A stretch of 64,000 nucleotides of DNA, from positions 682,001 to 746,000 of the forward strand of contig NZ_JAIQZK010000001.1 in assembly GCF_020075545.1 (NCBI RefSeq), given 5' to 3'. This document shows positions 1 to 64,000 of this stretch, in pieces. Positions within the stretch are counted from its first letter, which is position 1. Each line of letters begins with the position of its first letter. Position numbers and translations under genes: made by a program. The stretch comes from Nocardioides sp. TRM66260-LWL. GTDB lineage: Bacteria; Actinomycetota; Actinomycetes; Propionibacteriales; Nocardioidaceae. The notes beneath the pieces are model-generated. The model saw only the letters and a program-made list of their open reading frames with translations, made no database searches and was not told where the DNA came from.

Positions 1-20
1 TTCGTCGCGGAATGAGGATG

Positions 21-545
21 TCAGGGACCGGTCGTGGCCATGCCCTGCTCGAAGTGCTGGAGGTCGACGACGATGAACGTCGCGTGCGCGGTGGCGACCT
101 TGTCGCCGACTTGGTCGACCGCCTCGGCGTCCACGCGCAGTCGTCGTCCCGCATGGTCGCGGACGCGGGCCGTGAACTCGTACTCGGTCCCCAACAGGAC
201 CGGCCGGAGGTACTCGACGGTCAGTGACCGGGTCACGGCGAGCTCTCCGACGCGGTAGAGGAGGAATCCGAAGAGGTCGTCGAACGCCGCCGCCACCAGA
301 CCGCCGTGGGTGATCCCGGGCGCACCCTCCTGGCGGTGGTCAAAGCGGTGCACGCAGCGCACGCCCGCCTCGGTGGCGTCGACCTGCAGGGCGAGCCCGG
401 CGGGGTTCTCCGTGCCGCATCCCGCGCAGGTGGGGGAGTGTGAGGGGAGGCGGCCCGATTCGGATGGCTGTGGTCGCGACATGGCACTGATCCACGCCGC
501 CAACGTCGTCGGCGCAGCGGGACCGTGCTCGTGGTAGCCGCTCAT
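21..545 (-). CDS. PaaI-like hotdog thioesterase
   Basis: Predicted acyl-CoA thioesterase of the hotdog fold, 174 residues from the chosen ATG. The N-terminal part carries a CAGCG..NP.GL segment, typical of one PaaI/THEM4-like subgroup. The core has the ITHGGLVAAAFDD helix, with the HGG turn expected at the substrate pocket and a downstream Asp, followed by the strands SLTVEYLRPV and ATFIVV. The reading frame stays open upstream to 680, but that extension is Arg-rich and lacks family similarity, so I start at 545. The substrate cannot be read from sequence. The gene stands alone, divergent from the acyltransferase at 698. Confidence 0.8.
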   Translation of the reverse strand: MSGYHEHGPAAPTTLAAWISAMSRPQPSESGRLPSHSPTCAGCGTENPAGLALQVDATEAGVRCVHRFDHRQEGAPGITHGGLVAAAFDDLFGFLLYRVGELAVTRSLTVEYLRPVLLGTEYEFTARVRDHAGRRLRVDAEAVDQVGDKVATAHATFIVVDLQHFEQGMATTGP

Positions 546-697
546 GACGAGCGGTTCGGCTGCGCGGTCGAAGTGGCGGGAAGGTCGCTCATGATCGGCT
601 CCTCGAGGGTCACGACGGACGGACGGACGGACGGTGACGCAAACTCTAGTTTGTCTCCACGCAGGACGTTTGCCATGCATCTGTCTACACTCGTCGG

Positions 698-1402
698 GTG
701 ATCCGAGAGGTGCTCAGGACCGATCGACGCCTCGGTGCCGAGGCCAGGGGCTTCGCGTGGTGGCTCTCGATCCTGGTGTGCAAGCCGATCCTGCTCGTGC
801 TGCGTCGCCCGGATTGGCGTGGTGTCGAGCACGTCCCAAGGTCCGGCGGCGCGGTGCTCGCCGCGAACCACGTGTCGCACATCGACCCCCTGCTGGTCGC
901 GGAGATGATCCTCGCCCAGCGACGGGTGCCCCGGTTCCTGGCCAAGGACAGCCTCTTCGCGGTCCCGGTCGTGGGGTGGTGGTTCCGCTCCGCAGGTCAC
1001 GTCGAGGTCGACCGGTCGGCGGGACAGGCTGGCTATCGCAGTGCCGTGGAAGCCGTGGCGCGAGGTCAACTGGTCCTGGTCTACCCGGAGGGCTCCATCA
1101 CGAAGCGAGAGGACGGACTGCCCATGGCGATGAAGTCCGGCGCCGTCCGCGTCGCTTTGGCGGCGTCTGTTCCCCTTCTCCCGATGGCGCAGTGGGGCGC
1201 GCAGGAGATCCTCCCTCCTTACAGTGGGCGTCTTCGCCTGGGCTGGCGTCGACGGGTGAGCCTTGTCGTGGGGCCCCCGGTCCCCCTCGACGACCTCCAC
1301 GACCTGGGGGAGACCTGGGCTGTGAAGGAAGGGTGTCGGCGGTTGGAGGCCGCCATTACCGCGATGGTCGATCAGCTGGCAGGGGTCCCGGCGGATCGGT
1401 GA
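698..1402 (+). CDS. 1-acyl-sn-glycerol-3-phosphate acyltransferase (PlsC family)
   Basis: Acyltransferase that would place the second acyl chain on lysophosphatidic acid in phospholipid synthesis. At residues 57-63 it has NHVSHID, the catalytic NHx4D box, followed near residue 129 by YPEGS, the family EGT/EGS block that binds the glycerol phosphate. A hydrophobic stretch around residues 21-36 probably lies on the membrane. Length (234 aa) is normal. The start is GTG, the first in frame. It is monocistronic here. Actinobacteria usually carry several such paralogues, so the exact acceptor is uncertain. Confidence 0.85.
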   Translation: MIREVLRTDRRLGAEARGFAWWLSILVCKPILLVLRRPDWRGVEHVPRSGGAVLAANHVSHIDPLLVAEMILAQRRVPRFLAKDSLFAVPVVGWWFRSAGHVEVDRSAGQAGYRSAVEAVARGQLVLVYPEGSITKREDGLPMAMKSGAVRVALAASVPLLPMAQWGAQEILPPYSGRLRLGWRRRVSLVVGPPVPLDDLHDLGETWAVKEGCRRLEAAITAMVDQLAGVPADR

Positions 1403-1453
1403 ACCGTGCCCCTGGCGGCATCGATCGAGCGGCGTGGTCGCCGATGCTGACTC

Positions 1454-2128
1454 TCACGGTTCGAAGGCGGGATCCTGGCGGACCGGTCCCGCGGTGCCGC
1501 TCTGCGTCAGGCCGGGCCCGTAGGTCTCGTGCAGGGTCCGCATGATGTCGTCGTACGGGAGGTCGAGGTAGGTCCCTCTCTCTCGTACGTACTCCATGTG
1601 TCGACGACCGGCGCCGTCTGCGGCGTGGAGCAGCGCGTCCTGGGTCCCGTCGAAGTCCAGCGGGGGAACGCCGAACCGCTCACACAGCTCGGTGTTGAAG
1701 GCCGGCGAGCCCTTGTGCCAGTGACCGTTGACGTGGACGGCGGTCCACCCGTGGTAGACGAAGAGATCGGTGCCCATCACCGACAGCAGTTGTTCGCTGC
1801 TCAGGTGGTTGCGCACGTCGGAGAAGCCCAGCAGGGCCGGAATCCCGACTGCGCGCAAGCTGGCGGTGAGCAGCACCGCCTTCGGGACGCACCAGGTGGG
1901 GCCGCCGTTCAAGATGGAGCTGGCCTTGTAGTGGTCGCGATCGGGCGTGAGGCCGTACGGGTTGTAGCGAAGGCGGTCGCGGACCTCCGCGAAGAGCCGC
2001 CGGACACGCTCGCGTGGGTCGTCTGCCCCCTCCACCACCGATGAGGCGAACTGACGGATTGCCGGGTGGTCGCTGTCGACGAAGTGCCCGGACGCCACCG
2101 CATCGCTCGGCTCGTGCTGGCCGTTCAC
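1454..2128 (-). CDS. Transglutaminase-like cysteine protein
   Basis: A 224-residue transglutaminase-core protein. The nucleophile is likely Cys80 in PTWCVPKAVLLTASLRAVGIPA-like context, where the Cys begins the long helix that ends in GIPAR in the family. The catalytic His lies in the YHGWTAVHV segment (residues 125-133). Proteins of this fold act as proteases, peptide cyclases or cross-linking enzymes. There is no signal peptide, so it is cytosolic. Its ATG overlaps the stop of the upstream BtrH-like gene (ATGA at 2125-2128), so the two are translationally coupled and probably act together. Confidence 0.75.
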   Translation of the reverse strand: MNGQHEPSDAVASGHFVDSDHPAIRQFASSVVEGADDPRERVRRLFAEVRDRLRYNPYGLTPDRDHYKASSILNGGPTWCVPKAVLLTASLRAVGIPALLGFSDVRNHLSSEQLLSVMGTDLFVYHGWTAVHVNGHWHKGSPAFNTELCERFGVPPLDFDGTQDALLHAADGAGRRHMEYVRERGTYLDLPYDDIMRTLHETYGPGLTQSGTAGPVRQDPAFEP

Positions 2129-3207
2129 CAGACGACCGCCCGGGTGTGCGTGGCAGCCCCGGCGGCCTCGAGCGCGCGCACGAGCTCCCGCTCCAGCTCT
2201 GGGAGTGCGGCGGCGACCCGGGCTGCCTCACGGGCACGCTCGCGGGCCGGCGCCCCGTCGCTGCGCGCCTGGGACGCGACCTGCGACCAGGTCGCGGCGC
2301 AGCGACGGGCACTGTCGGACACCGCTGTGGCCGCAGGGTCGTCGGTCAGCCGGGCAATGTCGTGCGCGCCGCTGGCCAGCAGCTTGCGGAAGAGTCCGCC
2401 GCCGGTACCTGCCTTCTCGACGAACGCGCTCAGGCCGAGGAGGAGCAGGTGCAGTACGTCGTCGGGGAATACTTCGGGCCATCGCGGGAGATCGTCGGCG
2501 AACAGGTCGACGGCGGCAAGTCCGGTGGCTCCCACCGCCGGGTCGCTGCCAGAGACGATCGACGGTCCGTCCGAGGCGGTCATGGCAGCGGCCGCCTGGG
2601 CGAACGCGGCACGGCTGGCGACCCTCAGGTCAGGGAGCTTCTGGGGCCACTCGATGTCCAAGAAGGTGTGACGCGTCGGGACGGGGAAGCCCTGCGAGGA
2701 CCGCGCCTTGGCCAGCGCTTCGTAGGGCACCATCTGCACGTCCTCGCGGTCGTTGTCGACGACGTGCGCGATCTGATGCTCGTCGTCGTACCCGATGACC
2801 ACGATGTCGTGCCTGCTCATCTGGAGCTGGACCCGCAGGTACGGCAGTTCGGCGATGTCCGCCCACACGAGGGCTGGGCGGCCACGCTGGATGGAGTCAC
2901 GCACCCAACCCCATCCCTCGCTCGGGTCGTCGGTGGCGTGCACCGAGACCGCTGCCCCCAGGCGCATCGGCAGGTCTGTCTCCAGGTCGCCTCCGCGGCC
3001 CACGAGGTAGATCGGGGGCATGAGCTCGGTGTCCCTGACGTATGCGAGGTCCAGGGAGCCGCTCAGTGCGAAGACGAGTCCTTCGTCAGGAGGGCCGTTC
3101 CACCCAAGTCCGGCCCATTCCAGCAGGTCCCGCATCGCGCCGGAGCCGCAGTGACCGCCCAGGCGGTGGGGGTAGGGGCTGACGACACGTTGCTGAGAGC
3201 TAGCCAT
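2125..3207 (-). CDS. BtrH N-terminal / DUF4872-type protein
   Basis: 360-residue protein beginning with a papain-like fold related to the N-terminal domain of butirosin biosynthesis protein BtrH: GGHCGSGAMRDLLEWAG supplies the Cys, and RHDIVVIGYDD supplies the His about 150 residues later. The C-terminal half is an Ala/Arg-rich helical DUF4872-like region. BtrH transfers an acyl group from a carrier protein in an antibiotic pathway, but relatives are widespread outside antibiotic clusters and no such cluster is visible here. The frame extends 98 codons upstream across the divergent TetR gene. I place the start at 3207, 6 bases after an AGGATG ribosome-binding site. Confidence 0.65.
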   Translation of the reverse strand: MASSQQRVVSPYPHRLGGHCGSGAMRDLLEWAGLGWNGPPDEGLVFALSGSLDLAYVRDTELMPPIYLVGRGGDLETDLPMRLGAAVSVHATDDPSEGWGWVRDSIQRGRPALVWADIAELPYLRVQLQMSRHDIVVIGYDDEHQIAHVVDNDREDVQMVPYEALAKARSSQGFPVPTRHTFLDIEWPQKLPDLRVASRAAFAQAAAAMTASDGPSIVSGSDPAVGATGLAAVDLFADDLPRWPEVFPDDVLHLLLLGLSAFVEKAGTGGGLFRKLLASGAHDIARLTDDPAATAVSDSARRCAATWSQVASQARSDGAPARERAREAARVAAALPELERELVRALEAAGAATHTRAVVW

Positions 3208-3346
3208 GTACTTCATCCTAGAGACAGAAAGTGGAGGTTGTCCGAAAACGGATGCTGGCAACCTAGCTGTCACATTGTCGTGCGAGCGCGGCACCAGTCC
3301 AGAGAGTGACATTCTGGCTAGTCTGTTCATTGTGGCACCTCCAACG

Positions 3347-3991
3347 ATGCGGGATCGGTACCGCGAACACGTCCGCGCCGCGGTCCTCGAGACCGCCCAC
3401 GACCTGATCGTCAAGCGCGGATGGGAACGAGTCCGCATGGGAGAGATCGCCGACGCCGTCGGCGTCTCACGTGCCCTGCTGTACAAGGAGTTCAAGGACA
3501 AGCCCGGGTTGGGCGAGGCCGTGGTCCTCCGGGAGGCGGCGCGATTTATCGACGGAATCGAGGAGGTGCTGGCCCATCACCGCGCCGATGCCGGTCGCGG
3601 ACTCGCGGCTGCCGTCGACTTCACGCTGGAGGAAGCCGAACGCAGCCCTCTCCTCAGGGCCGTGCTGATCTCTAACGGCGAGCTCTCCTCGCAGTCGGCG
3701 ACCGGGATCCTGCCGTTGCTCACAACGTCAGCGCAGCTGCTCGACCTGGCGACGAGGTCGCTGGTCAACTGGGTAACCTCGAACTTCCCAGACATGGTCG
3801 CCGAAGAAGTGTCCGACGCGGCGGACGCCCTGGTCCGGCTCACGGTTAGTCACCTAGCCCTTCCCACGTGGACGCGCCCGGAGACGTCGCGAAAAATCAC
3901 CGAGGTGGGTCTGAGGTACCTCGGACTCTCGGTGGCGCCGTTGCCAGGGTCTCTTTCCCAAGAGCGAGTTCGAGTACTACGTGACAAGTGA
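3347..3991 (+). CDS. TetR-family transcriptional regulator
   Basis: A 214-residue TetR/AcrR regulator. The helix-turn-helix is MGEIADAVGVSRALLYKEF (about residues 28-46) and the rest is an all-helical ligand domain. It is divergent from the coupled BtrH-like/transglutaminase pair, which is its likely target. The shared intergenic region (3208-3346) carries CTAGC TGTCA at 3263-3272 and the inverted words TGACA (3307-3311) and GCTAG (3317-3321), a possible split operator. A GTG at 3332 is an alternative start five codons upstream. The ligand is unknown. Confidence 0.8.
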   Translation: MRDRYREHVRAAVLETAHDLIVKRGWERVRMGEIADAVGVSRALLYKEFKDKPGLGEAVVLREAARFIDGIEEVLAHHRADAGRGLAAAVDFTLEEAERSPLLRAVLISNGELSSQSATGILPLLTTSAQLLDLATRSLVNWVTSNFPDMVAEEVSDAADALVRLTVSHLALPTWTRPETSRKITEVGLRYLGLSVAPLPGSLSQERVRVLRDK

Positions 3992-5153
3992 TCACAGGTC
4001 GTAGTACTGACTGACTGACCCATGCTGACCTGCGCAAACTGTGAAGACGGCCTGATGTTTGCATCGGAGTTGTAACAGGCTACTCCGTTCTCTGGCCGTG
4101 CGGGCCCGGGGCGATGCGCCCAGACCTACTCGAGTACGACTGCTCTCTAGAGGGGTTGTACTTATGGGTGGCGGACGTCGTTGACGTCGTCGTTGCTCAT
4201 CACGCCTGCAGCGCGGGCGGTCGAGAGGCTAGGGTGTCCAACGGTGCTCGCCCTACAGGGTGGCCCTGGGACGCTGTGTCGAACCTACGCCCGTCTCAGA
4301 GCGCTCGCAGTCGCGCCACAGCCGTGAGCGCTCCGTCCCGCTGCCGCGGCGATGGTGCGGTCCCGCGTCAGCTGCTGAGACTTCACTGCGGTCAACATCC
4401 GCAATCGTGCAGCGTCAGGTATATAGGCCACCTATCTGCCTATGGCGTTACGACTGCCCGCTGCGATCAATCGGCGCAGTCTGCTCGTCTCTCTTGGCGC
4501 ACTCGCTGGTTGGCGACTTGGTGTGTCGTTCAGCTCTTCTGCAACGGCAGCATGCGTGCCGATGATCTGAAATGGCAGCAGGCGGGCGGTCGGCGGACGG
4601 CTCGGAGAATCGTCAGTGGTCGTCATGGATTGTGGTGCGGACCAGGCCGGAGAGGGTTGCCGATGCGAGACGGGCCTTCAGGTCGACCTTGCGGAGATGT
4701 CCTGTGTGAGAGCGTCCGGCGCTGTCAACTGTCCTACGGCCAATGGGGCTTCAGGCGACTTCGGATGAATGTCATGGGCCCGCCCGGCACCCTCCGCAGG
4801 AACTTGCGCGTGGAACGGCCGGCGGTCGAGTATGGCCGTCCTGCCCGCCGTGTGCGATTTGTCGAGCAGTCGACGGGCTTGGTGCGACCGTCCGGACATG
4901 GGCAGGTCGATCCAGGTTGCTCACTAGTCTTATCGGCTTCGGGAGCACCCTCATCTCCGCGAGATCAGCACTTCGGTCGTTGCGTGTTGGGCCAGTCCTC
5001 ACGCCGCCCGATGGGCAACGGCCATCTACTAGGGCCGCCTCCGTTGGCATCCTCCCAATCACACGAGTCGATTGGGATCTCCACTACCGTCGCTGGTGAA
5101 CTTGTCGAGTCGAGCGGTCTCGCCTCCGACCGGACATGGAGAAGGAGCACAGC
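3992..5153 (+). other. Gene-poor stretch of about 1.16 kb
   Basis: No reading frame here looks like protein. The longest open frame (4114-5184, plus strand) is rich in Arg, Ser, Cys and Trp, has no hydrophobic core or motif, and runs into the ZIP gene in another frame. Local base use is less GC-biased (for example the tatataggccacctatct tract near 4420) than flanking coding DNA. I see no tRNA cloverleaf, clear inverted terminal repeats or transposase remnant. It separates the ordinary genes on the left from the metal/redox island. Confidence 0.5.
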
Positions 5154-5900
5154 ATGGACGCAGTTCCCCAAGCCGCGCTTCTAACGGCATTCCCAGTTGG
5201 CGCTGCCGCACTCGGGGCAAGTGTCGCGGCTTTCCGGCAACCGCGGCCGGCGACCATGAGTGCCGTTCAGCACTTCGCGGCGGGAGTTGTGATTGCTGCC
5301 GTCGTTGGGGAGGTGCTCCCAGACCTTCGTGACCGACAGCACTGGGGATGGGCTGTGGTCGGATTCGGGGTCGGCGTCGTGCTGATGCTCACGCTCGGAG
5401 CCTTTGGCCGGCTACTGGATCGGCGACAACCGTCAGGCACGCTCGCTGTTGCGGCGCGTGCGGCGGTTCCGATAGGTCTGCTGGCGGCAGTCGCTGTCGA
5501 CTTGCTTGTGGACGGCGTCCTCGTCGGGCTTGGGTCGACGCTGGGGTCGGCCCAAGCGGTGATTCTGACCGCGGCGCTCACGATCGAGATTCTGTTTCTC
5601 GCCCTGTCGGTCCAAGGCGAGCTCGTCGAGGCGGGCCTGACGAGGTTCCGGGCAGCTGGGCTGAGCGGTGGGCTGGGACTCATGACTGCGGTCGGCGCGG
5701 TCGGATCGGCGGCCGCGCTCGGCAACGCAGGCGAGGGACTGGTCGCCGCCGCACTCGCATTCGGTGCGGCCGCTCTCCTCTACCTGGCAGTCGAAGAACT
5801 TCTCGTCGAGGCGCATGAGGAGAACGAGACGGTCCTGCTGAGCGCGATGTTCTTCGTCGGATTCCTCGTCATCTACGGGCTGGCCCAGGTCGGCGGATAG
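5154..5900 (+). CDS. ZIP-family metal transporter
   Basis: 248-residue polytopic membrane protein of the ZIP/GufA type, which moves divalent metals such as zinc, iron or manganese into the cytoplasm. About eight membrane segments are seen. The metal-site helices are recognisable: HFAAGVVIAAVVGEVLPDL (TM2), DLLVDGVLVGLG and EILFLALSVQGEL (TM4-5 region), and VEELLVEAHE near the end. The start is placed at the ATG 6 bases after AAGGAG (5142-5147) rather than at the ATG of 5136. It opens the metal/redox island and is followed by a BlaI/CopY-type operator. Confidence 0.8.
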   Translation: MDAVPQAALLTAFPVGAAALGASVAAFRQPRPATMSAVQHFAAGVVIAAVVGEVLPDLRDRQHWGWAVVGFGVGVVLMLTLGAFGRLLDRRQPSGTLAVAARAAVPIGLLAAVAVDLLVDGVLVGLGSTLGSAQAVILTAALTIEILFLALSVQGELVEAGLTRFRAAGLSGGLGLMTAVGAVGSAAALGNAGEGLVAAALAFGAAALLYLAVEELLVEAHEENETVLLSAMFFVGFLVIYGLAQVGG

Positions 5901-5939
5901 CCGGCCGAGGCGCCGCAACCCGATTTGGATCACCGTCTA

Positions 5940-5955
5940 CTACTTTCTATAGTAG
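5940..5955. promoter_or_regulatory. BlaI/CopY-type operator, site 1
   Basis: Perfect 5-bp arms CTACT and AGTAG separated by 6 bases (TTCTAT), 40 bases upstream of the VanY-type gene. The same arms and spacing recur at six other intergenic places in this window, and a BlaI/CopY repressor is encoded at 26400-26756. Assignment to that repressor is inference from motif type (TACT...AGTA dyads are typical of the family) and location. Confidence 0.65.
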
Positions 5956-5994
5956 AAGTTCGATTCAGCCGCGGCGCCGCAAGGAGATCCTCAG

Positions 5995-6774
5995 ATGGGT
6001 TCGGAACCGCGGCACCGCGCGTCCGCGCCCGCGCGTCATCGAGGCACGCGACGAGCAAAGCCGCGGCGCCCTCGCTTCCCGGTCGGCATTTCGGCGGCGG
6101 TCGTTACGCTGGGGGCTGTCGCCCTGGGAAGCACTGCCTCCGTCATGGGTGTCGGCGGAGGAACCGGGGAGGCCGCGGAGGCCTCCGACCGCAACGGCCG
6201 CCGAGATCTGCAATCCACGATCCCCTCAGCAGCCGACCGCAACCTCGAGGTCGACCGGCGGCGGCTCGAGGTGACCTTGAGCCGCAGCGCTCCCCGTGCC
6301 ACCTCGGGCACCGCTCGTCGTCAGCCGGCGTGGTTGGCTGCGTGTGACACGGCGCCGCAGGTCTTGCCGGATGCCAATGGCACGGTCCCGGATGCCCGTC
6401 TGTGTGAATTACCGGACGGATTCCATCTCCGAGGCGACGCAGCATTGGCATGGTCACGCCTCGCGGCCACCTATGTGCGCGAGTTCGGTGAGGAACCGTG
6501 CATGACCGACGGCTACCGCGACCTCGCCACTCAGCGCCGGCTTGCGGCGATCAAGCCCGGACTCGCTGCCCGGCCCGGAACCAGCAACCACGGCTGGGGA
6601 GTCGCGGTCGACCTGTGCGGTGGCATCGAAAAGTTCGGGACGACGCAGTACGAGTGGATGACCGCCAACGCTGAGCGCCTGGGATGGGTCAACCCGTCCT
6701 GGGCACGGTCTGGTGGATCACGTCCTGAACCGTGGCATTGGGAGTATGCGGCGGCGACGACGGGGGAGGGCTGA
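5995..6774 (+). CDS. VanY-type D-Ala-D-Ala carboxypeptidase (peptidase M15)
   Basis: 259-residue secreted or membrane-anchored zinc peptidase. The N-terminus is Arg-rich, then a hydrophobic segment (about residues 30-52) acts as signal or anchor. The C-terminal VanY domain shows TDGYRDLATQRRL, then SNHGWGVAVDL (the SxHGxxxxxD zinc box) and EPWHWEY (second zinc His). It trims the stem peptide of peptidoglycan. AAGGAG at 5981-5986 fixes the ATG. A BlaI/CopY operator lies just upstream; cell-wall enzymes are classic targets of BlaI-type repressors. The stop overlaps the next gene's start. Confidence 0.85.
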   Translation: MGSEPRHRASAPARHRGTRRAKPRRPRFPVGISAAVVTLGAVALGSTASVMGVGGGTGEAAEASDRNGRRDLQSTIPSAADRNLEVDRRRLEVTLSRSAPRATSGTARRQPAWLAACDTAPQVLPDANGTVPDARLCELPDGFHLRGDAALAWSRLAATYVREFGEEPCMTDGYRDLATQRRLAAIKPGLAARPGTSNHGWGVAVDLCGGIEKFGTTQYEWMTANAERLGWVNPSWARSGGSRPEPWHWEYAAATTGEG

Positions 6775-7067
6775 TGTCCAGACAACGCGCCAAGGCTCCG
6801 GCTCCCGCTCCCGCTCCCGCTCCCGCTCCCGCCCCTGTTCCTCCCAGCGGGCAGGACTCTCGCTACGGGCGGACGCCGAAGTACCGCGCCCTACTGCTGG
6901 GCCTGCCGCCCGCGCTGCTTCTCATCGCACTCGGTGCCCTGTGGACTCTCCAGTCGTGGGGTGTCATCGGAGACGACGCAGGCTCCAAGTCGCTGAGCGC
7001 GGTGGGATCCATCGTGTGCGGCTTCGGCGTCGCGCTGGCCTACGTGGTCATTCGGCCGCGACGCTAG
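6774..7067 (+). CDS. Small membrane protein with Ala-Pro repeat
   Basis: 97-residue protein of unknown function. Residues 8-21 are an Ala-Pro dipeptide run encoded by five to six copies of the hexamer gctccc (6795-6830), a likely length-variable linker. Two membrane segments follow (LLLGLPPALLLIALGALWTL and a C-terminal IVCGFGVALAYVVI). Its ATG overlaps the TGA of the VanY-type gene (6772-6776), so it is coupled to it and probably sits in the same membrane or wall process. Confidence 0.65.
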   Translation: MSRQRAKAPAPAPAPAPAPAPVPPSGQDSRYGRTPKYRALLLGLPPALLLIALGALWTLQSWGVIGDDAGSKSLSAVGSIVCGFGVALAYVVIRPRR

Positions 7068-7073
7068 ACCCAT

Positions 7074-7089
7074 CTACTATCCTCCGTAG
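7074..7089. promoter_or_regulatory. BlaI/CopY-type operator, site 2
   Basis: CTACT-ATCCTC-CGTAG: nine of ten arm positions match the CTACT-N6-AGTAG pattern of site 1. It lies 43 bases before the GTG of the DUF3093 gene, where it would overlap the promoter of the DUF3093 / membrane protein / cupredoxin operon. Confidence 0.6.
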
Positions 7090-7131
7090 GAGAATGCTGG
7101 GCGCGATGCTCGCGCGGCGAGAGGCAGGGCT

Positions 7132-7650
7132 GTGCGAGTACGCGACGATTACCGCGAGCGTCTACGGGCGCCGGTGCGCTGGTGGCTGCTGTGGGGGCTC
7201 ATGATCTGGACCTTCTGGCTCGCGATGGTCGCCGCGCTACCGGGCTCCCTCGCCTTGGGTATCGCGCTCGGGCTCTACGCCCTTCTCGCGCTGGCCCTAC
7301 TGACCTATGGGTCGGTGCGGATCGTGGTGACCGATCAATGGCTCCACGTCGGTCACGCACGCATCGAGCGTCACTTCGTGGGGCACGTCGAGGCGCTCGA
7401 TGCCGCACGGATGCGCGCGATCTCAGGCCCCGAAGCCGACGCGCGGGCCTACCTCGTCCTGCGCCCCTACATCAAGACGGGCGTACGCATCACCATCGAC
7501 GATCCAGCCGACCCGGCGCCGTACTGGCTGGTCAGCTCACGGCGACCGGCCGCACTCGCCGCGGCTCTGAACACCCCGCAAGCCACACCGACCGAACAAT
7601 CTGGACCGTTCCTCCAGGCCCGACAAATGGGAGCGGAGGGTGAGGAATGA
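7132..7650 (+). CDS. DUF3093 family membrane protein
   Basis: 172 residues; GTG start 7 bases after GAGG. Two adjacent membrane segments (WWLLWGLMIWTFWLAMVAALP and ALGIALGLYALLALALLTYG) are followed by a soluble beta-rich domain (VRIVVTDQWLHVGHARIE; TGVRITIDDPADPAPYWLVSSRRP), the actinobacterial DUF3093 pattern. Its function is unknown. Here it leads a five-gene run with the two paralogous membrane proteins and the cupredoxin-like lipoprotein, overlapping the next gene by four bases. In many actinobacteria it is a housekeeping gene, so this operator-linked copy is unusual. Confidence 0.7.
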   Translation: MRVRDDYRERLRAPVRWWLLWGLMIWTFWLAMVAALPGSLALGIALGLYALLALALLTYGSVRIVVTDQWLHVGHARIERHFVGHVEALDAARMRAISGPEADARAYLVLRPYIKTGVRITIDDPADPAPYWLVSSRRPAALAAALNTPQATPTEQSGPFLQARQMGAEGEE

Positions 7651-9023
7651 TCGAGGCGCATGGCATCGGCGGACAGGCTGATCTGCCGATCCCGCTCTCG
7701 CTCGCGGTCGGCGGTGCCGGGGTCGCGCTGGTCCTGTCGTTCGTGGTGATGACCATCGCGTGGCGATCGACCCGCTACGACGGCGAAGCCGCGCCTCAAG
7801 GGCGACCCGTCTCCAGCCGCATCGCTCGCGTGCTGCTCTCGGTCGCGTGGCGACGGACGTTGCAGACCGCCGGCATGGCGCTCTTCGCCTACACCGTCAT
7901 CGTGGCGCTGTTCGGGCAGGACAGTCTCACCAATCCGTTCTTCGGCATCGTGTACGTCTGGTGGTGGGTCGGGCTCGTCTTCGCCTCGCTGCTCTTCGGG
8001 CCGGTCTGGCGATCCATCAGCCCCCTCCGCACGATCCACGCCCTCCTGAGCCGGGCCACCGGTGGCGACCGGGAGCACGGGATCTACACATACCCGGCCC
8101 AGCTCGGCTACTGGCCGGCGGCCCTGGGGCTCTTCGCGTTCGTCTGGCTCGAGCTGGTCTACGACAACAGCAGCAGCCTGGGTGACGTGCGGCTGTGGTG
8201 CACGATCTACGTCGCCATCATGCTGGTCGGCGGATCCCTGTTTGGGTCGACCTTCTACCAGAAGGCAGACCCCTTCGAGGTCTACTCGACCCTGATGGGC
8301 CGTCTCTCGCCCTGGCACATCACACACCCCGCTGCAGGCGACGGGGACACGCCCGCAACCGAGGACGACGCTCAGACCGCCACTGCGCGTCTGGTCTTGC
8401 GCAGCCCGCTCGCAAACCTCGCGGGAACTCCGCCAGTGCCTGGGCTGATCGCCGTGGTTGCGGTGCTCTTCGGAAGCACCGCCTTCGACTCCTTCGGCAA
8501 CTCACCGTTTTGGATCCGGACCATCTACAACAGCTCACTGTCGGCGAACATCCTCAACAACCTCGCCCTCATCGTGTTCTGCGTGGCCGCTGGAACGCTG
8601 TTCGCCCTCGGCTCCATGCTCACGCAGCCCGGGGACGGACGGCGGCGCACTGAACTACCGGGACTGTTCGCACACTCCCTGGCTCCGATCATCGCTGCCT
8701 ACGTGCTCGCGCACTACATCACGTTGTTCGCCGACTACGGTCTGCAGACACTCGGCCTGGTCAGCGACCCGTTCGGGAAGGGCTGGAACCTTTTCGGTAC
8801 CGCGGCCCTGGCCCCGACCTTCTGGTTCTCCTACCATCCAACGTTGCTCGCCTCGATCAAGGTCGGCGCGGTCGTTGCCGGGCACGTCACAGCGGCCATC
8901 GCCGCCCACGACCGCGCCCTCAGCGTGCTTGCGCCCCAGCATCGAATCACCGGCCAGATCCCGCTGCTGATCACCATGGTCGGATTCACGACCGGCGGAC
9001 TCCTTCTCCTGTTCTCCGCATGA
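7647..9023 (+). CDS. Polytopic membrane protein, paralogue A
   Basis: 458 residues, about ten membrane segments; I do not recognise a named family. It shares much of its length with the protein at 10245: the N-terminal HG(I/M)GG..DLPI motif, KADPFEVYS..M..LSPW, GLIAVVAVLFGSTAFDSF, then AHS..PII..Y..AHYITL, HPTLLASIKVGAVVAGHV and AAHDRAL. Several His in membrane segments or loops are conserved between the two copies, which would suit metal or haem binding. It overlaps both neighbours by four bases (ATGA). Transport or electron transfer linked to the cupredoxin-like lipoprotein is inference. Confidence 0.6.
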   Translation: MIEAHGIGGQADLPIPLSLAVGGAGVALVLSFVVMTIAWRSTRYDGEAAPQGRPVSSRIARVLLSVAWRRTLQTAGMALFAYTVIVALFGQDSLTNPFFGIVYVWWWVGLVFASLLFGPVWRSISPLRTIHALLSRATGGDREHGIYTYPAQLGYWPAALGLFAFVWLELVYDNSSSLGDVRLWCTIYVAIMLVGGSLFGSTFYQKADPFEVYSTLMGRLSPWHITHPAAGDGDTPATEDDAQTATARLVLRSPLANLAGTPPVPGLIAVVAVLFGSTAFDSFGNSPFWIRTIYNSSLSANILNNLALIVFCVAAGTLFALGSMLTQPGDGRRRTELPGLFAHSLAPIIAAYVLAHYITLFADYGLQTLGLVSDPFGKGWNLFGTAALAPTFWFSYHPTLLASIKVGAVVAGHVTAAIAAHDRALSVLAPQHRITGQIPLLITMVGFTTGGLLLLFSA

Positions 9024-9682
9024 CCCACCATCTCCTGGTGTGGGGTAGAGCCCTGCTTCTCGCGTCCATCGCCGCCATGCTCGGCGGAACCGCCCACGTG
9101 ACCGCCGGTGGCCTACTCCCGAGTCCGATCGCCCTGGCGCTCATGGTCGCCGTGCTCACCGTGCTCGCAGCGCCCGCATTGACGGTCCAAGCGACCTACC
9201 GGAGGCTGGCCGCTCTCGTCGGCGGCGGCCAGATGATCGTCCACCTGGTCCTCACCGCCACCGCGGGGCATGCCGCCCCTCATGCAGCATCGTCCCCGCG
9301 ATCCGCCGTGGTTCCAGGACCGGATCGGGCCGGGGGAGTGCGCGACCAGCTGGCCGTCGTCCCGGATGCCGACGACGTCGGACCGGCGGCTGGTCAAGGG
9401 CTCCAGCACCTGCTCGATCATCTGGCCGGAACCAACGCCCTGATGGCGGCTGCGCACCTCGTCGCCGCCGCCGGCATAGCGCTGTGGCTGTGGCGCGGCG
9501 AGCAGGCACTGTGGACCCTGCTGGCCCTACTAACCCGCTGGCTCCGCCGTCCCGAGCGCCTCGCGGGATCAAACCCACGGCTGCGCTTCGGTGCCGGTTC
9601 CTTCGCCTCGCCCACTTCCCCGTTCACACGGTGGGAGGCCACCGCATCGATCTCCCGACGAGGACCGCCGGTGCTGGCCTGA
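9020..9682 (+). CDS. Membrane protein of unknown function
   Basis: 220 residues with about five hydrophobic segments: LLVWGRALLLASIAAMLGG, SPIALALMVAVLTVLAAPA, LVGGGQMIVHLVLTATAGH, then a long hydrophilic loop (about residues 85-135), and ALMAAAHLVAAAGIALWLW. The pattern resembles other small membrane proteins found beside copper genes in actinobacteria, but I cannot name the family. The C-terminal 40 residues are Arg/Ser-rich and look poorly constrained. It is coupled to paralogue A by a four-base overlap. Confidence 0.5.
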   Translation: MTHHLLVWGRALLLASIAAMLGGTAHVTAGGLLPSPIALALMVAVLTVLAAPALTVQATYRRLAALVGGGQMIVHLVLTATAGHAAPHAASSPRSAVVPGPDRAGGVRDQLAVVPDADDVGPAAGQGLQHLLDHLAGTNALMAAAHLVAAAGIALWLWRGEQALWTLLALLTRWLRRPERLAGSNPRLRFGAGSFASPTSPFTRWEATASISRRGPPVLA

Positions 9683-9741
9683 GCGCCAACAACCTGAGCG
9701 CCAACAACCCGTCGTTCCCATCATCAAGGAGATCTCCCATC

Positions 9742-10242
9742 ATGAAGCACCGTCGTTTCGCGCTGCCCGCTGCAGCGCTGCTCACCGCCATCACCCTGAC
9801 CGCCTGCGGCAGCATTTCCGAGCCGAGCGAGAGTACGACCGAGCCGACCTCGGCATCGTCGGACGCCGGAGAACCCCATGCCACGGCAGGCCAGCCCACA
9901 GACCAGGTGAGCGAAGGCACGGGAACCACCACTGGCACGGACACGAGCCCTAGCGAGGAGAGCAGCCTCGCGACCCCGACAGGCCCGGCTTTCGCAGTCA
10001 CGGTCAAGGGCAAGAAGGTCGGGCCCAACGCCCAGGAGCTCACCGTCGCGCCCGGCGAGAAGATCACCATCACCTTCGACACCGACCGCGGCGGGCAACT
10101 CCACGTGCACTCCAAGCCCGACCAGTACGTCGACTTCCCCGCCGGCACCTCGACCAAGGAGCTGGTCATCAAGACGCCCGGGAAGATTGAAATCGAAGAG
10201 CACGACTCCGAAGCCGTCGTCGCCGTCGTCACGGTGAAGTAG
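9742..10242 (+). CDS. Cupredoxin-like lipoprotein
   Basis: 166 residues. The signal peptide ends in a lipobox (LTACGS, Cys near residue 18); then comes a Ser/Thr/Glu-rich linker (about residues 20-70) and a beta-sandwich domain: FAVTVKGKKV, LTVAPGEKITITFDTD, LHVHSKPDQYVDF and a terminal VVAVVTVK. The LHVHS segment and the VDFPAG turn resemble cupredoxin-like domains, but a full type 1 copper ligand set (Cys-His-Met) is not visible, so copper binding is uncertain. AAGGAG (9726-9731) sets the start. A direct 15-bp repeat (gagcgccaacaacc words) lies at about 9680-9708. It sits between the two paralogous membrane proteins. Confidence 0.65.
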   Translation: MKHRRFALPAAALLTAITLTACGSISEPSESTTEPTSASSDAGEPHATAGQPTDQVSEGTGTTTGTDTSPSEESSLATPTGPAFAVTVKGKKVGPNAQELTVAPGEKITITFDTDRGGQLHVHSKPDQYVDFPAGTSTKELVIKTPGKIEIEEHDSEAVVAVVTVK

Positions 10243-10244
10243 CG

Positions 10245-11573
10245 ATGATCTCCGCTCATGGCATGGGCGGGGGCAGCGACCTACCGATCTCCGCATCCAG
10301 TGCGGTGGTCGGCGGGTCGGCTGCGCTCACGATCTCCTTCGCCGTCCTCCTCCTCGCGTGGCGAACCCCGCGCCTCGAGGGCGCCGGCAGGCAGGTTCGC
10401 GCGCTCCCGCCCCTTCCGCCCCTGACTCGTCTCGTCGACGCCACGGCCACCCGGGCGAGCCTGCGCCTGCTCGGCCTGTTCGTTCTCGCCTTCTCGGTCT
10501 GGGCTGCCCTGGCAGGTCAGGACGATGTCAGCAGCAACCCGGTCTTCGGGATCTTCTACGTCCTCCTGTGGGTAGGGCTGGTTCCCGCATCGCTGTTGCT
10601 GGGGCCCGTCATCAAGGCCGTCAGCCCGGCGCGCAGCATCGCCTTCGCGATCAGCACAGCACTTCGCCTCGACCCCCGGGTCGGCCGCTGGAGGCTCCCG
10701 GCGTGGGTTGGGCTCTGGCCGGCAGCGTTGGGCTTGTTTGCCTTCGTGTGGACCGAGCTCGTCTCACCCGACGGCACCGCGCTCGCGACCGTCACCACCT
10801 GGCTGTTCGCCTATCTGGTGCTCACGGTCGCGGGCGGGGTTGCATTCGGGGAAACGTGGTTCGAGCAGGCCGATCCGTTCGAGGTCTATTCCAACCTCCT
10901 CGCTCACCTGTCGCCGTGGCGGCGGAACGCCAACGGCGCCATCGAGCTGGTGACTCCGTTGCGGAACCTCGCCGGCATGCCGGTTCGACCAGGGCTGCTC
11001 GCGGTGACGTCGGTGCTACTCGGGTCGACGGCCTTCGACAGCTTCTCGGGGTCGACGGCCTGGTTGCAGTTCACCCAGTCCACCTCGGCGAACGTGACCC
11101 TGGTCGAGACGTTCCTGCTCGTCGGGGTGTGCGCCCTGGTCGGTGCGGCGTTCTGGCTGGCGACGATGCTGCCCTCGAGGACCGCCCGGGTTCCGGCGCG
11201 GGAGATGCCGGGCAGGCTCGCGCACTCGATGGTCCCGATCATCGTCGGCTACATGGTCGCCCATTACCTCACGTTGCTGGTCGAGAGCGGGCAGCAGACG
11301 CTGATCCAGGCCAGCGACCCGTTGGGCACCGGGCTCAACTTGTTCGGGACGGCCAACCATGAGGTCAACATCTGGCTCTCGCTCCACCCGACCTTCCTCG
11401 CCACGGTGAAGGTGATCGCGATCGTGACCGGGCACGTGCTCGGCGTGATCGCGGCACACGATCGAGCGATCGGCCTACTGCCCTCGCGCGACCACTCGAC
11501 AGCTCAGCTGCCGTTGCTGCTGGTCATGGTTGCCTACACCTTCACAGGTCTCTATCTGCTCTTCGGCCTGTAG
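10245..11573 (+). CDS. Polytopic membrane protein, paralogue B
   Basis: 442 residues, about ten membrane segments, homologous to the protein at 7647 over its full length. Conserved landmarks are AHGMGGGSDLPI at the N-terminus, QADPFEVYSNLLAHLSPW, LLAVTSVLLGSTAFDSF, AHSMVPIIVGYMVAHYLTL, HPTFLATVKVIAIVTGHV and IAAHDRAI. It starts 2 bases after the lipoprotein stop, so the two are co-translated. Two divergent copies in one operon suggest a heterodimer or two related substrates. No function is assigned. Confidence 0.6.
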   Translation: MISAHGMGGGSDLPISASSAVVGGSAALTISFAVLLLAWRTPRLEGAGRQVRALPPLPPLTRLVDATATRASLRLLGLFVLAFSVWAALAGQDDVSSNPVFGIFYVLLWVGLVPASLLLGPVIKAVSPARSIAFAISTALRLDPRVGRWRLPAWVGLWPAALGLFAFVWTELVSPDGTALATVTTWLFAYLVLTVAGGVAFGETWFEQADPFEVYSNLLAHLSPWRRNANGAIELVTPLRNLAGMPVRPGLLAVTSVLLGSTAFDSFSGSTAWLQFTQSTSANVTLVETFLLVGVCALVGAAFWLATMLPSRTARVPAREMPGRLAHSMVPIIVGYMVAHYLTLLVESGQQTLIQASDPLGTGLNLFGTANHEVNIWLSLHPTFLATVKVIAIVTGHVLGVIAAHDRAIGLLPSRDHSTAQLPLLLVMVAYTFTGLYLLFGL

Positions 11574-11609
11574 GTAGCCTGATCGCACACATCGCGTCGG
11601 ATGTGCATC

Positions 11610-11642
11610 GTGGCCGTCGCCCCTACGCGGGGCGGCGGCCAC
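11610..11642 (+). terminator. Hairpin terminator after the cupredoxin operon
   Basis: 14-bp stem (GTGGCCGTCGCCCC pairing with GGGGCGGCGGCCAC, one G-U pair) and a 5-base loop, 37 bases after the stop of paralogue B. No U-tract, as is usual in high-GC actinobacteria. It separates the operon from the histidine kinase. Confidence 0.65.
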
Positions 11643-11827
11643 ACTCGGTTTGGGTCGAGTTCCCGGTTACAGGCGTGACTGACCGCTGCCGCACTGGACC
11701 ACGGCGCCTAAGTCCCGGGTCAAACCTCGGGTCAAGTCCGACCGCCCCTCGGATCAGGTGGAGGCGGGGGGCTTCCAATCCGGAGGTTCTTGCACCCAGA
11801 CCGCGACCGGGTTCCCACAATGGAGGG

Positions 11828-13351
11828 GTGACGGCCCAGTTGAGGGGCGGTCGGGATCGTGGCATCTCGGGGTCATCGGCCCGGCGGCTGAACGGCCGCG
11901 GCGGGGCCACGCACTCGTCGTGGTGGTGGAGTGCTGCCGTCGCGGGGTTGCTGCTCTACCCGTACCTGGTGGTCGTGCTGGTCGGGGACCCGGACGGCGA
12001 GCGGGTGGTGCTGGCCGGGCACGCGGTGATGCTGCTGTCAGATGTGCTGCTGCTCGGTGCGGGCGTCGCGATGGCCGTCGACGCCCGGCTGATGTACGAC
12101 GGCCTGCGCGGCAGCATGGCCGTCGCCGCCGCCATCGTGGCCCTCCAGGACGCACCGCTGGAGGTGCTCGGGATGATCGACCGGGAGCTGAGCCCGCTCT
12201 CCTTCCGGATGACCAACGGCCACCTGGTCACAGTGCTGATCGTCCTGATCGTCATCCACCGCGGCCGCCGCGCCGCCGCGCCGCCGAAGTACCTCGTCGT
12301 GACCGGGATCCTGCTCGGTCTGACCTCCGCGACGATTACCCTCGGCCTGTACCGGTTGATGAAGGAATACATCCACGAATCCGGCGTCCTCGGCACTCAC
12401 GACTCGGTCGACATCGTGATCATGGTGCTGATCGGCATGATCATGGTCGCGGTCGGGCTGCAGTTGGCCGCCTCGTCTCTGCCGGGGTGGGCGGCTGCCC
12501 GGATCGGCGCCGGGATGCTCGCGATCTTCACGGCTCGGCTGTACTCGACCCTGGTCGACGCCATGATGCCCACTCCGGCCGCGGTGGTCGGCGTGGCTGT
12601 GTTCAGCGCCTTGATCGCGACCACCGCGTCCTCACTGCTGCGGGTCGCGCTGGAGCAGATGGACGCCCGGGTGGCCCGCTACGCCCACCTGGCCGCCGAG
12701 GCCGAGGCCGAGGTGAAGCAGGACCGCGAGGTCGCCCACGAGGTCCGCTCGGCCGCTGCGGGTCTCGCCGCCGGCGCCCGGCTGCTGGCCAGTGGTCAGA
12801 TCTTGCCCTTGCCCCGCCGGGCCGCGCTGGAGAAGATGGTCGACATCGAGGCCGCGCGGCTGCGGCGTACGGTCGCGGCCAAGCAGGGCCCGATGACCAT
12901 CCTCGACGTGGACGCCGTCGTGTCGCCGTTCGTGGTCGCGCAGGCCGCCCTCGGCCACCACGTGGCGTGGACCCCTGGCGGCCACCGCGTGCGCGCCCGC
13001 CAGGACGCCCTCGCCGAGGTGCTGGGCACTTTGGTCAAGAACGCGGCCGACCACGCGGGCGGCCGGGGCACCACGATCACGTCACGCCTCGTCGGCGACA
13101 GGGTCGAGATCCTGGTCTCCGACGCCGGCCCGGGGCTCGACCCGGCCGTGCGCGAACGCTTGTTCTCGTGGGGCAGCCACGGCCGAGCTTCCGGCGGTCA
13201 GGGCATCGGGTTGCACCGTGCCCGCCGGATCCTCCTTGAGCAGGGTGGGACGCTCGAGCTGGGCGAGGTGCCGGTCGGTGGTGGGACGACGTTTGTGATC
13301 CGGTTGCCCTGGGCCCGGCCGCCCGATTCCGGGGATGCCGGGGATGCCTAG
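11828..13351 (+). CDS. Orphan sensor histidine kinase
   Basis: 507 residues from a GTG start. The N-terminal half has seven or eight membrane segments (about residues 33-275), resembling a 7TM-type sensor. A helical region then carries the H-box REVAHEVRSAA (His304), N-box TLVKNAADHA (Asn405), DAGPGLD (G1), LFSWGS (F-box) and GGQGIGLHRAR (G2). The signal is unknown. The frame is open upstream to 11603, but that part is low-complexity. There is no intact response regulator beside it: a strong RBS and ATG at 13361 are followed by a stop after four codons. Confidence 0.75.
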   Translation: MTAQLRGGRDRGISGSSARRLNGRGGATHSSWWWSAAVAGLLLYPYLVVVLVGDPDGERVVLAGHAVMLLSDVLLLGAGVAMAVDARLMYDGLRGSMAVAAAIVALQDAPLEVLGMIDRELSPLSFRMTNGHLVTVLIVLIVIHRGRRAAAPPKYLVVTGILLGLTSATITLGLYRLMKEYIHESGVLGTHDSVDIVIMVLIGMIMVAVGLQLAASSLPGWAAARIGAGMLAIFTARLYSTLVDAMMPTPAAVVGVAVFSALIATTASSLLRVALEQMDARVARYAHLAAEAEAEVKQDREVAHEVRSAAAGLAAGARLLASGQILPLPRRAALEKMVDIEAARLRRTVAAKQGPMTILDVDAVVSPFVVAQAALGHHVAWTPGGHRVRARQDALAEVLGTLVKNAADHAGGRGTTITSRLVGDRVEILVSDAGPGLDPAVRERLFSWGSHGRASGGQGIGLHRARRILLEQGGTLELGEVPVGGGTTFVIRLPWARPPDSGDAGDA

Positions 13352-13360
13352 GAGGTCGTC

Positions 13361-13375
13361 ATGGACACGTCCTGA
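13361..13375 (+). pseudogene. Stub of a lost gene downstream of the kinase
   Basis: GGAGG (13351-13355), 5 bases, then ATG and three sense codons before TGA. Spacing and position, directly after the kinase stop, are those of a coupled partner gene, which for a sensor kinase is normally a response regulator. Nothing receiver-like follows in any frame before the convergent lnt gene. I infer deletion of the partner gene; chance is possible because the stub is so short. Confidence 0.3.
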
Positions 13376-13433
13376 GGAGCACCTCGAGCGGGTTTCGGTC
13401 GAGCGCGACCGCAGCCTGGGACTGATTGGTCTG

Positions 13434-15059
13434 TCAGCGGCTTCCATCCGCCGCGGCGGATGCCTCGGATGCTTCGGCGAGTTGCTCGCGTTCCGTATGC
13501 AGCGGACCTGCGGTGCGTCGCCGGGTGCGGCCCGCACCAGCCGCGACGGCAGCAACACCCAGTAGGCAGATCATCCAGGTCAACGCGGGGCCGAGCCGGA
13601 CGGCGGCGGTTTGGCGGTCGATCAGGGGGACTGTGGCCATCGCGACATCGGTCGTCCGTGGTCGTAGCCGGGTGACCACGGATCCGTCCGGGGCGATCAC
13701 TCCGCTGATGCCGTTGGTGGATGCCACGACGACCGTGCGCCCGGTCTCCAACGCTCGTAGCCGGCTGATGGCGAACTGTTGCTCGAGCTGGGCGGTACCG
13801 ATGAAGGAGGCGTTGCTGGTCTGCACGGTCACCAGTTGCGCCCCGCGTCGTACTTGCGCCGTGACCGAGTCGTCGAAGGCGACGTCGAAGCAGATCAGAT
13901 CCGCCACCAGTGCTCCCGCTATCTCCAGGGGCCGGGTGCGTGTGCCTGGGGTCATGTCTCGCGGCACCATGTCGAGGCGGCCGATCTTCAGGCCTGCGAG
14001 CTGTTTGCGGAACGGGATGTACTCGCCGAAGGGAACCGGATGTCTCTTGGTGTACCGCTCGGAGACAGTTCCGTCCGTGTTCCAGACCAGGCCCTGGTTC
14101 AACACCTCGTCCGCCCGGCGCCCATCGACGATCGCCCCCACCAGTGTGGGAACCCCGATGGCCCTAGTCGCCTGGTTGATCCCCGATCGGGTCGCTGCGT
14201 CACTGAACGGGTCGACCGCGGTCGAGTTCTCCGGCCACAGCACGAAGTCTGGTCGTAGCAGATCGCCATTGCGGAGCTGCTGCGCGAGCCTCGTGGTGGC
14301 TGTGACGTGGTTGGCCGTGACCTGCCGGTGAACCGCGACCACGTCGTTGCCGGCGCCCGGCACATCGCCCTGGACCGCAGCGACCCGGACTGACGGCTGG
14401 CCGCTCTCCCAGGACGATGCCAAGGACGGGGCGGCCACAACGACGGGGAAGCCCACCAAGCCGACGAGCCCCAGCCCGGTCAGGAGTAGCTGGCGCCCCT
14501 CGAGGCCCCGTGACGCTGCGCTGCGGGAGCGCATGCCCAACAGGGATGCGCTGAGGGCGACGACCAGAGCCCCGAGGAGGGCCCCGAGGAGGGCGACCAC
14601 GAAGCTGGTGCCGGACGCCCCGATCCAGGGCAGCCACCGCGACAGGGGCGTGTCGATCGTGGTCCACGCAAGCCGGGTCCATGGGAAGCCCCCGAGCGGC
14701 CACGCAGCCATGACGGTCTCGACCGTGACCCACCATGCCGCAACCCACAGTGGCCAACAGCGCAGCCGCGCCACCACCGCGATCCCAGCCCCGGCGACGG
14801 CGTAGTAGCCGGCCGCGGCGAAGCCGATGAGGAGCCACGCATCAGTTCCGATCACCCGCATCCAGGACGCCAGCGCGAGAACGTAGGTGAGGCCGAAGAT
14901 CAGGCCCACCGCCGCACCTGTTCGCAGTCGCGCGGCGCGTGCCGCTGACACGAGACCGGCCACCGCGAGCGGGGCCATCCACCGCCACTCCAGCGGCGCC
15001 GCGGCCGAAGCCGCGCCGAGGCCGGCGGCCGCGGCCAGGATGGGTCGCCACCACGACAT
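13434..15059 (-). CDS. lnt: Apolipoprotein N-acyltransferase
   Basis: 541 residues. An N-terminal block of about six membrane segments (to about residue 205) is followed by a nitrilase-type periplasmic domain and a final membrane segment. The catalytic triad is visible: Glu in LWPENS, Lys in RYTKRHPVPFGEYIP and Cys in DLICFDVAF. The enzyme adds the third acyl chain to the N-terminal Cys of lipoproteins, and this window encodes many lipoproteins. A GTG three codons upstream (15068) is an alternative start. The C-terminal tail is Glu/Ala-rich and dispensable-looking. Confidence 0.88.
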   Translation of the reverse strand: MSWWRPILAAAAGLGAASAAAPLEWRWMAPLAVAGLVSAARAARLRTGAAVGLIFGLTYVLALASWMRVIGTDAWLLIGFAAAGYYAVAGAGIAVVARLRCWPLWVAAWWVTVETVMAAWPLGGFPWTRLAWTTIDTPLSRWLPWIGASGTSFVVALLGALLGALVVALSASLLGMRSRSAASRGLEGRQLLLTGLGLVGLVGFPVVVAAPSLASSWESGQPSVRVAAVQGDVPGAGNDVVAVHRQVTANHVTATTRLAQQLRNGDLLRPDFVLWPENSTAVDPFSDAATRSGINQATRAIGVPTLVGAIVDGRRADEVLNQGLVWNTDGTVSERYTKRHPVPFGEYIPFRKQLAGLKIGRLDMVPRDMTPGTRTRPLEIAGALVADLICFDVAFDDSVTAQVRRGAQLVTVQTSNASFIGTAQLEQQFAISRLRALETGRTVVVASTNGISGVIAPDGSVVTRLRPRTTDVAMATVPLIDRQTAAVRLGPALTWMICLLGVAAVAAGAGRTRRRTAGPLHTEREQLAEASEASAAADGSR

Positions 15060-15095
15060 GCCGAACACCCGAATCAGCCCCGATCCAACGCCGGC

Positions 15096-15755
15096 TCAGC
15101 CGGCCGTTGCGCGGTCGGCGAGCGTGGCGAGCAAGCGACCAAGTTCCTTGTCAGACACCTCGCCAATCACGCGATCGACGACGCGACCCTCTGCGTCGAC
15201 GGCAAGAGTCACCGGGAGCCCGGGCACTCGTGTTGCCTCGAGCACGGTGCCCTCGGCATCAACGACCTGGGGATAGGTGACGCCGAGCTCCTCGAGGAGT
15301 GCGCCTGCCAGCTCGACATCGTCGCGGGTATCGACACCCAGGAAACCGACCTCGTTGCTGCGGCGGGCGGCCTCGGCCAGCCGCGGCAGCTCCTTACGGC
15401 ACGGCGAGCACCACGACGCCCAGAGGTTGACGATGGTGGGGCCGCGCAGGGCCGCCATGTCGACCGCGCTGGACTCGTTCAGGCAGGGGAGTGTGGTGCG
15501 GGGGAGGCCTTCGGAGGGCGACGAGCTCGGGCGGCCGTCGAGATTCGCGCAGCCCTTCAGTCCGGCGACCGCCACCGGCAACGTGTCCTTGTCGGCCCGG
15601 GCCGGCTGGTCGGTGTTGGCAGCGCACCCGGTCAGTGCGCTGAGGACCACGACAATGAGCCCGCTCGCCAGTCCCCGTCGTCTGCCGACTCTTAGGCCGG
15701 GCAGCTCCGTTCGGCGCCGGCGTCCCTCCTGGCCTCTCCGGGGCATGGTTGCCAC
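15096..15755 (-). CDS. TlpA/ResA-type thioredoxin-like lipoprotein
   Basis: 219 residues from a GTG 6 bases after GGAGGAG. The signal segment ends in a lipobox (ALTGC, Cys44). The thioredoxin domain has WCSPC at residues 115-119, the TRDD strand and the cis-Pro segment LPVTLAV. ResA/TlpA proteins reduce the haem-binding Cys pair of apocytochrome c using electrons from CcdA (26875 here). The insert of about 60 residues before the active site (with Cys69 and Cys91) is longer than usual. It is divergent from the DUF3105 operon across an operator. Confidence 0.8.
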   Translation of the reverse strand: MATMPRRGQEGRRRRTELPGLRVGRRRGLASGLIVVVLSALTGCAANTDQPARADKDTLPVAVAGLKGCANLDGRPSSSPSEGLPRTTLPCLNESSAVDMAALRGPTIVNLWASWCSPCRKELPRLAEAARRSNEVGFLGVDTRDDVELAGALLEELGVTYPQVVDAEGTVLEATRVPGLPVTLAVDAEGRVVDRVIGEVSDKELGRLLATLADRATAG

Positions 15756-15787
15756 GCAGGACTCCTCCCGACTCGCCCACACTTCTG

Positions 15788-15803
15788 CTACTAAGTAGAG
15801 TAG
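15788..15803. promoter_or_regulatory. BlaI/CopY-type operator, site 3
   Basis: CTACT-AAGTAG-AGTAG, a perfect match to both arms, in the 108-base gap between the divergent TlpA-like gene (15755) and DUF3105 gene (15864). It could control both directions, including the eight-kilobase cytochrome c / copper operon to the right. Confidence 0.65.
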
Positions 15804-15863
15804 TACTAAGCCCGGTCGGAGCATGCTCGCAGGCGGGCCTCACACGCTCGCGACGACAGGACC

Positions 15864-16493
15864 GTGCTCACCGTGAACAACCCGCTGCGGCACTTGGCCG
15901 CCTCGCCTGCCCGCAAGACCGCTCTTGCAGGGATGCTTTTCGCGACGCTGACGACATTCACCGCGTGCGGGAGCGACGTGATCGACTCCGCCGCGAACAA
16001 GAAGAAGGGCTCGCCGACCAACGCCGAGCAAGGCTCGGACGGACAGACGAGTCCCGACAGTTCGATCCTGGGCGACGTCGTCGAGTACCCCAATCTCAGC
16101 CGCAACCACGTCCAAGGAGCGGTGAACTATCCACAGAACCCACCGGTGGGCGGTGACCATGCGCCCGTGTGGATGAACTGCGGAACCTACAACGCCCCGG
16201 TGGAGCCGGGCACGGCGGTGCACTCCATGGAGCACGGCGCGGTCTGGATCACCTACGACCCCAGCCTCGCGTCGGCCGACGTCGACGTGCTGGAGGCCTT
16301 GGCGGAGCGCAACGGGTTCGTCCTCGTCTCGCCCGTCGAAGGCATGGACGAACCCGTCGTAGCGACCGCCTGGGGGCGCCAGCTCCCGCTGGGCAGCGTT
16401 GATCAAGCCACGCTGACGGCATTCGTCGACACCTTCGCGCAGGGTCCGCAGACACCCGAGCTCGGCGCACCCTGCACCGGGGGCCTCGGCTGA
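15864..16493 (+). CDS. DUF3105 lipoprotein
   Basis: 209 residues; lipobox FTACGS (Cys near residue 35). The DUF3105 core is clear: VNYPQNPPVGGDHAPVW, NCGTYNAPV, then VHSMEHGAVWITY, with a conserved Cys and several His suited to metal binding. Its function is unknown, but it is often found next to DUF305 genes, as here. The GTG at 15873 is an alternative start three codons on. First gene of a tightly spaced run ending at 23191; its stop shares a base with the next start. Confidence 0.75.
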   Translation: MLTVNNPLRHLAASPARKTALAGMLFATLTTFTACGSDVIDSAANKKKGSPTNAEQGSDGQTSPDSSILGDVVEYPNLSRNHVQGAVNYPQNPPVGGDHAPVWMNCGTYNAPVEPGTAVHSMEHGAVWITYDPSLASADVDVLEALAERNGFVLVSPVEGMDEPVVATAWGRQLPLGSVDQATLTAFVDTFAQGPQTPELGAPCTGGLG

Positions 16494-17275
16494 TGTCGGG
16501 CGACGAAGACAATCCCACCAAGGACGCGCCGGGCCTCGATAGGGCCGGACAAGGCCAGCCCAGCTACCGCCGCCTGTACGCCGGACTCGCGATCATGGCT
16601 GCCTTGTTCCTGATCGTGGCCGGAGTGTTCATCGGGAGCCTGCTCCCCAGCGGGGGCTCCACGGCCGCGGAGAAGACGAAGCCTGCCCCGTCGACGATCG
16701 ACGTCGGCTTCCTGCGCGACATGCAGACCCACCACTCCCAGGCCGTCGAGATGTCGGTAATGGTCCGCGACCGCACCGACGACGAGGAAGTCCGCCAGGT
16801 TGCGCTGGACATCGAGCTGACGCAACAGCAGCAGATCGGGCAGATGTACGGGCTGCTCGCGAGCTGGAACCAGTCGCAAAACAACCCGAGCCCCATGAGC
16901 TGGATGACAACCGACACCGGCGGGAGCAGCGACGACGACACCCACAGCGGCATGTCGGGCATGTCCGATATGCCCGGGGCCTCGGACGCCGGTGCCGGCG
17001 ACAGCGCGAGCGCCGGTGTGATGGCCATGCCCGGGATGGCCTCTGCGGCCGACCTTCAGCGCCTCGCCTCCTTGCGCGGCCGTCCGGCCGAGCGGCTGTT
17101 CCTGGAGCTGATGATCGCCCACCACGAGGGTGGCCTCCCCATGGCCAAGTCCGCTGAAGCCCGCGCGAGCGAGCCCTGGGTTCGCACCCTGGCGCGGAGC
17201 ATCGTCGAGGCACAGACCAGCGAGCTCACTGCCCTACGAACCATGCTGGACGCCCGTGGAGGGCCGCTGGGGTGA
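16493..17275 (+). CDS. DUF305 membrane-anchored protein
   Basis: 260 residues. One membrane anchor (about residues 30-50) is followed by two DUF305 helical repeats outside the cell. Repeat one has DMQTHHSQAVEMS, repeat two LELMIAHHEGGLPMA; both carry the paired His plus Met that mark the family. Between them is a Met/Asp/Ser-rich loop (SGMSGMSDMPG) suited to Cu(I) binding by Met. The family is repeatedly associated with copper and silver resistance. It overlaps both neighbours by one to four bases. Confidence 0.8.
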   Translation: MSGDEDNPTKDAPGLDRAGQGQPSYRRLYAGLAIMAALFLIVAGVFIGSLLPSGGSTAAEKTKPAPSTIDVGFLRDMQTHHSQAVEMSVMVRDRTDDEEVRQVALDIELTQQQQIGQMYGLLASWNQSQNNPSPMSWMTTDTGGSSDDDTHSGMSGMSDMPGASDAGAGDSASAGVMAMPGMASAADLQRLASLRGRPAERLFLELMIAHHEGGLPMAKSAEARASEPWVRTLARSIVEAQTSELTALRTMLDARGGPLG

Positions 17276-17892
17276 GAGGAAGCACCGGCCAGCGGGCGAC
17301 TCTCCTCGGTGTCCTCGCTGTCATCACTGCTGTCGTTGCCTCAGGTTGCGGGGCGAACACCGACGGATCCCCGACCGCGACCCGACCCGTCGTCGAACAG
17401 ATCGCGGAGGCTGACCGAACCATGGTCGAACCGTTCTCCGGTCGCCTGCTCGACGGCAATGACTTCGACAGCAGCGACCTCCTCGGGGCCGTTGTGGTCT
17501 ACAACGTGTGGGGATCGTGGTGCGCACCGTGCCGCACTGAAGCACCCGAACTCGCCCAGGTCGCTGCCGACACCGCCGACGATGGGATCCGTTTCGTCGG
17601 GATCAACGTTCGTGACAACGACGCCGCCGCGAGGGCATTCGAGGACCGCTACGACCTCGCCTACCCGAGCCTGACCACCGACACCTCGAGCGCGGCGCTG
17701 CTCGCCTTCGGGCCGGCCCTCCCCCCGAGTGCGGTGCCCAGCACCATGGTCGTCGACGCCGATGGCCGACTGGCCGCCCGCGTCATCGGACCTGTCGACG
17801 CCTCAACGCTGCGCGCGCTCATCGCCGACGCGAGCCAGTCGACCCGGTCAACACAGCCGACCCAGCCGGCCAGCGGGACGGCGACACCATGA
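17272..17892 (+). CDS. TlpA/ResA-type thioredoxin-like lipoprotein, second copy
   Basis: 206 residues, GTG start inside the preceding stop (GTGA). Lipobox VASGC (Cys26). Thioredoxin fold with WCAPC at residues 83-87, the INVRDND strand and a cis-Pro region SAVPSTMVV. As it directly precedes resB and ccsB, it is the best candidate for the ResA that keeps apocytochrome c thiols reduced. It lacks the N-terminal Cys-containing insert of the copy at 15096. The Thr/Gln/Pro-rich C-terminal tail is probably disordered. Confidence 0.82.
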   Translation: MRGSTGQRATLLGVLAVITAVVASGCGANTDGSPTATRPVVEQIAEADRTMVEPFSGRLLDGNDFDSSDLLGAVVVYNVWGSWCAPCRTEAPELAQVAADTADDGIRFVGINVRDNDAAARAFEDRYDLAYPSLTTDTSSAALLAFGPALPPSAVPSTMVVDADGRLAARVIGPVDASTLRALIADASQSTRSTQPTQPASGTATP

Positions 17893-19496
17893 CCGACCTC
17901 GCGCCACCGCAACCAGAGCAACAGCTGAATCAGCGTCCGAGCAAGCCCATCTCATGGGGGTGGTTCCGGTGGACCTGGCGCACGCTCACCTCGATGCGCA
18001 CCGCCGTGATCCTCCTGGTGCTGCTTGCCCTCGCCGCCATCCCCGGGTCGCTGTTCCCGCAACGCAATGTCGCCTCCGACCCGGCTGCCGTGCAGCAGTA
18101 CGCCGTCCGTCATCCCGACCTGGCGCCTTGGCTCGATCGGATCGGCTTCTTCGACGTCTACGCCTCGCCGTGGTTCGCCGCCATCTACGTTCTGCTGCTG
18201 GTCTCGATGACCGGTTGTGTCCTGCCGCGCTCGCTGCGGCTGTGGCGCGCCGTTCGTAGCGCGCCGCCCTCCGCGCCCCGCAACCTCGCCCGCCTGGAGG
18301 ACCATCAGGCGTGGGACACCGACCGGGCGCCAGCCGAGGTCCTCGCGGCCGCGGCACGCTACCTGCGCCGCAAGCGATTCCGAGTCGTCGTCACCGACTC
18401 CGAGGTCCGTGCCGAGCGCGGCTACCTCCGCGAAGTCGGCAACCTCACGTTCCACCTGTCCCTGCTGGTGCTCCTCGTCGGCATCGCGGTCGGCAAGCTC
18501 GTCGGGTTCGAGGGCAGAGTTGCGATCGCTGAGGGCGGAACCTTCGCCAACGACCGTTCCCAGTACGACGTCTTCACGCCGTCTGCGTGGACTGATGTGG
18601 ATGGCCTCGTCCCGTTGTCGTTCCGGCTCGACAAGTTCGACGTCAAGTATCAGGTTCGCGGACCCAACCCGGGTCAGCCGAGCCAGTTCAGTGCACGGAT
18701 CACCTACCAGAGCGGCAGCGGAGCCCAGCAACGCACGACCGTACGGCCCAACGAGCCACTCGACGTCGACGAGACCAAGTTCTTCCTGACCGGCAACGGC
18801 TACGCCCCTCGCGTGACCGTTCGCGATGGCCGCGGCAAGGTTGTTTTCACAGGACCAGTCCTCTTCTTGCCCCTCGACGCCAACAACAGCTCCGAAGGCG
18901 TCGTGAAGGTCCCCGACGCCCAGCCGACCCAGCTCGCCTTCGAGGGCCTGTTCCTCCCGACAGCAGACGTCGGCCCCCAGGGGCCCTACTCGATGTTCCC
19001 CGACGCTCTCGACCCGCAGCTGTTCCTCACCGCGTGGACCGGCGACCTGGGCCTGGAGGACGGCGTCCCGCAGTCCGTGTTCGCCCTCGACCGCGACGGC
19101 CTCACCCAGGTCCAAGCCGACGGCAAGCCCTTCGCCCAAGCGCTCGAGGTGGGCGAGACCATGACCCTGCCCGACGGACAGGGCTCGCTGACCTTCGACG
19201 GGGTCTCCCGCTTCGCCAACTTCCAGATCGCCTACGACCCCGGCAAGGAAATCACCCTCACCGCCGCGATCGCGATCCTGATCGGCCTCACCACGTCGCT
19301 AATCATCCGACGCCGGCGGATCTGGGTACGGATCAGCCCGACGCAATCCTCCGGCTTCCTCGTCGAGACCGCCGGCCACTCACTGACACGCCGCCTCCCG
19401 CCCAGCGCAGAGATCAGCAAACTCGTCACGGCCCTTGGCGGGCCAACGTCTCCGGCAGCCCCGGCGGACCCGGCAGACAAGGACCCCCACACATGA
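17889..19496 (+). CDS. resB: Cytochrome c biogenesis protein ResB
   Basis: 535 residues, the usual ResB/Ccs1 architecture. There are three N-terminal membrane segments (about residues 35-55, 95-112 and NLTFHLSLLVLLVGIAVGK with the family His), a large periplasmic domain (about residues 205-450) and a last membrane segment (ITLTAAIAILIGLTTSLII). With CcsB it forms the system II haem export and ligation complex outside the membrane. It overlaps the TlpA gene before it and ccsB after it, so stoichiometric translation is likely. Confidence 0.9.
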   Translation: MTDLAPPQPEQQLNQRPSKPISWGWFRWTWRTLTSMRTAVILLVLLALAAIPGSLFPQRNVASDPAAVQQYAVRHPDLAPWLDRIGFFDVYASPWFAAIYVLLLVSMTGCVLPRSLRLWRAVRSAPPSAPRNLARLEDHQAWDTDRAPAEVLAAAARYLRRKRFRVVVTDSEVRAERGYLREVGNLTFHLSLLVLLVGIAVGKLVGFEGRVAIAEGGTFANDRSQYDVFTPSAWTDVDGLVPLSFRLDKFDVKYQVRGPNPGQPSQFSARITYQSGSGAQQRTTVRPNEPLDVDETKFFLTGNGYAPRVTVRDGRGKVVFTGPVLFLPLDANNSSEGVVKVPDAQPTQLAFEGLFLPTADVGPQGPYSMFPDALDPQLFLTAWTGDLGLEDGVPQSVFALDRDGLTQVQADGKPFAQALEVGETMTLPDGQGSLTFDGVSRFANFQIAYDPGKEITLTAAIAILIGLTTSLIIRRRRIWVRISPTQSSGFLVETAGHSLTRRLPPSAEISKLVTALGGPTSPAAPADPADKDPHT

Positions 19497-20413
19497 CCAA
19501 CCAGACGCTCGCACAGCTCTCTAACAGCCTCGTGTACGCAGCCATCGCCGTCTACGCGCTCGCGATGCTGTCCTACTCGGCCGAAGCCGCCCGGCGCACC
19601 GCGACCGGCTCCGCGCCACCCACCGAACGCACGCGCCTCGTCGGAGCCATCGGCACCTCCTTGACCGTGCTCGCCTTCGCCCTCACCGTCGGCGGCACCA
19701 TCAGCCGCGGGTTCGCCGCCGGACGCGTGCCCTGGGGCAACATGTACGAGTTCGTCCTGGTGTGCTCGGTCGCGGCCGGAGCGGCCTACCTCGCGTTTCT
19801 CACCAGGCTGCCGGTGCGGGCCTTCGGAGTGTGGATCGTCGGCCTGATCCTCCTGGCACTCGGGCTCGCGGTGACCGTGCTCTACACGCCGGCCGGGGCG
19901 CTCGTCCCCGTCCTGGACTCCTACTGGCTCGTCATCCATGTCGCCGCCGCGATCACGGGTGGGGGAGTGTTCACCGTGGGCGCCGTCGCCACCGCCTTGT
20001 TCCTCGTCCGGACCCGCCTCGAGCGACGCGCCACCGCCGACCCCAGCGGCACCTCGGACGCTTCGGGCAGCCCGCGTCGCGGCTACGCCGCCAGCCTTCC
20101 GTCGGCCTCAACCCTCGAACAGGTCGCGCACGCCGCACACATGTTCGCGTTCCCGATCTGGACCTTCGCCGTGATCGCCGGCGCCATCTGGGCCGAGAAC
20201 TCCTGGGGCCGCTACTGGGGCTGGGACCCCAAGGAGACCTGGGCCTTCATCACCTGGGTCCTCTACGCAGCACACCTCCACGCCCAGGCCACCGCCGGTT
20301 GGCGCGGGACCCGGGCCGCGTGGTTCGCCCTGGCGGGCTACGCCGCCTTCCTCTTCAACTTCTTCGGCGTGAACCTGTGGATCACCGGGCTCCACTCCTA
20401 TGCCGGCGTCTGA
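19493..20413 (+). CDS. ccsB: Cytochrome c biogenesis protein CcsB/ResC
   Basis: 306 residues, about eight membrane segments. The haem-handling Trp-rich motif is intact at residues 238-250 (WGRYWGWDPKETW), flanked by family His in LVIHVAA (149), around 213-216 and HLHAQ (261-263). It transfers haem to reduced apocytochrome c with ResB. The start overlaps the resB stop. The loop at residues 176-200 is Ser/Gly-rich. A 25-base gap with AAGGAG follows before copC. Confidence 0.92.
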   Translation: MTNQTLAQLSNSLVYAAIAVYALAMLSYSAEAARRTATGSAPPTERTRLVGAIGTSLTVLAFALTVGGTISRGFAAGRVPWGNMYEFVLVCSVAAGAAYLAFLTRLPVRAFGVWIVGLILLALGLAVTVLYTPAGALVPVLDSYWLVIHVAAAITGGGVFTVGAVATALFLVRTRLERRATADPSGTSDASGSPRRGYAASLPSASTLEQVAHAAHMFAFPIWTFAVIAGAIWAENSWGRYWGWDPKETWAFITWVLYAAHLHAQATAGWRGTRAAWFALAGYAAFLFNFFGVNLWITGLHSYAGV

Positions 20414-20438
20414 CCCCCCACGAGCACAAGGAGAACCC

Positions 20439-21179
20439 GTGTCCCCGACAGATCACGCCTCGAGCCGCCGCTTCCTCGAGTCAGGTGGCCGAGGTACCCG
20501 TAGCGCACTAGCCACTCTCGCTTTCGGTGCCCTGGCCACCTTCCTGCTGTTGGTCGCCAGCGCGTCACCAGCGACAGCACACAGCGAGCTCGCCTCCTCG
20601 AACCCCGCTCAGGACCAGGTGCTCGATCAGATGCCGACACAGCTCCAGCTGACCTTCAACCAGAACATCGCCCCGGAGTTCGCCGCAGTCACCCTCACCC
20701 CCGTCTCGGGTGGCCAGCCGACCTCGGTCGAGGTCACCGTGAAGGGCCCCAAGGTGACTGCCGCCGTGCCCGCGGATCTTCAGACCAGCGACGCGGACCG
20801 CTGGCGGATTGCCTATCGGGTCACCTCAGCCGATGGCCACCCGATCGACGGAACCGTCGACTTCAAGGTCCGCGCCGCTGCACCGGATCCGTCTGCCACG
20901 TCTGAGCCGTCCCCGGGGCCTTCTTCGACGTCATCGTCGTCAGCCTCATCAGGGCCGGGTACGACCGGCGAGACCGATCAGGCACCTGAGTCCTCCTCGA
21001 CCCAGACTCCGAGTCAGCCCTCGTCTGCCGACAGCCCTGGCCCTACTGCTGACCCCGGGCCGTCTCGTTCCACCGGCGGCGGCAGCCAGACGCTCGCCAC
21101 GATCCTGATCGGCCTGATCGCCGCGATGGGCGTCACTGCGGTGCTTGTCTGGCTGACCCGCCGGAAAGAAGAGGAATGA
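20439..21179 (+). CDS. CopC-domain copper-binding protein
   Basis: 246 residues from a GTG 5 bases after AAGGAG (20428-20433). The signal peptide is cleaved after ATA so that the mature protein begins with His (residue 48: AHSELASSNPAQ), the CopC Cu(II) site; ADGHPIDGTVDF near residue 135 supplies the second copper-site region. A Ser/Thr/Pro-rich linker (about 150-212) and a C-terminal membrane anchor follow. It binds copper outside the membrane and probably hands it to the CopD protein encoded next, with which it overlaps by four bases. Confidence 0.88.
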   Translation: MSPTDHASSRRFLESGGRGTRSALATLAFGALATFLLLVASASPATAHSELASSNPAQDQVLDQMPTQLQLTFNQNIAPEFAAVTLTPVSGGQPTSVEVTVKGPKVTAAVPADLQTSDADRWRIAYRVTSADGHPIDGTVDFKVRAAAPDPSATSEPSPGPSSTSSSSASSGPGTTGETDQAPESSSTQTPSQPSSADSPGPTADPGPSRSTGGGSQTLATILIGLIAAMGVTAVLVWLTRRKEEE

Positions 21180-23191
21180 GCACCCCCGACGGACGCGTCG
21201 CACGTGCCGGGCTCACCGCCCTGGTCCCAGCAGCCGCCGTCACCGTTGCAGGCGGAGTGGCAGTCTCGTTGCTGATCGTGACCGGGGCGATGCCGCAGGC
21301 ATCAGCGGTCGGGCTCCCGGATCCCGGCGCCCTCACCCGGTGGGGACTACCCGCCAGCCGAGCAGTACGCGACACCGCGATGCTCCTCACCCTCGGTGCT
21401 CTCACGGTGGCTGTGCTGATCCTGCCCGGCAAGAAGACCGGTCTGCTGGCGGCCTCTCAGCTTCGACTCGCCTGGCTGGCGGTCGCCACGGGCACGATGT
21501 GGTTGGTCTCGGGTTGCATCCAGCTGGTGCTGAGCTTCGCCGACATCGCCGGCATCGAACCTTCATCTACGACGATGCAGCAGCTGAGGTTCTTCATCTC
21601 TGAGATGGACGCGGGGGAGTACCTCGGCTGGAACGTTGCCCTCGCCGCCGTCGTCACGTTCATCGCCCTGTCTGCACGTACGACGACCGGGCTCGCCGGG
21701 GCGGCCCTCCTGACGGTCGCCGCCCTGTGGACGGTGGCACTGACCGGTCACGCCGCCTCCGATGCCAATCACGATCTCGCGGTCAACCTCCAGTTCCTCC
21801 ACGTGCTCGGTATCGGGCTGTGGTTCGGCGGACTGGTCGCACTGCTCTGGGTACGCCGCGATCCCGGTCTCGACCTCTCCGTCGCTGCACGTCGCTACTC
21901 CAGGATCGCCGGATGGTGCTTCCTTGCCATCGCGGTCTCCGGCACCGCGGCTGCGCTGCTCCGCGTTCCCCAACTTGCCGACCTCGCCAGCTCCTACGGG
22001 GCGATCCTCAGCGTGAAGGTTGTCGTCTTCGGACTCCTCGGCCTCGCTGGCTGGTGGCAGCGCTCACGGCTGCTCACCCGGCTGCAGGACACGGGAGATC
22101 GTCGTGCCTTCACCGTGATAGCGGTGGCCGAGATCCTCCTCCTCGCCGTCGCGGCCGGCGCCGGTGCCGCGTTGGGCCGCACGCCGCCGCCCGGGGCCGC
22201 AGCCTCGGCGGTGCCCACGCCTACTGAGGAGCTCCTCGGCCACGCCATGCCCCCACCGCTCGGGCTGGCCCAATGGTTCAACGTGTGGCGCATCGACTCC
22301 TTCTGGGCTCCGACTGCCGTCGCTGCCGCGGTGATCTACCTGCTGGGGGTGCGGCGGCTGCGTCGCAGGGGCGACCGCTGGTCGACCGGCCGTACGATCG
22401 CCTGGCTATTCGGCTGCTTCACGTTGCTGTGGGCAACGAGCGGTCCACCCGGAGCTTATGGAGACGTGCTCTTCAGCATGCACATGGTGCAGCACATGAC
22501 GGTCGCGACCGCCGTGCCGAGCTTCCTCGTGCTCGGCGCACCGGTAACGCTCGGACTCCGGGCCCTCGTGCGCCGCGACGACGGCTCGCGCGGTGCCCGC
22601 GAATGGCTACTGCTCGCGGTCCACTCCTGGCCAGCGCGTCTGCTCGGGAACCCGATCGTCGCGGCAACCATGTTCGTGGTCGGCATGATCGCCTTCTACT
22701 ACTCCTCCGCGTTCGAGTCCTCGCTGCGCGGACACACCATGCATCTACTGATGACGGCGCACTTCCTCTTCGCCGGCTATCTGTTCGCCAACGTCATCTG
22801 CGGCGTCGATCCCGGACCCAAGCGACCCATCTATCCGTTGCGCGTGCTGCTGGTGATGGTCGTGTTCGGGTTCCATGCGCTGTTCTCGATCTCCCTGATG
22901 AGCGCAACCCAGCTCCTCGCTGGAGACTGGTTCACCTCCCTCGAGCGCCCATGGGGCCGCAGTCCACAGGCAGACCAATACCTCGGGGCCTCGCTGGGCT
23001 GGGGCCTCGGCGAATACCCGCTCGCGATTCTCGCGGTCGCCGTGGTGTGGTCCTGGGTACGCGACGACCACCGAGAGGCCAAGCGCCTTGATCGCCAAGC
23101 CGACCGCGACAACGACCAGGCGCTGTCGCAGTACAACGCCTACCTGAGCTCGGCCGGCCGATCCCGGTCAGCCGATACCGAGCCCAGCTGA
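21176..23191 (+). CDS. CopD-CtaG fusion membrane protein
   Basis: 671 residues, about 15 membrane segments. The N-terminal part (to about residue 345) is CopD-like: ALTGHAASDANHD, QFLHVLGIGLWFGGL and SYGAILSVKVVVFGLLGLAG, ending at GRTPPPG. The C-terminal part (from about 365) is caa3-type CtaG: SMHMVQHMTVATAVPSFLVLGAP, then MTAHFLFAGYLF and HALFSISLMS. Such fusions are common in actinobacteria and are thought to bring copper across the membrane for cytochrome oxidase assembly. Last gene of the operon starting at 15864. Confidence 0.88.
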   Translation: MSTPDGRVARAGLTALVPAAAVTVAGGVAVSLLIVTGAMPQASAVGLPDPGALTRWGLPASRAVRDTAMLLTLGALTVAVLILPGKKTGLLAASQLRLAWLAVATGTMWLVSGCIQLVLSFADIAGIEPSSTTMQQLRFFISEMDAGEYLGWNVALAAVVTFIALSARTTTGLAGAALLTVAALWTVALTGHAASDANHDLAVNLQFLHVLGIGLWFGGLVALLWVRRDPGLDLSVAARRYSRIAGWCFLAIAVSGTAAALLRVPQLADLASSYGAILSVKVVVFGLLGLAGWWQRSRLLTRLQDTGDRRAFTVIAVAEILLLAVAAGAGAALGRTPPPGAAASAVPTPTEELLGHAMPPPLGLAQWFNVWRIDSFWAPTAVAAAVIYLLGVRRLRRRGDRWSTGRTIAWLFGCFTLLWATSGPPGAYGDVLFSMHMVQHMTVATAVPSFLVLGAPVTLGLRALVRRDDGSRGAREWLLLAVHSWPARLLGNPIVAATMFVVGMIAFYYSSAFESSLRGHTMHLLMTAHFLFAGYLFANVICGVDPGPKRPIYPLRVLLVMVVFGFHALFSISLMSATQLLAGDWFTSLERPWGRSPQADQYLGASLGWGLGEYPLAILAVAVVWSWVRDDHREAKRLDRQADRDNDQALSQYNAYLSSAGRSRSADTEPS

Positions 23192-23230
23192 GCCGGACAA
23201 CAGGCCGACAGCCCGCCCGGTAGCCCGGGG

Positions 23231-24190
23231 TCAGGTGTGGATCGGCAGCCGACAGTAGTCGAGGAGCGCCGCCTCCAGCGCCGGCGCGGCAGCGATCAAG
23301 ACCGGCGCGAGCATCAAGGTGAGCGCCGTCAGACGGATCGACCACCGCTGATGCTGCGTCAGCGCCGGACCGGTGGTCAACAGACGCTGAACACGTTGAA
23401 TCGCGGGCCCCCCGTTGATCGCCATCGTCCCCACCGGCTGCGGACCCGCTGCCAGCTTCACCAGCGCGGCGGCCAGCTGCGGGCGATCCGACGCAACGGC
23501 CGCACGGTCGTCAGCATGCATCTCCACCAGCATCGCGGTCTCTGCCTCGGCGACAGCGAACAGGCGGCTGCGGGGGTGGGCCCGTCGGGCGGCAGCGGCC
23601 AGAGTCAGCGCCAGGTGGTGGCGACCGGTGAGGTGCGCCTTCTCGTGGGCGAGCGCTAGAACCCGCTGCTGTGGGGTGAGAACGCTCAGTGCGCCGGTGG
23701 TGACTACCACGCGGGCGGGATGGCCGGGGATGCAGAAGACCGCGGGCCGCTCGTCGTCGACCACCCACGTGCCGCTCAGCACGTCTCGCCTGCTGACGAG
23801 AGCGAAGCCGTCACGCTGGCGAGCCCGATGACGGTGCACCGTCCGCAGTTCACCCGCCACGCTGAATCCCCAGCGCGCTGAGAGCGCCACCGCTCCCAGC
23901 AACCCGAAGAAGCCGACGACGAAGCCGCCAGGGGTTTCATAGTGCTCGCGCAGCAGCACCGCGCAGGCACCGAGAACATCGGACATGTCCTCTGCGGCGA
24001 CGGGAAGCACGGGGACGGCGAGCGCGAGCCCGGCCAGGATCACCGACGCCGGCACGGCGAGGGTCACTGCCTGCCAGGCGACGACGCCCAAGCGGGGCGC
24101 GCGCCGCGGCCAGGCTGCACCGGGCAAGACCCGAAGCGCCGATATTCGGACCAGGGCGGCGAAGGCCAGCAGAGCGAGCGCCGCGGTCAT
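23231..24190 (-). CDS. M56-family (BlaR1/MecR1-like) membrane metallopeptidase
   Basis: 319 residues. Membrane segments lie at about residues 1-20, 36-64 and 88-106; then comes a cytosolic zinc protease domain with HEKAH at 182-186 (HEXXH) and a downstream acidic motif (AEAETAMLVEMHADD), and a C-terminal membrane segment. BlaR1-type proteases inactivate BlaI-family repressors. This one lacks the penicillin-binding sensor domain, so it must sense something else. The repressor gene (26400) is not adjacent but lies 2.2 kb upstream on the same strand. It converges on the CopD-CtaG gene. Confidence 0.78.
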   Translation of the reverse strand: MTAALALLAFAALVRISALRVLPGAAWPRRAPRLGVVAWQAVTLAVPASVILAGLALAVPVLPVAAEDMSDVLGACAVLLREHYETPGGFVVGFFGLLGAVALSARWGFSVAGELRTVHRHRARQRDGFALVSRRDVLSGTWVVDDERPAVFCIPGHPARVVVTTGALSVLTPQQRVLALAHEKAHLTGRHHLALTLAAAARRAHPRSRLFAVAEAETAMLVEMHADDRAAVASDRPQLAAALVKLAAGPQPVGTMAINGGPAIQRVQRLLTTGPALTQHQRWSIRLTALTLMLAPVLIAAAPALEAALLDYCRLPIHT

Positions 24191-24209
24191 CGGACGACGC
24201 CCTGGCCTG

Positions 24210-25127
24210 TCACCATGACAGCTCCGTGCACGCCGTGGCATCCGATTCGACCTGCAAGGTGGCGTGCTCGACGCCGTACCGATCACGCAGAGCCGCTTGG
24301 GCGGCGACGAGGACCGCGGGCGACGACCCGGGGGCCGCGACCAGGTGCGCTGTGGCGACGTTCATGCCCGACGTCAGCGTCCACAGATGCAGGTCGTGGA
24401 CCTCGTCCACCCCGTCAACGCCAATGAGCGTTGCCTCGACCTCGGCGGGATCCATGCCGGCCGGTGCGTGCTGGCCGAGCACGGTCAGCACCTCTCGGCC
24501 CAGCATCACGGCGCGGACGACGACGAACGCGGCGATCGCAAGGGCGATGCCGGTGTCCCACCACACGCTGCCGGTGAGGGCCACCATCAGGCCCGCAGCG
24601 ATGACCCCGACGGAACCGACGGTGTCGGCGACCACCTCGAGGTAGGCCCCCTTGACGTTGAGGCTTTCGCCGGCTCCGCCGCGCAGCAGCATCAGGGCAG
24701 CGATGTTGATCAGCAACCCGATGGTGCCGACGACCATCACTGCGCCGGACTCGAGCTCGACGCTCTGCCCGATCCGGCGCAGGCCCTCGATTGCGACGTA
24801 TGCGCCGGCGCCGAGCATGAGGAGCACGGTCAGGCCGGACGCGAAGACCTCTGCTCGGTAGGAGCCGAATGTCTTGCGGCCCGTGCGGTCCTTCATCGTG
24901 GCGATCCGGGTGGCAGCGAGTGCGGCGCCGAGCGCGACGACGTCGGCGGCCATGTGGCCGGCGTCGGACAGCAGGGCCAGCGATCCCGACCAGAGGCCGG
25001 TGACGAGCTCGACGCCGAAGAACGAGCCGACGAGGCCGAAGGAGAGCCCGAGCCGCCACCGGTGTCGGCCACCGGCGTGGCCCTGAGCGGCGCCTTGGCC
25101 GTGTCCGTGTCCGTGTCCGACGCCCAT
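24210..25127 (-). CDS. CDF cation efflux protein with His-rich N-terminus
   Basis: 305 residues. The His-Gly repeat at the N-terminus (HGHGHGQG) is encoded by a short tandem repeat near 25100-25119. Six membrane segments follow with the zinc-site motifs LLSDAGHMAADVVAL (TM2; HxxxD variant) and EVVADTVGSVGV (TM5), then a cytosolic CDF C-terminal domain (EVHDLHLWTLTSGM). It exports zinc or similar ions in exchange for protons. TGATG coupling to the next CDF-like gene upstream, downstream of an ArsR regulator. Confidence 0.87.
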   Translation of the reverse strand: MGVGHGHGHGQGAAQGHAGGRHRWRLGLSFGLVGSFFGVELVTGLWSGSLALLSDAGHMAADVVALGAALAATRIATMKDRTGRKTFGSYRAEVFASGLTVLLMLGAGAYVAIEGLRRIGQSVELESGAVMVVGTIGLLINIAALMLLRGGAGESLNVKGAYLEVVADTVGSVGVIAAGLMVALTGSVWWDTGIALAIAAFVVVRAVMLGREVLTVLGQHAPAGMDPAEVEATLIGVDGVDEVHDLHLWTLTSGMNVATAHLVAAPGSSPAVLVAAQAALRDRYGVEHATLQVESDATACTELSW

Positions 25128-25963
25128 CAGTTTCCACTCCGTCCAAGGGTGAGGGGGACAGTCGAGGCAGGCTGGCAGCAAGATGTGCCACACCCGTCGT
25201 CGACTGGTGCATCCTGCGGCGCTGACGCGGCCGCGGGGTGCTCGAGGCGCGCGGATTGCGCAGCAGGGAGCTCGCCGGTGTGCGCGGGACCGCAGGCGCA
25301 TCCCTCTCCGCGCCAGGCCTCGATGCCCTCGCGAAGCGCAACAGCGGCGATCACCAGGCCGGCCAGCGGGTCTGCCCAGGACCACCCCAGGAGGGCGTTG
25401 AGCAGAAGTCCGGCGAGCAAAACTGCGGACAGGTAGGTGCACAACAGGGTCTGCGTGGAGTCGGCGACGACCGCGCCGGAGCCGAGCTCTCGGCCGGTGC
25501 GGCGTTGTGCCCACGACAGGAACGGCATGATCGCCAGCGACAGCGCAGCCAGGGCGATGCCGACCGTCGAGGTGTCCGGGGCGTTGCCGCCGACGAGTGC
25601 ACGCAGCGACTCGAAGGTGACGTAGCCGGCGAGCGCGAAGAAGCTGAGGGCCATCAGGCGAAGTGCCTGACGCTCGCGGGACTCGGGCAGCGGGTGCCGG
25701 AACTGCCAGAGGATGACCAGGCCGCTGCTGACCTCGACGACCGAGTCGAGCCCGAAGCCGACGAGCGCGACGGAGCCGGCTACCAGGCCGGCTGTCACGG
25801 CGATGACTGCCTCGATGACGTTGTAGGTCACCGAAGCAGCTGCCAGCAGCTGTGCTCGTCGCATCAGTCGTCGGCGGCGGTCCGCGTCCAGCGCCGCCCA
25901 GGCGCCGCCGCCGGTCACGCCGCTACCTGTCACGCCGGCGTTGGGCGAGCCGGCGGTGGTCAT
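25127..25963 (-). CDS. CDF-like cation transporter with Cys-rich tail
   Basis: 278 residues, six membrane segments of the CDF fold: SVALVGFGLDSVVEVSSG (TM2 metal site) and VVADSTQTLLCTYLSA (TM5 metal site). It lacks the normal cytosolic C-terminal domain. Instead the tail is Cys/Ala-rich (EGCACGPAH, then DDGCGTSCCQP), a possible metal-binding extension. The start overlaps the ArsR stop (25960-25963). Metal choice may differ from the partner CDF protein; zinc, cadmium or cobalt are plausible. Confidence 0.78.
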   Translation of the reverse strand: MTTAGSPNAGVTGSGVTGGGAWAALDADRRRRLMRRAQLLAAASVTYNVIEAVIAVTAGLVAGSVALVGFGLDSVVEVSSGLVILWQFRHPLPESRERQALRLMALSFFALAGYVTFESLRALVGGNAPDTSTVGIALAALSLAIMPFLSWAQRRTGRELGSGAVVADSTQTLLCTYLSAVLLAGLLLNALLGWSWADPLAGLVIAAVALREGIEAWRGEGCACGPAHTGELPAAQSARLEHPAAASAPQDAPVDDGCGTSCCQPASTVPLTLGRSGN

Positions 25964-26349
25964 GCCGTGGCTCCGATGCCGGAGCTGGGGCACAGGACCA
26001 CGGCGTCGCCGGTGGCCGAAAGGAGTTCTTCAGTCGCGGCGAAGACCTTCACGACGGCGCCGGGCTGGGTCAGGGTGAAGACGGAGGAGCGACCCACCGG
26101 CCTCGACTCGACCAGTCCGCAGTCGCGCAGGCAGGCAAGGTGCTTGGAGACGGTGGACTGGGCCAGTCCGAGGTGCGAGGTGAGCTCGGCGACGTTGTGC
26201 TCGCCCAGCAGGAGGTGACGCACGATCGCGACCCGCGACGGGTCGCCCATTGCGCGGAACAGGCAGGACGCGGCGATCGCTGCGGCGTGCTCGTCCACCT
26301 CGCTCACCTCGTCGGCCGGGGTGGCAACACCCTCACTATGCATCGTCAT
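25960..26349 (-). CDS. ArsR/SmtB-family metal regulator
   Basis: 129 residues with a winged helix: MGDPSRVAIVRHLLLGE, then NVAELTSHLGLAQSTVSKHLACLRDCGLV (recognition helix) and the wing SRPVGRSSVFTL. His/Cys residues near both ends (MHSEG, CLF and CPSS) may form the sensing site. It is first in an operon with two CDF-type exporters and most likely represses it until zinc or a similar metal binds. An ATG two codons downstream (26343) is an alternative start. Confidence 0.85.
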   Translation of the reverse strand: MTMHSEGVATPADEVSEVDEHAAAIAASCLFRAMGDPSRVAIVRHLLLGEHNVAELTSHLGLAQSTVSKHLACLRDCGLVESRPVGRSSVFTLTQPGAVVKVFAATEELLSATGDAVVLCPSSGIGATA

Positions 26350-26355
26350 GCGGCG

Positions 26356-26386
26356 ATAATAGCGACAGGTGGCGTGGTCCCGTCAA
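26356..26386 (-). promoter_or_regulatory. Promoter of the ArsR-CDF operon
   Basis: On the minus strand TTGACG (complement of 26381-26386) and TATTAT (complement of 26356-26361) are separated by 19 bases. The -10 box ends only 6 bases before the first ATG (26349), so the mRNA would be leaderless or nearly so. The long spacer fits a promoter repressed or activated by a metal sensor. Confidence 0.45.
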
Positions 26387-26399
26387 CATGGAGTCCGCG

Positions 26400-26756
26400 T
26401 CATTCGCGAGAGCGGTCCAGCAAGGCCCGAAGCTCGGCGGCCTCCTCGGGAGGCAGCTGTTCCACGAAGTGGACCAATGCGGCGGTCCGATCGCCGCCGG
26501 TGTCGAGCGCCTCTGACATCAGGCCCGCGACATGGGCATCGCGCGACGTGGCGGGCCTGTAGTGCCACGCCCGGCCGACGCGTTCGCGATGCACGAAGTC
26601 CTTGCGGTGGAGGTTGTCGAGCACGGTCATCACCGTCGTGTACGCCCGGTTCCGATCCTGGGGCAGCGCGTCAAGTACCTGTCGCACCGCGAGTGCAGAT
26701 TCGGCCGACCACAGGATCTCCATCACCTGCGCCTCCAGCTCGCCGAGACCCTTCAT
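26400..26756 (-). CDS. BlaI/MecI/CopY-family repressor
   Basis: 118 residues. The winged helix GLGELEAQVMEILWSAESALAVRQVLDAL and AYTTVMTVLDNLHRKDFV is diagnostic of the family, followed by VGRAWHYRPA and a C-terminal dimerisation helix pair. There is no Cys-x-Cys copper motif of the enterococcal CopY type, so release may rely on proteolysis (M56 protein at 23231) rather than direct metal binding. It is divergent from ccdA with an operator between them, which would also give autoregulation. Confidence 0.88.
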   Translation of the reverse strand: MKGLGELEAQVMEILWSAESALAVRQVLDALPQDRNRAYTTVMTVLDNLHRKDFVHRERVGRAWHYRPATSRDAHVAGLMSEALDTGGDRTAALVHFVEQLPPEEAAELRALLDRSRE

Positions 26757-26801
26757 GGCCTGTTGCTCCTCCCGATCGCGCCGACTACAACAACACTTAT
26801 C

Positions 26802-26817
26802 CTATGCTCGATAGTAG
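26802..26817. promoter_or_regulatory. BlaI/CopY-type operator, site 4
   Basis: CTATG-CTCGAT-AGTAG: eight of ten arm positions match. It lies between the divergent repressor gene (26756) and ccdA (26875), the expected place for autoregulation. Confidence 0.6.
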
Positions 26818-26874
26818 ATGCGCGGGCCGAAGTCCGCACTGCTCGACACGGACGCCGGGGACAACCACAGACAC

Positions 26875-27687
26875 ATGAATGCCACCGACATCGTCATGGA
26901 CGGCCCCCTCCTCCTCGCCGTGGGGCTCGCCGCTGCAGCAGGGCTGGTGTCCTTCCTCTCGCCCTGCTGCCTGCCCCTGGTGCCCGGCTACCTCTCGTAC
27001 GTCACCGGTATGTCCGGCGCAGAGCAACTCGACAAGCGCTCCGTCGCGGGAGTAGGGCCGGGGATGCCTGGAGCGTCGGGGGCCGGGGAGGCCCGGCGAA
27101 GTGGGCGGCGCACCATGCTGGGCGCCGTCCTGTTCGTGCTCGGCTTCGCTGCGGTCTTCACTAGCTACGGCGCGCTCTTCGGCGCCCTGGGCGGATTGCT
27201 GATCGAGCATCAAGAGGCCCTGGTTCGGGCGCTGGGGGTCGTCACGATCATCTTCGGCCTGGTGTTCAGCGGGCTGCTCTGGAGAGTCCCGCTGGCCGGC
27301 CGCAGTTTCCGGCTCACCTATCGACCGCGCGTTGGACTGGCTGGAGCCCCGCTGCTCGGCGTCATGTTCGGGCTCGGCTGGACCCCGTGCATCGGCCCGA
27401 CCCTCGCCGCGGTGCTCACTCTCGCCACATCCTCGGCGGGCGCAGAAAGGGGAGCTTTGCTGTCCTTCGCCTACAGCATCGGACTCGGGATCCCGTTCGT
27501 GGTGGCGGCCTTCTCGGTAGCGCGAGTCATGGATCGACTCAGCTGGGCTCGAAAGCACGCCAACCGCGTCATGCTGCTCGGCGGGATGGCGATGGTCGCC
27601 CTGGGGGCGCTCCAGGTCAGCGGCCTGTGGTTGGAGCTGATGACGCGCCTCCAGGGAGTGGTCGCCAACTGGCAGACCCCCATCTAG
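26875..27687 (+). CDS. ccdA: CcdA-type thiol-disulfide transmembrane carrier
   Basis: 270 residues, six or more membrane segments. The two redox Cys motifs of the DsbD/CcdA core are present: LSPCCLPLVPGYLSY (residues 28-42) and GWTPCIGPTLAAVL. It carries electrons from cytosolic thioredoxin to the TlpA/ResA proteins outside. The ATG at 26818 falls inside the operator, so I use the next ATG. The loop at about residues 47-78 is long and Gly-rich. It is placed beside the repressor rather than in the resB operon. Confidence 0.88.
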   Translation: MNATDIVMDGPLLLAVGLAAAAGLVSFLSPCCLPLVPGYLSYVTGMSGAEQLDKRSVAGVGPGMPGASGAGEARRSGRRTMLGAVLFVLGFAAVFTSYGALFGALGGLLIEHQEALVRALGVVTIIFGLVFSGLLWRVPLAGRSFRLTYRPRVGLAGAPLLGVMFGLGWTPCIGPTLAAVLTLATSSAGAERGALLSFAYSIGLGIPFVVAAFSVARVMDRLSWARKHANRVMLLGGMAMVALGALQVSGLWLELMTRLQGVVANWQTPI

Positions 27688-27798
27688 GCCGGCGAGTGTA
27701 CGGCGCAGGGATCGCAGGGCTGGCGCATCGCCGCCGAGCACCTCTCGTCCGGGGGTCGCTCTTGACCAGACGGTCCCGCCGGCATCTATCATCGTGGT

Positions 27799-28416
27799 AT
27801 GTCGATACTATCGCCATATGGCGCGCTTTCTTTGTTTGCTGTCTACCTGGTTGTCGGCTTCGGGATCCGGACCTGGCTCCAGGTGCGTCGTACCGGTGAC
27901 TCCGGTTTCCGTGGGCTGAGCGGACGGACCGGCTCGGCGGAGTGGTGGGCTGGGATCTTGTTTGGCGCCGCCTTGCTCCTCGGCGCCCTGGGACCGGTTG
28001 CCGGCATCCTGGGGCTGGCCGATCTCGCCGCTCTTGACCATGACTTCCTAGCGGCGGGTGGCATGGCCTTGGCGCTCCTCGCCATCGGCGGCACCCTGCT
28101 CACGCAGATGGCCATGGGGGACAGCTGGAGGGTGGGGGTCGACGAGGGGGAACGGACCGAGCTCGTGATGTCGGGTCCATTCCGGGTTGTCCGCAATCCC
28201 ATCTTCACGGCGATGGTCGCGACCGGTGCAGGTCTGGTGCTGGTCGTGCCGAACATCGTTGCCGTCGTCGGTTGGCTGCTCCTGGTGTTCGCTATCGAGT
28301 TGCAGGTGCGAGTCGTCGAAGAGCCGTACCTCAGGCGACAGCACGACGAGAACTATCCCGCGTACTGCGCCCGAGTTGGACGGTTCGTGCCGGGCTTGGG
28401 TCTTGTGGAGCGCTGA
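27799..28416 (+). CDS. Isoprenylcysteine methyltransferase-like membrane protein
   Basis: 205 residues, about five membrane segments. The C-terminal motif of the ICMT/PEMT-like family is present: GPFRVVRNPIFTAMV, then EEPYLRRQHDENYPAYCARVGRFVPG. These proteins methylate small or membrane substrates with S-adenosylmethionine; bacterial substrates are mostly unknown. The upstream sequence has an imperfect dyad (tatcatcgtggta near 27787) that does not match the BlaI/CopY pattern. It may be read with the dsbA/vkor pair downstream. Confidence 0.75.
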   Translation: MSILSPYGALSLFAVYLVVGFGIRTWLQVRRTGDSGFRGLSGRTGSAEWWAGILFGAALLLGALGPVAGILGLADLAALDHDFLAAGGMALALLAIGGTLLTQMAMGDSWRVGVDEGERTELVMSGPFRVVRNPIFTAMVATGAGLVLVVPNIVAVVGWLLLVFAIELQVRVVEEPYLRRQHDENYPAYCARVGRFVPGLGLVER

Positions 28417-28435
28417 GTCCGCAACCAACCGCCAT

Positions 28436-28451
28436 CTACGATGCGCCCTAG
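28436..28451. promoter_or_regulatory. BlaI/CopY-type operator, site 5 (weak)
   Basis: CTACG-ATGCGC-CCTAG, seven of ten arm positions; an extra AGTAG half-site ends at 28454. It lies in the 59-base gap before the DsbA-like gene, in the same relative place as the better sites. Confidence 0.4.
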
Positions 28452-28475
28452 TAGCTGTCGATCGAAGGGTGCACT

Positions 28476-29135
28476 GTGAAGACCCAGGTGAAGATGTCCC
28501 TGGCCCTGGTTGGGGTTTTCGTGATCGCGGTGGCGGTTCTGCTGATGACGGCAGGTCGGGACGAGGCGAGCCCCGGGTCCGACGCCCCAGGCGGGCGGAC
28601 GGACAGCCGGCTGGTCCGTGCCGACAGCCGGATCCTGGGAGACAAGGGGAGCACCGACGTCACCTTCGTCGAGTTCCTCGACTTCGAGTGCGAGGCGTGT
28701 CGCGCCGCGTACCCGATCGTCGAGCAGCTGCGCGAAAAGTACGGCGACCGGGTCACCTTCGTCGCCCGCTACTTCCCGCTGCCGGGCCACTTCAACTCGG
28801 GGCGAGCTGCCCGCGCGGTCGAGTCCGCTGCCCGGCAGGGCAAGTTCCTCGAGATGTACTCCAAGATGTATGAGTCCCAGGCCGAGTGGGGGGAGAAGCA
28901 GGAGCCGCTCGACGACCTCTTCCGCAGCTTCGCCGTGGAGCTCGGGCTCGACATGACGACCTACGACACCGACTACTCCTCGGCCGAGGTTGCCTCGCGC
29001 GTGCAGCGCGACGTCGACGACGGAACCGCGCTCGGCCTCCAGGGAACACCCACCTTCTACCTCGACGGTGAGCTGCTCAGGCCTTCCTCCGTCGCGGACT
29101 TCGAGAAGGCCATCGAGGACGCACTCGCAAAGTGA
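28476..29135 (+). CDS. DsbA-like thiol oxidoreductase
   Basis: 219 residues, GTG start. The N-terminal membrane anchor (about residues 8-25) is followed by a DsbA domain with the active site CEAC (72-75) and cis-Pro loop LQGTPTFYL. It oxidises thiols of exported proteins. The next gene encodes a VKOR protein, its usual reoxidant in actinobacteria, overlapping by four bases. The CEAC dipeptide differs from the classic CPHC; related mycobacterial DsbA-like proteins vary here too. Confidence 0.85.
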   Translation: MKTQVKMSLALVGVFVIAVAVLLMTAGRDEASPGSDAPGGRTDSRLVRADSRILGDKGSTDVTFVEFLDFECEACRAAYPIVEQLREKYGDRVTFVARYFPLPGHFNSGRAARAVESAARQGKFLEMYSKMYESQAEWGEKQEPLDDLFRSFAVELGLDMTTYDTDYSSAEVASRVQRDVDDGTALGLQGTPTFYLDGELLRPSSVADFEKAIEDALAK

Positions 29136-29773
29136 ACCGGCTGCCGATGAGCCCTGGCGACACCCCCGAGACCGTCGCGACGCCGACAGCCAACCGGGCA
29201 CTCGCCGTCTTGCTCCTGGTCGGCGGTGCCGTCGGTCTCACTGCCGCCTTCTCCCTGGTCCTGGAGAAGATCGCACTGCTCACCGACGCCAACTACACCC
29301 CGACCTGCAGCCTCAACCCCGTCCTCAACTGCGGCTCCGTCATGAAGACGCCGCAGGCCGAGCTCTTCGGCTTTCCCAACCCGCTGCTCGGCGTCGTGGC
29401 GTTCCCGGTCCTCATCGCCACCGGAGCGATCCTCCTGGCCGGCGCACGCCCTGCCCGCTGGTACTGGCTCGGGCTACAGGCGGGAGTCACCCTCGGCATG
29501 GTGTTCGTCGGATGGCTGATCTTCCAGAGCCTCTACCGCATCGGAGCACTCTGTCCCTACTGCATGGCGGTGTGGGCAGTCGTCGTGCCGATGTTCTGGT
29601 ACGTCAGCCTCCGCAATGCCACCGCCGGTGTACTGGGAGGACGAGTGGCAGGCTCGCCCGTCGTTCGCGTCCTGCGCGACTGGCACCTGTTTGGCCTCAT
29701 GGTCCTCATCCTGATCGTTGTTGGACTGATCCTCGAGCAGTTCTGGTACTACTGGCGCACCGCGCTCCTCTGA
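29132..29773 (+). CDS. VKOR-family quinone-linked disulfide oxidoreductase
   Basis: 213 residues, five membrane segments. All four redox Cys are present: Cys59 and Cys67 in the TCSLNPVLNCGSV loop, and Cys141 and Cys144 in LCPYCMAVW. It recharges DsbA by passing electrons to quinone. The GTG start sits within the DsbA stop. The N-terminal 20 residues are hydrophilic and may be overcalled; the next in-frame ATG is residue 6. Confidence 0.88.
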   Translation: MNRLPMSPGDTPETVATPTANRALAVLLLVGGAVGLTAAFSLVLEKIALLTDANYTPTCSLNPVLNCGSVMKTPQAELFGFPNPLLGVVAFPVLIATGAILLAGARPARWYWLGLQAGVTLGMVFVGWLIFQSLYRIGALCPYCMAVWAVVVPMFWYVSLRNATAGVLGGRVAGSPVVRVLRDWHLFGLMVLILIVVGLILEQFWYYWRTALL

Positions 29774-30203
29774 TTCCGTCTCTTGGGCCGGCTCCACCAG
29801 CAGGAGGACGTGGCCCGATTGGGGGCCGACCAGGCGAGCAACGCGTCAGCGACACGGAGGCGCAGTCAGTTGCTGCCGCCAACACCGGGCGCTGATGGGC
29901 GCCCGTGGACCTTGCTAACTACAGGCCGAAAGAACCGCCTCCAATCGGGATGACGAGGCAAAACATGATGAGGACGAGCGGGAACAGGATGTGCTCCTGA
30001 CCTGTTCGCTTCGCACCCATCCGCAAACGGCCGACCCGGCGGCGGGCCGCCCACGGGCGGACCGGCTGATCTGGAACCGGGTCGCGTCCCTCGTCATGCG
30101 CCGCCCCGTCTGATCCTGGTCTCGGTTAGCTCCGTGCTCGTCTGGCTGTTGGTGACGTTCCCTTACGCGCTCGCCGGAAGAGGCCGCTTGCGGCCTGCGC
30201 CCA
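29774..30203 (+). other. Intergenic stretch of about 430 bases with small hydrophobic frames
   Basis: No gene of normal size. On the plus strand the frame ending at the TGA near 30214 encodes a hydrophobic peptide (LILVSVSSVLVWLLVTFPYA) but has no start codon or RBS upstream, so it may be the tail of a decayed membrane gene. On the minus strand a 33-codon frame is listed separately. No clear promoter or terminator. Confidence 0.35.
29919..30020 (-). CDS. Possible 33-residue single-span membrane peptide
   Basis: ATG at 30020, stop at 29919. The peptide starts MGAKRTGQEHILFP and continues as one hydrophobic helix (LVLIMFCLVIPIGGG) ending in SFGL. The clean positively charged start followed by one membrane span is suggestive, and tiny membrane proteins are common in respiratory complexes. 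There is no strong RBS and no homologue that I recognise, so it may be chance. Confidence 0.3.
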   Translation of the reverse strand: MGAKRTGQEHILFPLVLIMFCLVIPIGGGSFGL

Positions 30204-30413
30204 TCACGGCACATTGAGGTCCGCCTTCACCTCAGCCGAGTGCGCCGAGCGGTGCCCCCACGGGAACACCCACCGGAACAGACTCAAGCCTCGACGGTGA
30301 CACCAGCAGTCCTCCGAGCAGCCGCATCTCATCGCACCGAAATGTTCGGCGACCCGGTTCCCGACCGCAATGAGCAGGTAGCCACCGACGGCCACGAGCA
30401 AGACCCGCTTCAC
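30204..30413 (-). CDS. Small Cys-rich membrane protein
   Basis: 69 residues from a GTG 7 bases after GGAGG and overlapping the upstream stop (GTGA). One membrane segment (VLLVAVGGYLLIAVGNRV) is followed by MRCGCSEDCWCHRR, a tight Cys/His cluster suited to a metal or Fe-S ion, then an Arg/Trp-rich tail. Its family is not recognised. It is coupled to a thioredoxin-like protein, so it might be the metal or thiol partner of that protein. Confidence 0.55.
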   Translation of the reverse strand: MKRVLLVAVGGYLLIAVGNRVAEHFGAMRCGCSEDCWCHRRGLSLFRWVFPWGHRSAHSAEVKADLNVP

Positions 30414-30709
30414 GCCAACACCTCCACCAGTTGCGCCGTGTCCGGCGCCCCCCGGAGGCCCGCCGGTGTGGCGTAGACGCGGCACGCGAGGCCAACCAGC
30501 TCCTGACCGGTCGCGAACGGATCGATCCCGTCGATCCGGATCGTCGGCGACCCCACCAAGCCGACCTCCTCGGCCTCAGCGAGTGTCTCGATCGGGCGCC
30601 GCTCAACGACGATGTCGGCGCGACCCAGCACGGTCAGCGCCTCCATCAGCCGGTCGTCGGCAACCTGCCAGTTCGGGCACCCGCTGAAATACAGCAACTC
30701 AACTTGCAA
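30410..30709 (-). CDS. Small thioredoxin-like protein (single active-site Cys)
   Basis: 99 residues. The start is a TTG 7 bases after GAGGAGG; no ATG or GTG fits the RBS. The fold is glutaredoxin/thioredoxin-like: VELLYFSGCPNWQVADDRLM with one Cys (CPxW), a GLVGSPTIRIDGIDPF cis-Pro loop and a C-terminal helix. Such proteins are found in actinobacteria beside mercury, copper or cytochrome genes; the exact reaction is unknown. It is divergent from the CopD gene at 31003 with an operator between them. Confidence 0.65.
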   Translation of the reverse strand: MQVELLYFSGCPNWQVADDRLMEALTVLGRADIVVERRPIETLAEAEEVGLVGSPTIRIDGIDPFATGQELVGLACRVYATPAGLRGAPDTAQLVEVLA

Positions 30710-30903
30710 CGGGATTCCTCCTCGAGGATCAACGAGACTACCTCTCACTCTGCCACCAGCCACGCGAGACCGGCCCACCCAGCAACCGAGTCGGCTGACA
30801 CCAAGGCTCTGCGCCGACGCCCGGTACTGCGATCCTCAACCCGCTCCCGAGCTCCCAGCGAATCGATCCGCGTGGGCGACAAGCATCCAGCTGCAGTCTC
30901 CAA

Positions 30904-30922
30904 CTACTATAGGAGTTAGTAG
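30904..30922. promoter_or_regulatory. BlaI/CopY-type operator, site 6
   Basis: Two overlapping registers of the pattern: CTACT-ATAGGA-GTTAG (30904-30919) and CTATA-GGAGTT-AGTAG (30907-30922), each eight of ten. It lies between the divergent thioredoxin-like and CopD genes. A separate 17-bp palindrome, TAGCCGAC-g-GTCGGCTA, is at 30941-30957. Confidence 0.55.
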
Positions 30923-31002
30923 ACGGCGGAGCCCGAAATGTAGCCGACGGTCGGCTAGGGGCCCTGGGGTCGTAGGAGTCGGTAGGGCGAAGGAGCAGCG
31001 GG

Positions 31003-32142
31003 GTGACGCACCGGTCGGCCGCTCTTGCAACGTTGGTCGGCTCCATCTTGATCGGCGGTGTGGCTTTGGCCGTCCTGACCGTGACAGATCCTCAGCCCGC
31101 CCTGGGCCTGGGCCTACCGGACGCCGGCGCGATCACGCGTTGGGGGCTTCCCGTCGCGCGGGGAGTTCGCGACCTCTCGGCGGCGGCCACGATCGGTCTG
31201 TTGTTCGTCGTGGCAGTCCTATTGCCGGACGACGCTCGCGCACGCCCTCGCCTGGCCGAGGCACGAGCTCGGGGCATCACGGCGGCGACCATTGGCGCCG
31301 GGGTGTGGGCGATCGCCAGCGCGGCGGTCCTCGTGCTCACCTACTCCGACACGGCCGGCATCCCAGTCCTCGAGCCCAGCCTGTGGTCCACGATGCCGAC
31401 CTACCTCCGGAGCGTCGAGCTCGGTCAGGCCAACCTGATCGGCACCGCCATGATCACTGCCGTCGCCGTTGGCTGCCTCGTCGCTCGAAAGGTTGACGGC
31501 ACCGAGGTAGCAGTCCTCCTCGGCTCGCTCGCGGCCCTGTGGCCCATCGCAACCACCGGCCACGCTTCCACCGACGCCAACCACCAGCAGTCCGTACTCC
31601 TGCTGTTCTCCCACCTCGTCGCCGTGAGCATCTGGTTCGGAGGACTGGCGGCCTTCGGATTCCTTCAAGACCAGATCGGACGCTACCGACACGCGGTGCT
31701 CCGCCGATACTCAGTCACCGCGACCTGCTGCCTGGCGCTGGTGGCCCTGTCTGGTGTGGTCAGCGCGATGCTCCGACTCGGCTCCTGGTCCGCGCTGAGC
31801 TCCCCCTACGGTGCCGTGATCGCAGCCAAAGCAACTCTGCTGCTCGTGCTGGGAGCCGTCGGCTTCCTCCACTGCCGACCACTCGTCGACAAGACGCCGA
31901 CCTGGACTGCTCGAGCTCGCCGCCGATTCACCGCCCTCGCCGGCGTCGAGTTGCTCGTCATGTGCGTCGCAGTCGCCCTGGGGATCGCGCTCGGGCGCAC
32001 CCCACCGCCCGACCCCGACCCCTCGCCGGCGACGACACGACACCTGGTTGATCGGTCCCAAGGGGCGACGTCCGAGCAGAGGCGAGCCGCACCGTGGTGT
32101 GGGAGGCCGAGCGGCCCGCCTCCTATTCTTCATAGTAGATAA
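31003..32142 (+). CDS. CopD-domain protein, apparently truncated
   Basis: 379 residues; GTG start 7 to 8 bases after AAGGAG. It is homologous to the N-terminal half of the CopD-CtaG fusion at 21176: the GLPDAGAITRWGLPVARGVRDL opening, TTGHASTDANHQ, FSHLVAVSIWFGGL, SSPYGAVIAAKATLL and the end GRTPPP. Right after that point the homology stops. The last 50 residues are a Pro/Arg/Ser tail that runs into operator site 7. It is either a natural CopD-only protein or a copy that lost its CtaG half. It probably transports copper across the membrane. Confidence 0.75.
   Translation: MTHRSAALATLVGSILIGGVALAVLTVTDPQPALGLGLPDAGAITRWGLPVARGVRDLSAAATIGLLFVVAVLLPDDARARPRLAEARARGITAATIGAGVWAIASAAVLVLTYSDTAGIPVLEPSLWSTMPTYLRSVELGQANLIGTAMITAVAVGCLVARKVDGTEVAVLLGSLAALWPIATTGHASTDANHQQSVLLLFSHLVAVSIWFGGLAAFGFLQDQIGRYRHAVLRRYSVTATCCLALVALSGVVSAMLRLGSWSALSSPYGAVIAAKATLLLVLGAVGFLHCRPLVDKTPTWTARARRRFTALAGVELLVMCVAVALGIALGRTPPPDPDPSPATTRHLVDRSQGATSEQRRAAPWCGRPSGPPPILHSR
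32123..32138. promoter_or_regulatory. BlaI/CopY-type operator, site 7
   Basis: CTATT-CTTCAT-AGTAG, eight of ten arm positions, overlapping the last codons of the CopD gene and 72 bases upstream of the FliL-like gene. Confidence 0.5.
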
Positions 32143-32209
32143 CCTCATGAATGGGGCGCGCGGCGCCGAATACACAGGGCAGAAGATCAGCCAAGCCCAG
32201 GAGTAGCCG

Positions 32210-32653
32210 ATGCCCCAAACACCAACCGATACGAGTTCTGGGCCGCCGAAAAGTCCCCAGCCCCAGCGCAGCGGCAAAGGTCTGACCAGGTGGATAGCCC
32301 TGATCTGTGTGCTCACCGCTGCAGGCGGAGTCGCCTGGCTCAAGTTCCAGCCAGGTAAGGACAGGGAGCCAGAGCCCGGCGAAGTGATGGTCCTCGAACC
32401 CGTGCAGCTGAACCTGGCCGCCGGCAGGTACTTGAGGATCGGCATCGCCCTCCAACTCGCTGAGGGCATCAAGGAAGTCGACGGATCACAAGCGCTCGAC
32501 GCCACGATCACCCGATTCTCCGGACTGCCTCTCTCAGCCGTCGACGACGCCAAGGAACGCGACCAACTGAAGGCCGCGCTGACCGACGAACTCACTCGCC
32601 TCTACCCCGACCAGGTCCTCGACAGCTACTTCGTCGAGTTCGTAACCCAATGA
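32210..32653 (+). CDS. FliL-like single-span membrane protein
   Basis: 147 residues: a Pro-rich cytosolic tail, one membrane segment (WIALICVLTAAGGVAWL) and an outer domain with FliL hallmarks (VQLNLAAGRYLRIGIALQL, then a helix with DELTRLYPDQVLDSYFVEF). FliL stabilises flagellar stators, but no flagellar gene is near and the setting is copper/redox. The protein may serve another stator-like or membrane complex, or be a displaced flagellar gene. It has its own operator and terminator. Confidence 0.6.
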   Translation: MPQTPTDTSSGPPKSPQPQRSGKGLTRWIALICVLTAAGGVAWLKFQPGKDREPEPGEVMVLEPVQLNLAAGRYLRIGIALQLAEGIKEVDGSQALDATITRFSGLPLSAVDDAKERDQLKAALTDELTRLYPDQVLDSYFVEFVTQ

Positions 32654-32654
32654 A

Positions 32655-32687
32655 CGCTCCAGGTCGGCCTTCAATCGACCTGGAGCG
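32655..32687 (+). terminator. Hairpin terminator after the FliL-like gene
   Basis: Perfect 12-bp stem (CGCTCCAGGTCG with CGACCTGGAGCG) and a 9-base loop, starting 2 bases after the stop codon. It marks the right end of the operator-linked island. Beyond it, 32720-32872 holds an unrooted 50-codon frame (ending RRLVFVGDNFTTEIGLSPT) that may be gene debris. Confidence 0.7.
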
Positions 32688-32926
32688 ACACGGGAGTGGG
32701 CACTTCGGCAACGCCTGACGTGCGTCTACGCCCGCCTCTGCACCCGATCCGATCGCCGGCAAGGTTGGCCTGGAAGCACTACCTCGAGGCACTCCCGGGG
32801 GTCACGCACGACCGGCGCCTGGTCTTCGTGGGAGACAACTTCACGACCGAGATCGGCCTCAGCCCGACCTGATCAGTGCGGTCCGGGCGGGCCCGGTCTC
32901 CACAGGAAATGCACCGCCGGTGACTT

Positions 32927-34093
32927 CTACCCTCGCTCCGAGGCTTCGTGGCCCCCATCCCGCTGGGGAATCGGACGCCGTTTGAAGATGTAAACCCCGT
33001 GTCCCACCTCGGGCGGCAGGACCATTCCGCTGAGAGTCTCCTCCATGGAGAAGTCGAAGGTCTGCTGCTGTCGATAGGACGTCCAGTTCCCGGTACTGAG
33101 CTCGCTGGTGGACGAGATCACGATGTAGAGCTCCACGCTGGGGGTGGCGAACACGTGCTTCTCGAAGTCGTTGCCGGCCGGGGGCCAGGAGCAGATCACG
33201 ACCTTCGGCTGGTGCTCCCGCAACGCCGCCCGGGCATCTTGGCGAAGAACGGCACCGGGAAAGGTGATGGTGTCGTTCCAGCTGTAGTTGTCGGTCGCGG
33301 TGACATCCACGCCCGCCTCGGTCAAGAACCGTGCCAGGGTTCCGTCACCGGCCGCGATCTCGAGACACGGCCGGTCGCCGATCAGCTCCGCGAGGCGGGA
33401 AACCAGCCTAGAGGAGTAGAAGCACCAGATGCCCTTGGGCTGAACCAACGGCATCAAGAGCCGCCGCTGGGAGAGCATGGGCCACACCAGCCGGAACAAC
33501 CCAAGCGCGACAGGCTTACGCTCCAAGTCGCGCTTGAACAGCAGCTTCTGGGCAACGAATCCATTGATGAGGTTGAACCGAATCCGACCCTCGGAGACGC
33601 CAGTCGAGGACCGTACGATCGCGTGCTTGAGGAGATGGACCGTCATCTGTCGCTGTGCCTCGGCCCTGACGCGCTCGCGGGCGGGGCGCACTCGACTGCC
33701 AGGGAGGTTCTGCGCAGGACGGGACGCCTCGAGGATGTAGGCCTTGATCTCCTCCTCGTCGTTCCGAGCAACCACCTGGGCGACATCGTGATGCACCCGT
33801 TCCCATACAGCCGGGAACCGCACTTTCAGGTCACTCAACGAGTGTCGCCCTCGCAGCCACTCGAGGTCCTCCACCGGCCGACCACCGCGGCGGGACTTCT
33901 TCTCGCCGGCACCCGACGGGTGGCGCTCCCCGGACGGCACCGACGACGGCACCGACGACGGCACCGACGACGTCGAACTCACCGTCCGCGGTTGCAGCTG
34001 TGCGCGAGCGGAGCGCAACGTTTTGGAATCGACTGTTGCGGCCACGCCATCTGATTCGGCAGAGACCGTGCGGAGCTGAACTGGACGGACCAT
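32927..34093 (-). CDS. SAM-dependent methyltransferase-like protein
   Basis: 388 residues. The first 55 residues are low-complexity with a SSVP repeat (three perfect 12-bp units, 33933-33968). A helical domain of about 120 residues follows. The Rossmann part starts at CLEIAAGDGTLARFLTEAG (SAM motif I), then VDVTATDNYSW and VICSWPPAGNDFEKHVF, where the SWPP segment resembles the catalytic (N/D/S)PP(Y/F/W) motif of amino-methyltransferases. Substrate unknown. A GGGGGGA stretch precedes the ATG. It stands alone between the redox island and the pilus operon. Confidence 0.55.
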   Translation of the reverse strand: MVRPVQLRTVSAESDGVAATVDSKTLRSARAQLQPRTVSSTSSVPSSVPSSVPSGERHPSGAGEKKSRRGGRPVEDLEWLRGRHSLSDLKVRFPAVWERVHHDVAQVVARNDEEEIKAYILEASRPAQNLPGSRVRPARERVRAEAQRQMTVHLLKHAIVRSSTGVSEGRIRFNLINGFVAQKLLFKRDLERKPVALGLFRLVWPMLSQRRLLMPLVQPKGIWCFYSSRLVSRLAELIGDRPCLEIAAGDGTLARFLTEAGVDVTATDNYSWNDTITFPGAVLRQDARAALREHQPKVVICSWPPAGNDFEKHVFATPSVELYIVISSTSELSTGNWTSYRQQQTFDFSMEETLSGMVLPPEVGHGVYIFKRRPIPQRDGGHEASERG

Positions 34094-34210
34094 TCAGTCC
34101 CCCCGGAGCCGGCCGAGGTCCCTTCCCCAGCCAATTCTGTGGTTGTTCGCTGCGGCACCCACAGCCCCACGAAGAAGCGGCACCCCAGCTCCGTGCTGGT
34201 GACCCGGGGG

Positions 34211-34477
34211 TCAGTCCGCGGAGCTGTCTTCCTTGGACCGCACCTCCTCGTACTTCTCGGTCATCCGCCCAGCGCGCTGCTCAACCTTCACGGCAAGAGC
34301 GTTCCGCTGACGTGCGAGGACGACGTACGACGCGAGCCCGCTAACGAGGAAGGCGAGGACGAGGACAAGCAGCAGGTTCACGTTTTCGTCGATCATGAAC
34401 CACGCCCCGAACACGATGCAGAACGCGCCGACAAAAAGTCCTACGCGCAAGGCTGCGTAGATCCAAAACTCCTTCAC
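34211..34477 (-). CDS. DUF4229 membrane protein
   Basis: 88 residues from a GTG: KEFWIYAALRVGLFVGAFCIVFGAWFM, a second hydrophobic segment (LLLVLVLAFLVSGLASYVVL) and a charged C-terminal tail (VEQRAGRMTEKYEEVRSKED). This matches the actinobacterial DUF4229 family, function unknown. The frame is open to 34561, but a TTGTTT/TAGGCT promoter-like pair just before the GTG suggests a leaderless start at 34477. Confidence 0.65.
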   Translation of the reverse strand: MKEFWIYAALRVGLFVGAFCIVFGAWFMIDENVNLLLVLVLAFLVSGLASYVVLARQRNALAVKVEQRAGRMTEKYEEVRSKEDSSAD

Positions 34478-34624
34478 CTCACGGAGCCTAGGCCAGACAC
34501 CTACTGAAACAAGTCGCCGTAGGACCGTTGACCATTTAGAGGTTCGGCAGGGACGTGCCACGGGTGACCGAGAGGATCACTCGCGACGACAGCTCCCTCA
34601 TGCTGCGACTAGTGTCTGTCAGCG

Positions 34625-35071
34625 ATGGTTTCCGGAATTGACCCCTCAGTGCTGCGCGCCGCTCGCGAGAAGGCAGGCTTGACCCAGCATGAGTTGGCGC
34701 GTCTCGTTGGTGCCGCTGGTGGGGAGCGCATATCTCGTTGGGAGCTGGGCGCGTCGGTCCCTCGGCCGGATTTCTTGGTGAAGCTTGCTAGAGCCCTCGA
34801 CATCCCGACCCTTCGTCTCATTCACATGGATGGTGAAGTTCCTGATCTCAGGGCACTTCGTTTGAAGGCCGGGCTGACGGTGCCCGAGCTGGCTGCGGCC
34901 GTCAACGTGGCTGTGCCGACCTACTACGCCTGGGAGCAAGGCCGTTGGACCCGACTCCCAGCAGCCACGCAGCGTGACAGCCTCGCCCGTGCGTTAGCGG
35001 ACACCATTGACGTCGTCGTCGCGGCCTTCCAGGAAGCCCGAGAGCAGCGTCTGCGGCGCGGGCAGCTCTAG
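34625..35071 (+). CDS. XRE-family regulator with two helix-turn-helix units
   Basis: 148 residues. The first HTH is LRAAREKAGLTQHELARLVG, continued by ERISRWELGASVPRPDFL. A second, weaker copy is LRALRLKAGLTVPELAAAV, continued by PTYYAWEQGRW. Tandem XRE units in one chain suggest one protein covering a full operator. It lies just upstream of the Tad-type pilus operon in the same direction and is a candidate regulator of it. Confidence 0.75.
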   Translation: MVSGIDPSVLRAAREKAGLTQHELARLVGAAGGERISRWELGASVPRPDFLVKLARALDIPTLRLIHMDGEVPDLRALRLKAGLTVPELAAAVNVAVPTYYAWEQGRWTRLPAATQRDSLARALADTIDVVVAAFQEAREQRLRRGQL

Positions 35072-35388
35072 CGCTGCAGATGAGCGGTCGCTCCGAGACT
35101 GTGCGTAATCCACAAGGGGAAATTCGTACCGAAAAGTCCGCATGATCTGTGGTCCCATGGACCTGGATGTTCGGTGCGTGCCAACGCTCAATCCCATCGG
35201 GGGGACTGGGCCACGCAACCACTTCCGGTCAGGACTCGGGCGATGACATCTCGGAATCGGTCAGCTGTGGATAGCGATTCGTTCGATAGAAGTGCACTAG
35301 TGTGTTTCTGTAGATTCGGGTTGGTGATGACCGCTCCCAGCGCGTCTTGGTACGTAGGTGATCGAGGCAGGAGAGGACTCGGGGATCC
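35072..35388 (+). promoter_or_regulatory. Leader region of the pilus operon (317 bases)
   Basis: No gene. It contains short palindromes (AGTGCACT and CACTAGTG overlapping near 35291-35301), a TTGGTG...TACGTA pair near 35319-35355 that could be a promoter, and a GAGAGGA RBS region before the ATG of the SAF protein. The operator candidates could be bound by the XRE protein encoded just upstream; this is inference. Confidence 0.35.
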
Positions 35389-36069
35389 ATGTCGATGAAC
35401 GCTGCTCAACAAGCACGGGACGAGGTTGGCGCCAGTATCAAGGCGCCTCCCGGCCACAACCATTTCCCACGGCTGAGGCGCCGCCGCAGGCGCTGGGTCC
35501 TGGCACTCTGCACGGCCCTTGTCGCTGCCGGCGGCCTGGGGAGCGCGTTCGCGTTCACCTCGGTTAACGACACCCAAGAGGTCCTGGTCGTCAGCAACGA
35601 CATCAAGCGAGGTGAGACCATCGAGGCAGGCGACCTCGCCGTCGTGCGGGTCAGCGTCGACCCGGCGCTCACCCCGGTCCCCGGCAGCCGGAAGGCCGAG
35701 CTCGAGGGCAGCCGCGCCGCCGTCGAACTGTGGGCCGGCACGCTGCTCACCGAGCAGGCAGTGGCCGACAATCTGGTGCCGGGGGATGGGGCGTCCTTGG
35801 TGGGCATCAGCCTGACTCCCGCCCAGATGCCGTCAGAGCCGCTCTACGGCGGCGACGTCGTCCGGATCGTCACCACGCCCGGCGATCAGGGCGAGATCAC
35901 CGACAAGGAGCCGGTCACGATAGAGGCCACCGTCGTTGGAGTTAGCCGGGTCGAAGAGACGGGGGAGACCGTCGTCGACGTCTCGGTGCCCGAAGCCGAG
36001 GCCGCCGACCTTGCGGCCCGCGCCGCCACCGGACGGGTCGCGCTCGTCCTGGACGCTCGGGAGCGCTGA
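35389..36069 (+). CDS. SAF-domain protein (CpaB/RcpC-like)
   Basis: 226 residues. A basic cytosolic start (RLRRRRRRW) and one membrane segment are followed by a SAF domain: VLVVSNDIKRGETIEAGDLAVVRV and AGTLLTEQAV, plus a second beta domain. CpaB-type proteins sit in the periplasmic part of Tad pilus machines and often bind wall sugars. First gene of a long same-strand run. ATG at 35395 is an equally good start. Confidence 0.75.
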   Translation: MSMNAAQQARDEVGASIKAPPGHNHFPRLRRRRRRWVLALCTALVAAGGLGSAFAFTSVNDTQEVLVVSNDIKRGETIEAGDLAVVRVSVDPALTPVPGSRKAELEGSRAAVELWAGTLLTEQAVADNLVPGDGASLVGISLTPAQMPSEPLYGGDVVRIVTTPGDQGEITDKEPVTIEATVVGVSRVEETGETVVDVSVPEAEAADLAARAATGRVALVLDARER

Positions 36070-36072
36070 GGC

Positions 36073-36912
36073 GTGGCGCTGATCGTCCTGGCCTCCGCGA
36101 GCGGTTCGCCCGGCGTGTCCACCACGGCGCTTGGGCTCACCCTCAACTGGCACAGACCCGTGCTGCTGGTCGACGCCGACCCGACCGGATCCTCCTCGGT
36201 CTTCGCCGGCTACTTCCAGGGCGCCCAGCAGCCGACGGGCGGCCTGATCAACCTCGCCCTCTCCCTGCGTGAGGGAGGACTGGCCGACGCATTGCCCCGC
36301 GAGACGCTGCTGCTGGACCCCGAAGCGCCGGCCGAGCGCTCGGCCTGGTTCCTGCCCGGTATCCGGTCCCACGAGCAGGCCCCCAGCCTGATGCCCCTGT
36401 GGGATCCGCTCACCGAGCAGCTGCGCGCCCTCGAGCGCAACGGCCAGGACGTCATCGTCGACGCCGGCCGGCTCGGGGTCGCCGGCTGGCCCCAGCCGCT
36501 CATCGCCGTCTCCGACCTGACCCTGCTCGTCATCCGCAGTTCGCTGCCGGCACTGGCCGGCGCCACCAGCTGGGCCAAGACCCTGCGAGGACAGTTCGCC
36601 GCGGTCGGTGGCCTGTCTCGTCTCGGGGTCCTCCTCGTCGACGAGGAACGGCGCTGGCCCACGGTGCCCACCGGAGCCCGCGTCCGCCCCTACACCGCAC
36701 GCCACATCGCCAAGGCCCTGCAGATCCCCGTGGTCTCTTCCGTGGACTGGGAGCCCGAGGTGGCCGAGGTCTACTCCCACGGCGCCCGCAAGCCACGCAA
36801 GTTCGAGTCCTCTGGACTGCTGCGCGGCTACCGAGCCAGCGCCGCGGCGATCGGTTCCATCCTCGGCGCCAACCAGGCCGCCCTCGCTCCCACGAACGGA
36901 GGCCACACATGA
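36073..36912 (+). CDS. MinD/CpaE-like ATPase without Walker A lysine
   Basis: 279 residues, GTG start 3 bases after the SAF gene. The fold follows MinD/ParA: IVLASASGSPGVSTTALGL (deviant Walker A), LLVDADPTGSSSV (Walker A'), VIVDAGRLG (Walker B) and LLVIRSSLPAL. The Lys expected at both signature positions of the P-loop is absent (SGSPGVSTT), so ATP hydrolysis is doubtful. CpaE-type proteins place Tad machines at the pole. Overlaps the tadA start. Confidence 0.7.
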   Translation: MALIVLASASGSPGVSTTALGLTLNWHRPVLLVDADPTGSSSVFAGYFQGAQQPTGGLINLALSLREGGLADALPRETLLLDPEAPAERSAWFLPGIRSHEQAPSLMPLWDPLTEQLRALERNGQDVIVDAGRLGVAGWPQPLIAVSDLTLLVIRSSLPALAGATSWAKTLRGQFAAVGGLSRLGVLLVDEERRWPTVPTGARVRPYTARHIAKALQIPVVSSVDWEPEVAEVYSHGARKPRKFESSGLLRGYRASAAAIGSILGANQAALAPTNGGHT

Positions 36913-38606
36913 GCACCAACGGACACCACCCAGACAGCTCGGGGACCAACGGCCGTGACCCGCTGCGCGCCGACGAGTGGCTTGAAGCACGCCACGCCGC
37001 GACCCGCGAGCAGACCTCACCGTTCGCCCGCGGCCGCGGCGCCAACGGCACGCCGCCGCCTCCGCCGCCGGTCGTCGAGGAGCACGACCCGACCTCTCTG
37101 CCGATCTTCGCCGGTGAGTGGACTAGCGAGCAGCACGCAGCGGCACGGGAGGGTCGCGCTCGCTCGGAGTTCAGCCTGCGCCCGCTGGTGACGCCGGCGG
37201 AGGACCACAGCCACGACGCGGATGGCGCTGATTCACGGGAGGTCGAGCTGGACTGGGAGCTGATCGCGCAGTACCGCGCGGAGATCTCGACGCGACTGAC
37301 CGCCCGGCTCGACAAGGAGGGTGGCCGGGTCACCGAGGAGGACCGCGAGCAGATGGGCCTCGACGTCATCGAGGAGTTCATCAAGTCCGAGGCCGAGACG
37401 CTGGTCTCCACCGGTCGGCCGCCATGGACGACCGGCCAGGAGAAGGCACTCAAGTCCGCCCTCCGCGCCGCCCTGTTCGGCCTCGGCCGCCTGCAGCCCC
37501 TGGTCGAGCGCGAGGACGTCGAGAACATCATCGTCATCGCCCGCGGCCCCGTCTGCTCGGTGTGGCTGGAGCTGCTCGACGGAACCCTGGTCGAGGCCGC
37601 CCCGATCGCCGACTCCGAGGGCGATCTGCGCGAGTTCCTCGCCGACCTCGGAGCCCGGCAGAACCGGCCCTTCACCGAGGCCCGCCCGCACCTGGACCTC
37701 CGGCTGCCCGGGGGAGCGCGGCTCGCGGCCGGCTCCTGGGTGATGGCCTACACCTCGGTCGTGATCCGGCGCCACGGCATGCGCGAGGTGTCGATGGACG
37801 AGATGGTCTACGACCGCAAGGCCTGCAGCCCGGTCCTTGCCGACTTCGCCGCCGGCTGCGTGCGCGCCGGCAAGAGCATCGTCGTCTCCGGCGTCCAAGG
37901 CAGCGGCAAGACCACCTGGGTCCGCGCCCTGGCTTCGTGCATCCCGCCCTGGGAGATGATCGGCACCTTCGAGACCGAGTTCGAGCTGCACCTGCACGAG
38001 CTCGTCGACCGGCACAAGATCGTCCACGCCTGGGAGCACCGCCCCGGATCCGGCGAGGTCGGCATCGACGGCCGCCAAGCCGGCGAGTTCAGCCTCGAGG
38101 AGGCCATCCACCACTCCTTCCGGTTCAACCTCGCCCGCCAGATCGTCGGCGAGGTCCGCGGCCCCGAGGTCTGGAACATGCTCAAGGCCATGGAGTCCGG
38201 CCCGGGCTCGATCAGCACCACCCACGCCCGCAGCGCCGAGCACACCATCGAGAAGCTCGTCTCCTGCGCCATGGAAAAGGGCCCCCAGGTCACCCGCGAG
38301 CTGGCCATCAGCAAGCTCGCCGCCGCGATCGACATCGTGATCTACCTGCGCTCGGAGGTCATCCCCAACCCCGACGGCACCTTCCGCAAGCAGCGCTGGG
38401 TCGAGGAGGTCCTGGTCGTCCAGCCCAGCATCGACGCCGCCAGGGGATACGCCACCACCCCGATCTTCGCGCCCAACCAGCTCGGCCAGGCCGTCGCGAC
38501 CGGCAAGCTCGACAACTTCCTCGCCCAGGAGCTGGCCCGCCACGGATTCGACCTCGAGGCGTACACGGCCGAGTCCCAGGCCAACCCGGGGGTGGCCACC
38601 TCATGA
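36909..38606 (+). CDS. tadA: TadA/CpaF-type secretion ATPase
   Basis: 565 residues, longer than the usual 430-480 because of a disordered Pro/Glu-rich N-terminus (about residues 1-110). The core holds Walker A GVQGSGKTT (328-336), the FETEFELHL acidic box, Walker B RQIVGEVRG (410-418) and the His box STTHAR (436-441). It powers assembly of Flp/Tad pili or type II-like export. Related CpaF/VirB11-type proteins also occur in actinobacterial conjugative elements, so pilus versus conjugation is open. Confidence 0.88.
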   Translation: MSTNGHHPDSSGTNGRDPLRADEWLEARHAATREQTSPFARGRGANGTPPPPPPVVEEHDPTSLPIFAGEWTSEQHAAAREGRARSEFSLRPLVTPAEDHSHDADGADSREVELDWELIAQYRAEISTRLTARLDKEGGRVTEEDREQMGLDVIEEFIKSEAETLVSTGRPPWTTGQEKALKSALRAALFGLGRLQPLVEREDVENIIVIARGPVCSVWLELLDGTLVEAAPIADSEGDLREFLADLGARQNRPFTEARPHLDLRLPGGARLAAGSWVMAYTSVVIRRHGMREVSMDEMVYDRKACSPVLADFAAGCVRAGKSIVVSGVQGSGKTTWVRALASCIPPWEMIGTFETEFELHLHELVDRHKIVHAWEHRPGSGEVGIDGRQAGEFSLEEAIHHSFRFNLARQIVGEVRGPEVWNMLKAMESGPGSISTTHARSAEHTIEKLVSCAMEKGPQVTRELAISKLAAAIDIVIYLRSEVIPNPDGTFRKQRWVEEVLVVQPSIDAARGYATTPIFAPNQLGQAVATGKLDNFLAQELARHGFDLEAYTAESQANPGVATS

Positions 38607-39544
38607 GTACCGCATCGTCAGCGTTCCTGCCCGCCGTCTTCGGCGCCCTCATCGTCATCGGCCTGATCGGGATGGTCTACGCGCTGATCCCGGCGCCCCC
38701 GAAGCCGCCGCGGCCGGTGCGGGCCCTCACCCCGTTCGGGCGGCTGGGGAAGTGGTTCGTCCGGCTCGATCGGCGCACCCGGATGCTGATGGGCGGCGGT
38801 TCCGTGGCCGGTCTCCTGGTCGCGTTGGTGACCGGCTGGGTGATCGCGATCGTGCTCGTCCCGGCCGGGATCATCGGTATCCCGCTGCTACTCACGCCTC
38901 CGCCGGCGGCCGCCAGCATCGAGAAGCTTGAGGCGCTCGAGGAGTGGACGCGGTCCCTCTCAGGCAAGCTGACCGCCGGCCAGTCCCTGCGCTCGGCGCT
39001 GATCAAGTCCCTGCAGTCCGCGCCGGCGCCGATCGAGCGCGAGGTCGGACTGATGGTCTCCCGGCTGTGGGACAACACCACGACCACCGAGGTCGTGCTA
39101 CGAGCCTTCGCCGAGGACCTCAACGACTCCACCGGCGACGTCGTGGCCAGCCAGCTGATCCTGGCCGCCAGCGGCCGTGGCCAGGCCGGTCTGTCGAAGG
39201 CCCTGGACGCCCTGGCCGAGACCGTCGCCTCAGACGTGCGCGCCCGCCGCCAGATCGCCGCCGACCAGGCCAAGCCCCGCACCACCGCCCGCACCGTCAC
39301 CGTGATCACCCTCGGGATGCTCGGCATGCTCGCCTTCACCGGCGACTACATCGAGCCCTACGGGACACCGCTGGGCCAGGTCATCCTCGCCGTCCTTCTC
39401 TCCGCCTACGTGGCCACGCTGCTGTGGATGCGCCGGATGGCGGTCGCCAAGCCGCTCCCGAGGTTCCTCGACCTCCCGGCCCGCAACGCGCACCGTGCCG
39501 CCCAGCGCACGGCACCGGTCGAGAACCAAGAAGCACTCGCATGA
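38603..39544 (+). CDS. tadB: TadB-like type II secretion F protein
   Basis: 313 residues. N-terminal membrane segments (AVFGALIVIGLIGMVYAL, VAGLLVALVTGWVIAIVLVP) are followed by the T2SSF helical domain (LEEWTRSLSGKLTAGQSLRSAL, then GDVVASQLILAASGRGQAGL) and two final segments. TadB and TadC form the inner-membrane platform on which TadA acts. It overlaps tadA and the next gene by four bases each. Confidence 0.82.
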   Translation: MSTASSAFLPAVFGALIVIGLIGMVYALIPAPPKPPRPVRALTPFGRLGKWFVRLDRRTRMLMGGGSVAGLLVALVTGWVIAIVLVPAGIIGIPLLLTPPPAAASIEKLEALEEWTRSLSGKLTAGQSLRSALIKSLQSAPAPIEREVGLMVSRLWDNTTTTEVVLRAFAEDLNDSTGDVVASQLILAASGRGQAGLSKALDALAETVASDVRARRQIAADQAKPRTTARTVTVITLGMLGMLAFTGDYIEPYGTPLGQVILAVLLSAYVATLLWMRRMAVAKPLPRFLDLPARNAHRAAQRTAPVENQEALA

Positions 39545-40455
39545 CCGGCCTGCAGATTGCCCTCGCCAGCGGTGCCCTCCTCGGGCTGGCCCTCGCCCTG
39601 CTCGTGTGGCGTCTCGCGCCGTCTGACCCTGATCTGGTCGATGCCCTGGACCGTCTCTCGCCCGACCACGTCGTCCCTCGCCGCACCGCCCACGGCCTCG
39701 ACGACGCCGCAACCGACACTGGATCGGCCGTCGACCGGATCGGTCTGTGGGCGATGAAGAACCTGCCCGGTGGTGCCTGGGCACACACGCCCCGCAAGGA
39801 CCTGGCGCTCCTGCAGATCAGCGAGACCCGGTTCTACGGCGAGAAGGTCGTCTGGGCGATGCTCGGCCTGATCATGCCGCCGCTGCTGGCCGCGTTCTTC
39901 ACGATGATCGGTCTCCCGCTGCCGTTCGCGATCCCCACGCTCGGCTCGCTGGCCCTGGCCGCCCTGTTCTGGTTCATGCCCAACTACAACGCCACCGATG
40001 ACGCCAAGAAGGCGCGCATCGAGTTCAACCGCGCCCTCGGCGCCTACATCGACATGGTCGCCACCGGCGTCCGCGACGGCTCCAGCGGCCAGCAGGCGCT
40101 GCGCTCGGCCGCCGAGGTCGGCGACACCTGGGTGTTCAAGCGGATCGAGAGCGAGCTGCGCCGCGCCCGCTACATGACCCGCGCACCGTGGGACTCCCTG
40201 CACCGTCTGGCCGACGAGCTCGGCGTCCCCGAGCTCGACGACCTCGCCGACATCATGCAGCAGTCCGGCCAGGACGGAGCCCAGATCTACAACAATCTCC
40301 GGGCCCGCGCAGCCGCACTCCGCTCGGCGATGCTCAGCGCCGAGGTCGGCAAGGCCAACGCCACCTCCGAGCGCATGTACATCCCCGCCAGTCTGCTTGG
40401 CGTCGTCTTCATGGCGATCCTCGTCGCCCCCTCGATGCTCCGCTTCACCACCTGA
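39541..40455 (+). CDS. tadC: TadC-like type II secretion F protein
   Basis: 304 residues. Membrane segments are at about residues 5-22, 105-140 and the C-terminus (ASLLGVVFMAILVAPSML), and the soluble T2SSF domain reads ALGAYIDMVATGVRDGSSGQQAL and VPELDDLADIMQQSGQDGAQ. It is the partner of TadB. After it comes a 71-base gap with a strong GGAAGGAAG RBS leading to the small pilin-like gene, which suggests a translational boost for the pilin. Confidence 0.82.
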   Translation: MTGLQIALASGALLGLALALLVWRLAPSDPDLVDALDRLSPDHVVPRRTAHGLDDAATDTGSAVDRIGLWAMKNLPGGAWAHTPRKDLALLQISETRFYGEKVVWAMLGLIMPPLLAAFFTMIGLPLPFAIPTLGSLALAALFWFMPNYNATDDAKKARIEFNRALGAYIDMVATGVRDGSSGQQALRSAAEVGDTWVFKRIESELRRARYMTRAPWDSLHRLADELGVPELDDLADIMQQSGQDGAQIYNNLRARAAALRSAMLSAEVGKANATSERMYIPASLLGVVFMAILVAPSMLRFTT

Positions 40456-40526
40456 CCGACCTCACACCGACCGCGAGAACCCCGGTCACCCAGACCGCAA
40501 CACCCGAACAGGAAGGAAGAACCCCG

Positions 40527-40730
40527 ATGTTGAAGCTCTTCATCGCCCTCCAGTTGGCGGCGCTCACCGTACTCGCTTCCCTAGAGGACCGCGTCACCAG
40601 GCAGCGCGACGAGCGCGGCTCCGTCACGATCGAGCAGGTCATCTGGGCCGGCGCAGTGATTGTCATCGTCGGCATCGTCGTCGCGGCCATCAAATTCTTC
40701 GTGACCAGCGAGTCCGCCAAGATCAAGTAG
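40527..40730 (+). CDS. Small Flp-pilin-like protein
   Basis: 67 residues. An amphipathic start is followed by RQRDERGSVTIEQ and one membrane helix (VIWAGAVIVIVGIVVAAI), then a short charged tail. The Gly-Ser-x-x-x-Glu arrangement directly before the helix is that of class III prepilins cut after Gly, with Glu at +5. It is the best candidate for the major pilin of the system, consistent with its own strong RBS (GGAAGGAAG) and the gap before it. Confidence 0.65.
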   Translation: MLKLFIALQLAALTVLASLEDRVTRQRDERGSVTIEQVIWAGAVIVIVGIVVAAIKFFVTSESAKIK

Positions 40731-40747
40731 CCGGAACCGACCTCGCC

Positions 40748-41146
40748 ATGTTCGCCAGCCTCCACCGCCGCCGCAGCCGGGACGAGCGCGGGTCAGTGAC
40801 CATCCAGATGGTCTTCCTGATGCCCGCGCTCTTCCTGCTGATGTTCCTCGGCCTCCAGGGCGCCCTGTACTACCACGCGAAGCAGGTAGCGCTCGCGGCC
40901 GCGCAGGAGGGCGCCCGCGAGGCAGGCAGCGAGACCGGCACCCGAGAGTCCGGTCTGGCAACGGCGAACACCTTCCTCAACCACGCCGGCGGCTCCGACG
41001 TGATGACGTCGACGAGCGTCTCGGGGTCACGCACCACGACCACCGCGACGATCACGGTCACGGGCAAGTCCCTGAGCGTGATTCCGGGGTGGCACGTCAC
41101 CGTCTCCCAGAGCGCCAGCGTGCCGGTCGAGAGGCTCACCGAATGA
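40748..41146 (+). CDS. TadE-like minor pilin 1
   Basis: 132 residues. RSRDERGSVTIQMVFLMPALFLLMFLGL gives the TadE signature: a prepilin-type cleavage region and one helix. The outer domain is Thr/Ser-rich (SGSRTTTTATITVTG). TadE proteins are minor pilins that cap or start the fibre. Here the Glu after the cleavage region is Gln, unlike the small pilin. Confidence 0.72.
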   Translation: MFASLHRRRSRDERGSVTIQMVFLMPALFLLMFLGLQGALYYHAKQVALAAAQEGAREAGSETGTRESGLATANTFLNHAGGSDVMTSTSVSGSRTTTTATITVTGKSLSVIPGWHVTVSQSASVPVERLTE

Positions 41147-41592
41147 CCAGGTGGACCAGCTGGCGGCGCAGGCGCCGGGACGAGCGCGGATCGGTGGCGA
41201 TCGAGGCCGCGATCGGCGTCCCGGCCTTCGGCCTGTTCATCGCGATGATCATCCTCGGCGGCCGCGTGGAGATCGCCAAGCAGTCGGTGGAGGCAGCAGC
41301 CTACGAAGCAGCCCGAGCCGCCTCCATCGAGCGGACCCAGAACGAGGCGATCAGCTCTGGCAAGTCCGCGGCCACCAGCAGCCTGCACGACCAGGGCCTG
41401 CAGTGCGCGACCACCAACGTCACGGTCAACGCTGCGGCGTTCAACGCGCCACTGGGCACCACCGCCCAGGTGACGGCCACGGTGACCTGCAAGGTCGACG
41501 TCGCCGACCTGGCCATCCCCGGCCTGCCGGGGACCAGGACGATCACCGCGACCGCCAGCAGCCCCGTCGACGCCTACCGGGAGCGCCGATGA
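41143..41592 (+). CDS. TadE-like minor pilin 2
   Basis: 149 residues. The DERGSVAIEAAIGVPAFGLFIAMIILGGR segment has the conserved Glu, followed by a helical YEAARAASI stretch typical of TadE/TadF, and an outer beta domain containing two Cys (LQCATTN and VTCKV) that could form a disulfide. The extracytoplasmic DsbA/VKOR pair of this window could act on it. Overlaps neighbours by four bases. Confidence 0.72.
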   Translation: MTRWTSWRRRRRDERGSVAIEAAIGVPAFGLFIAMIILGGRVEIAKQSVEAAAYEAARAASIERTQNEAISSGKSAATSSLHDQGLQCATTNVTVNAAAFNAPLGTTAQVTATVTCKVDVADLAIPGLPGTRTITATASSPVDAYRERR

Positions 41593-42038
41593 TCAGCCAG
41601 CTGCGCCGCCTCCTGGCGGGCCGGGCCCGCGACGAGCGCGGCTCCATCAGCGTGTGGTTCGCGACCGCCTCGTTCGCGATGATCATTCTCGTCGGGATGG
41701 CCGTCGACCTCGGCGGCAAGGTTCACACCCAGCAGCAGGCCCGCAGCGCCGCTGCCCAAGCCGCCCGCACCGGCGCCCAGGAGGTCCAGGGCTCGACCGC
41801 GGTGCGCGGCGAGGACCTCCGCGTCGACATCAACGCCGCCAAGGCGGCCGCGATGGACTACCTCCACGCCGCCGGCGTGGAAGGCAACGCGCGCGTCGTC
41901 GACGGCGACACCCTGATCGTCACCACCACCGACTCCTACACCAGCAAGTTCCTCGGGATCATCGGCCTGGACACCATGCAGGTCACCGGGGAGGCGTCCG
42001 CGCGGCTCATCCGCGCCGAAGGAGGCATCGAGAGATGA
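41589..42038 (+). CDS. TadE/TadG-like pseudopilin
   Basis: 149 residues. ARDERGSISVWFATASFAMIILVGMAVDLGGKVHTQQQAR matches the TadG N-terminal pattern (TadG proteins are usually much longer, with a von Willebrand domain that is missing here). The rest is AQAARTGAQE and a small domain with the repeat VTGEASARLI. Last of four consecutive proteins sharing the DERGS motif. Confidence 0.68.
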   Translation: MISQLRRLLAGRARDERGSISVWFATASFAMIILVGMAVDLGGKVHTQQQARSAAAQAARTGAQEVQGSTAVRGEDLRVDINAAKAAAMDYLHAAGVEGNARVVDGDTLIVTTTDSYTSKFLGIIGLDTMQVTGEASARLIRAEGGIER

Positions 42039-42505
42039 CCACGCCCACCCACCCCACCCTGGGCCAGCGGCTCACCGGACTCGCGGCCGCGGCCGCCGTG
42101 CTCGGCATCCTCGTCGGGCTCCCTGCCCTGTTCCTCGCCATCGGTGCCAGCCCGATCCCCGACCAGGTCCCGACCCTGGACAGCATCAAGAACGCGCTCC
42201 TGGCGCCCGACGACGGCACGCTCGTCCTCGGCCTGTTCAAGGTGGTCGGCTGGGCCGCGTGGGCCTTCATGGCGCTCAGCCTCGTCGTGGAGGCCATCGC
42301 ACGGCTCCGCAACATCCAGGCGCCCCAGCTGCCGGGCCTCCGGCTGCCGCAGGCCGGCGCCCGGAACCTGATCGGGCTCGCGGCACTGCTGTTCATCGCC
42401 GCACCCATCACTGCCCAGGCAGCCACCGCCGCTCCCGCCGCTGCCGCCCCGGCCGCGGTGAGCCACGTCCACGCCGGCGCCGTCGACCAGGCGCCCGTTC
42501 AGTAG
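42035..42505 (+). pseudogene. N-terminal part of a LysM-BTAD protein, ended by an in-frame amber codon
   Basis: 156 codons. Three membrane segments (LTGLAAAAAVLGILVGLPALFLA, LVLGLFKVVGWAAWAFMALSLVV and NLIGLAALLFIAAPITAQAA) are followed by an Ala/Pro linker cut by TAG at 42503-42505. The same frame continues without a break as acidic/basic linker and then the LysM repeats at 42563. Related proteins in actinobacterial conjugative elements carry membrane segments before the LysM part, so I read this as one gene interrupted by CAG to TAG, by a nonsense change, read-through codon or sequencing error. Confidence 0.55.
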
Positions 42506-42562
42506 GACGTCAAGGTCGAGACGAAGCAGGAGCGCCAGGCGCCCAAGACCGTCGACCACGCC

Positions 42563-45292
42563 GTGAAGCCGGGGGAGAGCCTCTGGTCGATCGCCGAGGA
42601 CCACTTCGGCGACGGAGCCAGGTACAAGGAGATCGCCGAGCTCAACCGCGACCTGCTCGGCGCGCAGCCGAGCTTCCTCGAGCCCGGCTGGGTGCTCAAG
42701 CTGCCCGCGCCCCAGGTCAATGACGCCCCCGCACACCAGTACGGCGTCCAGGCCGGCGACACCCTCAGCCGAATCGCGCAGGAGCAGCTCGGTGACGCCG
42801 ACCGGTGGCCGGAGATCTACCAGGCGTCGGCCGGCATCGATCAGCCCGGCGGAGTGCAGCTGACTGACCCCGACGTCATCGACGTCGGCTGGACGCTCAA
42901 CATCCCCGGCGCCGCCAACCAGCAGCAGCCGCGTGAGGTCGAGCCCGAGAACCCCGTCAGCCCCGAGGACCAGCAGCCCGTCGACCCGCCGGCCGAGGAG
43001 AAGCCGCCGGTCGTCCAGGAGCCCGACGTGCCGGAGGTGCCCGAGACTGCGGCACCTGAGACTGAGGCACCCGAGGTCGCGCCGCCCCAGGCCGAGGAGC
43101 CGGCGGCGGCCGCCGAGGTCGACCAGGTCGACGACAGCGACGACTCGATCCTCGAGGCACCCTGGGTCCTCGCCGGTCTCACCGGCGGGGGCGTGCTGCT
43201 GTCCGGGGCCCTGCTGATGGCCCTGCGCTCGCGCCGACGCGCCGCGTTCCGCAACCGGCCGCCCGGCCGTGCGATCGCCGCCCCGTCGCCGGAGCTCGCG
43301 CCGGTGGAGATGACCCTGAACGCCACCGGCGCCGCCGCGGCCGCCACCGTGGAGTTCGCCGACGAGGCGCTGCGTCGCCTCGCGGCCGCCGTCGGCGCCC
43401 AGGGCACCACGATGCCGCCCCTCGCGGCCGTGGAGCTCGGGCACGGCAAGCTGACCCTGCACCTCAGCGCGCCGGCCACCGTCCCCGCGCCCTGGGTGGG
43501 CAGCCCCGACCAGACCCACTGGCACGTCACCACGGACACCGACGTCGACCAGCTCGGTCCCGACACCGACACCGTCGAGCCGCCCTACCCGCTGCTGGCC
43601 ACCATCGGCATGAGCGACACCGGCGAGACCTGGCTGCTGAACTGTGAGGAGCTGTCCACCCTCACCATCAGCGGAGACCCCACCTACGGCCGCGACTTCG
43701 CCCGCCACCTCGCCGCCCAGCTGGCTGTGAACCCGTGGTCGCGTCGGGTGCAGGTCGACTGCATCGGCGTGGCCGAGGAGACCGTCGCCATGGACGAGCG
43801 GATCAGCTTCTACCCGACTGGGGCAGCCGGGTCGCCGGCAACCGCGGAGATCCTCGCGGCCGCGGTCACCACCGTCGACCGGGCCAAGCGCCACGACACC
43901 GACGTGTCCACGGCCCGCACCGGCAGCGTCGACGACGACACCTGGCCGGCCCGGATGCTCCTGGTCGACGCCGCCGCCGGAGATCCCGAGGACCTCGAGC
44001 AGCTGCTGCAACTGGTCACCGACCACGTCGGACAGTCGGCAACCTCCATCGTCGTCGCCGGCGAACGCCCCAACACCCCGGGCGCCGTCCTGCACATGAC
44101 CAACACCGGCCGCGTCGTCCTCGAGCACGCCGGCCTCAACCTCATCGCCGTCGGCCTCACCAGCGACGAGGCCCGCGGCTGCGCCCTGGTCTACGCCCAG
44201 AGCGAGACCCCGGAGTACGTCGACACCCCGGTGGACGAGACCGCCACCGACGGCTGGGAGGCCTACACCGACACCTCCGGCGCCCTGCGCCGCGAGTACA
44301 CCCTGCCGCGCAACACCCCCGCGGACGCCGTCGACGAGCCGATTTCCTCCCTCCTCGAGGGCCAGGACGAGGAGTACATCCGCGAGAGCGCGATCGTGCA
44401 GGAGGACCTCGAGGCGCTCGCGCCCAAGGTGCCGGCCCACGTCCGCGCCGAGGTCGAGGAGAAGGACCCCGACCTGGACCAGGACATCGCCGACTGGTTC
44501 TCACCCACCTGCGACCGGCCCCGGCTCACCCTGCTCGGTCCGGTCTCAGCCCGAGCCCACGGCAAGGCGCTGGCCAAGCGCAAGCCGTACTTCACCGAAC
44601 TGCTGGCGTTCCTCGCCCTGCACCGCAAGCACGGCGCCACCCGCGAGCAGATCCGCGAGGCGTTCTCGATCTCCGACGGCAAGGTGCGCGACTACACCAA
44701 CATCGTCCGCGACTGGCTCGGCACCAACCCCCGCACAGGCGAGGACCACCTGCCCTACGCCGACAAGGCACCGGCCGCGAAGGTCACCGGCGTCAACGTC
44801 TACCAGGTCGACGACGGCCTGCTCGTCGACCTGGACCTGTTCCTCCGGCTCCGCAAGCGCGGCCAGGCCCGAGGCGGCGCCGAAGGCGTCGCCGACCTCT
44901 GCACCGCGCTCGAGCTGGTCGGGGAAGCCCAGCCGTTCAGCCAGCTGCGCGAGGAGGGATGGTCCTGGCTGGCCAACGAGCCCGACCGCGTCGACCTCAT
45001 GGCCGCCGGATGGATCGCCGACGTCGCGCTCATCGTCGTCACCGAGGCACTCGCGGCCGGTGACCTGGTCAAGGCCCGCTCCGCGGCCTACGTCGCCAAC
45101 CGGGCCGACCCCGACGGCGAGAGCACCCGACTGTGCCTGGCACACGTCATGAAGGCCGAGGGCGACCAACTCGAGGCCGACCGGATCCTCCGCGAGGAGA
45201 TCTGCAACCGGTCCGACGACGGCGACGCCCCCATGGAACTGTCGGAACGCACGAAGACCATCATCCGTACACACGGCTGGCTCGCGAGCTGA
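42563..45292 (+). CDS. LysM and BTAD domain protein (C-terminal part)
   Basis: 909 residues counted from the first GTG after the amber codon; no RBS precedes this GTG, so the true gene probably starts at 42035. Two LysM repeats (VKPGESLWSIAEDHFGDG and YGVQAGDTLSRIAQEQLGD) bind peptidoglycan. An acidic Pro/Glu linker, a membrane segment (WVLAGLTGGGVLLSGALLMAL) and a long alpha/beta region follow. The C-terminal 260 residues resemble a SARP-type winged helix plus bacterial transcriptional activation domain. It may link wall binding to signalling for the secretion machine. Confidence 0.7.
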   Translation: MKPGESLWSIAEDHFGDGARYKEIAELNRDLLGAQPSFLEPGWVLKLPAPQVNDAPAHQYGVQAGDTLSRIAQEQLGDADRWPEIYQASAGIDQPGGVQLTDPDVIDVGWTLNIPGAANQQQPREVEPENPVSPEDQQPVDPPAEEKPPVVQEPDVPEVPETAAPETEAPEVAPPQAEEPAAAAEVDQVDDSDDSILEAPWVLAGLTGGGVLLSGALLMALRSRRRAAFRNRPPGRAIAAPSPELAPVEMTLNATGAAAAATVEFADEALRRLAAAVGAQGTTMPPLAAVELGHGKLTLHLSAPATVPAPWVGSPDQTHWHVTTDTDVDQLGPDTDTVEPPYPLLATIGMSDTGETWLLNCEELSTLTISGDPTYGRDFARHLAAQLAVNPWSRRVQVDCIGVAEETVAMDERISFYPTGAAGSPATAEILAAAVTTVDRAKRHDTDVSTARTGSVDDDTWPARMLLVDAAAGDPEDLEQLLQLVTDHVGQSATSIVVAGERPNTPGAVLHMTNTGRVVLEHAGLNLIAVGLTSDEARGCALVYAQSETPEYVDTPVDETATDGWEAYTDTSGALRREYTLPRNTPADAVDEPISSLLEGQDEEYIRESAIVQEDLEALAPKVPAHVRAEVEEKDPDLDQDIADWFSPTCDRPRLTLLGPVSARAHGKALAKRKPYFTELLAFLALHRKHGATREQIREAFSISDGKVRDYTNIVRDWLGTNPRTGEDHLPYADKAPAAKVTGVNVYQVDDGLLVDLDLFLRLRKRGQARGGAEGVADLCTALELVGEAQPFSQLREEGWSWLANEPDRVDLMAAGWIADVALIVVTEALAAGDLVKARSAAYVANRADPDGESTRLCLAHVMKAEGDQLEADRILREEICNRSDDGDAPMELSERTKTIIRTHGWLAS

Positions 45293-45314
45293 CTCGGGAA
45301 GGGAGCCCCAGCAC

Positions 45315-45587
45315 ATGACAACGTTCGACCAGGAGCTCACCGGCCGCTACGCCGCGGCCGGCGGAGACCGTCCCGACCCGGACGCCCGACGTATCGCCCG
45401 GGCCGTGTTCGTGCGCGACACCATCCGCACCCTCTACAACGCCGACAAGAAGTTCGGCATCGACCCGGCCGACAACGGCTCGCTCGCCGAGCTCGTCGAC
45501 GCCGCCGAAGAGCACCTCGAGCACATCGCCAACGACGTCAGCAGATCCGTCACCACGCTGCCCCACACAGGAGGAGACACCGCATGA
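45315..45587 (+). CDS. Small conserved-context hypothetical protein
   Basis: 90 residues, charged, no signal peptide or membrane segment, probably helical (RRIARAVFVRDTIRTLYNADKKFG and LAELVDAAEEHLEHIAND). Not recognised. Its position between the LysM-BTAD gene (22 bases upstream, with an RBS) and a lipoprotein gene (four-base overlap) argues for a role in the pilus/secretion machine. Confidence 0.55.
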   Translation: MTTFDQELTGRYAAAGGDRPDPDARRIARAVFVRDTIRTLYNADKKFGIDPADNGSLAELVDAAEEHLEHIANDVSRSVTTLPHTGGDTA

Positions 45588-46147
45588 GGAAGCACCACTC
45601 CGCACTCGGGGGAGTGGCCCTCGCGCTCGCTCTGGCCCTCAGCGGCTGCGGCGGCGACGACCCCGACCCCGAGGTCAAGGAGACCCCCACCCAGTCGCCC
45701 TCACCGACACCCACCAGCACGCCGACCCCGAAGACCCCCGAGGAGAAGGCCGCGGCCCAGCTGGAGGCCTACCTCGAGGTGAGAGACATCGCCTACCGAA
45801 AGCGGACGATCGACTTCAAGACTCTGAACCCGGTCGCGACCGGCGATGAGTTCCTGCAGCTGCAGCACGCGGTGGCGAGCATGACCCTGAAAAAGGTCAC
45901 GGTCGAGGGCGAGTACACGCACACGCTCGACGAACCGCGGAACCGTGGGAAGGAGATGCTGATCATCGACTGCGAGGACCGCACGGGCGTGACGTGGAAG
46001 AACGACGGCGCGGTTCGGCAGCCCGACTTCACGGATCCGAATGGGAAGCCGCTTCGCAACCCAGCACCGGTCGAGTACACGCTGGTCAAGGACAAGGGCG
46101 TGTGGAAGGTCTCCGACTCAGACCTGCTGTGGGACCAGCCATGCTGA
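45584..46147 (+). CDS. Lipoprotein of the pilus operon
   Basis: 187 residues. Signal peptide with lipobox ALSGCGG (Cys near 22), then a Thr/Pro/Ser linker (about 30-50) and a folded domain of NTF2-like appearance: AAQLEAYLEVRDIAYRKRT, VTVEGEYTHTL, VEYTLVKDKGVWKVSDSDL. Two Cys (IIDCEDR and the C-terminal DQPC) could pair. Not a family that I can name. Its last codons overlap the next gene by seven bases. Confidence 0.6.
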   Translation: MRKHHSALGGVALALALALSGCGGDDPDPEVKETPTQSPSPTPTSTPTPKTPEEKAAAQLEAYLEVRDIAYRKRTIDFKTLNPVATGDEFLQLQHAVASMTLKKVTVEGEYTHTLDEPRNRGKEMLIIDCEDRTGVTWKNDGAVRQPDFTDPNGKPLRNPAPVEYTLVKDKGVWKVSDSDLLWDQPC

Positions 46148-47025
46148 GGCGACTCGTAGCACTCATCGTTGCGTTGGCGGGATCGCTCGTAATCGTGTTC
46201 GCAACAGCGTCGATCGCCAGCGCGGACTGCGTGGCCGACCCGGTCACCGGAGAGGTTCACTGCGAAGAGGGCGAGGGCGGCAACAACGGCGGCGGCAACG
46301 GGAGCACCGGCGGCTCATCGACCTGCAAGTACAACGGGAAGGAGATCCCGTGCACGGGCCCGGGAGGCTCGGTCTGGAGTAGCAAGTATGCGTGCTGGAT
46401 CGGCGAGCGCGGTCCAGACGACATGGTCCCGCCGGAGGGCCAGACCAAGGAGGACGGGTGGTGGCATGTCTGCTACTTCCCGCCGCCGGGCTCATCGTGG
46501 GAGTACATGTGGATCGAGACCGGTGAGGTCGGCATCAACCCGGTGGTCCTCGCCGAGCGAGCGATCGCCTCGATGGACCTGGACCCGATCAAGATCGGCA
46601 TCGTTCCCGAGTCGGGCGCCAACCGTGCCGGGCTGGTCGGCCTCCCGGTATGGATGTGGGTCGACAGCCCGACTGAGGACACGTTCGGTCCGATCACCCG
46701 CTCCGCCAGCGAGGGATCGGTTTCGGTCAGCGCGACAGCCAGCGTCTCCAATGTCGTGTGGAACATGGGCGACGGCACCAAGGTGACCTGCACGGGCAAG
46801 GGCACGCCGTACGCAGATCACTACGGGAAGCAGCCCTCGCCGACCTGCGGCCACCGCTACGCGAAGATGTCGTCGGACCAGCCCGACGGCGCCTACCAGG
46901 TCACCGCCACGAGCCACTGGGTGGTGGAGTGGACCGGCGGCGGCCAGTCCGGAACCATCGAGTTCGACCTGACCACCGACCCGCTGCCCATCCGCATCGG
47001 GGAGGCCCAGGTGCTCACGCAGTGA
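46141..47025 (+). CDS. Secreted Cys-containing protein
   Basis: 294 residues. The signal peptide (LVALIVALAGSLVIVFATASIASA) is followed by a Gly/Asn-rich loop and a domain with Cys in CKYNGKEIPC, YACWIGE and WHVCYF. A central part reads GLPVWMWVDSPTEDTFGP, and the end is PKD-like (SVSATASVSNVVWNMGDGTKVTC, CGHRYAKMS). This layout is shared by secreted proteins encoded beside actinobacterial Tad/conjugation operons; function unknown. Possible surface or tip component. Confidence 0.6.
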   Translation: MLRRLVALIVALAGSLVIVFATASIASADCVADPVTGEVHCEEGEGGNNGGGNGSTGGSSTCKYNGKEIPCTGPGGSVWSSKYACWIGERGPDDMVPPEGQTKEDGWWHVCYFPPPGSSWEYMWIETGEVGINPVVLAERAIASMDLDPIKIGIVPESGANRAGLVGLPVWMWVDSPTEDTFGPITRSASEGSVSVSATASVSNVVWNMGDGTKVTCTGKGTPYADHYGKQPSPTCGHRYAKMSSDQPDGAYQVTATSHWVVEWTGGGQSGTIEFDLTTDPLPIRIGEAQVLTQ

Positions 47026-47516
47026 TGGGCGTAGACGTGGAGAACGTGTGGGCGCGGCTCACAGAGCTGCCGAGCATGCCGCCCCGGATGGGCCTGTTCA
47101 CGACCCTGTCCGAGTGGCTGAACCGGGGGATCGACCCGCGGCCGCAGATGTACGACATGGCCCCCACCTGGCGGGCCTTCAAGGCCGGCCTGCTCCAGCC
47201 CGGGAACCCGGTTCAGTACCCCCGGCTGACCGGGTGGGCGCTGGACGTCGGCCGAGCTCGTGACGTCAGGATCATCGAGGCCCCGGAAGGTCGGTTCGTC
47301 GCCGAGCCCCCGGTCGTCGTGGAGGGCGAGTTCGTCGACGACCACCCGGCGGCGTGGATCGAGCGCCTGGCCAGAGACGGCGAGGCGATCGTCGCGGTGG
47401 GGGAGCAGGGACCGGATGCGTTCTCGAGCTTCGCCGAGTGGAGCGGGACATGGCACATGGGCGTCATCACTGTGGCGACCTACATGAGTCCACGAGGGGT
47501 TGGCGTCACCCCGTAG
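47025..47516 (+). CDS. Cytosolic hypothetical protein, last gene of pilus operon
   Basis: 163 residues, start overlapping the previous stop (TGATG). No signal peptide or membrane segment. The segments RLTELPSMPPRMGLFTTLSEWLNRG and GWALDVGRARDVRIIEAPEG suggest a mixed alpha/beta fold that I do not recognise. Two strong hairpins follow, so it closes the transcript. Confidence 0.5.
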   Translation: MGVDVENVWARLTELPSMPPRMGLFTTLSEWLNRGIDPRPQMYDMAPTWRAFKAGLLQPGNPVQYPRLTGWALDVGRARDVRIIEAPEGRFVAEPPVVVEGEFVDDHPAAWIERLARDGEAIVAVGEQGPDAFSSFAEWSGTWHMGVITVATYMSPRGVGVTP

Positions 47517-47533
47517 AGCACCGATCACACGAA

Positions 47534-47568
47534 GCAGGTCCCCGTCCTCGAGCAGGACGGGGACCTGC
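47534..47568 (+). terminator. Strong hairpin 1 after the pilus operon
   Basis: Perfect 15-bp stem (GCAGGTCCCCGTCCT with its complement) and a 5-base loop, 18 bases after the stop. No T-tract follows. Confidence 0.75.
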
Positions 47569-47603
47569 GTCGTTCACCCGCCCGCGGCTGCTGCTGGACG
47601 TGA

Positions 47604-47639
47604 AAGAGCCCCAGGCGTCTCGGGTCACCTGGGGCTCTT
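47604..47639 (+). terminator. Strong hairpin 2 after the pilus operon
   Basis: Perfect 12-bp stem (AAGAGCCCCAGG with CCTGGGGCTCTT) and a 12-base loop, 36 bases after hairpin 1. Both hairpins can work in either direction and would also stop reading from the convergent copper genes. Confidence 0.7.
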
Positions 47640-47891
47640 GGGCCAAGTAGAGCACGCACCCTGCGGTCGGCGCCGGGGAATCGGAAATCGCGGGGCAGGG
47701 TCTCTGCGGCCGGGGCCGCGAGGCCGACGTCGAGGCCGCGACAGCCTCCCGCGCCCGGTCGATCGCCGCCCGAAATCGTGTCGAGATGCAGGAAAGATGG
47801 ATGCCGCGCCCGCGGGACAGTTTGGTGAGATCGGTCCTTCAGTGGCTCGTCGTCAAAGTAGGCAATCGCCCGACCTGGTATGGGCGTTGGG

Positions 47892-48473
47892 TCAGGGAAG
47901 GGTCAGCTGGATCTGCTGGTCGGGTTCGAGCTGCAGGTTGGCGGGGTCGCCGGGCACGGGGGTGCCGCTGCTGGTCACCTTCACCTTTTCGCCGGCGTTC
48001 GCCTTGGCGCCACCGATCTGTGTCGGCGTGAGTGCGATGCCCCACTGGGTGAACAGCTGGCCGAGGGTGAACTTCTCCCCGACGGTGTGGGCTTCGATGT
48101 GGATGGTGCCGTCGCCTTCGTGGGTGTGGACCGCGGACATGGCGCCGGTATCGGGGTCGACGCCGATGTTGGGTGGGACGGGGACCGGTTGGCCGTCGAT
48201 GGTGATGGTCAGCGTGGGGTGGTAGTGCTCGGCGGTTCCCATGGGGCCGAGGTCGAGGCCGGCGGCGGCGACTCGCGCGGGAACGTCGCTGGGTGCTGGC
48301 CATGGCGGGAGCGACGTGTCGTCGGGTACAACGCCGGCGGAGCTCGACGAGCTCGAGCTGGTCTCGCTGGTGGCATCGGTGGCTGTCGGGTCCGTGCCGC
48401 ATCCGGCGGCGGTGAGGGTGAGGACTGCTGTGACGGCGGCGGCCGCCAGTTGAGCGTGGGTGGGTTTGTTCAC
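47892..48473 (-). CDS. His-rich lipoprotein of the copper module
   Basis: 193 residues, GTG start. Lipobox TAAGCG (Cys near 25), Ser-rich linker, then a domain with AEHYHPTLTITIDGQPVPVPPNIG and AVHTHEGDGTIHIEAHTVGEKFTLGQLF. The HYH, HTH and HIEAH clusters suggest metal binding outside the cell. The family recurs in actinobacterial copper clusters, but no reaction is known. Last of four minus-strand genes; the gap to the DUF305 gene contains a gctgcg hexamer repeat (48509-48532). Confidence 0.65.
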   Translation of the reverse strand: MNKPTHAQLAAAAVTAVLTLTAAGCGTDPTATDATSETSSSSSSSAGVVPDDTSLPPWPAPSDVPARVAAAGLDLGPMGTAEHYHPTLTITIDGQPVPVPPNIGVDPDTGAMSAVHTHEGDGTIHIEAHTVGEKFTLGQLFTQWGIALTPTQIGGAKANAGEKVKVTSSGTPVPGDPANLQLEPDQQIQLTLP

Positions 48474-48612
48474 GGGGTGTCGTTCCTCTGCTGTGGTGGC
48501 GTGCCTCGGCTGCGGCTGCGGCTGCGGTTGCGGTCGCCGGGTGTGCGGGCATGTGGGGGCACAGGGACGGGCGGACGCCACCGGCACGGTGACGTCCGCC
48601 CGCGCTGCGGGC

Positions 48613-49254
48613 TCAGGAGTCGAGGAGGCTCTGCATCGTGTCGATCTCCTGCTGCTGGGCGTCGATGATCTGGCCGGCGAGGTCGACGGCGTCCTTGAAC
48701 TGGCCGTCTTCCTGCTCGGTCTCGGCCATCTCGATGGCGCCTTCGTGGTGCTCGATCATCATCTCGAGCCACATGTCCTGGAACTCGGCGTCGGAGGCGT
48801 TCTCGAGGGCGTCCATGTCTTCGGAGGTCATCATTCCGGGCATGTCGTCGTGGCCCATGTCGTCCATGTTGTCGGACATGTCGCCCATGTCGTGGCCGGA
48901 GTTGACGTGGTCGCGCATGGTCTCGGGGACGTCTTCGCCCCACTGGGTGAGCCAGTCGGCCATGGTCTCGATCTCCGGGCCCTGGGCGTCGCGGATGTCT
49001 TCGGCGAGGGCCTGGACCTCGGGGTCGAGGTCGCGCTTCAGGGTCAGGTCAACCATCGAGAGCGCTTGGGCGTGGTGGGTGATCATGTCGCTCGCGAAGG
49101 CGACGTCGGCGTCGTTGTGCTCGGTGGTGCTGACCTCGGTCTGGCTGGCCGCGTCGGTGGTGTCCTCGCCGCAGGCGGTGACGCCGGCGCCGAGGAGGAG
49201 GGTGAGCGCGACGGCGCCGAGGGTGCGCGTACGGGTCTTGGTGTTGGTGTGCAT
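48613..49254 (-). CDS. DUF305 lipoprotein
   Basis: 213 residues; AGGAGA RBS; lipobox VTACGE (Cys near 28). Two DUF305 helical repeats: DMITHHAQALSMVDL and LEMMIEHHEGAIEMAE, each with paired His and Met. Between them is a Met/Asp/His-rich loop (HDMGDMSDNMDDMGHDDMPGM) suited to binding many Cu(I) or Ag(I) ions. A second DUF305 protein (16493) lies in the cytochrome island, but that one is anchored by a membrane segment instead of lipid. Confidence 0.85.
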   Translation of the reverse strand: MHTNTKTRTRTLGAVALTLLLGAGVTACGEDTTDAASQTEVSTTEHNDADVAFASDMITHHAQALSMVDLTLKRDLDPEVQALAEDIRDAQGPEIETMADWLTQWGEDVPETMRDHVNSGHDMGDMSDNMDDMGHDDMPGMMTSEDMDALENASDAEFQDMWLEMMIEHHEGAIEMAETEQEDGQFKDAVDLAGQIIDAQQQEIDTMQSLLDS

Positions 49255-49393
49255 GCGAGTTCTCCTGGAAGTCAGGTAGTCAGGTGGGGTGTTGCGGGCA
49301 GGCCGCGGCGACACCCGGCCGGCCCGCTGGCGTCGACCCGCGGAGTGGAAGCTCAGGGTCGGGTGCAGCGGTGGCGGGTGGTCGCAGGGCCTG

Positions 49394-49942
49394 TCAGCAC
49401 CTGATGACGGAGAACTGCCACTCATGGGGTGGCCCAGTGCCACGCACCCAGCACAGCACCCGTTCGCGGACGGCTGCGGGCATGAACGCCTCCGGCTGCA
49501 GCCGCCGGCGGAAGCCGGTGGTGAGGAGTGTCAGCAACATGAGCGATGCAGCGGCGAGCATGACGACGCACAACATCACCATGCTCGCCATGCCGTGACC
49601 CGAGCCGGGACCGGGGTCAGCACCGGCGTCAACGCTGGACCCGGGGGCTGCCATCGAGGACTGCGTCGCGGTGGAGTGGGTGTGTCCGTCGTGCGAGTCC
49701 CCCGAGGCCATCGCTGCCTCGTGAGCAGAAGTCACGGCCGCCGCACCCGTCATGCTCATCGTGCTCGAGGCAGTCACGGGAGGTGCGGGAGCGCCGTGGT
49801 TGGCAAGGGCGTGCATGCCGAGGATGCCGAGGACCAGGGCCGCTACGAGGACGGCCACTGCGCTGCGGCCGGTCAGCCGCGCAGCCAGCCGCACCCGCAG
49901 GGAGTTGCGGGTGCGGCGGCTCGTCGCGGGCACGGGGCTCAT
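49394..49942 (-). CDS. DUF6153 family membrane protein
   Basis: 182 residues. Membrane segment one (VAVLVAALVLGILGMHALA) is followed by a periplasmic loop rich in His, Met and Ser (SSTMSMTG, GDSHDGHTHST) and segment two (MASMVMLCVVMLAAASLMLLTLL); the tail contains two Cys (RVLCWVRG and the C-terminal VIRC). Such proteins accompany copper ATPase and DUF305 genes in actinobacteria. Copper chaperoning is inference. It starts 29 bases after the ATPase stop. Confidence 0.68.
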   Translation of the reverse strand: MSPVPATSRRTRNSLRVRLAARLTGRSAVAVLVAALVLGILGMHALANHGAPAPPVTASSTMSMTGAAAVTSAHEAAMASGDSHDGHTHSTATQSSMAAPGSSVDAGADPGPGSGHGMASMVMLCVVMLAAASLMLLTLLTTGFRRRLQPEAFMPAAVRERVLCWVRGTGPPHEWQFSVIRC

Positions 49943-49970
49943 CGGCTTCGATGGTACGGAGACACTGATG

Positions 49971-52388
49971 TCAGCCCAGCCGCTGGGTCCGCAGCCTGAG
50001 CGCGTTGATGATGACGCTGACCGACGAGAGAGCCATCGCGGCCGCGGCGATGACCGGGGACAGCAGCCACCCGAACACCGGGTACAGCACGCCGGCGGCG
50101 ATGGGGATGCCGGCGGTGTTGTACCCGAACGCCAGCACCAGACCGCGGCGGACGTTGCCCATGACGGCGTGGGAGAGCGCGCGGGCGTGGGCGATGCCGT
50201 TGAGGTCGCCGCGGAGCAGAGTGACCCCGGCGGATTCGATGGCGACGTCGGTGCCGGTGCCCATCGCGAGTCCGACGTCGGCTGCGGCGAGCGCGGGGGC
50301 GTCGTTGACGCCGTCGCCGGCGAACGCGACGACGCGGCCCTCGGAGCGGAGGCGGTTGACGACGTCGGCCTTGTGGTCGGGCAGCACCTCTGCCTCGACC
50401 CGGTCGATGCCGAGGTCGGCGGCAACCGCGGCGGCGGTGACCTGGTTGTCGCCGGTGAGCATGATGACCTCGATGCCCTCCTTGCGCAGCGCCGTGAGCG
50501 CGGCCGGGGTGGTGTCCTTGACCTGGTCGGCGATGCCGATGACGCCGGCTGGGGTGCCGTCGATGGCGACGAGGACGGCGGTCGCGCCGGTGCGACGCAG
50601 CTGCTCGGCCTGGTCGGCCAGGGCGGCGGGGTCGATGTCCTGGCTCGTGAGGAACCCGGCGGTCCCGATGAGCACCTTGCGGCCCTCCACGATGCCGCGG
50701 ACGCCCTTGCCGGCGGGTGCGTCGAAGTCAGCGACCTCGGGCAGCCTGCCTGCGCTGGACTCGATCCCGGCTACCAGGTTGGATTGGGCCTTGTTGACGA
50801 TGGCGCGAGCCAGCGGGTGTTCCGAGGCGTTCTCCACGGCGGCCGCGAGCCGCAGCAGCTCTTCGGCGGTGTGCGTGTGGAACCCCTCGGCGAGCTCGAC
50901 GGCGACGACGGCGGGTTTGCCCTCGGTCAGGGTGCCGGTCTTGTCGACGACGACGGTGTCGACCTTCTCCATCCGCTCGAGCGCTTCGGCGTTCTTGATG
51001 AGGACGCCCATCTGGGCACCGCGCCCGACGCCGACCATGATGGACATGGGTGTGGCCAGGCCCAGGGCACACGGGCACGCGATGATCAGGACGCTGACCG
51101 CGACGACGAGCGCGTGAGCCAGCTTCGGGTCGGGGCCGACGATGGCCCAGATGATGAATGCGAGCACGGCGACGCCGATGACGGCCGGCACGAAGACTGC
51201 TGCAACTCGGTCGACGGCGCGCTGAATGGGTGCGCGGGAGCGCTGGGCTTCAGCCACCATGTTCACGATGCGGGCCAGCATGGTGTCGCGACCGACCGCG
51301 TTGGCGCGCACCAGCAGGGCGCCGGTCTGGTTGAGTGTTCCGCCGATGGCGTTATCACCGACGTTCTTGGTGACGGGCATGGACTCGCCAGTGACCAGGG
51401 ACTCGTCGACAGCGGACTTGCCGTCCTCGACGAGCCCGTCGACCGGGACCTTCTCGCCGGGGCGAACGCGCAGCATGTCCCCGATCTCAACCTGGTCGAG
51501 GGTGACTTCCTCCTCGGTGCCGTCCTCGCGGACGCGGCGCGCGGCCTTGGGCGAGAGATCCAAGAGGGCCTTGATGGCGCCGGAGGTCGCTTCGCGCGCG
51601 CGGAGCTCGAGGACCTGCCCGAGAAGAACGAGGGTGGTGATGACGGCGGCGGCCTCGAAGTACACCTCGACGGCCCCGTCCTCACGGAACGCGGCAGGGA
51701 AGATGCCCGGCGCGACGGTGGCGACGACGGAGAACAGCCACGCGACGCCCGTGCCCATCGCGATGAGCGTGAACATGTTGAGGTTCCGGGTCCGCACCGA
51801 CGCCCAGCCGCGGACGAAGAACGGCCACCCGGCCCACAGCACCACCGGGGTCGCAAGCACGAGCTGGGTCCACGCCGACGCGGTGGCGGAGATGTTGTCG
51901 TGCAGCCACGGGACGAGGTCGCGGCCCATGCCGAGGATCACGACCGGGATGGACAGGACGACGCCGACCCAGAAGCGGCGGGTCATGTCTCGCAGCTCCT
52001 CGGACGGCCCGGTGTCCGCGGTGACGATGACGGGCTCGAGGGCCATCCCGCAGATGGGGCAGGTTCCGGGGCCGTCCTGCCGGATCTCGGGGTGCATCGG
52101 GCAGGTGTACTCGACCACCTCGCCCTCACTGGGGGTCGGCTGCACATGTCCGGGCTCAGTTGCACGCCCGGCGTGGTCACCTTCGGCATGGTCTGAGAAG
52201 CCACGGTCGATGTATCGGTCAGGGTCGGCGAGGAACTTGCCCTTGCAGCCAGCTGAGCAGAAGTAGAACTGCTCACCGCTGTGCTCGACTGCGTGTTCGG
52301 CCACGGCCGGGTCGACCGTCATGCCGCACACCGGGTCGGTGACCTGGTCCGTGGTGGCCGCGTCGGGACGATGGGTGTGCGTGTTCAT
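49971..52388 (-). CDS. Copper-type P1B ATPase with YHS and HMBD domains
   Basis: 805 residues. In order: a YHS domain (about 15-60; Cys21, Cys44, Cys48), a heavy-metal-binding segment (94-119: [11 protein letters not shown] with Cys96, [10 protein letters not shown] with Cys110/113), six to eight membrane segments, TGES (333-336), the transport motif ACPCALG (CPC at 438-440), DKTGT (482-486, phosphorylated Asp) and [11 protein letters not shown]. It pumps Cu(I), possibly Ag(I), out of the cytosol. No classic CXXC HMA domain; the YHS form resembles SilP/CopB-like pumps. A CsoR-like palindrome lies 10 bases upstream. Confidence 0.93.
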
Positions 52389-52397
52389 GTCTTCAGC

Positions 52398-52414
52398 ATA
52401 CCCCCCTAGGGTAT
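52398..52414. promoter_or_regulatory. CsoR-like copper operator
   Basis: ATACCC-CCCTA-GGGTAT: 6-bp arms around 5 bases, 9 bases upstream of the ATPase start codon. It has the TA..CCCC....GGG..TA shape of actinobacterial CsoR/RicR sites. No CsoR-family gene lies in the window, so the regulator must act in trans. Confidence 0.65.
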
Positions 52415-52418
52415 ACGG

Positions 52419-52583
52419 TCAAGGCAGCTCGACGTCGAACAAGGCCAGCATGGCCAGGGCATCGCTGACGTGTCCGAGGTTGCCGGCGGCGGTTCCCTCG
52501 GAGTCCGGGACGGGACGCTGATCGGCTTCCTCCCGAGTGGTGGCCGCTCCGTTCTTCTCGATGTCCTCGATCAGCCAGTCCAT
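52419..52583 (-). CDS. Short hypothetical protein upstream of the copper ATPase
   Basis: 54 residues: DWLIEDIEKNGAATTREEADQ, then an acidic helix ending in DALAMLALFDVELP. Codon use looks real (third positions strongly GC). It ends 31 bases before the ATPase start, just outside the operator, and could be a leader gene. The frame is open upstream to 52640. Not recognised. Confidence 0.4.
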   Translation of the reverse strand: MDWLIEDIEKNGAATTREEADQRPVPDSEGTAAGNLGHVSDALAMLALFDVELP

Positions 52584-52655
52584 GCTCCCCGAGCATCTGC
52601 ATCTCGCTGGAGTGATCGCCGGGTAGGGCGTAATGCCCACGATCAGAGGTCCGGA

Positions 52656-52832
52656 CTACGCCTCCTCTACGAGCTGGAAGCTCGGGATGGCCTCGTCAGC
52701 ACCCACGCTGTGACCGAACCCAGTGCGCTGGAACAGTCGTCCTTCGTGCTCGAAGGTCTCTATGCCTGCCGGCACCTCGACCACCATGTTGATACCCGCT
52801 CCGAGAAGCCTGATGCGCTGTGTGTCACTCAT
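52656..52832 (-). CDS. Short hypothetical protein
   Basis: 58 residues: SDTQRIRLLGAGINMVVEVPAGIETFEHEGRLFQRTG, with the look of a small beta-rich protein. An ATG four codons upstream (52844) is equally possible and closer to the GGGAG. Unknown function; same strand as the copper ATPase and the 54-residue frame. Confidence 0.4.
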   Translation of the reverse strand: MSDTQRIRLLGAGINMVVEVPAGIETFEHEGRLFQRTGFGHSVGADEAIPSFQLVEEA

Positions 52833-52844
52833 GCGCACGATCAT

Positions 52845-53179
52845 GCTCCCGCAAGTGAGTTAGCGCTGAGGCCCATGCGCGCGCGGCCGTTCTCCCGGTC
52901 GGACGTCGATGACGAAGCCGTCCGTGAAAGTCCACTCGATTAGTAGATCTTGACCGTGACAGCGAGTTGTCACGATTCGCTGCGTCTCGACAAATCGGGG
53001 CGCGCAAGGGGGTCGGCCGAAACTTCTTGAACTTTCGGGGGGACGCCCTCTGACCTGCGGAAACGCGCGTCCCCCTCAGCGTCCCCCCTCCAAATCAGGG
53101 CTTTGGGGGGGACGGATGCGGGGACGCCCGCTCGCGACCTTTCTGCCGTGCTCAGTCACGGACGAAAGGAGCGAGTGCG
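52845..53179. promoter_or_regulatory. Repeat-dense control region before the type IV operon
   Basis: 335 bases without a gene. Contents: a palindrome CGTGACA-N6-TGTCACG (52955-52974) overlapping a TTGACC box (52950-52955); five copies of GGGGACGC or its complement GCGTCCCC at 53039-53046, 53067-53074, 53079-53086, 53108-53115 (one mismatch) and 53120-53127; and a long hairpin, 53081-53094 with 53102-53113. The RBS AAAGGAG precedes the ATG at 53180. Such iterated words are typical of operators, replication origins or transfer origins; which one is unknown. Confidence 0.55.
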
Positions 53180-54133
53180 ATGAGTGTGGGCGACCAGCTC
53201 GGCCTCGACGACAACAGCGAACTGCTCGACCAGGCCCGCCAGAAGTGGCCGGCCTGGGTGGCAGCGGATCCCCGGCTCGGGGTCGTCGAGAAGTTCGACG
53301 AGCTGCGTGCCTGGCTGCCCTCGGTGGACAGCTCAGCCTCTGACGAAGTCCTCCTGGCGCTGGCCATGCTCGCGGCCCCCGACGGTGGTGACGACATCGC
53401 CGCGGCGGCCGCGCTCGCCAAGTGCCTGCTGCCCGGTGCGTGCCGGCTTGCCGGCTGGCTGAGCACCCTGCCTCCCCGCGAGGTCTTCCGGGACAGCCAG
53501 CCCGTCGCCGCCGGCTCCTGGTCAGCCGTCGAGCGGATCGACGAGCTCGTGGCCTCCCAGCTGTGGATCGAGGTGCGGACCTTCAAGTGGCGCCGTCTGC
53601 GCAAGGTCGCCGCGAACATCTTGATCAACACCCGGGTCGGGGTGCTCCGCGAGGTCGGCGACTTCTTCCACGTCTCCCGCGCCGACCGCACCTGGGCGAA
53701 CACCACCCTTGTCGAGTCGTTCTCGACCGGCGACCTGGACGCCTCGGACGGGGCGGCGTGGAGCAAGGGCGAGCTGGCGACCGAGCCGGTCGCCGGCGCC
53801 CTGCGGCACCGGCCCGAGATCCTGGCCGACGCCGGTCCCGAGCAGGAGGAGCCGTCGGCCACCGAGGAGCTGCTGGAGCTGCTGGCGTGGGCCTGCGAGA
53901 ACCAGGTGATCAGCGCGGCCGACCGCTACCTGCTGCTGTGCCTGGTCGACGAAGCCGACCGGATCGAGACCCGCAACCTGACTCGCGGCTACGGCGGCCT
54001 GCTCAGCAACGAGGTGTCCAGCCGCGTCGCACCCCGCATCGGGGTGTCTGAGGCCACCGTCCGTCGCCACGGCTCGCGCACCGTGCGCGCCCTCGCCGCG
54101 GCCGCTCCGAGGAAGTTCGGCCATGACGAATGA
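53180..54133 (+). CDS. Putative regulator with C-terminal helix-turn-helix
   Basis: 317 residues; AAAGGAG 9 bases before the ATG. Entirely helical with no membrane segment. The last 70 residues (SAADRYLLLCLVDEADRIETRNL, then GVSEATVRRHGSRTVRALA) look like a sigma-region-4/LuxR-type HTH. The N-terminal part has no recognised domain. As the first gene after the repeat-rich region it may control it and the operon behind it. Sequence-specific role is inference. Confidence 0.55.
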   Translation: MSVGDQLGLDDNSELLDQARQKWPAWVAADPRLGVVEKFDELRAWLPSVDSSASDEVLLALAMLAAPDGGDDIAAAAALAKCLLPGACRLAGWLSTLPPREVFRDSQPVAAGSWSAVERIDELVASQLWIEVRTFKWRRLRKVAANILINTRVGVLREVGDFFHVSRADRTWANTTLVESFSTGDLDASDGAAWSKGELATEPVAGALRHRPEILADAGPEQEEPSATEELLELLAWACENQVISAADRYLLLCLVDEADRIETRNLTRGYGGLLSNEVSSRVAPRIGVSEATVRRHGSRTVRALAAAAPRKFGHDE

Positions 54134-54194
54134 GCGCAACCGTGATCGCTCCCACCGCCCCGCGACACATAGGCGACTGGAGGTGGTGAAGCCC

Positions 54195-54416
54195 ATGACA
54201 AACACCCAGGACGACGGCGAGAGCCGGACGCCGGAGCAGATCGCCGAGCTGTTCGCGATCGCCGGCCGCGAGACCGAGGCGATCGAGCGGCTGACCGGCT
54301 GCGTCGCCCAGCTGCACGAGGTGCAGGCCGCCAAGGCACAGCTGGCCAGCCTCACCCCGGCCGAGGTCCGTGCCGCGCTCGAGTACCGCCGCGGCGGCCT
54401 CGGGGAGGCCCAGTGA
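54195..54416 (+). CDS. Small coiled-coil-like protein
   Basis: 73 residues from the ATG preceded by GGAGGTG; an upstream in-frame ATG at 54123 overlaps the previous stop and would add 24 basic residues. Charged heptad-like helix (PEQIAELFAIAGRETEAIERL, QLHEVQAAKAQLASL). Not recognised. Four-base overlap with the next gene. Confidence 0.5.
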   Translation: MTNTQDDGESRTPEQIAELFAIAGRETEAIERLTGCVAQLHEVQAAKAQLASLTPAEVRAALEYRRGGLGEAQ

Positions 54417-55258
54417 GCACGCAGACCTCGAGCCGCCCGGTCGGCGTCGACGAGCTCAAGCGGGCCTGGAACGCGGTGAGCGCAGGCGAGTTCCGGACCG
54501 GCCCTGGCGCCGGCAAGGGACCCCGCGGCCGCGGCACCGCCGCTGCGGACAACTGGAGCCCGGCAGCGGGGGAGCACACCATCGCCGTGATCGGCTGCGC
54601 CGGTTCGGTCGGGGCCAGCACCGTCGCCCTGGCCGCCGGCCTGGCGGCCGCCAGCCCGGTCCGGGTCATCGAGTGCTGCTCGGTCACCGCCTCCGGTCTC
54701 GCCGCGGCCAGCACCGCCGAGCTCGGCCTGCACCCGACCGACTGGCGCCAGGGCAAGCGCGACCACGTCCTGCTCGAGCGGGCCAGCGAGGTCCTCGCCG
54801 GCGTCGACGAGGTTCCGCTGCCGACCGAGTCCGAGCACGAGACCCAGCTGACCATCCTCGACATCGGCTGGGAGGCCGGCCAACTTCTGGCCACCGACTG
54901 CTGGCTCGCCGAGGCCGTCCGCACCGCCGACCAGATCGTTCTGGTCACCACCGCCACCGTCCCCGGGATGCGCCGCGCCTCAGTCGCGCTCGAGCTGCTG
55001 GCCAACCACTGGCAGCCCGAGCAGATCACCCTCGCCGTGCGCGGTCCGCGCCGCAAGAAGTGGCCCCGGGGCCTCGAGCACGCAGGCGGGCCCGCCGTAC
55101 GGCGCGCCCTGGTCGCAGACCGGTGCGTGGAGATCCCCGAGGACCGCGAGCTCGCGGTCAACGGCCTGGACTCCCGGCCCGTCCCGGCCCCCCTGATCTC
55201 GGCAGCCCGCCAGCTGCTCGAGCCCGCACACCTGTCCGACACCAGCGAAAGCGCCTGA
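54413..55258 (+). CDS. MinD/ParA-like protein without Walker A lysine
   Basis: 281 residues, GTG start. A 55-residue disordered head is followed by IAVIGCAGSVGASTVALAAGLA (P-loop position with Ala in place of the catalytic Lys), VRVIECCSVTASG, LTILDIGWEAG (Walker B-like) and QIVLVTTATVPGM. It parallels the MinD-like protein of the pilus operon (36073), which also lacks the lysine. Possible scaffold or placement factor for the type IV machine. Confidence 0.62.
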   Translation: MSTQTSSRPVGVDELKRAWNAVSAGEFRTGPGAGKGPRGRGTAAADNWSPAAGEHTIAVIGCAGSVGASTVALAAGLAAASPVRVIECCSVTASGLAAASTAELGLHPTDWRQGKRDHVLLERASEVLAGVDEVPLPTESEHETQLTILDIGWEAGQLLATDCWLAEAVRTADQIVLVTTATVPGMRRASVALELLANHWQPEQITLAVRGPRRKKWPRGLEHAGGPAVRRALVADRCVEIPEDRELAVNGLDSRPVPAPLISAARQLLEPAHLSDTSESA

Positions 55259-55296
55259 CCCACCGGGGGTCAGCAACCCAGAAAGGAAGTCCACCC

Positions 55297-55590
55297 ATGG
55301 ACGTCATGACCGCTGTTCTCCCGATGGCCGCCAAGGTCTGCCCGAAGGCACCCCCGGGTGCTGTCGGACCCACCAACGAGATCACCAGCTACGTGCTGTG
55401 GGGCGTCATCGTCCTGTTCGGTCTCGGCATCATCATCGCCATCGGCGCGATCATCGCCGGCCGGGTGTTCTCCCTGCCGCACGCCTCCAAGGTCGGCGTG
55501 ATCTCGGTGGTCGTCGTGTTCGCTTGCGCGATCGCCTACCTGGTCCTGCCCGGCATGCTCAACGGGATCCTCGGCAAGGGCTGCATCTGA
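55297..55590 (+). CDS. Two-span membrane protein, pilin-like (VirB2 position)
   Basis: 97 residues; GAAAGGAAG RBS. A Cys-containing head (AAKVCPKAPPG), membrane segment one (VLWGVIVLFGLGIIIAIGAII), a short basic loop (LPHASKVG), segment two (VISVVVVFACAIAYLVLP) and a terminal Cys (GKGCI). Size, two helices and place at the start of a type IV-like gene set match VirB2/TrbC-type pilins; the sequence alone is not decisive. Confidence 0.55.
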   Translation: MDVMTAVLPMAAKVCPKAPPGAVGPTNEITSYVLWGVIVLFGLGIIIAIGAIIAGRVFSLPHASKVGVISVVVVFACAIAYLVLPGMLNGILGKGCI

Positions 55591-56471
55591 TGCGGCGCGC
55601 AGCCACGAAGAAGGCCGAGGCCACCACCGAGTGGGGCCGGCGCCGGCTGCTCGGCATCCTCGCCGCCGCCGTCGCCGTGGCTGTGCTCCTGCTGGTCGGC
55701 CTCGTCTACGCGGTGTACCTGGCGATCGCCGGTATCGGGGACGAGGCGAACGCGAACACCGGCGTGGCCACCGGCGAGACCGACCACTCGACGGTGGCCC
55801 GCGGTGCCGCACACCGCGACGACATCGCGGCCGAGCCGATGCTGAGCGTCCCCGAGAGCGCGGCCTTCCCCGCCGAGACCACCAGCACCAAGGCCCCGGA
55901 GATCAAGATCCCGACCGGGACCGGAGTCAACGGACCCGCGTTCGTCATGACCGGGTTCCCGCAGACCCCCGAGGGCGCGATCGGCCAGCTCGCCCAGATC
56001 GACCTCGCGGTGCTGCAGTCGATGAGCCTGAGCACCGCCGAGGAGGTCTACAACGCCTGGGCGCTGCCCGGAGGGGTCCGGGCGGAGGACTGGTGGATCA
56101 CCGCCAGCGTCCGCGCGTTCCTCTCCAGCACCGGGATGGGCGAGGTCAAGGACCCCAGCGCCTCGGTCTCCCTGGAGCCCGCCGCCGCGCTCGTCAAGGG
56201 CACCGACGGCCCCGACTGGGCCACGGTCTGCGTGCTGATGAAGGTCAGCGCCACCTACAAGTCCGAAGGCCAGATCGCCTTCGCGCACTGCGAGCGCATG
56301 CAGTGGGTCGGCGGCCGCTGGATGGTCGCCCCCGGCGCCCCGCCAGCACCTGCGCCCGCCACCTGGCCCGGCACCCAGCTGGCCCACGAGGCCGGCTGGC
56401 GCACCTGGTCCACCGACCACACCGAACCCACCAACCCCGGCGACCACGGACACCACGAAGGGGAGCACTGA
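55590..56471 (+). CDS. Type IV secretion-associated membrane protein
   Basis: 293 residues. Basic cytosolic start, one membrane segment (LLGILAAAVAVAVLLLVGLVYAV), then a Thr/Ala-rich stalk and a folded domain (MTGFPQTPEGAIGQLAQIDLAVLQSMS and EDWWITASVRAFLSSTGMG) with a Cys pair (VCVLM, AHCERM). The single span plus NTF2-like outer domain resembles VirB8/TcpC-like assembly factors. His-rich C-terminal tail (GDHGHHEGEH). Overlaps the previous stop by one base. Confidence 0.55.
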   Translation: MRRAATKKAEATTEWGRRRLLGILAAAVAVAVLLLVGLVYAVYLAIAGIGDEANANTGVATGETDHSTVARGAAHRDDIAAEPMLSVPESAAFPAETTSTKAPEIKIPTGTGVNGPAFVMTGFPQTPEGAIGQLAQIDLAVLQSMSLSTAEEVYNAWALPGGVRAEDWWITASVRAFLSSTGMGEVKDPSASVSLEPAAALVKGTDGPDWATVCVLMKVSATYKSEGQIAFAHCERMQWVGGRWMVAPGAPPAPAPATWPGTQLAHEAGWRTWSTDHTEPTNPGDHGHHEGEH

Positions 56472-56472
56472 G

Positions 56473-57270
56473 ATGAGCAACCGCATGAACGACTCGATGG
56501 GGGAGTCCCGCACCACCCTGCTGCGCGTGGGCGTCCTGGTGATGATCGCCGCCCTGGTGGCGACCGCCGTCTGGCTCGGAGCGCGCAGCCGGACCGACGA
56601 CAGCGGCAGCACCGACAAGACCAGCGGCGACTCCTCGAGCCAGACCGGGCAGCAGGGGCAGAATGTCTCGGTCGACCAGGTCGCCCCGGAGACCGCCCCC
56701 GCCGACGGCGTGGTGATCCCGACCGGCGCCGAGGTGGTCGACGGCCACCCGACCCGCTTCCCGGCCACGGACCTCGGTGCGGTCGCGCTGCAGGTCGAGG
56801 TCGCCAAGGCACAGCTCGGGTTCGACTACGACCAGGCCGCCGCCGTCGCCGGCCTGTACTCCGCCGCCGAGGACAAGGCGGTCTTCGAGCAGCGGGCCCG
56901 CGACGCCGTCGCGCTGCGCCGCCAGCAGGCCGGCGTCCCGAAGGAGGGCGACGTCCCGCCGCCGGCCTCGTACGCCGTGACACCGATCGCCTACACCCTC
57001 GAGGAGCTCGACACCGGCTACTACGCGGTGAACCTGCTCAGCTACGTCACCCTCACCACCGCCAACGGCAAGGTCAGCGATGGCCTCTATGCCGGCACCC
57101 AGCTGATGCGCTGGACCGAGGTCGACGGAGTAGGGGACTGGCGCCTGGTCCAGGGCAGCGATGAGGACATCGACCACCTGGTCTCCACCGGCCAGCCTCA
57201 GGCGGTCGCGCCGGGCACCCCGGAGTACAAGCAGGCCGGCTGGATCCCGATCAACGGAGCGCCCCAGTGA
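56473..57270 (+). CDS. VirB8/TcpC-like single-span membrane protein
   Basis: 265 residues. Membrane segment at about 18-36 (VGVLVMIAALVATAVWLGA), Ser/Gly/Gln-rich linker, then a globular domain (LGAVALQVEVAKAQLGFDYDQAAAV, YAVTPIAYTLEELDTGYYAVNLLSYVTLTT, TQLMRWTEVDGVGDWRLVQG). The TLEE...VNLLSYVTLT sheet pattern suits the NTF2-like fold of VirB8. Starts 1 base after the previous stop and overlaps the next gene. Confidence 0.55.
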   Translation: MSNRMNDSMGESRTTLLRVGVLVMIAALVATAVWLGARSRTDDSGSTDKTSGDSSSQTGQQGQNVSVDQVAPETAPADGVVIPTGAEVVDGHPTRFPATDLGAVALQVEVAKAQLGFDYDQAAAVAGLYSAAEDKAVFEQRARDAVALRRQQAGVPKEGDVPPPASYAVTPIAYTLEELDTGYYAVNLLSYVTLTTANGKVSDGLYAGTQLMRWTEVDGVGDWRLVQGSDEDIDHLVSTGQPQAVAPGTPEYKQAGWIPINGAPQ

Positions 57271-59261
57271 CCGCCGCTGTCGTCGACCGAGTGACCAGGC
57301 TGGGCATCGCCGCGCTGGCCGTCCTCGTCCTCACCACGCTCCTCGGTGCCGCCACCGCGCTGCAGCCGCCCGCCGCGGCCGCGGCCGAGCCGGTGGCCCG
57401 CACGGCCGCCACGACGGCCCAGTCCGCTCCGGTGGCGGCCACCGGCCAGCTGCCGGCCCGCGACGTCAAGATGGGCTGCCCCGGCCCGGACGCGCTGTGC
57501 GACCTCGGCGGCGACGCCGTCGACTGCGCCAAGGACCCGATCGACTGCGGCAAAGACGCTGCCGGCGAGGTGAAGGACGGCGCCGGGAACGTGATCAACG
57601 GCGCCGGCGACGTCCTCGACGGCGCGACCGGACTGCTCCCGGACGGCTGCGGCATCCTCGACGCGATCTGCGACGGCGGATTGCCTGGACTCCCGGGCCT
57701 GCCGGGTGTCCCCGGGATCCCCGGTATCCCTGGCCTCCCGAACGTCGGCGACCTGTTCGGCGGCGGCATCCCCGGCCTGGGTGACATCCCCAACCCGTTC
57801 GAGGCCATCGGCGACGTCATCGCCAAGGCCGCGGCCGATGCCTGGACCGCAGCCATGCTCGCGGTCTGGAACTCCGGCCTGTTCGTGCTGCGCATCGTGC
57901 TCACGTTCAGCGAGCTGTTCTTGACCCCCGACCTGCGCGCCGACGGACCGGGCAAGGACGTCTACGCCTTCACGCTCTGGCTCGCGCTCTCCCTGGTGGT
58001 CATCTTGGCGATGATCCAGCTGGGAGCTGCCGCCTTCAAGCGCGAAGGGAAGGGCCTCGCGCGGGCGTTCATCGGCGCCGGCCAGTTCGTCGTGGTGTGC
58101 GCATGCTGGTTCGGCTACTGCGTGATGATCGTCGCTGCCTGCGGCGCCATCACCAAGGCGCTGATGAAGTCGCTGCTCAAGGTGCAGACCTGGCCCGACT
58201 GGGACCCCCTGGGCGGTCTCGGCATCGACGACATCACCGACGCCGGCGTGGCCACCGCGCTCGCGTTCCTCGGGATCTTCCTGTGGCTGGCCGCGATCGG
58301 GCACGTCCTGGTCTACCTCGCGCGCGCCGCGTCGCTGCTGGTGCTGACCGCCACCGGCCCGCTGTCGGCGGCCGGGCTGGTCGCCGACTTCACCCGCTCC
58401 TGGTTCTGGAAGTCGCTGCGCTGGTTCCACGCCGCGGCGTTCACGCCGGTGCTGATGGTGATGGTGCTGGGCATCGGCGTGCAGTTCGCCAACGGTGTCG
58501 CCGCCCACCTCGCCGACGACACCGCCAAGGCGTTCGGCACCGCACTGCCGGCGGTGATGACGATCTTGATCAGCGTCGTGGCGCCGCTGGCGCTGTTCAA
58601 GCTCCTGGCCTTCGTCGACCCGGGCACCCCCAGCGGAGCGTCGTTCCGACAGGGCATGGCCATCCAGGGTGGCCTCCAGGGCCTGCTCGGGGGCGGTGCC
58701 GGCGGAGGCTCCTCGGCCGCGTCGACCACGGATGCCAACGGCCGGTCTTCGGGTGAGCAGAGCGCGGAGGCCTCGACCGGTGACCGGTTCAACAAGTCGA
58801 CCCAGGGCCTCCTCGGCAGCTTCGGGCCGGTCGGACAGGCGCTGTCGACCGGCATGGGCTGGATCAACTCCGCCGGCGCCAAGGCGACCTCGCTGATGTC
58901 GGACGAGACCAACCAGGCCGGCGTCGGGCAGAGCACCTACGGCCCGGACTTCAGTGGCATGGGAGGCCGTCAGTCCGGCGGCCAGTCCGGCGACCAGAGC
59001 AGCGGAACACACCCCGGTTCGCAGGGGGGCGGGGACGACGACCCGCAGATGCCGACTCCGCCCATGACGCCTGCTCCGCCGACACCTCCGACGCTGCCCA
59101 CCGGCGGTGCGCCTGGTGGCGGCTCGGGTGGCGGTCAGGGCGGCGCTGGTGGTGCCGGAGCAGCTCCCAAGACCCCGGCCGCCGGTGGCGGTGGGGGAGC
59201 GGCGGGCGGCGCCGGTGGTGCCGGCGCGGCCGCCGGCGGGATCCCCCCGGTGGCGGTGTAG
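57267..59261 (+). CDS. SCO6881-like / VirB6-type polytopic membrane protein with collagen-like segment
   Basis: 664 residues, GTG start. The signal-like segment (about 13-30) is followed by an extracytoplasmic Cys-containing region (C71, C78, C87, C94, C128, C135) and seven Gly-x-Pro triplets (residues 138-158, GLPGLPGLPGVP-type). Next come about seven membrane segments (about 195-445), the TrbL/VirB6 core, and a Gly/Ser/Gln-rich cytosolic tail ending in Gly-Gly-Ala repeats. It would form the inner-membrane channel of the transfer machine. Confidence 0.65.
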   Translation: MTAAVVDRVTRLGIAALAVLVLTTLLGAATALQPPAAAAAEPVARTAATTAQSAPVAATGQLPARDVKMGCPGPDALCDLGGDAVDCAKDPIDCGKDAAGEVKDGAGNVINGAGDVLDGATGLLPDGCGILDAICDGGLPGLPGLPGVPGIPGIPGLPNVGDLFGGGIPGLGDIPNPFEAIGDVIAKAAADAWTAAMLAVWNSGLFVLRIVLTFSELFLTPDLRADGPGKDVYAFTLWLALSLVVILAMIQLGAAAFKREGKGLARAFIGAGQFVVVCACWFGYCVMIVAACGAITKALMKSLLKVQTWPDWDPLGGLGIDDITDAGVATALAFLGIFLWLAAIGHVLVYLARAASLLVLTATGPLSAAGLVADFTRSWFWKSLRWFHAAAFTPVLMVMVLGIGVQFANGVAAHLADDTAKAFGTALPAVMTILISVVAPLALFKLLAFVDPGTPSGASFRQGMAIQGGLQGLLGGGAGGGSSAASTTDANGRSSGEQSAEASTGDRFNKSTQGLLGSFGPVGQALSTGMGWINSAGAKATSLMSDETNQAGVGQSTYGPDFSGMGGRQSGGQSGDQSSGTHPGSQGGGDDDPQMPTPPMTPAPPTPPTLPTGGAPGGGSGGGQGGAGGAGAAPKTPAAGGGGGAAGGAGGAGAAAGGIPPVAV

Positions 59262-59263
59262 CG

Positions 59264-59350
59264 ATGCGCCGCCGGAGCCGCCTCACGCCCCTGCCGACCA
59301 TCCCCGACCTCACTGACATCCAGATTGACCCGGAAGGAAGCCGACGATGA
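59264..59350 (+). CDS. 28-residue coupling peptide frame
   Basis: ATG 2 bases after the VirB6-like stop; stop overlaps the ATG of the next gene (ATGA, 59347-59350). Peptide: basic head MRRRSRLTPLP then TIPDLTDIQIDPEGSRR. The RBS of the next gene (GGAAGGAAG) lies inside it. It may only keep ribosomes moving onto the next gene, or be a real small protein. Confidence 0.4.
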   Translation: MRRRSRLTPLPTIPDLTDIQIDPEGSRR

Positions 59351-60852
59351 CCATCTACGCCGACTACCAGCGCGACCGCATCGGCTGGTTCTTCGGCCTC
59401 TCCGGAGGCCAGCTGATGTTCCTGGCGCTGGCCAGCCTGCCGGCGTTCTGGGCGATCAGCCGCGGGGCGTGGTTCTCCGCGTTCCTGTTCGCCCTGGTCT
59501 GGCTGTTCCTGCTGGCCATCACCGTCATCCCGGTCCGGGGCCGCTCGGCCACCGGCTGGGTGTTCGCCTCGACGGCGTACGCCGTGGGTGGGCTGCTGGG
59601 CTGGACCTCGTTTAGGGCCAAGGCCACGCAGGGCCGCGGCGAGGACCTCGACACCCCGGACCTGCCCGGGGTGCTGCAGGGGGTCCAGATCCACGACGGC
59701 CCGCCGCACGGCTCGCAGCTGCAGCGCGTCGCGGTGATCCAGGACCACGCCACCAAGACGTGGGCGGTCACGGCCGCGATCGTGCACCCCGGCATCGGCA
59801 TGAAGGACGTCGAGGAGCGCAACCGCTACGGCGAGGCGCTCGCCGGGCTGCTCGACGTCGCCGGGCGTACCGAGAAGGTCGACGAGATCCTCTTCATGGT
59901 CCGCACCGTCCCCGAGGACGGCGCCGAGCGCGATCTGTGGGTCACCAAGCACCGCCGCGCCAACGCCCCGGAGCTGTCCGAGGTCGTCAATAGCGACCTC
60001 GCGGTCGGCCTCACCCAGGCGTCGGTGCGCACCGAGCAGTTCGTCACGATCGTCGTCCCGGAGACCTGGATCGCCCGGTCGGCCAAGGAGTCCGGCGGCG
60101 GGTTCGAGGGCCGCTGCCGCGAGCTCTACCTGCTCATGGCCGAGATCGAGGCCCAGCTGCGGGGCCCGATGGGCATGACGTCGGTCCGCTGGCTCACCTC
60201 ACCGGAGCTCGCCCTGGCCTCCCGGACAGGGTTCGCCCCCGGCGACCGCGCCAGCATCGTCGAGGCCCTCGCCATGCGGGAGAAGGACCCGAACGTGAAC
60301 GCCGACGTGCCCTGGGCGCTGGCTGGTCCCTCGGGCGCCGACGCGACGGTGCGGCACTACAGCCACGACGCGTGGAACTCGATCAGCGCCACTATCAAGC
60401 TCCCGACCCGCGGCGTCGCGATGGGCGCACTCGCACCGATCCTCACCCCCAGCGAGTCGGGGGAGCGGCGCTCGTTCGTCGTCGCCTTCCCGATCGTGTC
60501 CCAGTCCAAGGCCGACCGGCAGTCCGGCAACGCCGAGTGGGCCGCGGACCTGGCCGAGGGAATGAACGAGAAGCTCGGCCGCAAGACCCGCGCCAAGCAG
60601 CGGGACGAGGCCCACAAGGCCCGCGGCCTGGACGCCAAACTGGCCCGCGGCAACGCGCTCGTCCGGCCTTACGCGGTCTGCACGGTCACGGTTCCCAAGA
60701 CGCTGCGAATCACCGAGTTCGGGCGCCGCCTGGACGCCTCGATCCGTCGCGCCGGGTTCGCGCCGCTACGCCTCGACCTCGCCCAGGACGTCGGCTTCGC
60801 CGCCTCGACCATCCCCGTCGGGATGAGCCTGACCCGGAGCGGAGACGCCTAA
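59347..60852 (+). CDS. SCO6880-like conjugation protein (PrgI plus VirB4 N-terminal part)
   Basis: 501 residues. Starts with a PrgI/VirB3-like unit of two membrane segments (LMFLALASLPAFWAI and AFLFALVWLFLLAITVIPV, residues about 20-65), then a VirB4 N-terminal-like domain (AVIQDHATKTWAVTAAIVHPG and MKDVEERNRYGEALAGLLDVAGR). No ATPase motif. The family is encoded directly before the VirB4-like ATPase in actinobacterial conjugative elements, as here, with stop and start sharing a base. Confidence 0.82.
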   Translation: MTIYADYQRDRIGWFFGLSGGQLMFLALASLPAFWAISRGAWFSAFLFALVWLFLLAITVIPVRGRSATGWVFASTAYAVGGLLGWTSFRAKATQGRGEDLDTPDLPGVLQGVQIHDGPPHGSQLQRVAVIQDHATKTWAVTAAIVHPGIGMKDVEERNRYGEALAGLLDVAGRTEKVDEILFMVRTVPEDGAERDLWVTKHRRANAPELSEVVNSDLAVGLTQASVRTEQFVTIVVPETWIARSAKESGGGFEGRCRELYLLMAEIEAQLRGPMGMTSVRWLTSPELALASRTGFAPGDRASIVEALAMREKDPNVNADVPWALAGPSGADATVRHYSHDAWNSISATIKLPTRGVAMGALAPILTPSESGERRSFVVAFPIVSQSKADRQSGNAEWAADLAEGMNEKLGRKTRAKQRDEAHKARGLDAKLARGNALVRPYAVCTVTVPKTLRITEFGRRLDASIRRAGFAPLRLDLAQDVGFAASTIPVGMSLTRSGDA

Positions 60853-62390
60853 TGCCCACCACCACCCTCCGGAACCGTGGCAGCGGCCGCGACATGGCCG
60901 CCCTGCTGTCGGACTTCGGCCACGACCTGCCCACGATCCCCACGCTCGCGCCGGAGACCAAGGAGCCCCGGATCTTCAAGTACGCCCCGCGCCGCGGGGC
61001 CGCGCGCCGCGGCCGCGGATGGGCGCCCGCCTCCGCCCCGGCGCAGGCCTGGCGGATGACCAGCGACCAGGCTCCGGTGTTCTGGCCGTTCGTGTCCGCG
61101 CCGGCCCTGCCCCCGACCGGGGCGCAGATGGGCGTCGACCAGCTCTCCGGCGGCTCGTTCTACTGCGACCCGTTCGGGTGGGTGCTGCGCGACGACGTGC
61201 CGGCGACCAACCCCAACATCTTCCAGTTCGCCAAGCCGGGAAGCGGCAAGTCCGGCACCACCAAGGCGTTCTGCACCCGGATGATGCCCTTCGGCTACCG
61301 CACCCTGGTCACCGGCGACGTCAAGGACGAGTACGAGTCCCTGTGCCGCGCGCTCGGTGTCGAGCCCTTCGTCATCGCCCCCGGCTTCTCGGCCCGGGTC
61401 AACCCGCTGTCCATGGGGCCGCTCGGCGACGGGTGGGAGAAGCTCTCGGCCGAGGAGGCCCAGAGGCGCGCCACCATCATCTTCAAGCGGTGGCTGGTCC
61501 TGGTCCGCGGCCTGGTCGGCTCCATGAAGATCGACGACGAGCGGCGGGTGCCCTTCGGCCCCGACGAGTCCGACGTCGTCCGCAACGCGCTGCAGATCCT
61601 CACCGGCTACGCCGCCGGCAACACGGTGCTGCAGGAGACGACCATCCCGCGACTGTGGGACCTGCTCCGCAACCCCACCGAGGAGCTCGTCCGGGCCTGC
61701 GAGTACGCGAACCCCCGCGTGTTCCTCGACGAGACCCGGCTGCTGCGCAACGCGCTCGGCGAGCTGGTCACCGGCACCCTGGCCGGCCTCTTCGACGACT
61801 TCACCAACATCGAGGTCGACTGGCGCGCCCCGATCCAGTCGTTCAGCCTCTCCCGGCTCGACGGCCTGGGCGACGAGGCCGTGGGCATCGCGCTGCTGTG
61901 CATGAACTCCTGGGGCCGCGGCCTGCGGGAGATCGCCGAACCCGGCGACCTGCGCATCGTCGTGCGCGACGAGGTCTGGAAGCAGATGCGTCTCGGCACC
62001 GCCGCGGTGGCCAGCTTCGACGCCGACCTGCGACTCTCCCGCGGCATGGCCGGCAAGGGCGGAGACATCCAGTTCTGCAACCTCCACAAGCCCTCCGACC
62101 TGCTCTCGGTCGGCGACGCTGACTCCCAGGCCGCGATGATCGCCAAGGACCTCCTCGAACTGGCCGACATCAAGATCCTCGGCGCCCAGAAGCCCCGCGT
62201 CGCCCGCGAGCTCGACTCGATGCTCGGGCTCGGCCCGATCGCCCAGGACCTCGTCTCCGGGTGGGCGATGCAGGACAAGGGTCGCGCGCTGTGGTGCGTC
62301 GGCGACGCCACCTACAAGGTCCAGACGGTGCTCCACCCGCTGGAGAAGAAGCTCTACTACACCAACGAGGCCATCGAGGCCGCTCTTTAG
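60852..62390 (+). CDS. VirB4-like conjugation ATPase
   Basis: 512 residues. Walker A AKPGSGKSGTT at 127-137, Walker B LRIVVRDEVWKQM (about 370-382, with the Asp-Glu pair) and a late RecA motif region (FCNLHKPSDLLSVG). It carries only the ATPase half of VirB4, because the N-terminal half is in the preceding protein. It energises assembly of the transfer machine or DNA passage. The frame is open far upstream, but the ATG at 60852 overlapping the previous stop is the clear start. Confidence 0.88.
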   Translation: MPTTTLRNRGSGRDMAALLSDFGHDLPTIPTLAPETKEPRIFKYAPRRGAARRGRGWAPASAPAQAWRMTSDQAPVFWPFVSAPALPPTGAQMGVDQLSGGSFYCDPFGWVLRDDVPATNPNIFQFAKPGSGKSGTTKAFCTRMMPFGYRTLVTGDVKDEYESLCRALGVEPFVIAPGFSARVNPLSMGPLGDGWEKLSAEEAQRRATIIFKRWLVLVRGLVGSMKIDDERRVPFGPDESDVVRNALQILTGYAAGNTVLQETTIPRLWDLLRNPTEELVRACEYANPRVFLDETRLLRNALGELVTGTLAGLFDDFTNIEVDWRAPIQSFSLSRLDGLGDEAVGIALLCMNSWGRGLREIAEPGDLRIVVRDEVWKQMRLGTAAVASFDADLRLSRGMAGKGGDIQFCNLHKPSDLLSVGDADSQAAMIAKDLLELADIKILGAQKPRVARELDSMLGLGPIAQDLVSGWAMQDKGRALWCVGDATYKVQTVLHPLEKKLYYTNEAIEAAL

Positions 62391-62908
62391 AAGTTCGCGC
62401 GAATTTTGACGGTTCTGCGACGAACCTGAGCATACGCAACGTCCTCGAGTGTGTGCGGACACTCAGGTTCGGAGAAGCCGGGGACGTGGCATTTCGTGTG
62501 CCAGATCTGGAGCCGCCACCGAGAAGGAGTAGCGGCGATCGGGCCGGCCCCGCGGGTTCACCGTTGGCGGTTCCCTTTGCGGTGATGGGGCCCTCACACC
62601 TCCGAGGGCAGGCGTCCCCGCGAGTACGTCGTAGAGCGGAACCCAGATGCCGCGCCGCGACCGCGAGCATGTTGGGCGCGCTTGCACTGCACAGTGACCG
62701 GCCAAGTGTGCGGCGGAGGCCGCGACGCGGGCCCGGTCAGCCGGGGCCCGCGTCGTCGATCATGATTCCGGTTCTCGGTGAGACAGTGCTGTATGTCGTA
62801 GTTTGGACTGCCTGACCCACGCTGACCTACGGGTCGACCCCTTGTGCCGGCTTGGAACGAACGCACCCGGCCGTGGAGCTATGGCCACGAGGGTCACCGG
62901 ACCGACCT
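62391..62908. other. Intergenic stretch of 518 bases
   Basis: No gene supported on either strand. It holds TTCGCGCGAA (62394-62403) directly after the ATPase stop, a TTGACG box (62406-62411), a 10-bp inverted repeat CGAACCTGAG / CTCAGGTTCG (62421-62430 and 62462-62471, 31 bases apart), and a perfect GC hairpin (62724-62754). Base use after 62480 looks non-coding. It may be the boundary of the transfer module; no tRNA or integrase is present to support an attachment site. Confidence 0.4.
62724..62754 (+). terminator. GC hairpin between transfer operon and Csp gene
   Basis: Perfect 11-bp stem GACGCGGGCCC / GGGCCCGCGTC with a 9-base loop. Lies between the VirB4-like gene and the convergent Csp gene and could end both transcripts. 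Confidence 0.5.
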
Positions 62909-63313
62909 CTACGCCAGATTGGCGAGGAGGTCGCGGCAGGCTTGTTCGCAGCGTCGGCAGGCTTCGGCGCAGATACGGCAGTGCTCGTGCATGTCGGCAT
63001 GGCTTTCGCACTCGTCGCCGCATGCCTTGCAGGCGGTCGCGCAGGCTTCCAGGAACGCTCGGGTCACATTCGCGTCGTACCCGGTGTGGCGTGACAACGC
63101 GTTCCCGGTGGCGACGCAGATGTCGGCGCAGTCGAGATCAGTACGAATGCACTTGGTCAATTCGGCGACCATGTCCTCCGACAGACACGCGTCGGCACAC
63201 GCGGTACAAATCTGTGCGCACTCGAAACAGGCCGCGATGCACTCGGCCAGCTTTTCCTTGTCGATGTTGCCCAAGTCCTTCGGGTAAGCCTCCAGCATCT
63301 TGGTGTGAGCCAC
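62909..63313 (-). CDS. Cytosolic copper storage protein (Csp3-like four-helix bundle)
   Basis: 134 residues, GTG start 5 bases after GAGGAGGAACC. Eighteen Cys spaced as CxxxC and CxxC along four helices (25, 29, 32, 36, 39, 43, 55, 62, 66, 91, 95, 98, 102, 112, 115, 119, 122, 126), plus His. This matches Csp-type bundles that hold many Cu(I) ions inside. No signal peptide, so the cytosolic Csp3 subtype. Divergent from an ArsR-family gene that may sense metal. Confidence 0.9.
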   Translation of the reverse strand: MAHTKMLEAYPKDLGNIDKEKLAECIAACFECAQICTACADACLSEDMVAELTKCIRTDLDCADICVATGNALSRHTGYDANVTRAFLEACATACKACGDECESHADMHEHCRICAEACRRCEQACRDLLANLA

Positions 63314-63444
63314 GGTTCCTCCTCTGGTTACGGCGGCGGGGTCATCCCGGCATGGTGCTCTTGATCCGCCGCTCTCCTGACGTCTGTACCCAACCGGACG
63401 AGCATCATCCGCATAGCCGCACGGATATCGGGTACTTCCGCGGG

Positions 63445-63882
63445 GTGACTGACGACCATCCGGTCCGCGCTCGCGTAGACGCGCCCGACCAGAACACCGG
63501 TGGCGGCGACCGGCACCAGCACCCGGTCGATCCGAGACGGGTTGCCTTGGCCCGCGAGCGCCTGCCGTCGGCAGAGGAGGGAGACCGGCTCACCAGCGTG
63601 CTCTCGCTGATGGCCGATCCCACCCGGGCACGACTGTTGTACGCGCTTGACGTGGTCGAGGAGCTTTGTGTGGGCGACCTCGCCATTGCGTTGTCGGTGA
63701 GCGAAGACGCAGTCTCCTACGGACTTCGGGTGCTGCGTACCGCCGGGCTGGTGAGACGACGCAAGGAGGGCCGGATCGTGTACTACCGGCTCGCAGAGGG
63801 CTTTCCCGAGCCACTTCGTCAGCACTGTCTACGTCAGCTCATCGAGATGTCTCGCGCTCCGATCGAGGACGACGACGTCTGA
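63445..63882 (+). CDS. ArsR-family metal regulator (CmtR-like)
   Basis: 145 residues from a GTG. Winged helix: LMADPTRARLLYALDVVEELCVGDLAIALSVSEDAVSYGLRVLRTAGLV, wing RRRKEGRIVYYRLA. The LCVGDLA helix start with Cys is the position of the CmtR/CadC sensing Cys; His near the C-terminus (LRQHCLRQL) adds Cys and His. The N-terminal 40 residues are His/Arg-rich and may be overcalled. Likely regulates the gene that begins at 63941 and perhaps the divergent csp. Confidence 0.8.
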   Translation: MTDDHPVRARVDAPDQNTGGGDRHQHPVDPRRVALARERLPSAEEGDRLTSVLSLMADPTRARLLYALDVVEELCVGDLAIALSVSEDAVSYGLRVLRTAGLVRRRKEGRIVYYRLAEGFPEPLRQHCLRQLIEMSRAPIEDDDV

Positions 63883-63940
63883 CGCCGAGCTGAGCGACAT
63901 CAACTACCGCAACTGACCCCCATCGGAAAGGGCAATCCCC

Positions 63941-64000
63941 ATGTCATCGCCTCATACGCAGAAGCCGTCCGGTGCCAGCGAGCCCAGTGACCGGGAGAAG
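63941..64000 (+). CDS. Start of a gene cut by the window end
   Basis: ATG with GAAAGGG 8-10 bases upstream; 20 codons visible (MSSPHTQKPSGASEPSDREK), hydrophilic, open at the edge. Its place just after an ArsR/CmtR-type regulator suggests a metal transporter, but nothing in the visible part proves it. Confidence 0.5.
   Translation, partial: MSSPHTQKPSGASEPSDREK

Follow-up and report, generated by a model that had tools for sequence, protein, structure and literature searches.

A BlaI-type repressor, a BlaR1-like protease and a shared palindrome in actinobacterial clusters of metal, thiol and cytochrome c assembly genes

The window, a stretch of 64,000 nucleotides from Nocardioides sp. TRM66260-LWL, contains genes for metal handling, thiol chemistry and cytochrome c assembly, a BlaI-family repressor and a BlaR1-like protease, interspersed with copies of a 19-bp palindrome, CTACTA-N7-TAGTAG, referred to here as the operator. 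The features are as follows (operator scores out of 12 positions):

5937-5955: operator, 12/12 (CTACTACTTTCTATAGTAG), before the VanY-type gene
5995-6774 (+): VanY-type D-alanyl-D-alanine carboxypeptidase (PF02557), under an operator in relatives as well
7074-7092: operator, 11/12, before the DUF3093 gene
7132-7650 (+): DUF3093 protein (PF11292), heading a likely operon with 7647-9023
7647-9023 (+): protein without Pfam match, with homologues in relatives' regulon clusters
13434-15068 (-): lnt, apolipoprotein N-acyltransferase (PF20154, PF00795), behind the thioredoxin-like gene on the same strand
15096-15749 (-): TlpA/ResA-like thioredoxin, start set at an internal Met
15788-15806: operator, 11/12, between the divergent thioredoxin-lnt and DUF3105 operons
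15864-16493 (+): DUF3105 protein (PF11303)
16493-17275 (+): DUF305 protein (PF03713)
17272-17892 (+): TlpA-like redoxin (PF08534)
17889-19496 (+): ResB (PF05140), one of three in the genome
19034-20413 (+): CcsA cytochrome c assembly protein (PF01578), ORF over-extended at its 5' end
20400-21179 (+): CopC (PF04234)
21176-23191 (+): CopD-CtaG fusion (PF05425, PF09678)
23231-24190 (-): BlaR1-like membrane metalloprotease (HEKAH, EMHADD), without a beta-lactam sensor domain
24210-25514 (-): cation diffusion facilitator, CDF (PF01545), lying between blaI and the protease gene, its ORF over-extended at the 5' end
25960-26349 (-): ArsR-family regulator (PF01022), between blaI and protease
26400-26756 (-): BlaI-family repressor of the regulon type (PF03965, 1.5e-27), lacking Cys, with DNLH in its putative recognition helix
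26799-26817: candidate operator, 10/12, separating ccdA from the divergent blaI
26818-27687 (+): CcdA/DsbD-TM protein (PF02683), true start probably downstream
28436-28454: operator, 11/12, before dsbA-vkor
28476-29135 (+): DsbA-like thioredoxin (PF13462, PF01323)
29132-29773 (+): VKOR (PF07884)
30904-30922: operator, 12/12, before the second copD
31003-32142 (+): second CopD (PF05425)
32120-32138: operator, 11/12, before the FliL-like gene
32210-32653 (+): FliL-like protein (PF03748)

The original prediction had placed seven sites with arms CTACT-N6-AGTAG in promoters here. All seven exist, exactly or within 3 bp, and lie in promoter-like positions (7/7), the last overlapping the end of the second copD ORF; two of them (15788 and 26799), rather than three, stand between divergent genes. 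The register of the arms was wrong. Read as CTACT-N6-AGTAG, the sites score 10, 9, 10, 8, 7, 8 and 9 of 10, and the pattern is found at 41 places in the genome with up to one mismatch, whereas CTACTA-N7-TAGTAG fits all seven at 10-12 of 12 positions. With the corrected motif, a genome-wide scan returned only 10 copies at ≤1 mismatch in 3.9 Mb, six in the window and four around the only other blaI, so that 10/10 are confined to two blaI clusters. A cupredoxin, supposed to accompany the DUF3093 gene, had no support in Pfam.

The window has six operators at ≤1 mismatch. When the arm letters are put in all 90 possible orders, CTACTA included, the average is 0.09 matches, and the second-best ordering gave a single one. 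At ≤3 mismatches there were 13, against a shuffle mean of 1.5, and none of 100 shuffles reached 13. When all hexamer arms with spacers of 3-11 were ranked by G-score, the motif came fifth, after four TCGACG-type words; its excess over the expectation from base composition (6 versus 0.016) exceeds theirs (13 or 11 versus 0.28).

The claim that a local repressor joins cytochrome c assembly, thiol and copper genes held for the gene set, which is conserved beyond the window, but not for the word local, since contig C4 of the same genome carries another cluster that includes a blaI (this blaI-protease pair spans two of the stretches analysed and is therefore outside all pair counts below). Across 149 genomes of the family, 56 of 62 perfect operators have a blaI (PF03965) no more than 21 kb away, and PF03965 scored above its cut-off in 25/25 site-bearing genomes versus 79/149 overall. 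Operators stood near the start of a member of 40 query families at 105 of 173 sites, compared with 14% of random positions, in a count over 84 loci (79 regulon-type loci plus the neighbouring stretches L031, L032, L107, L117 and L097) that omits the near-duplicate loci L185, L124, L125 and L094 and CG-type sites. At ten annotated plasmid loci, all 21 operators with ≤2 mismatches were intergenic, where intergenic DNA makes up 21% (p = 7e-15; CG-type sites, omitted here, number three, all in L214 and all intergenic by coordinates), and three of the ten loci had no operator at this threshold. No operator at ≤1 mismatch was present in the searched stretch of 15/84 regulon-type pairs, and 3/84 had only the other operator type; L097, of the Arg type, carries four regulon gene classes and no operator. 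A stricter operator with 14 fixed bases, present in 7/296 genomes of the class, is patchy and too strict for estimating prevalence. The same switch recurs in many Actinobacteria, often on plasmids.

The recurring target genes are resB/ccsA, ccdA/tlpA, dsbA/vkor, copC/copD-ctaG, M23/VanY peptidases, lgt, lnt and ctaD. Homologues of lnt were found at 22 regulon-type loci (the window and two near-duplicates included) and one Arg-type locus. The genome has three ResB and two Lgt proteins, and near the copies outside the clusters (ResB on contig C10, Lgt at C1:541595) there is no operator at ≤2 mismatches; ResB and Lgt, the only two families counted, are extra copies here. A scan of the window and the C4 stretch for a c-type cytochrome gene found none: its two CXXCH strings fell in short ORFs overlapping other genes. 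The scanned ORFs of the window and C4 included no beta-lactamase or PBP2a target family. A PADLOC scan gave one weak partial match only. The window protease and lnt had been overlooked in the original prediction, as had several kinds of gene that recur in relatives: lipoprotein maturation, oxidase subunits and L,D-transpeptidases.

Such a gene set might be induced by copper scarcity and serve to load cytochrome oxidase, by way of CtaG, import through CopC/CopD, SURF1 and an extra ctaD. The clusters do contain CopC, CopD-CtaG, ctaD and SURF1, and a review links CopC and CtiP of Corynebacterium glutamicum with copper import for the oxidase, citing a paper on a copper-deprivation stimulon in that species (PMC9145763). 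However, the clusters also hold multicopper oxidase and P-type ATPases, and many carry Cd, Zn and As efflux genes; additional copper enzymes would cost copper, and Lnt, Lgt, L,D-transpeptidases and peptidoglycan peptidases have no evident part in supplying it. We therefore regard copper supply as unlikely. The presence of such efflux genes in many clusters also means that the main signal may be something other than copper. CsoR-type regulators are annotated beside the switch on several plasmids.

The repressor gene was correctly placed at 26400-26756: its product has the winged-helix Penicillinase_R domain (PF03965, 96.6 bits; cut-off 22.6), and the candidate operator lies 42 bp before its start. 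Its best match among solved structures is 2g9w (1.2e-21), which we take to be BlaI (Rv1846c) of Mycobacterium tuberculosis, the PDB title saying only conserved hypothetical protein. The accompanying CopY label did not survive, and CopY/TcrY identity was excluded: the CXC motif is absent from all 109 aligned BlaI domains, and the window protein scored 34.9 bits against a cut-off of 121.95 with the CopY model (NCBIfam TIGR02698). That the repressor itself senses metal, the protease being a neighbour of unrelated function, would fit the homology of CopY with BlaI, CopY binding copper through a C-terminal CXC (PMC7253601). We consider this decidedly unlikely, since in addition to lacking CXC, 105/109 aligned domains (and the whole window protein) have no Cys, and of 121 BlaI matches (contig C4 skipped) 109 are followed by a protease gene inside the distance limit applied, which in 105 cases is no more than 100 bp away. 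Phe occupies the putative cleavage position in 103/109 aligned proteins (LVHFVEQ in the window), and BlaR1 is described as cleaving BlaI between Asn101 and Phe102 (PMC9834060). Cleavage of BlaI by the partner protease is likely.

The protease has 319 residues and ends ten residues after its last predicted helix. HExxH and ExxAD were present in 104/104 scorable rows of the alignment (five further rows have gaps). In Pfam the window protein did not reach the cut-off for Peptidase_M56 (PF05569), its longer ORF matching only Peptidase_M48; the C4 homologue, read as a fragment, scored 27.2 bits (cut-off 31) with PF05569, and plasmid homologues carry the M56 label in PLSDB/NCBI annotation. The AlphaFold model (mean pLDDT 90.4) gave BlaR1 (8exs, Z = 10.6; 8exq, Z = 10.2) among the top VIA-align entries, beside ZMPSTE24 and BepA; because helical proteins can match by arrangement alone at Z ~10, this speaks for a membrane fold of the gluzincin type, not exclusively for BlaR1. 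Foldseek found BlaR1 only at E = 0.14, and no match at ≤0.001. 

Cys76 lies in the loop that joins TM2 to TM3 and Cys313 in the tail at the C terminus; both are predicted to be exoplasmic. Predicted exoplasmic Cys occurs in 81/83 proteases of regulon-type pairs versus 0/22 of the Rv1846c-like type, which has C/G at operator positions 7 and 13 and few regulon genes; this association has few independent origins, with only two independent tree pairs, both in the expected direction, and omits the 4/109 pairs in which the outer loop is not aligned (L096, L159_8985, L189 and L115). Since the 80 named loci were found with a pattern favouring DNLH-type helices, the proportion of the two types does not measure how common each is. 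Loop and tail Cys are both present in 58/83; 14/83 have one outer Cys and 2/83 none, so a disulfide pair is not universal. A classical BlaI/BlaR1 switch sensing peptidoglycan stress, with the thiol and copper genes as passengers, would account for the recurrence of VanY, M23, amidase, NlpC/P60 and L,D-transpeptidase genes, but the missing penicillin-binding sensor domain, the M48-only match and the fact that DsbA, ResB and TlpA are the commonest genes behind operators after BlaI make it very unlikely. 

Binding of the palindrome by another cluster regulator (ArsR, CsoR) is extremely improbable: ArsR genes lie near 6/173 operators, but a number of site-bearing loci have no ArsR match, operators track PF03965 across genomes, and the motif of one Clostridium thermocellum BlaI, reported as a GTCTAT inverted repeat five nucleotides apart (PMC8457756), shares its geometry with CTAT-N5-ATAG here. 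The case for pairing this operator with BlaI, as judged from sequence, is strong.

We consider it probable that a switch of the BlaI/BlaR1 type has been redirected towards metal or thiol damage outside the cytoplasm and releases a regulon of spare parts. A BlaI dimer would bind CTACTA-N7-TAGTAG and repress its own promoter together with some six others in the window. In the protease, the outer loop Cys and the Cys of the short tail would replace the beta-lactam domain; at these cysteines, either a thiophilic metal (copper being the likeliest) or a disturbance of the thiol state would switch on the cytoplasmic active site, which would then cut BlaI before the conserved Phe. The regulon so released would provide proteins for metal handling (CopC, CopD and CDF, joined in relatives by multicopper oxidase and P-type ATPases). 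It would also provide envelope enzymes dependent on cysteine, haem or copper (ResB/CcsA, CcdA/TlpA, DsbA/VKOR, Lnt/Lgt and oxidase subunits) and peptidoglycan enzymes, largely as spare copies that may benefit the cell. Copper is described as blocking lipoprotein acylation at the Lgt step, inhibiting L,D-transpeptidases and disturbing disulfides (PMC6593411). 

More tentatively, a BlaR1-type receptor, its antibiotic-sensing domain exchanged for a minimal outer-Cys sensor of copper or thiol damage, might, by cutting BlaI, induce a wide range of replacement envelope enzymes, many of them encoded on plasmids; this would be target replacement against a metal, comparable to mecA against beta-lactams. 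The set would comprise cytochrome c ligase, the disulfide machinery, enzymes of lipoprotein maturation, oxidase subunits and L,D-transpeptidases. A switch of this kind would give Actinobacteria a widespread means, distinct from CsoR-type regulators, of detecting metal or thiol damage beyond the membrane, and would account for lnt, lgt, resB, ctaD and L,D-transpeptidase genes on metal plasmids.

The staphylococcal BlaI-BlaR1 and MecI-MecR1 systems likewise combine a winged-helix repressor with a membrane gluzincin protease of matching motifs and fold, have the conserved Phe at the cleavage position and supply an insensitive replacement enzyme (PBP2a); here, outer cysteines stand in place of the beta-lactam sensor domain, the operator is different and the regulon is a large one of thiol, cytochrome c and metal genes. 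Rv1846c, the best solved match, has the helix QRLA, as in the other pair type. CopY/TcrY share the repressor family and the copper context, but their operator, TACANNTGTA, is not the one found here. The CtiP/CopC response of C. glutamicum is regulated by SigC and others. It involves CopC and CopD-CtaG proteins as well (PMC9145763), but responds in the opposite direction, to copper deprivation. In Escherichia coli, Cpx/NlpE also answers lesions outside the membrane, copper included, with envelope repair such as dsbA (PMC6593411), but its proteins are of another kind: it is a two-component system whose sensor is a lipoprotein. A literature search, with most subscription journals outside its reach, found no published description of such a regulon, and a search for 'CutR', a supposed Corynebacterium repressor of this kind, led to unrelated work only. 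A candidate lead is a copper-selected M. smegmatis strain in which a CopY-family repressor is reported to be down (PMC4452738). The protein of 319 residues, with its two cysteines, offers a testable sensor.

All seven sites of the original prediction are present in the window sequence. Their shared symmetry stood, but the arms first assigned to them, CTACT-N6-AGTAG, gave way to a longer symmetry, CTACTA-N7-TAGTAG, a 19-bp palindrome that we term the operator. Over its 12 arm positions the seven sites match at 12, 11, 11, 10, 11, 12 and 11; over the 10 positions of the shorter motif the scores are 10, 9, 10, 8, 7, 8 and 9. When all 90 arrangements of these six arm letters were compared at up to one mismatch, CTACTA had six matches in the window and every other ordering at most one. 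On C4, another contig of the same genome, CTACTA had four matches and the other orderings zero; because the motif was found without the C4 sites, they represent an independent test. Scanning the whole 3.9-Mb genome returned five perfect operators and five with one mismatch, six of these ten lying in the window and four on C4 (at 28628, 31524, 37553 and 49949). A genome search with PF03965 yielded two genes, one in each operator cluster. From these sequence patterns, a regulon governed by the repressor listed here, with its partner protease, is well supported and very probable.

26400-26756, minus strand: BlaI, the window repressor
23231-24190, minus strand: BlaR1-like membrane metalloprotease

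The window also holds a DUF305-like gene with a P-type metal ATPase at 48613-52388, without an operator at up to three mismatches. By Pfam, the C4 cluster contains the following:

a second BlaI and an M48/M56-like peptidase
ResB, CcsA, a TlpA-like redoxin and CcdA
prolipoprotein diacylglyceryl transferase (Lgt), M23 and an amidase
a P-type ATPase with YHS and HMBD domains, a multicopper oxidase and DUF3152

The genome carries three ResB and two Lgt genes, and the single ResB and single Lgt outside the clusters have no operator at up to two mismatches nearby. The ResB and Lgt genes in the clusters are spare copies; since these were the two families counted genome-wide, we only infer the same for the remaining target families.

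Among 149 Nocardioidaceae genomes, 62 perfect operators were found in 25. All 25 have a PF03965 gene above cut-off, compared with 79 of the 149 overall, and 56 of the 62 sites have one no more than 21 kb away. The remaining six comprise two in G085, on a contig other than that of its blaI, and four on contigs of G138, G002, G045 and G001 that lack a blaI match. In gene maps of 40 stretches, the sites precede ResB-CcsA, CopC-CopD/CtaG and DsbA-VKOR-CcdA-TlpA genes, as well as VanY, M23, DUF3093, FliL, CDF, DUF3105-DUF305 and DUF3152.

Relatives of the window BlaI were collected as the best 80 named loci and 109 plasmid records (E ≤ 1e-8). Among those 80 loci, Nocardioides sp. Root190 has the closest BlaI-protease pair, in the same unusual order blaI, arsR, cdf, protease. 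The intervening arsR-cdf pair lies at 24210-26349 in the window and recurs in two Nocardioides relatives (L129 and L130); blaI and the protease gene are within 100 bp of each other in 105 of 109 pairs.

We read ten annotated plasmid loci, from ten of the 109 records: four from Rhodococcus, two from Mycolicibacterium, and one each from Mycobacterium gallinarum, Gordonia, Kocuria and Pseudonocardia. In every one of them blaI precedes a gene for a peptidase annotated as M56. The variable gene sets around them include lnt, lgt, lspA, resB, ccsB, ccdA, TlpA and VKOR; ctaD, oxidase subunit III, SURF1, CtaG, CopC and DUF305; and M23, RipB/RipC, L,D-transpeptidases (three confirmed by YkuD) and metal efflux genes. 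Three lspA genes stand beside P-type ATPases adjoining ArsR genes, and are possibly part of a distinct metal operon. At up to two mismatches, and leaving out three CG-type sites (C and G at operator positions 7 and 13), all 21 sites in the ten loci are intergenic, with 21% of the DNA being intergenic (p = 7e-15). Among the genes that follow these sites are TlpA, ctaD, lgt, lnt, L,D-transpeptidase, CtaG and BlaI. Three of the ten loci (L213, L215 and L216) had no site at up to two mismatches in the stretch examined. In one of these, from a Kocuria rosea plasmid, cytochrome bd oxidase genes (L215:5731-11862) adjoin blaI divergently, without such an operator. Cytochrome oxidase subunit I genes stand behind operators matching at 10-12 of 12 positions in several genera (L183:12983-14755, L186:8033-9784, L210:8688-10433 and L214:13951-15741).

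HExxH and ExxAD are kept in the protease in all 104 scorable rows. Its AlphaFold model has a mean pLDDT of 90.4, and the best structural matches include BlaR1 entries beside ZMPSTE24 and BepA. According to PMC9834060, the N-terminus, helix 2-3 loop and C-terminus of BlaR1 are outside and the active site inside, and BlaR1 cuts BlaI between Asn101 and Phe102. The mean charges of the protease loops (+3.0 for the TM1-TM2 loop, -1.0 for the outer loop) agree with that topology, and Phe occupies the cleavage position in 103 of 109 BlaI proteins. Because of the conserved motifs, the structural matches, the agreeing loop charges and the kept Phe, the likely chain would run from an outer signal through the protease to BlaI cleavage and derepression. 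We regard control of the system by the protease as likely; the literature searched contained no experiments on this regulon or switch.

The 109 pairs, 105 of them scorable for the outer loop, fall into two types: residue 2 of a four-residue stretch of helix is Arg (DRLA-like) in 22 of the 105 and another residue (mostly DNLH; regulon type) in 83. M. tuberculosis 2g9w has QRLA in this stretch. Among all 109 pairs, the 25 of Arg type have CG-type sites in 16 cases, none in 8 and another kind in 1; of the other 84, 66 have non-CG sites, 15 lack sites and 3 have CG-type sites alone. Arg-type loci average 0.3 of 14 regulon gene classes, versus 3.5 for the other type; three have any class, L097 having four. 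Six Arg-type loci (L112, L115, L128, L142, L152 and L158) each contain between one and three CG-type sites at up to one mismatch and none of the 14 classes, and appear to be self-regulating. To 79 regulon-type loci we added five neighbouring stretches; of the 173 sites in the resulting 84 stretches, 105 fall between -150 and +250 relative to the start of a gene from one of 40 query families, compared with 14% of random positions. Small Met-rich proteins, possible copper binders, are encoded beside sites (e.g., L100:7172-7465 and L140:12006-12398, from families of five and four loci). At two loci (L092:8747-9127 and L093:4385-4804) a divergent BlaI-like protein that has no protease partner is encoded immediately ahead of a CopD/CtaG gene and a P-type ATPase, and possibly represents a third class of regulator.

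The protease has Cys in its outer loop or tail in 0 of 22 Arg-type pairs and 81 of 83 others (Fisher's p = 1e-20, kinship ignored). In the latter 83, outer Cys number two in 52, three or more in 15, one in 14 and none in 2, and 58 have Cys in both loop and tail; the C4 protease, read from a joined stretch, carries one outer-loop Cys and another close to its C-terminus. In a tree from which the loop, tail and helix columns were excluded, a single clade holds 21 of the 22 Arg-type rows, and only two independent comparisons show both traits differing together. The association is clean, but comes from few events.

Cytochrome c assembly is a target of copper. According to PMC6593411, copper halts lipoprotein acylation at its Lgt step, inhibits L,D-transpeptidases and gives rise to incorrect disulfide bonds. 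Because the regulon's targets include these processes, the signal would be copper or thiol stress, and the place and distribution of the outer cysteines suggest that they would be the sensor. We put the chances of a thiophilic-metal or thiol signal acting at these cysteines at about even. A Y-C-x-P motif before the active site (protease residues 152-155) is nearly invariant in the alignment of both pair types, and so does not separate them.
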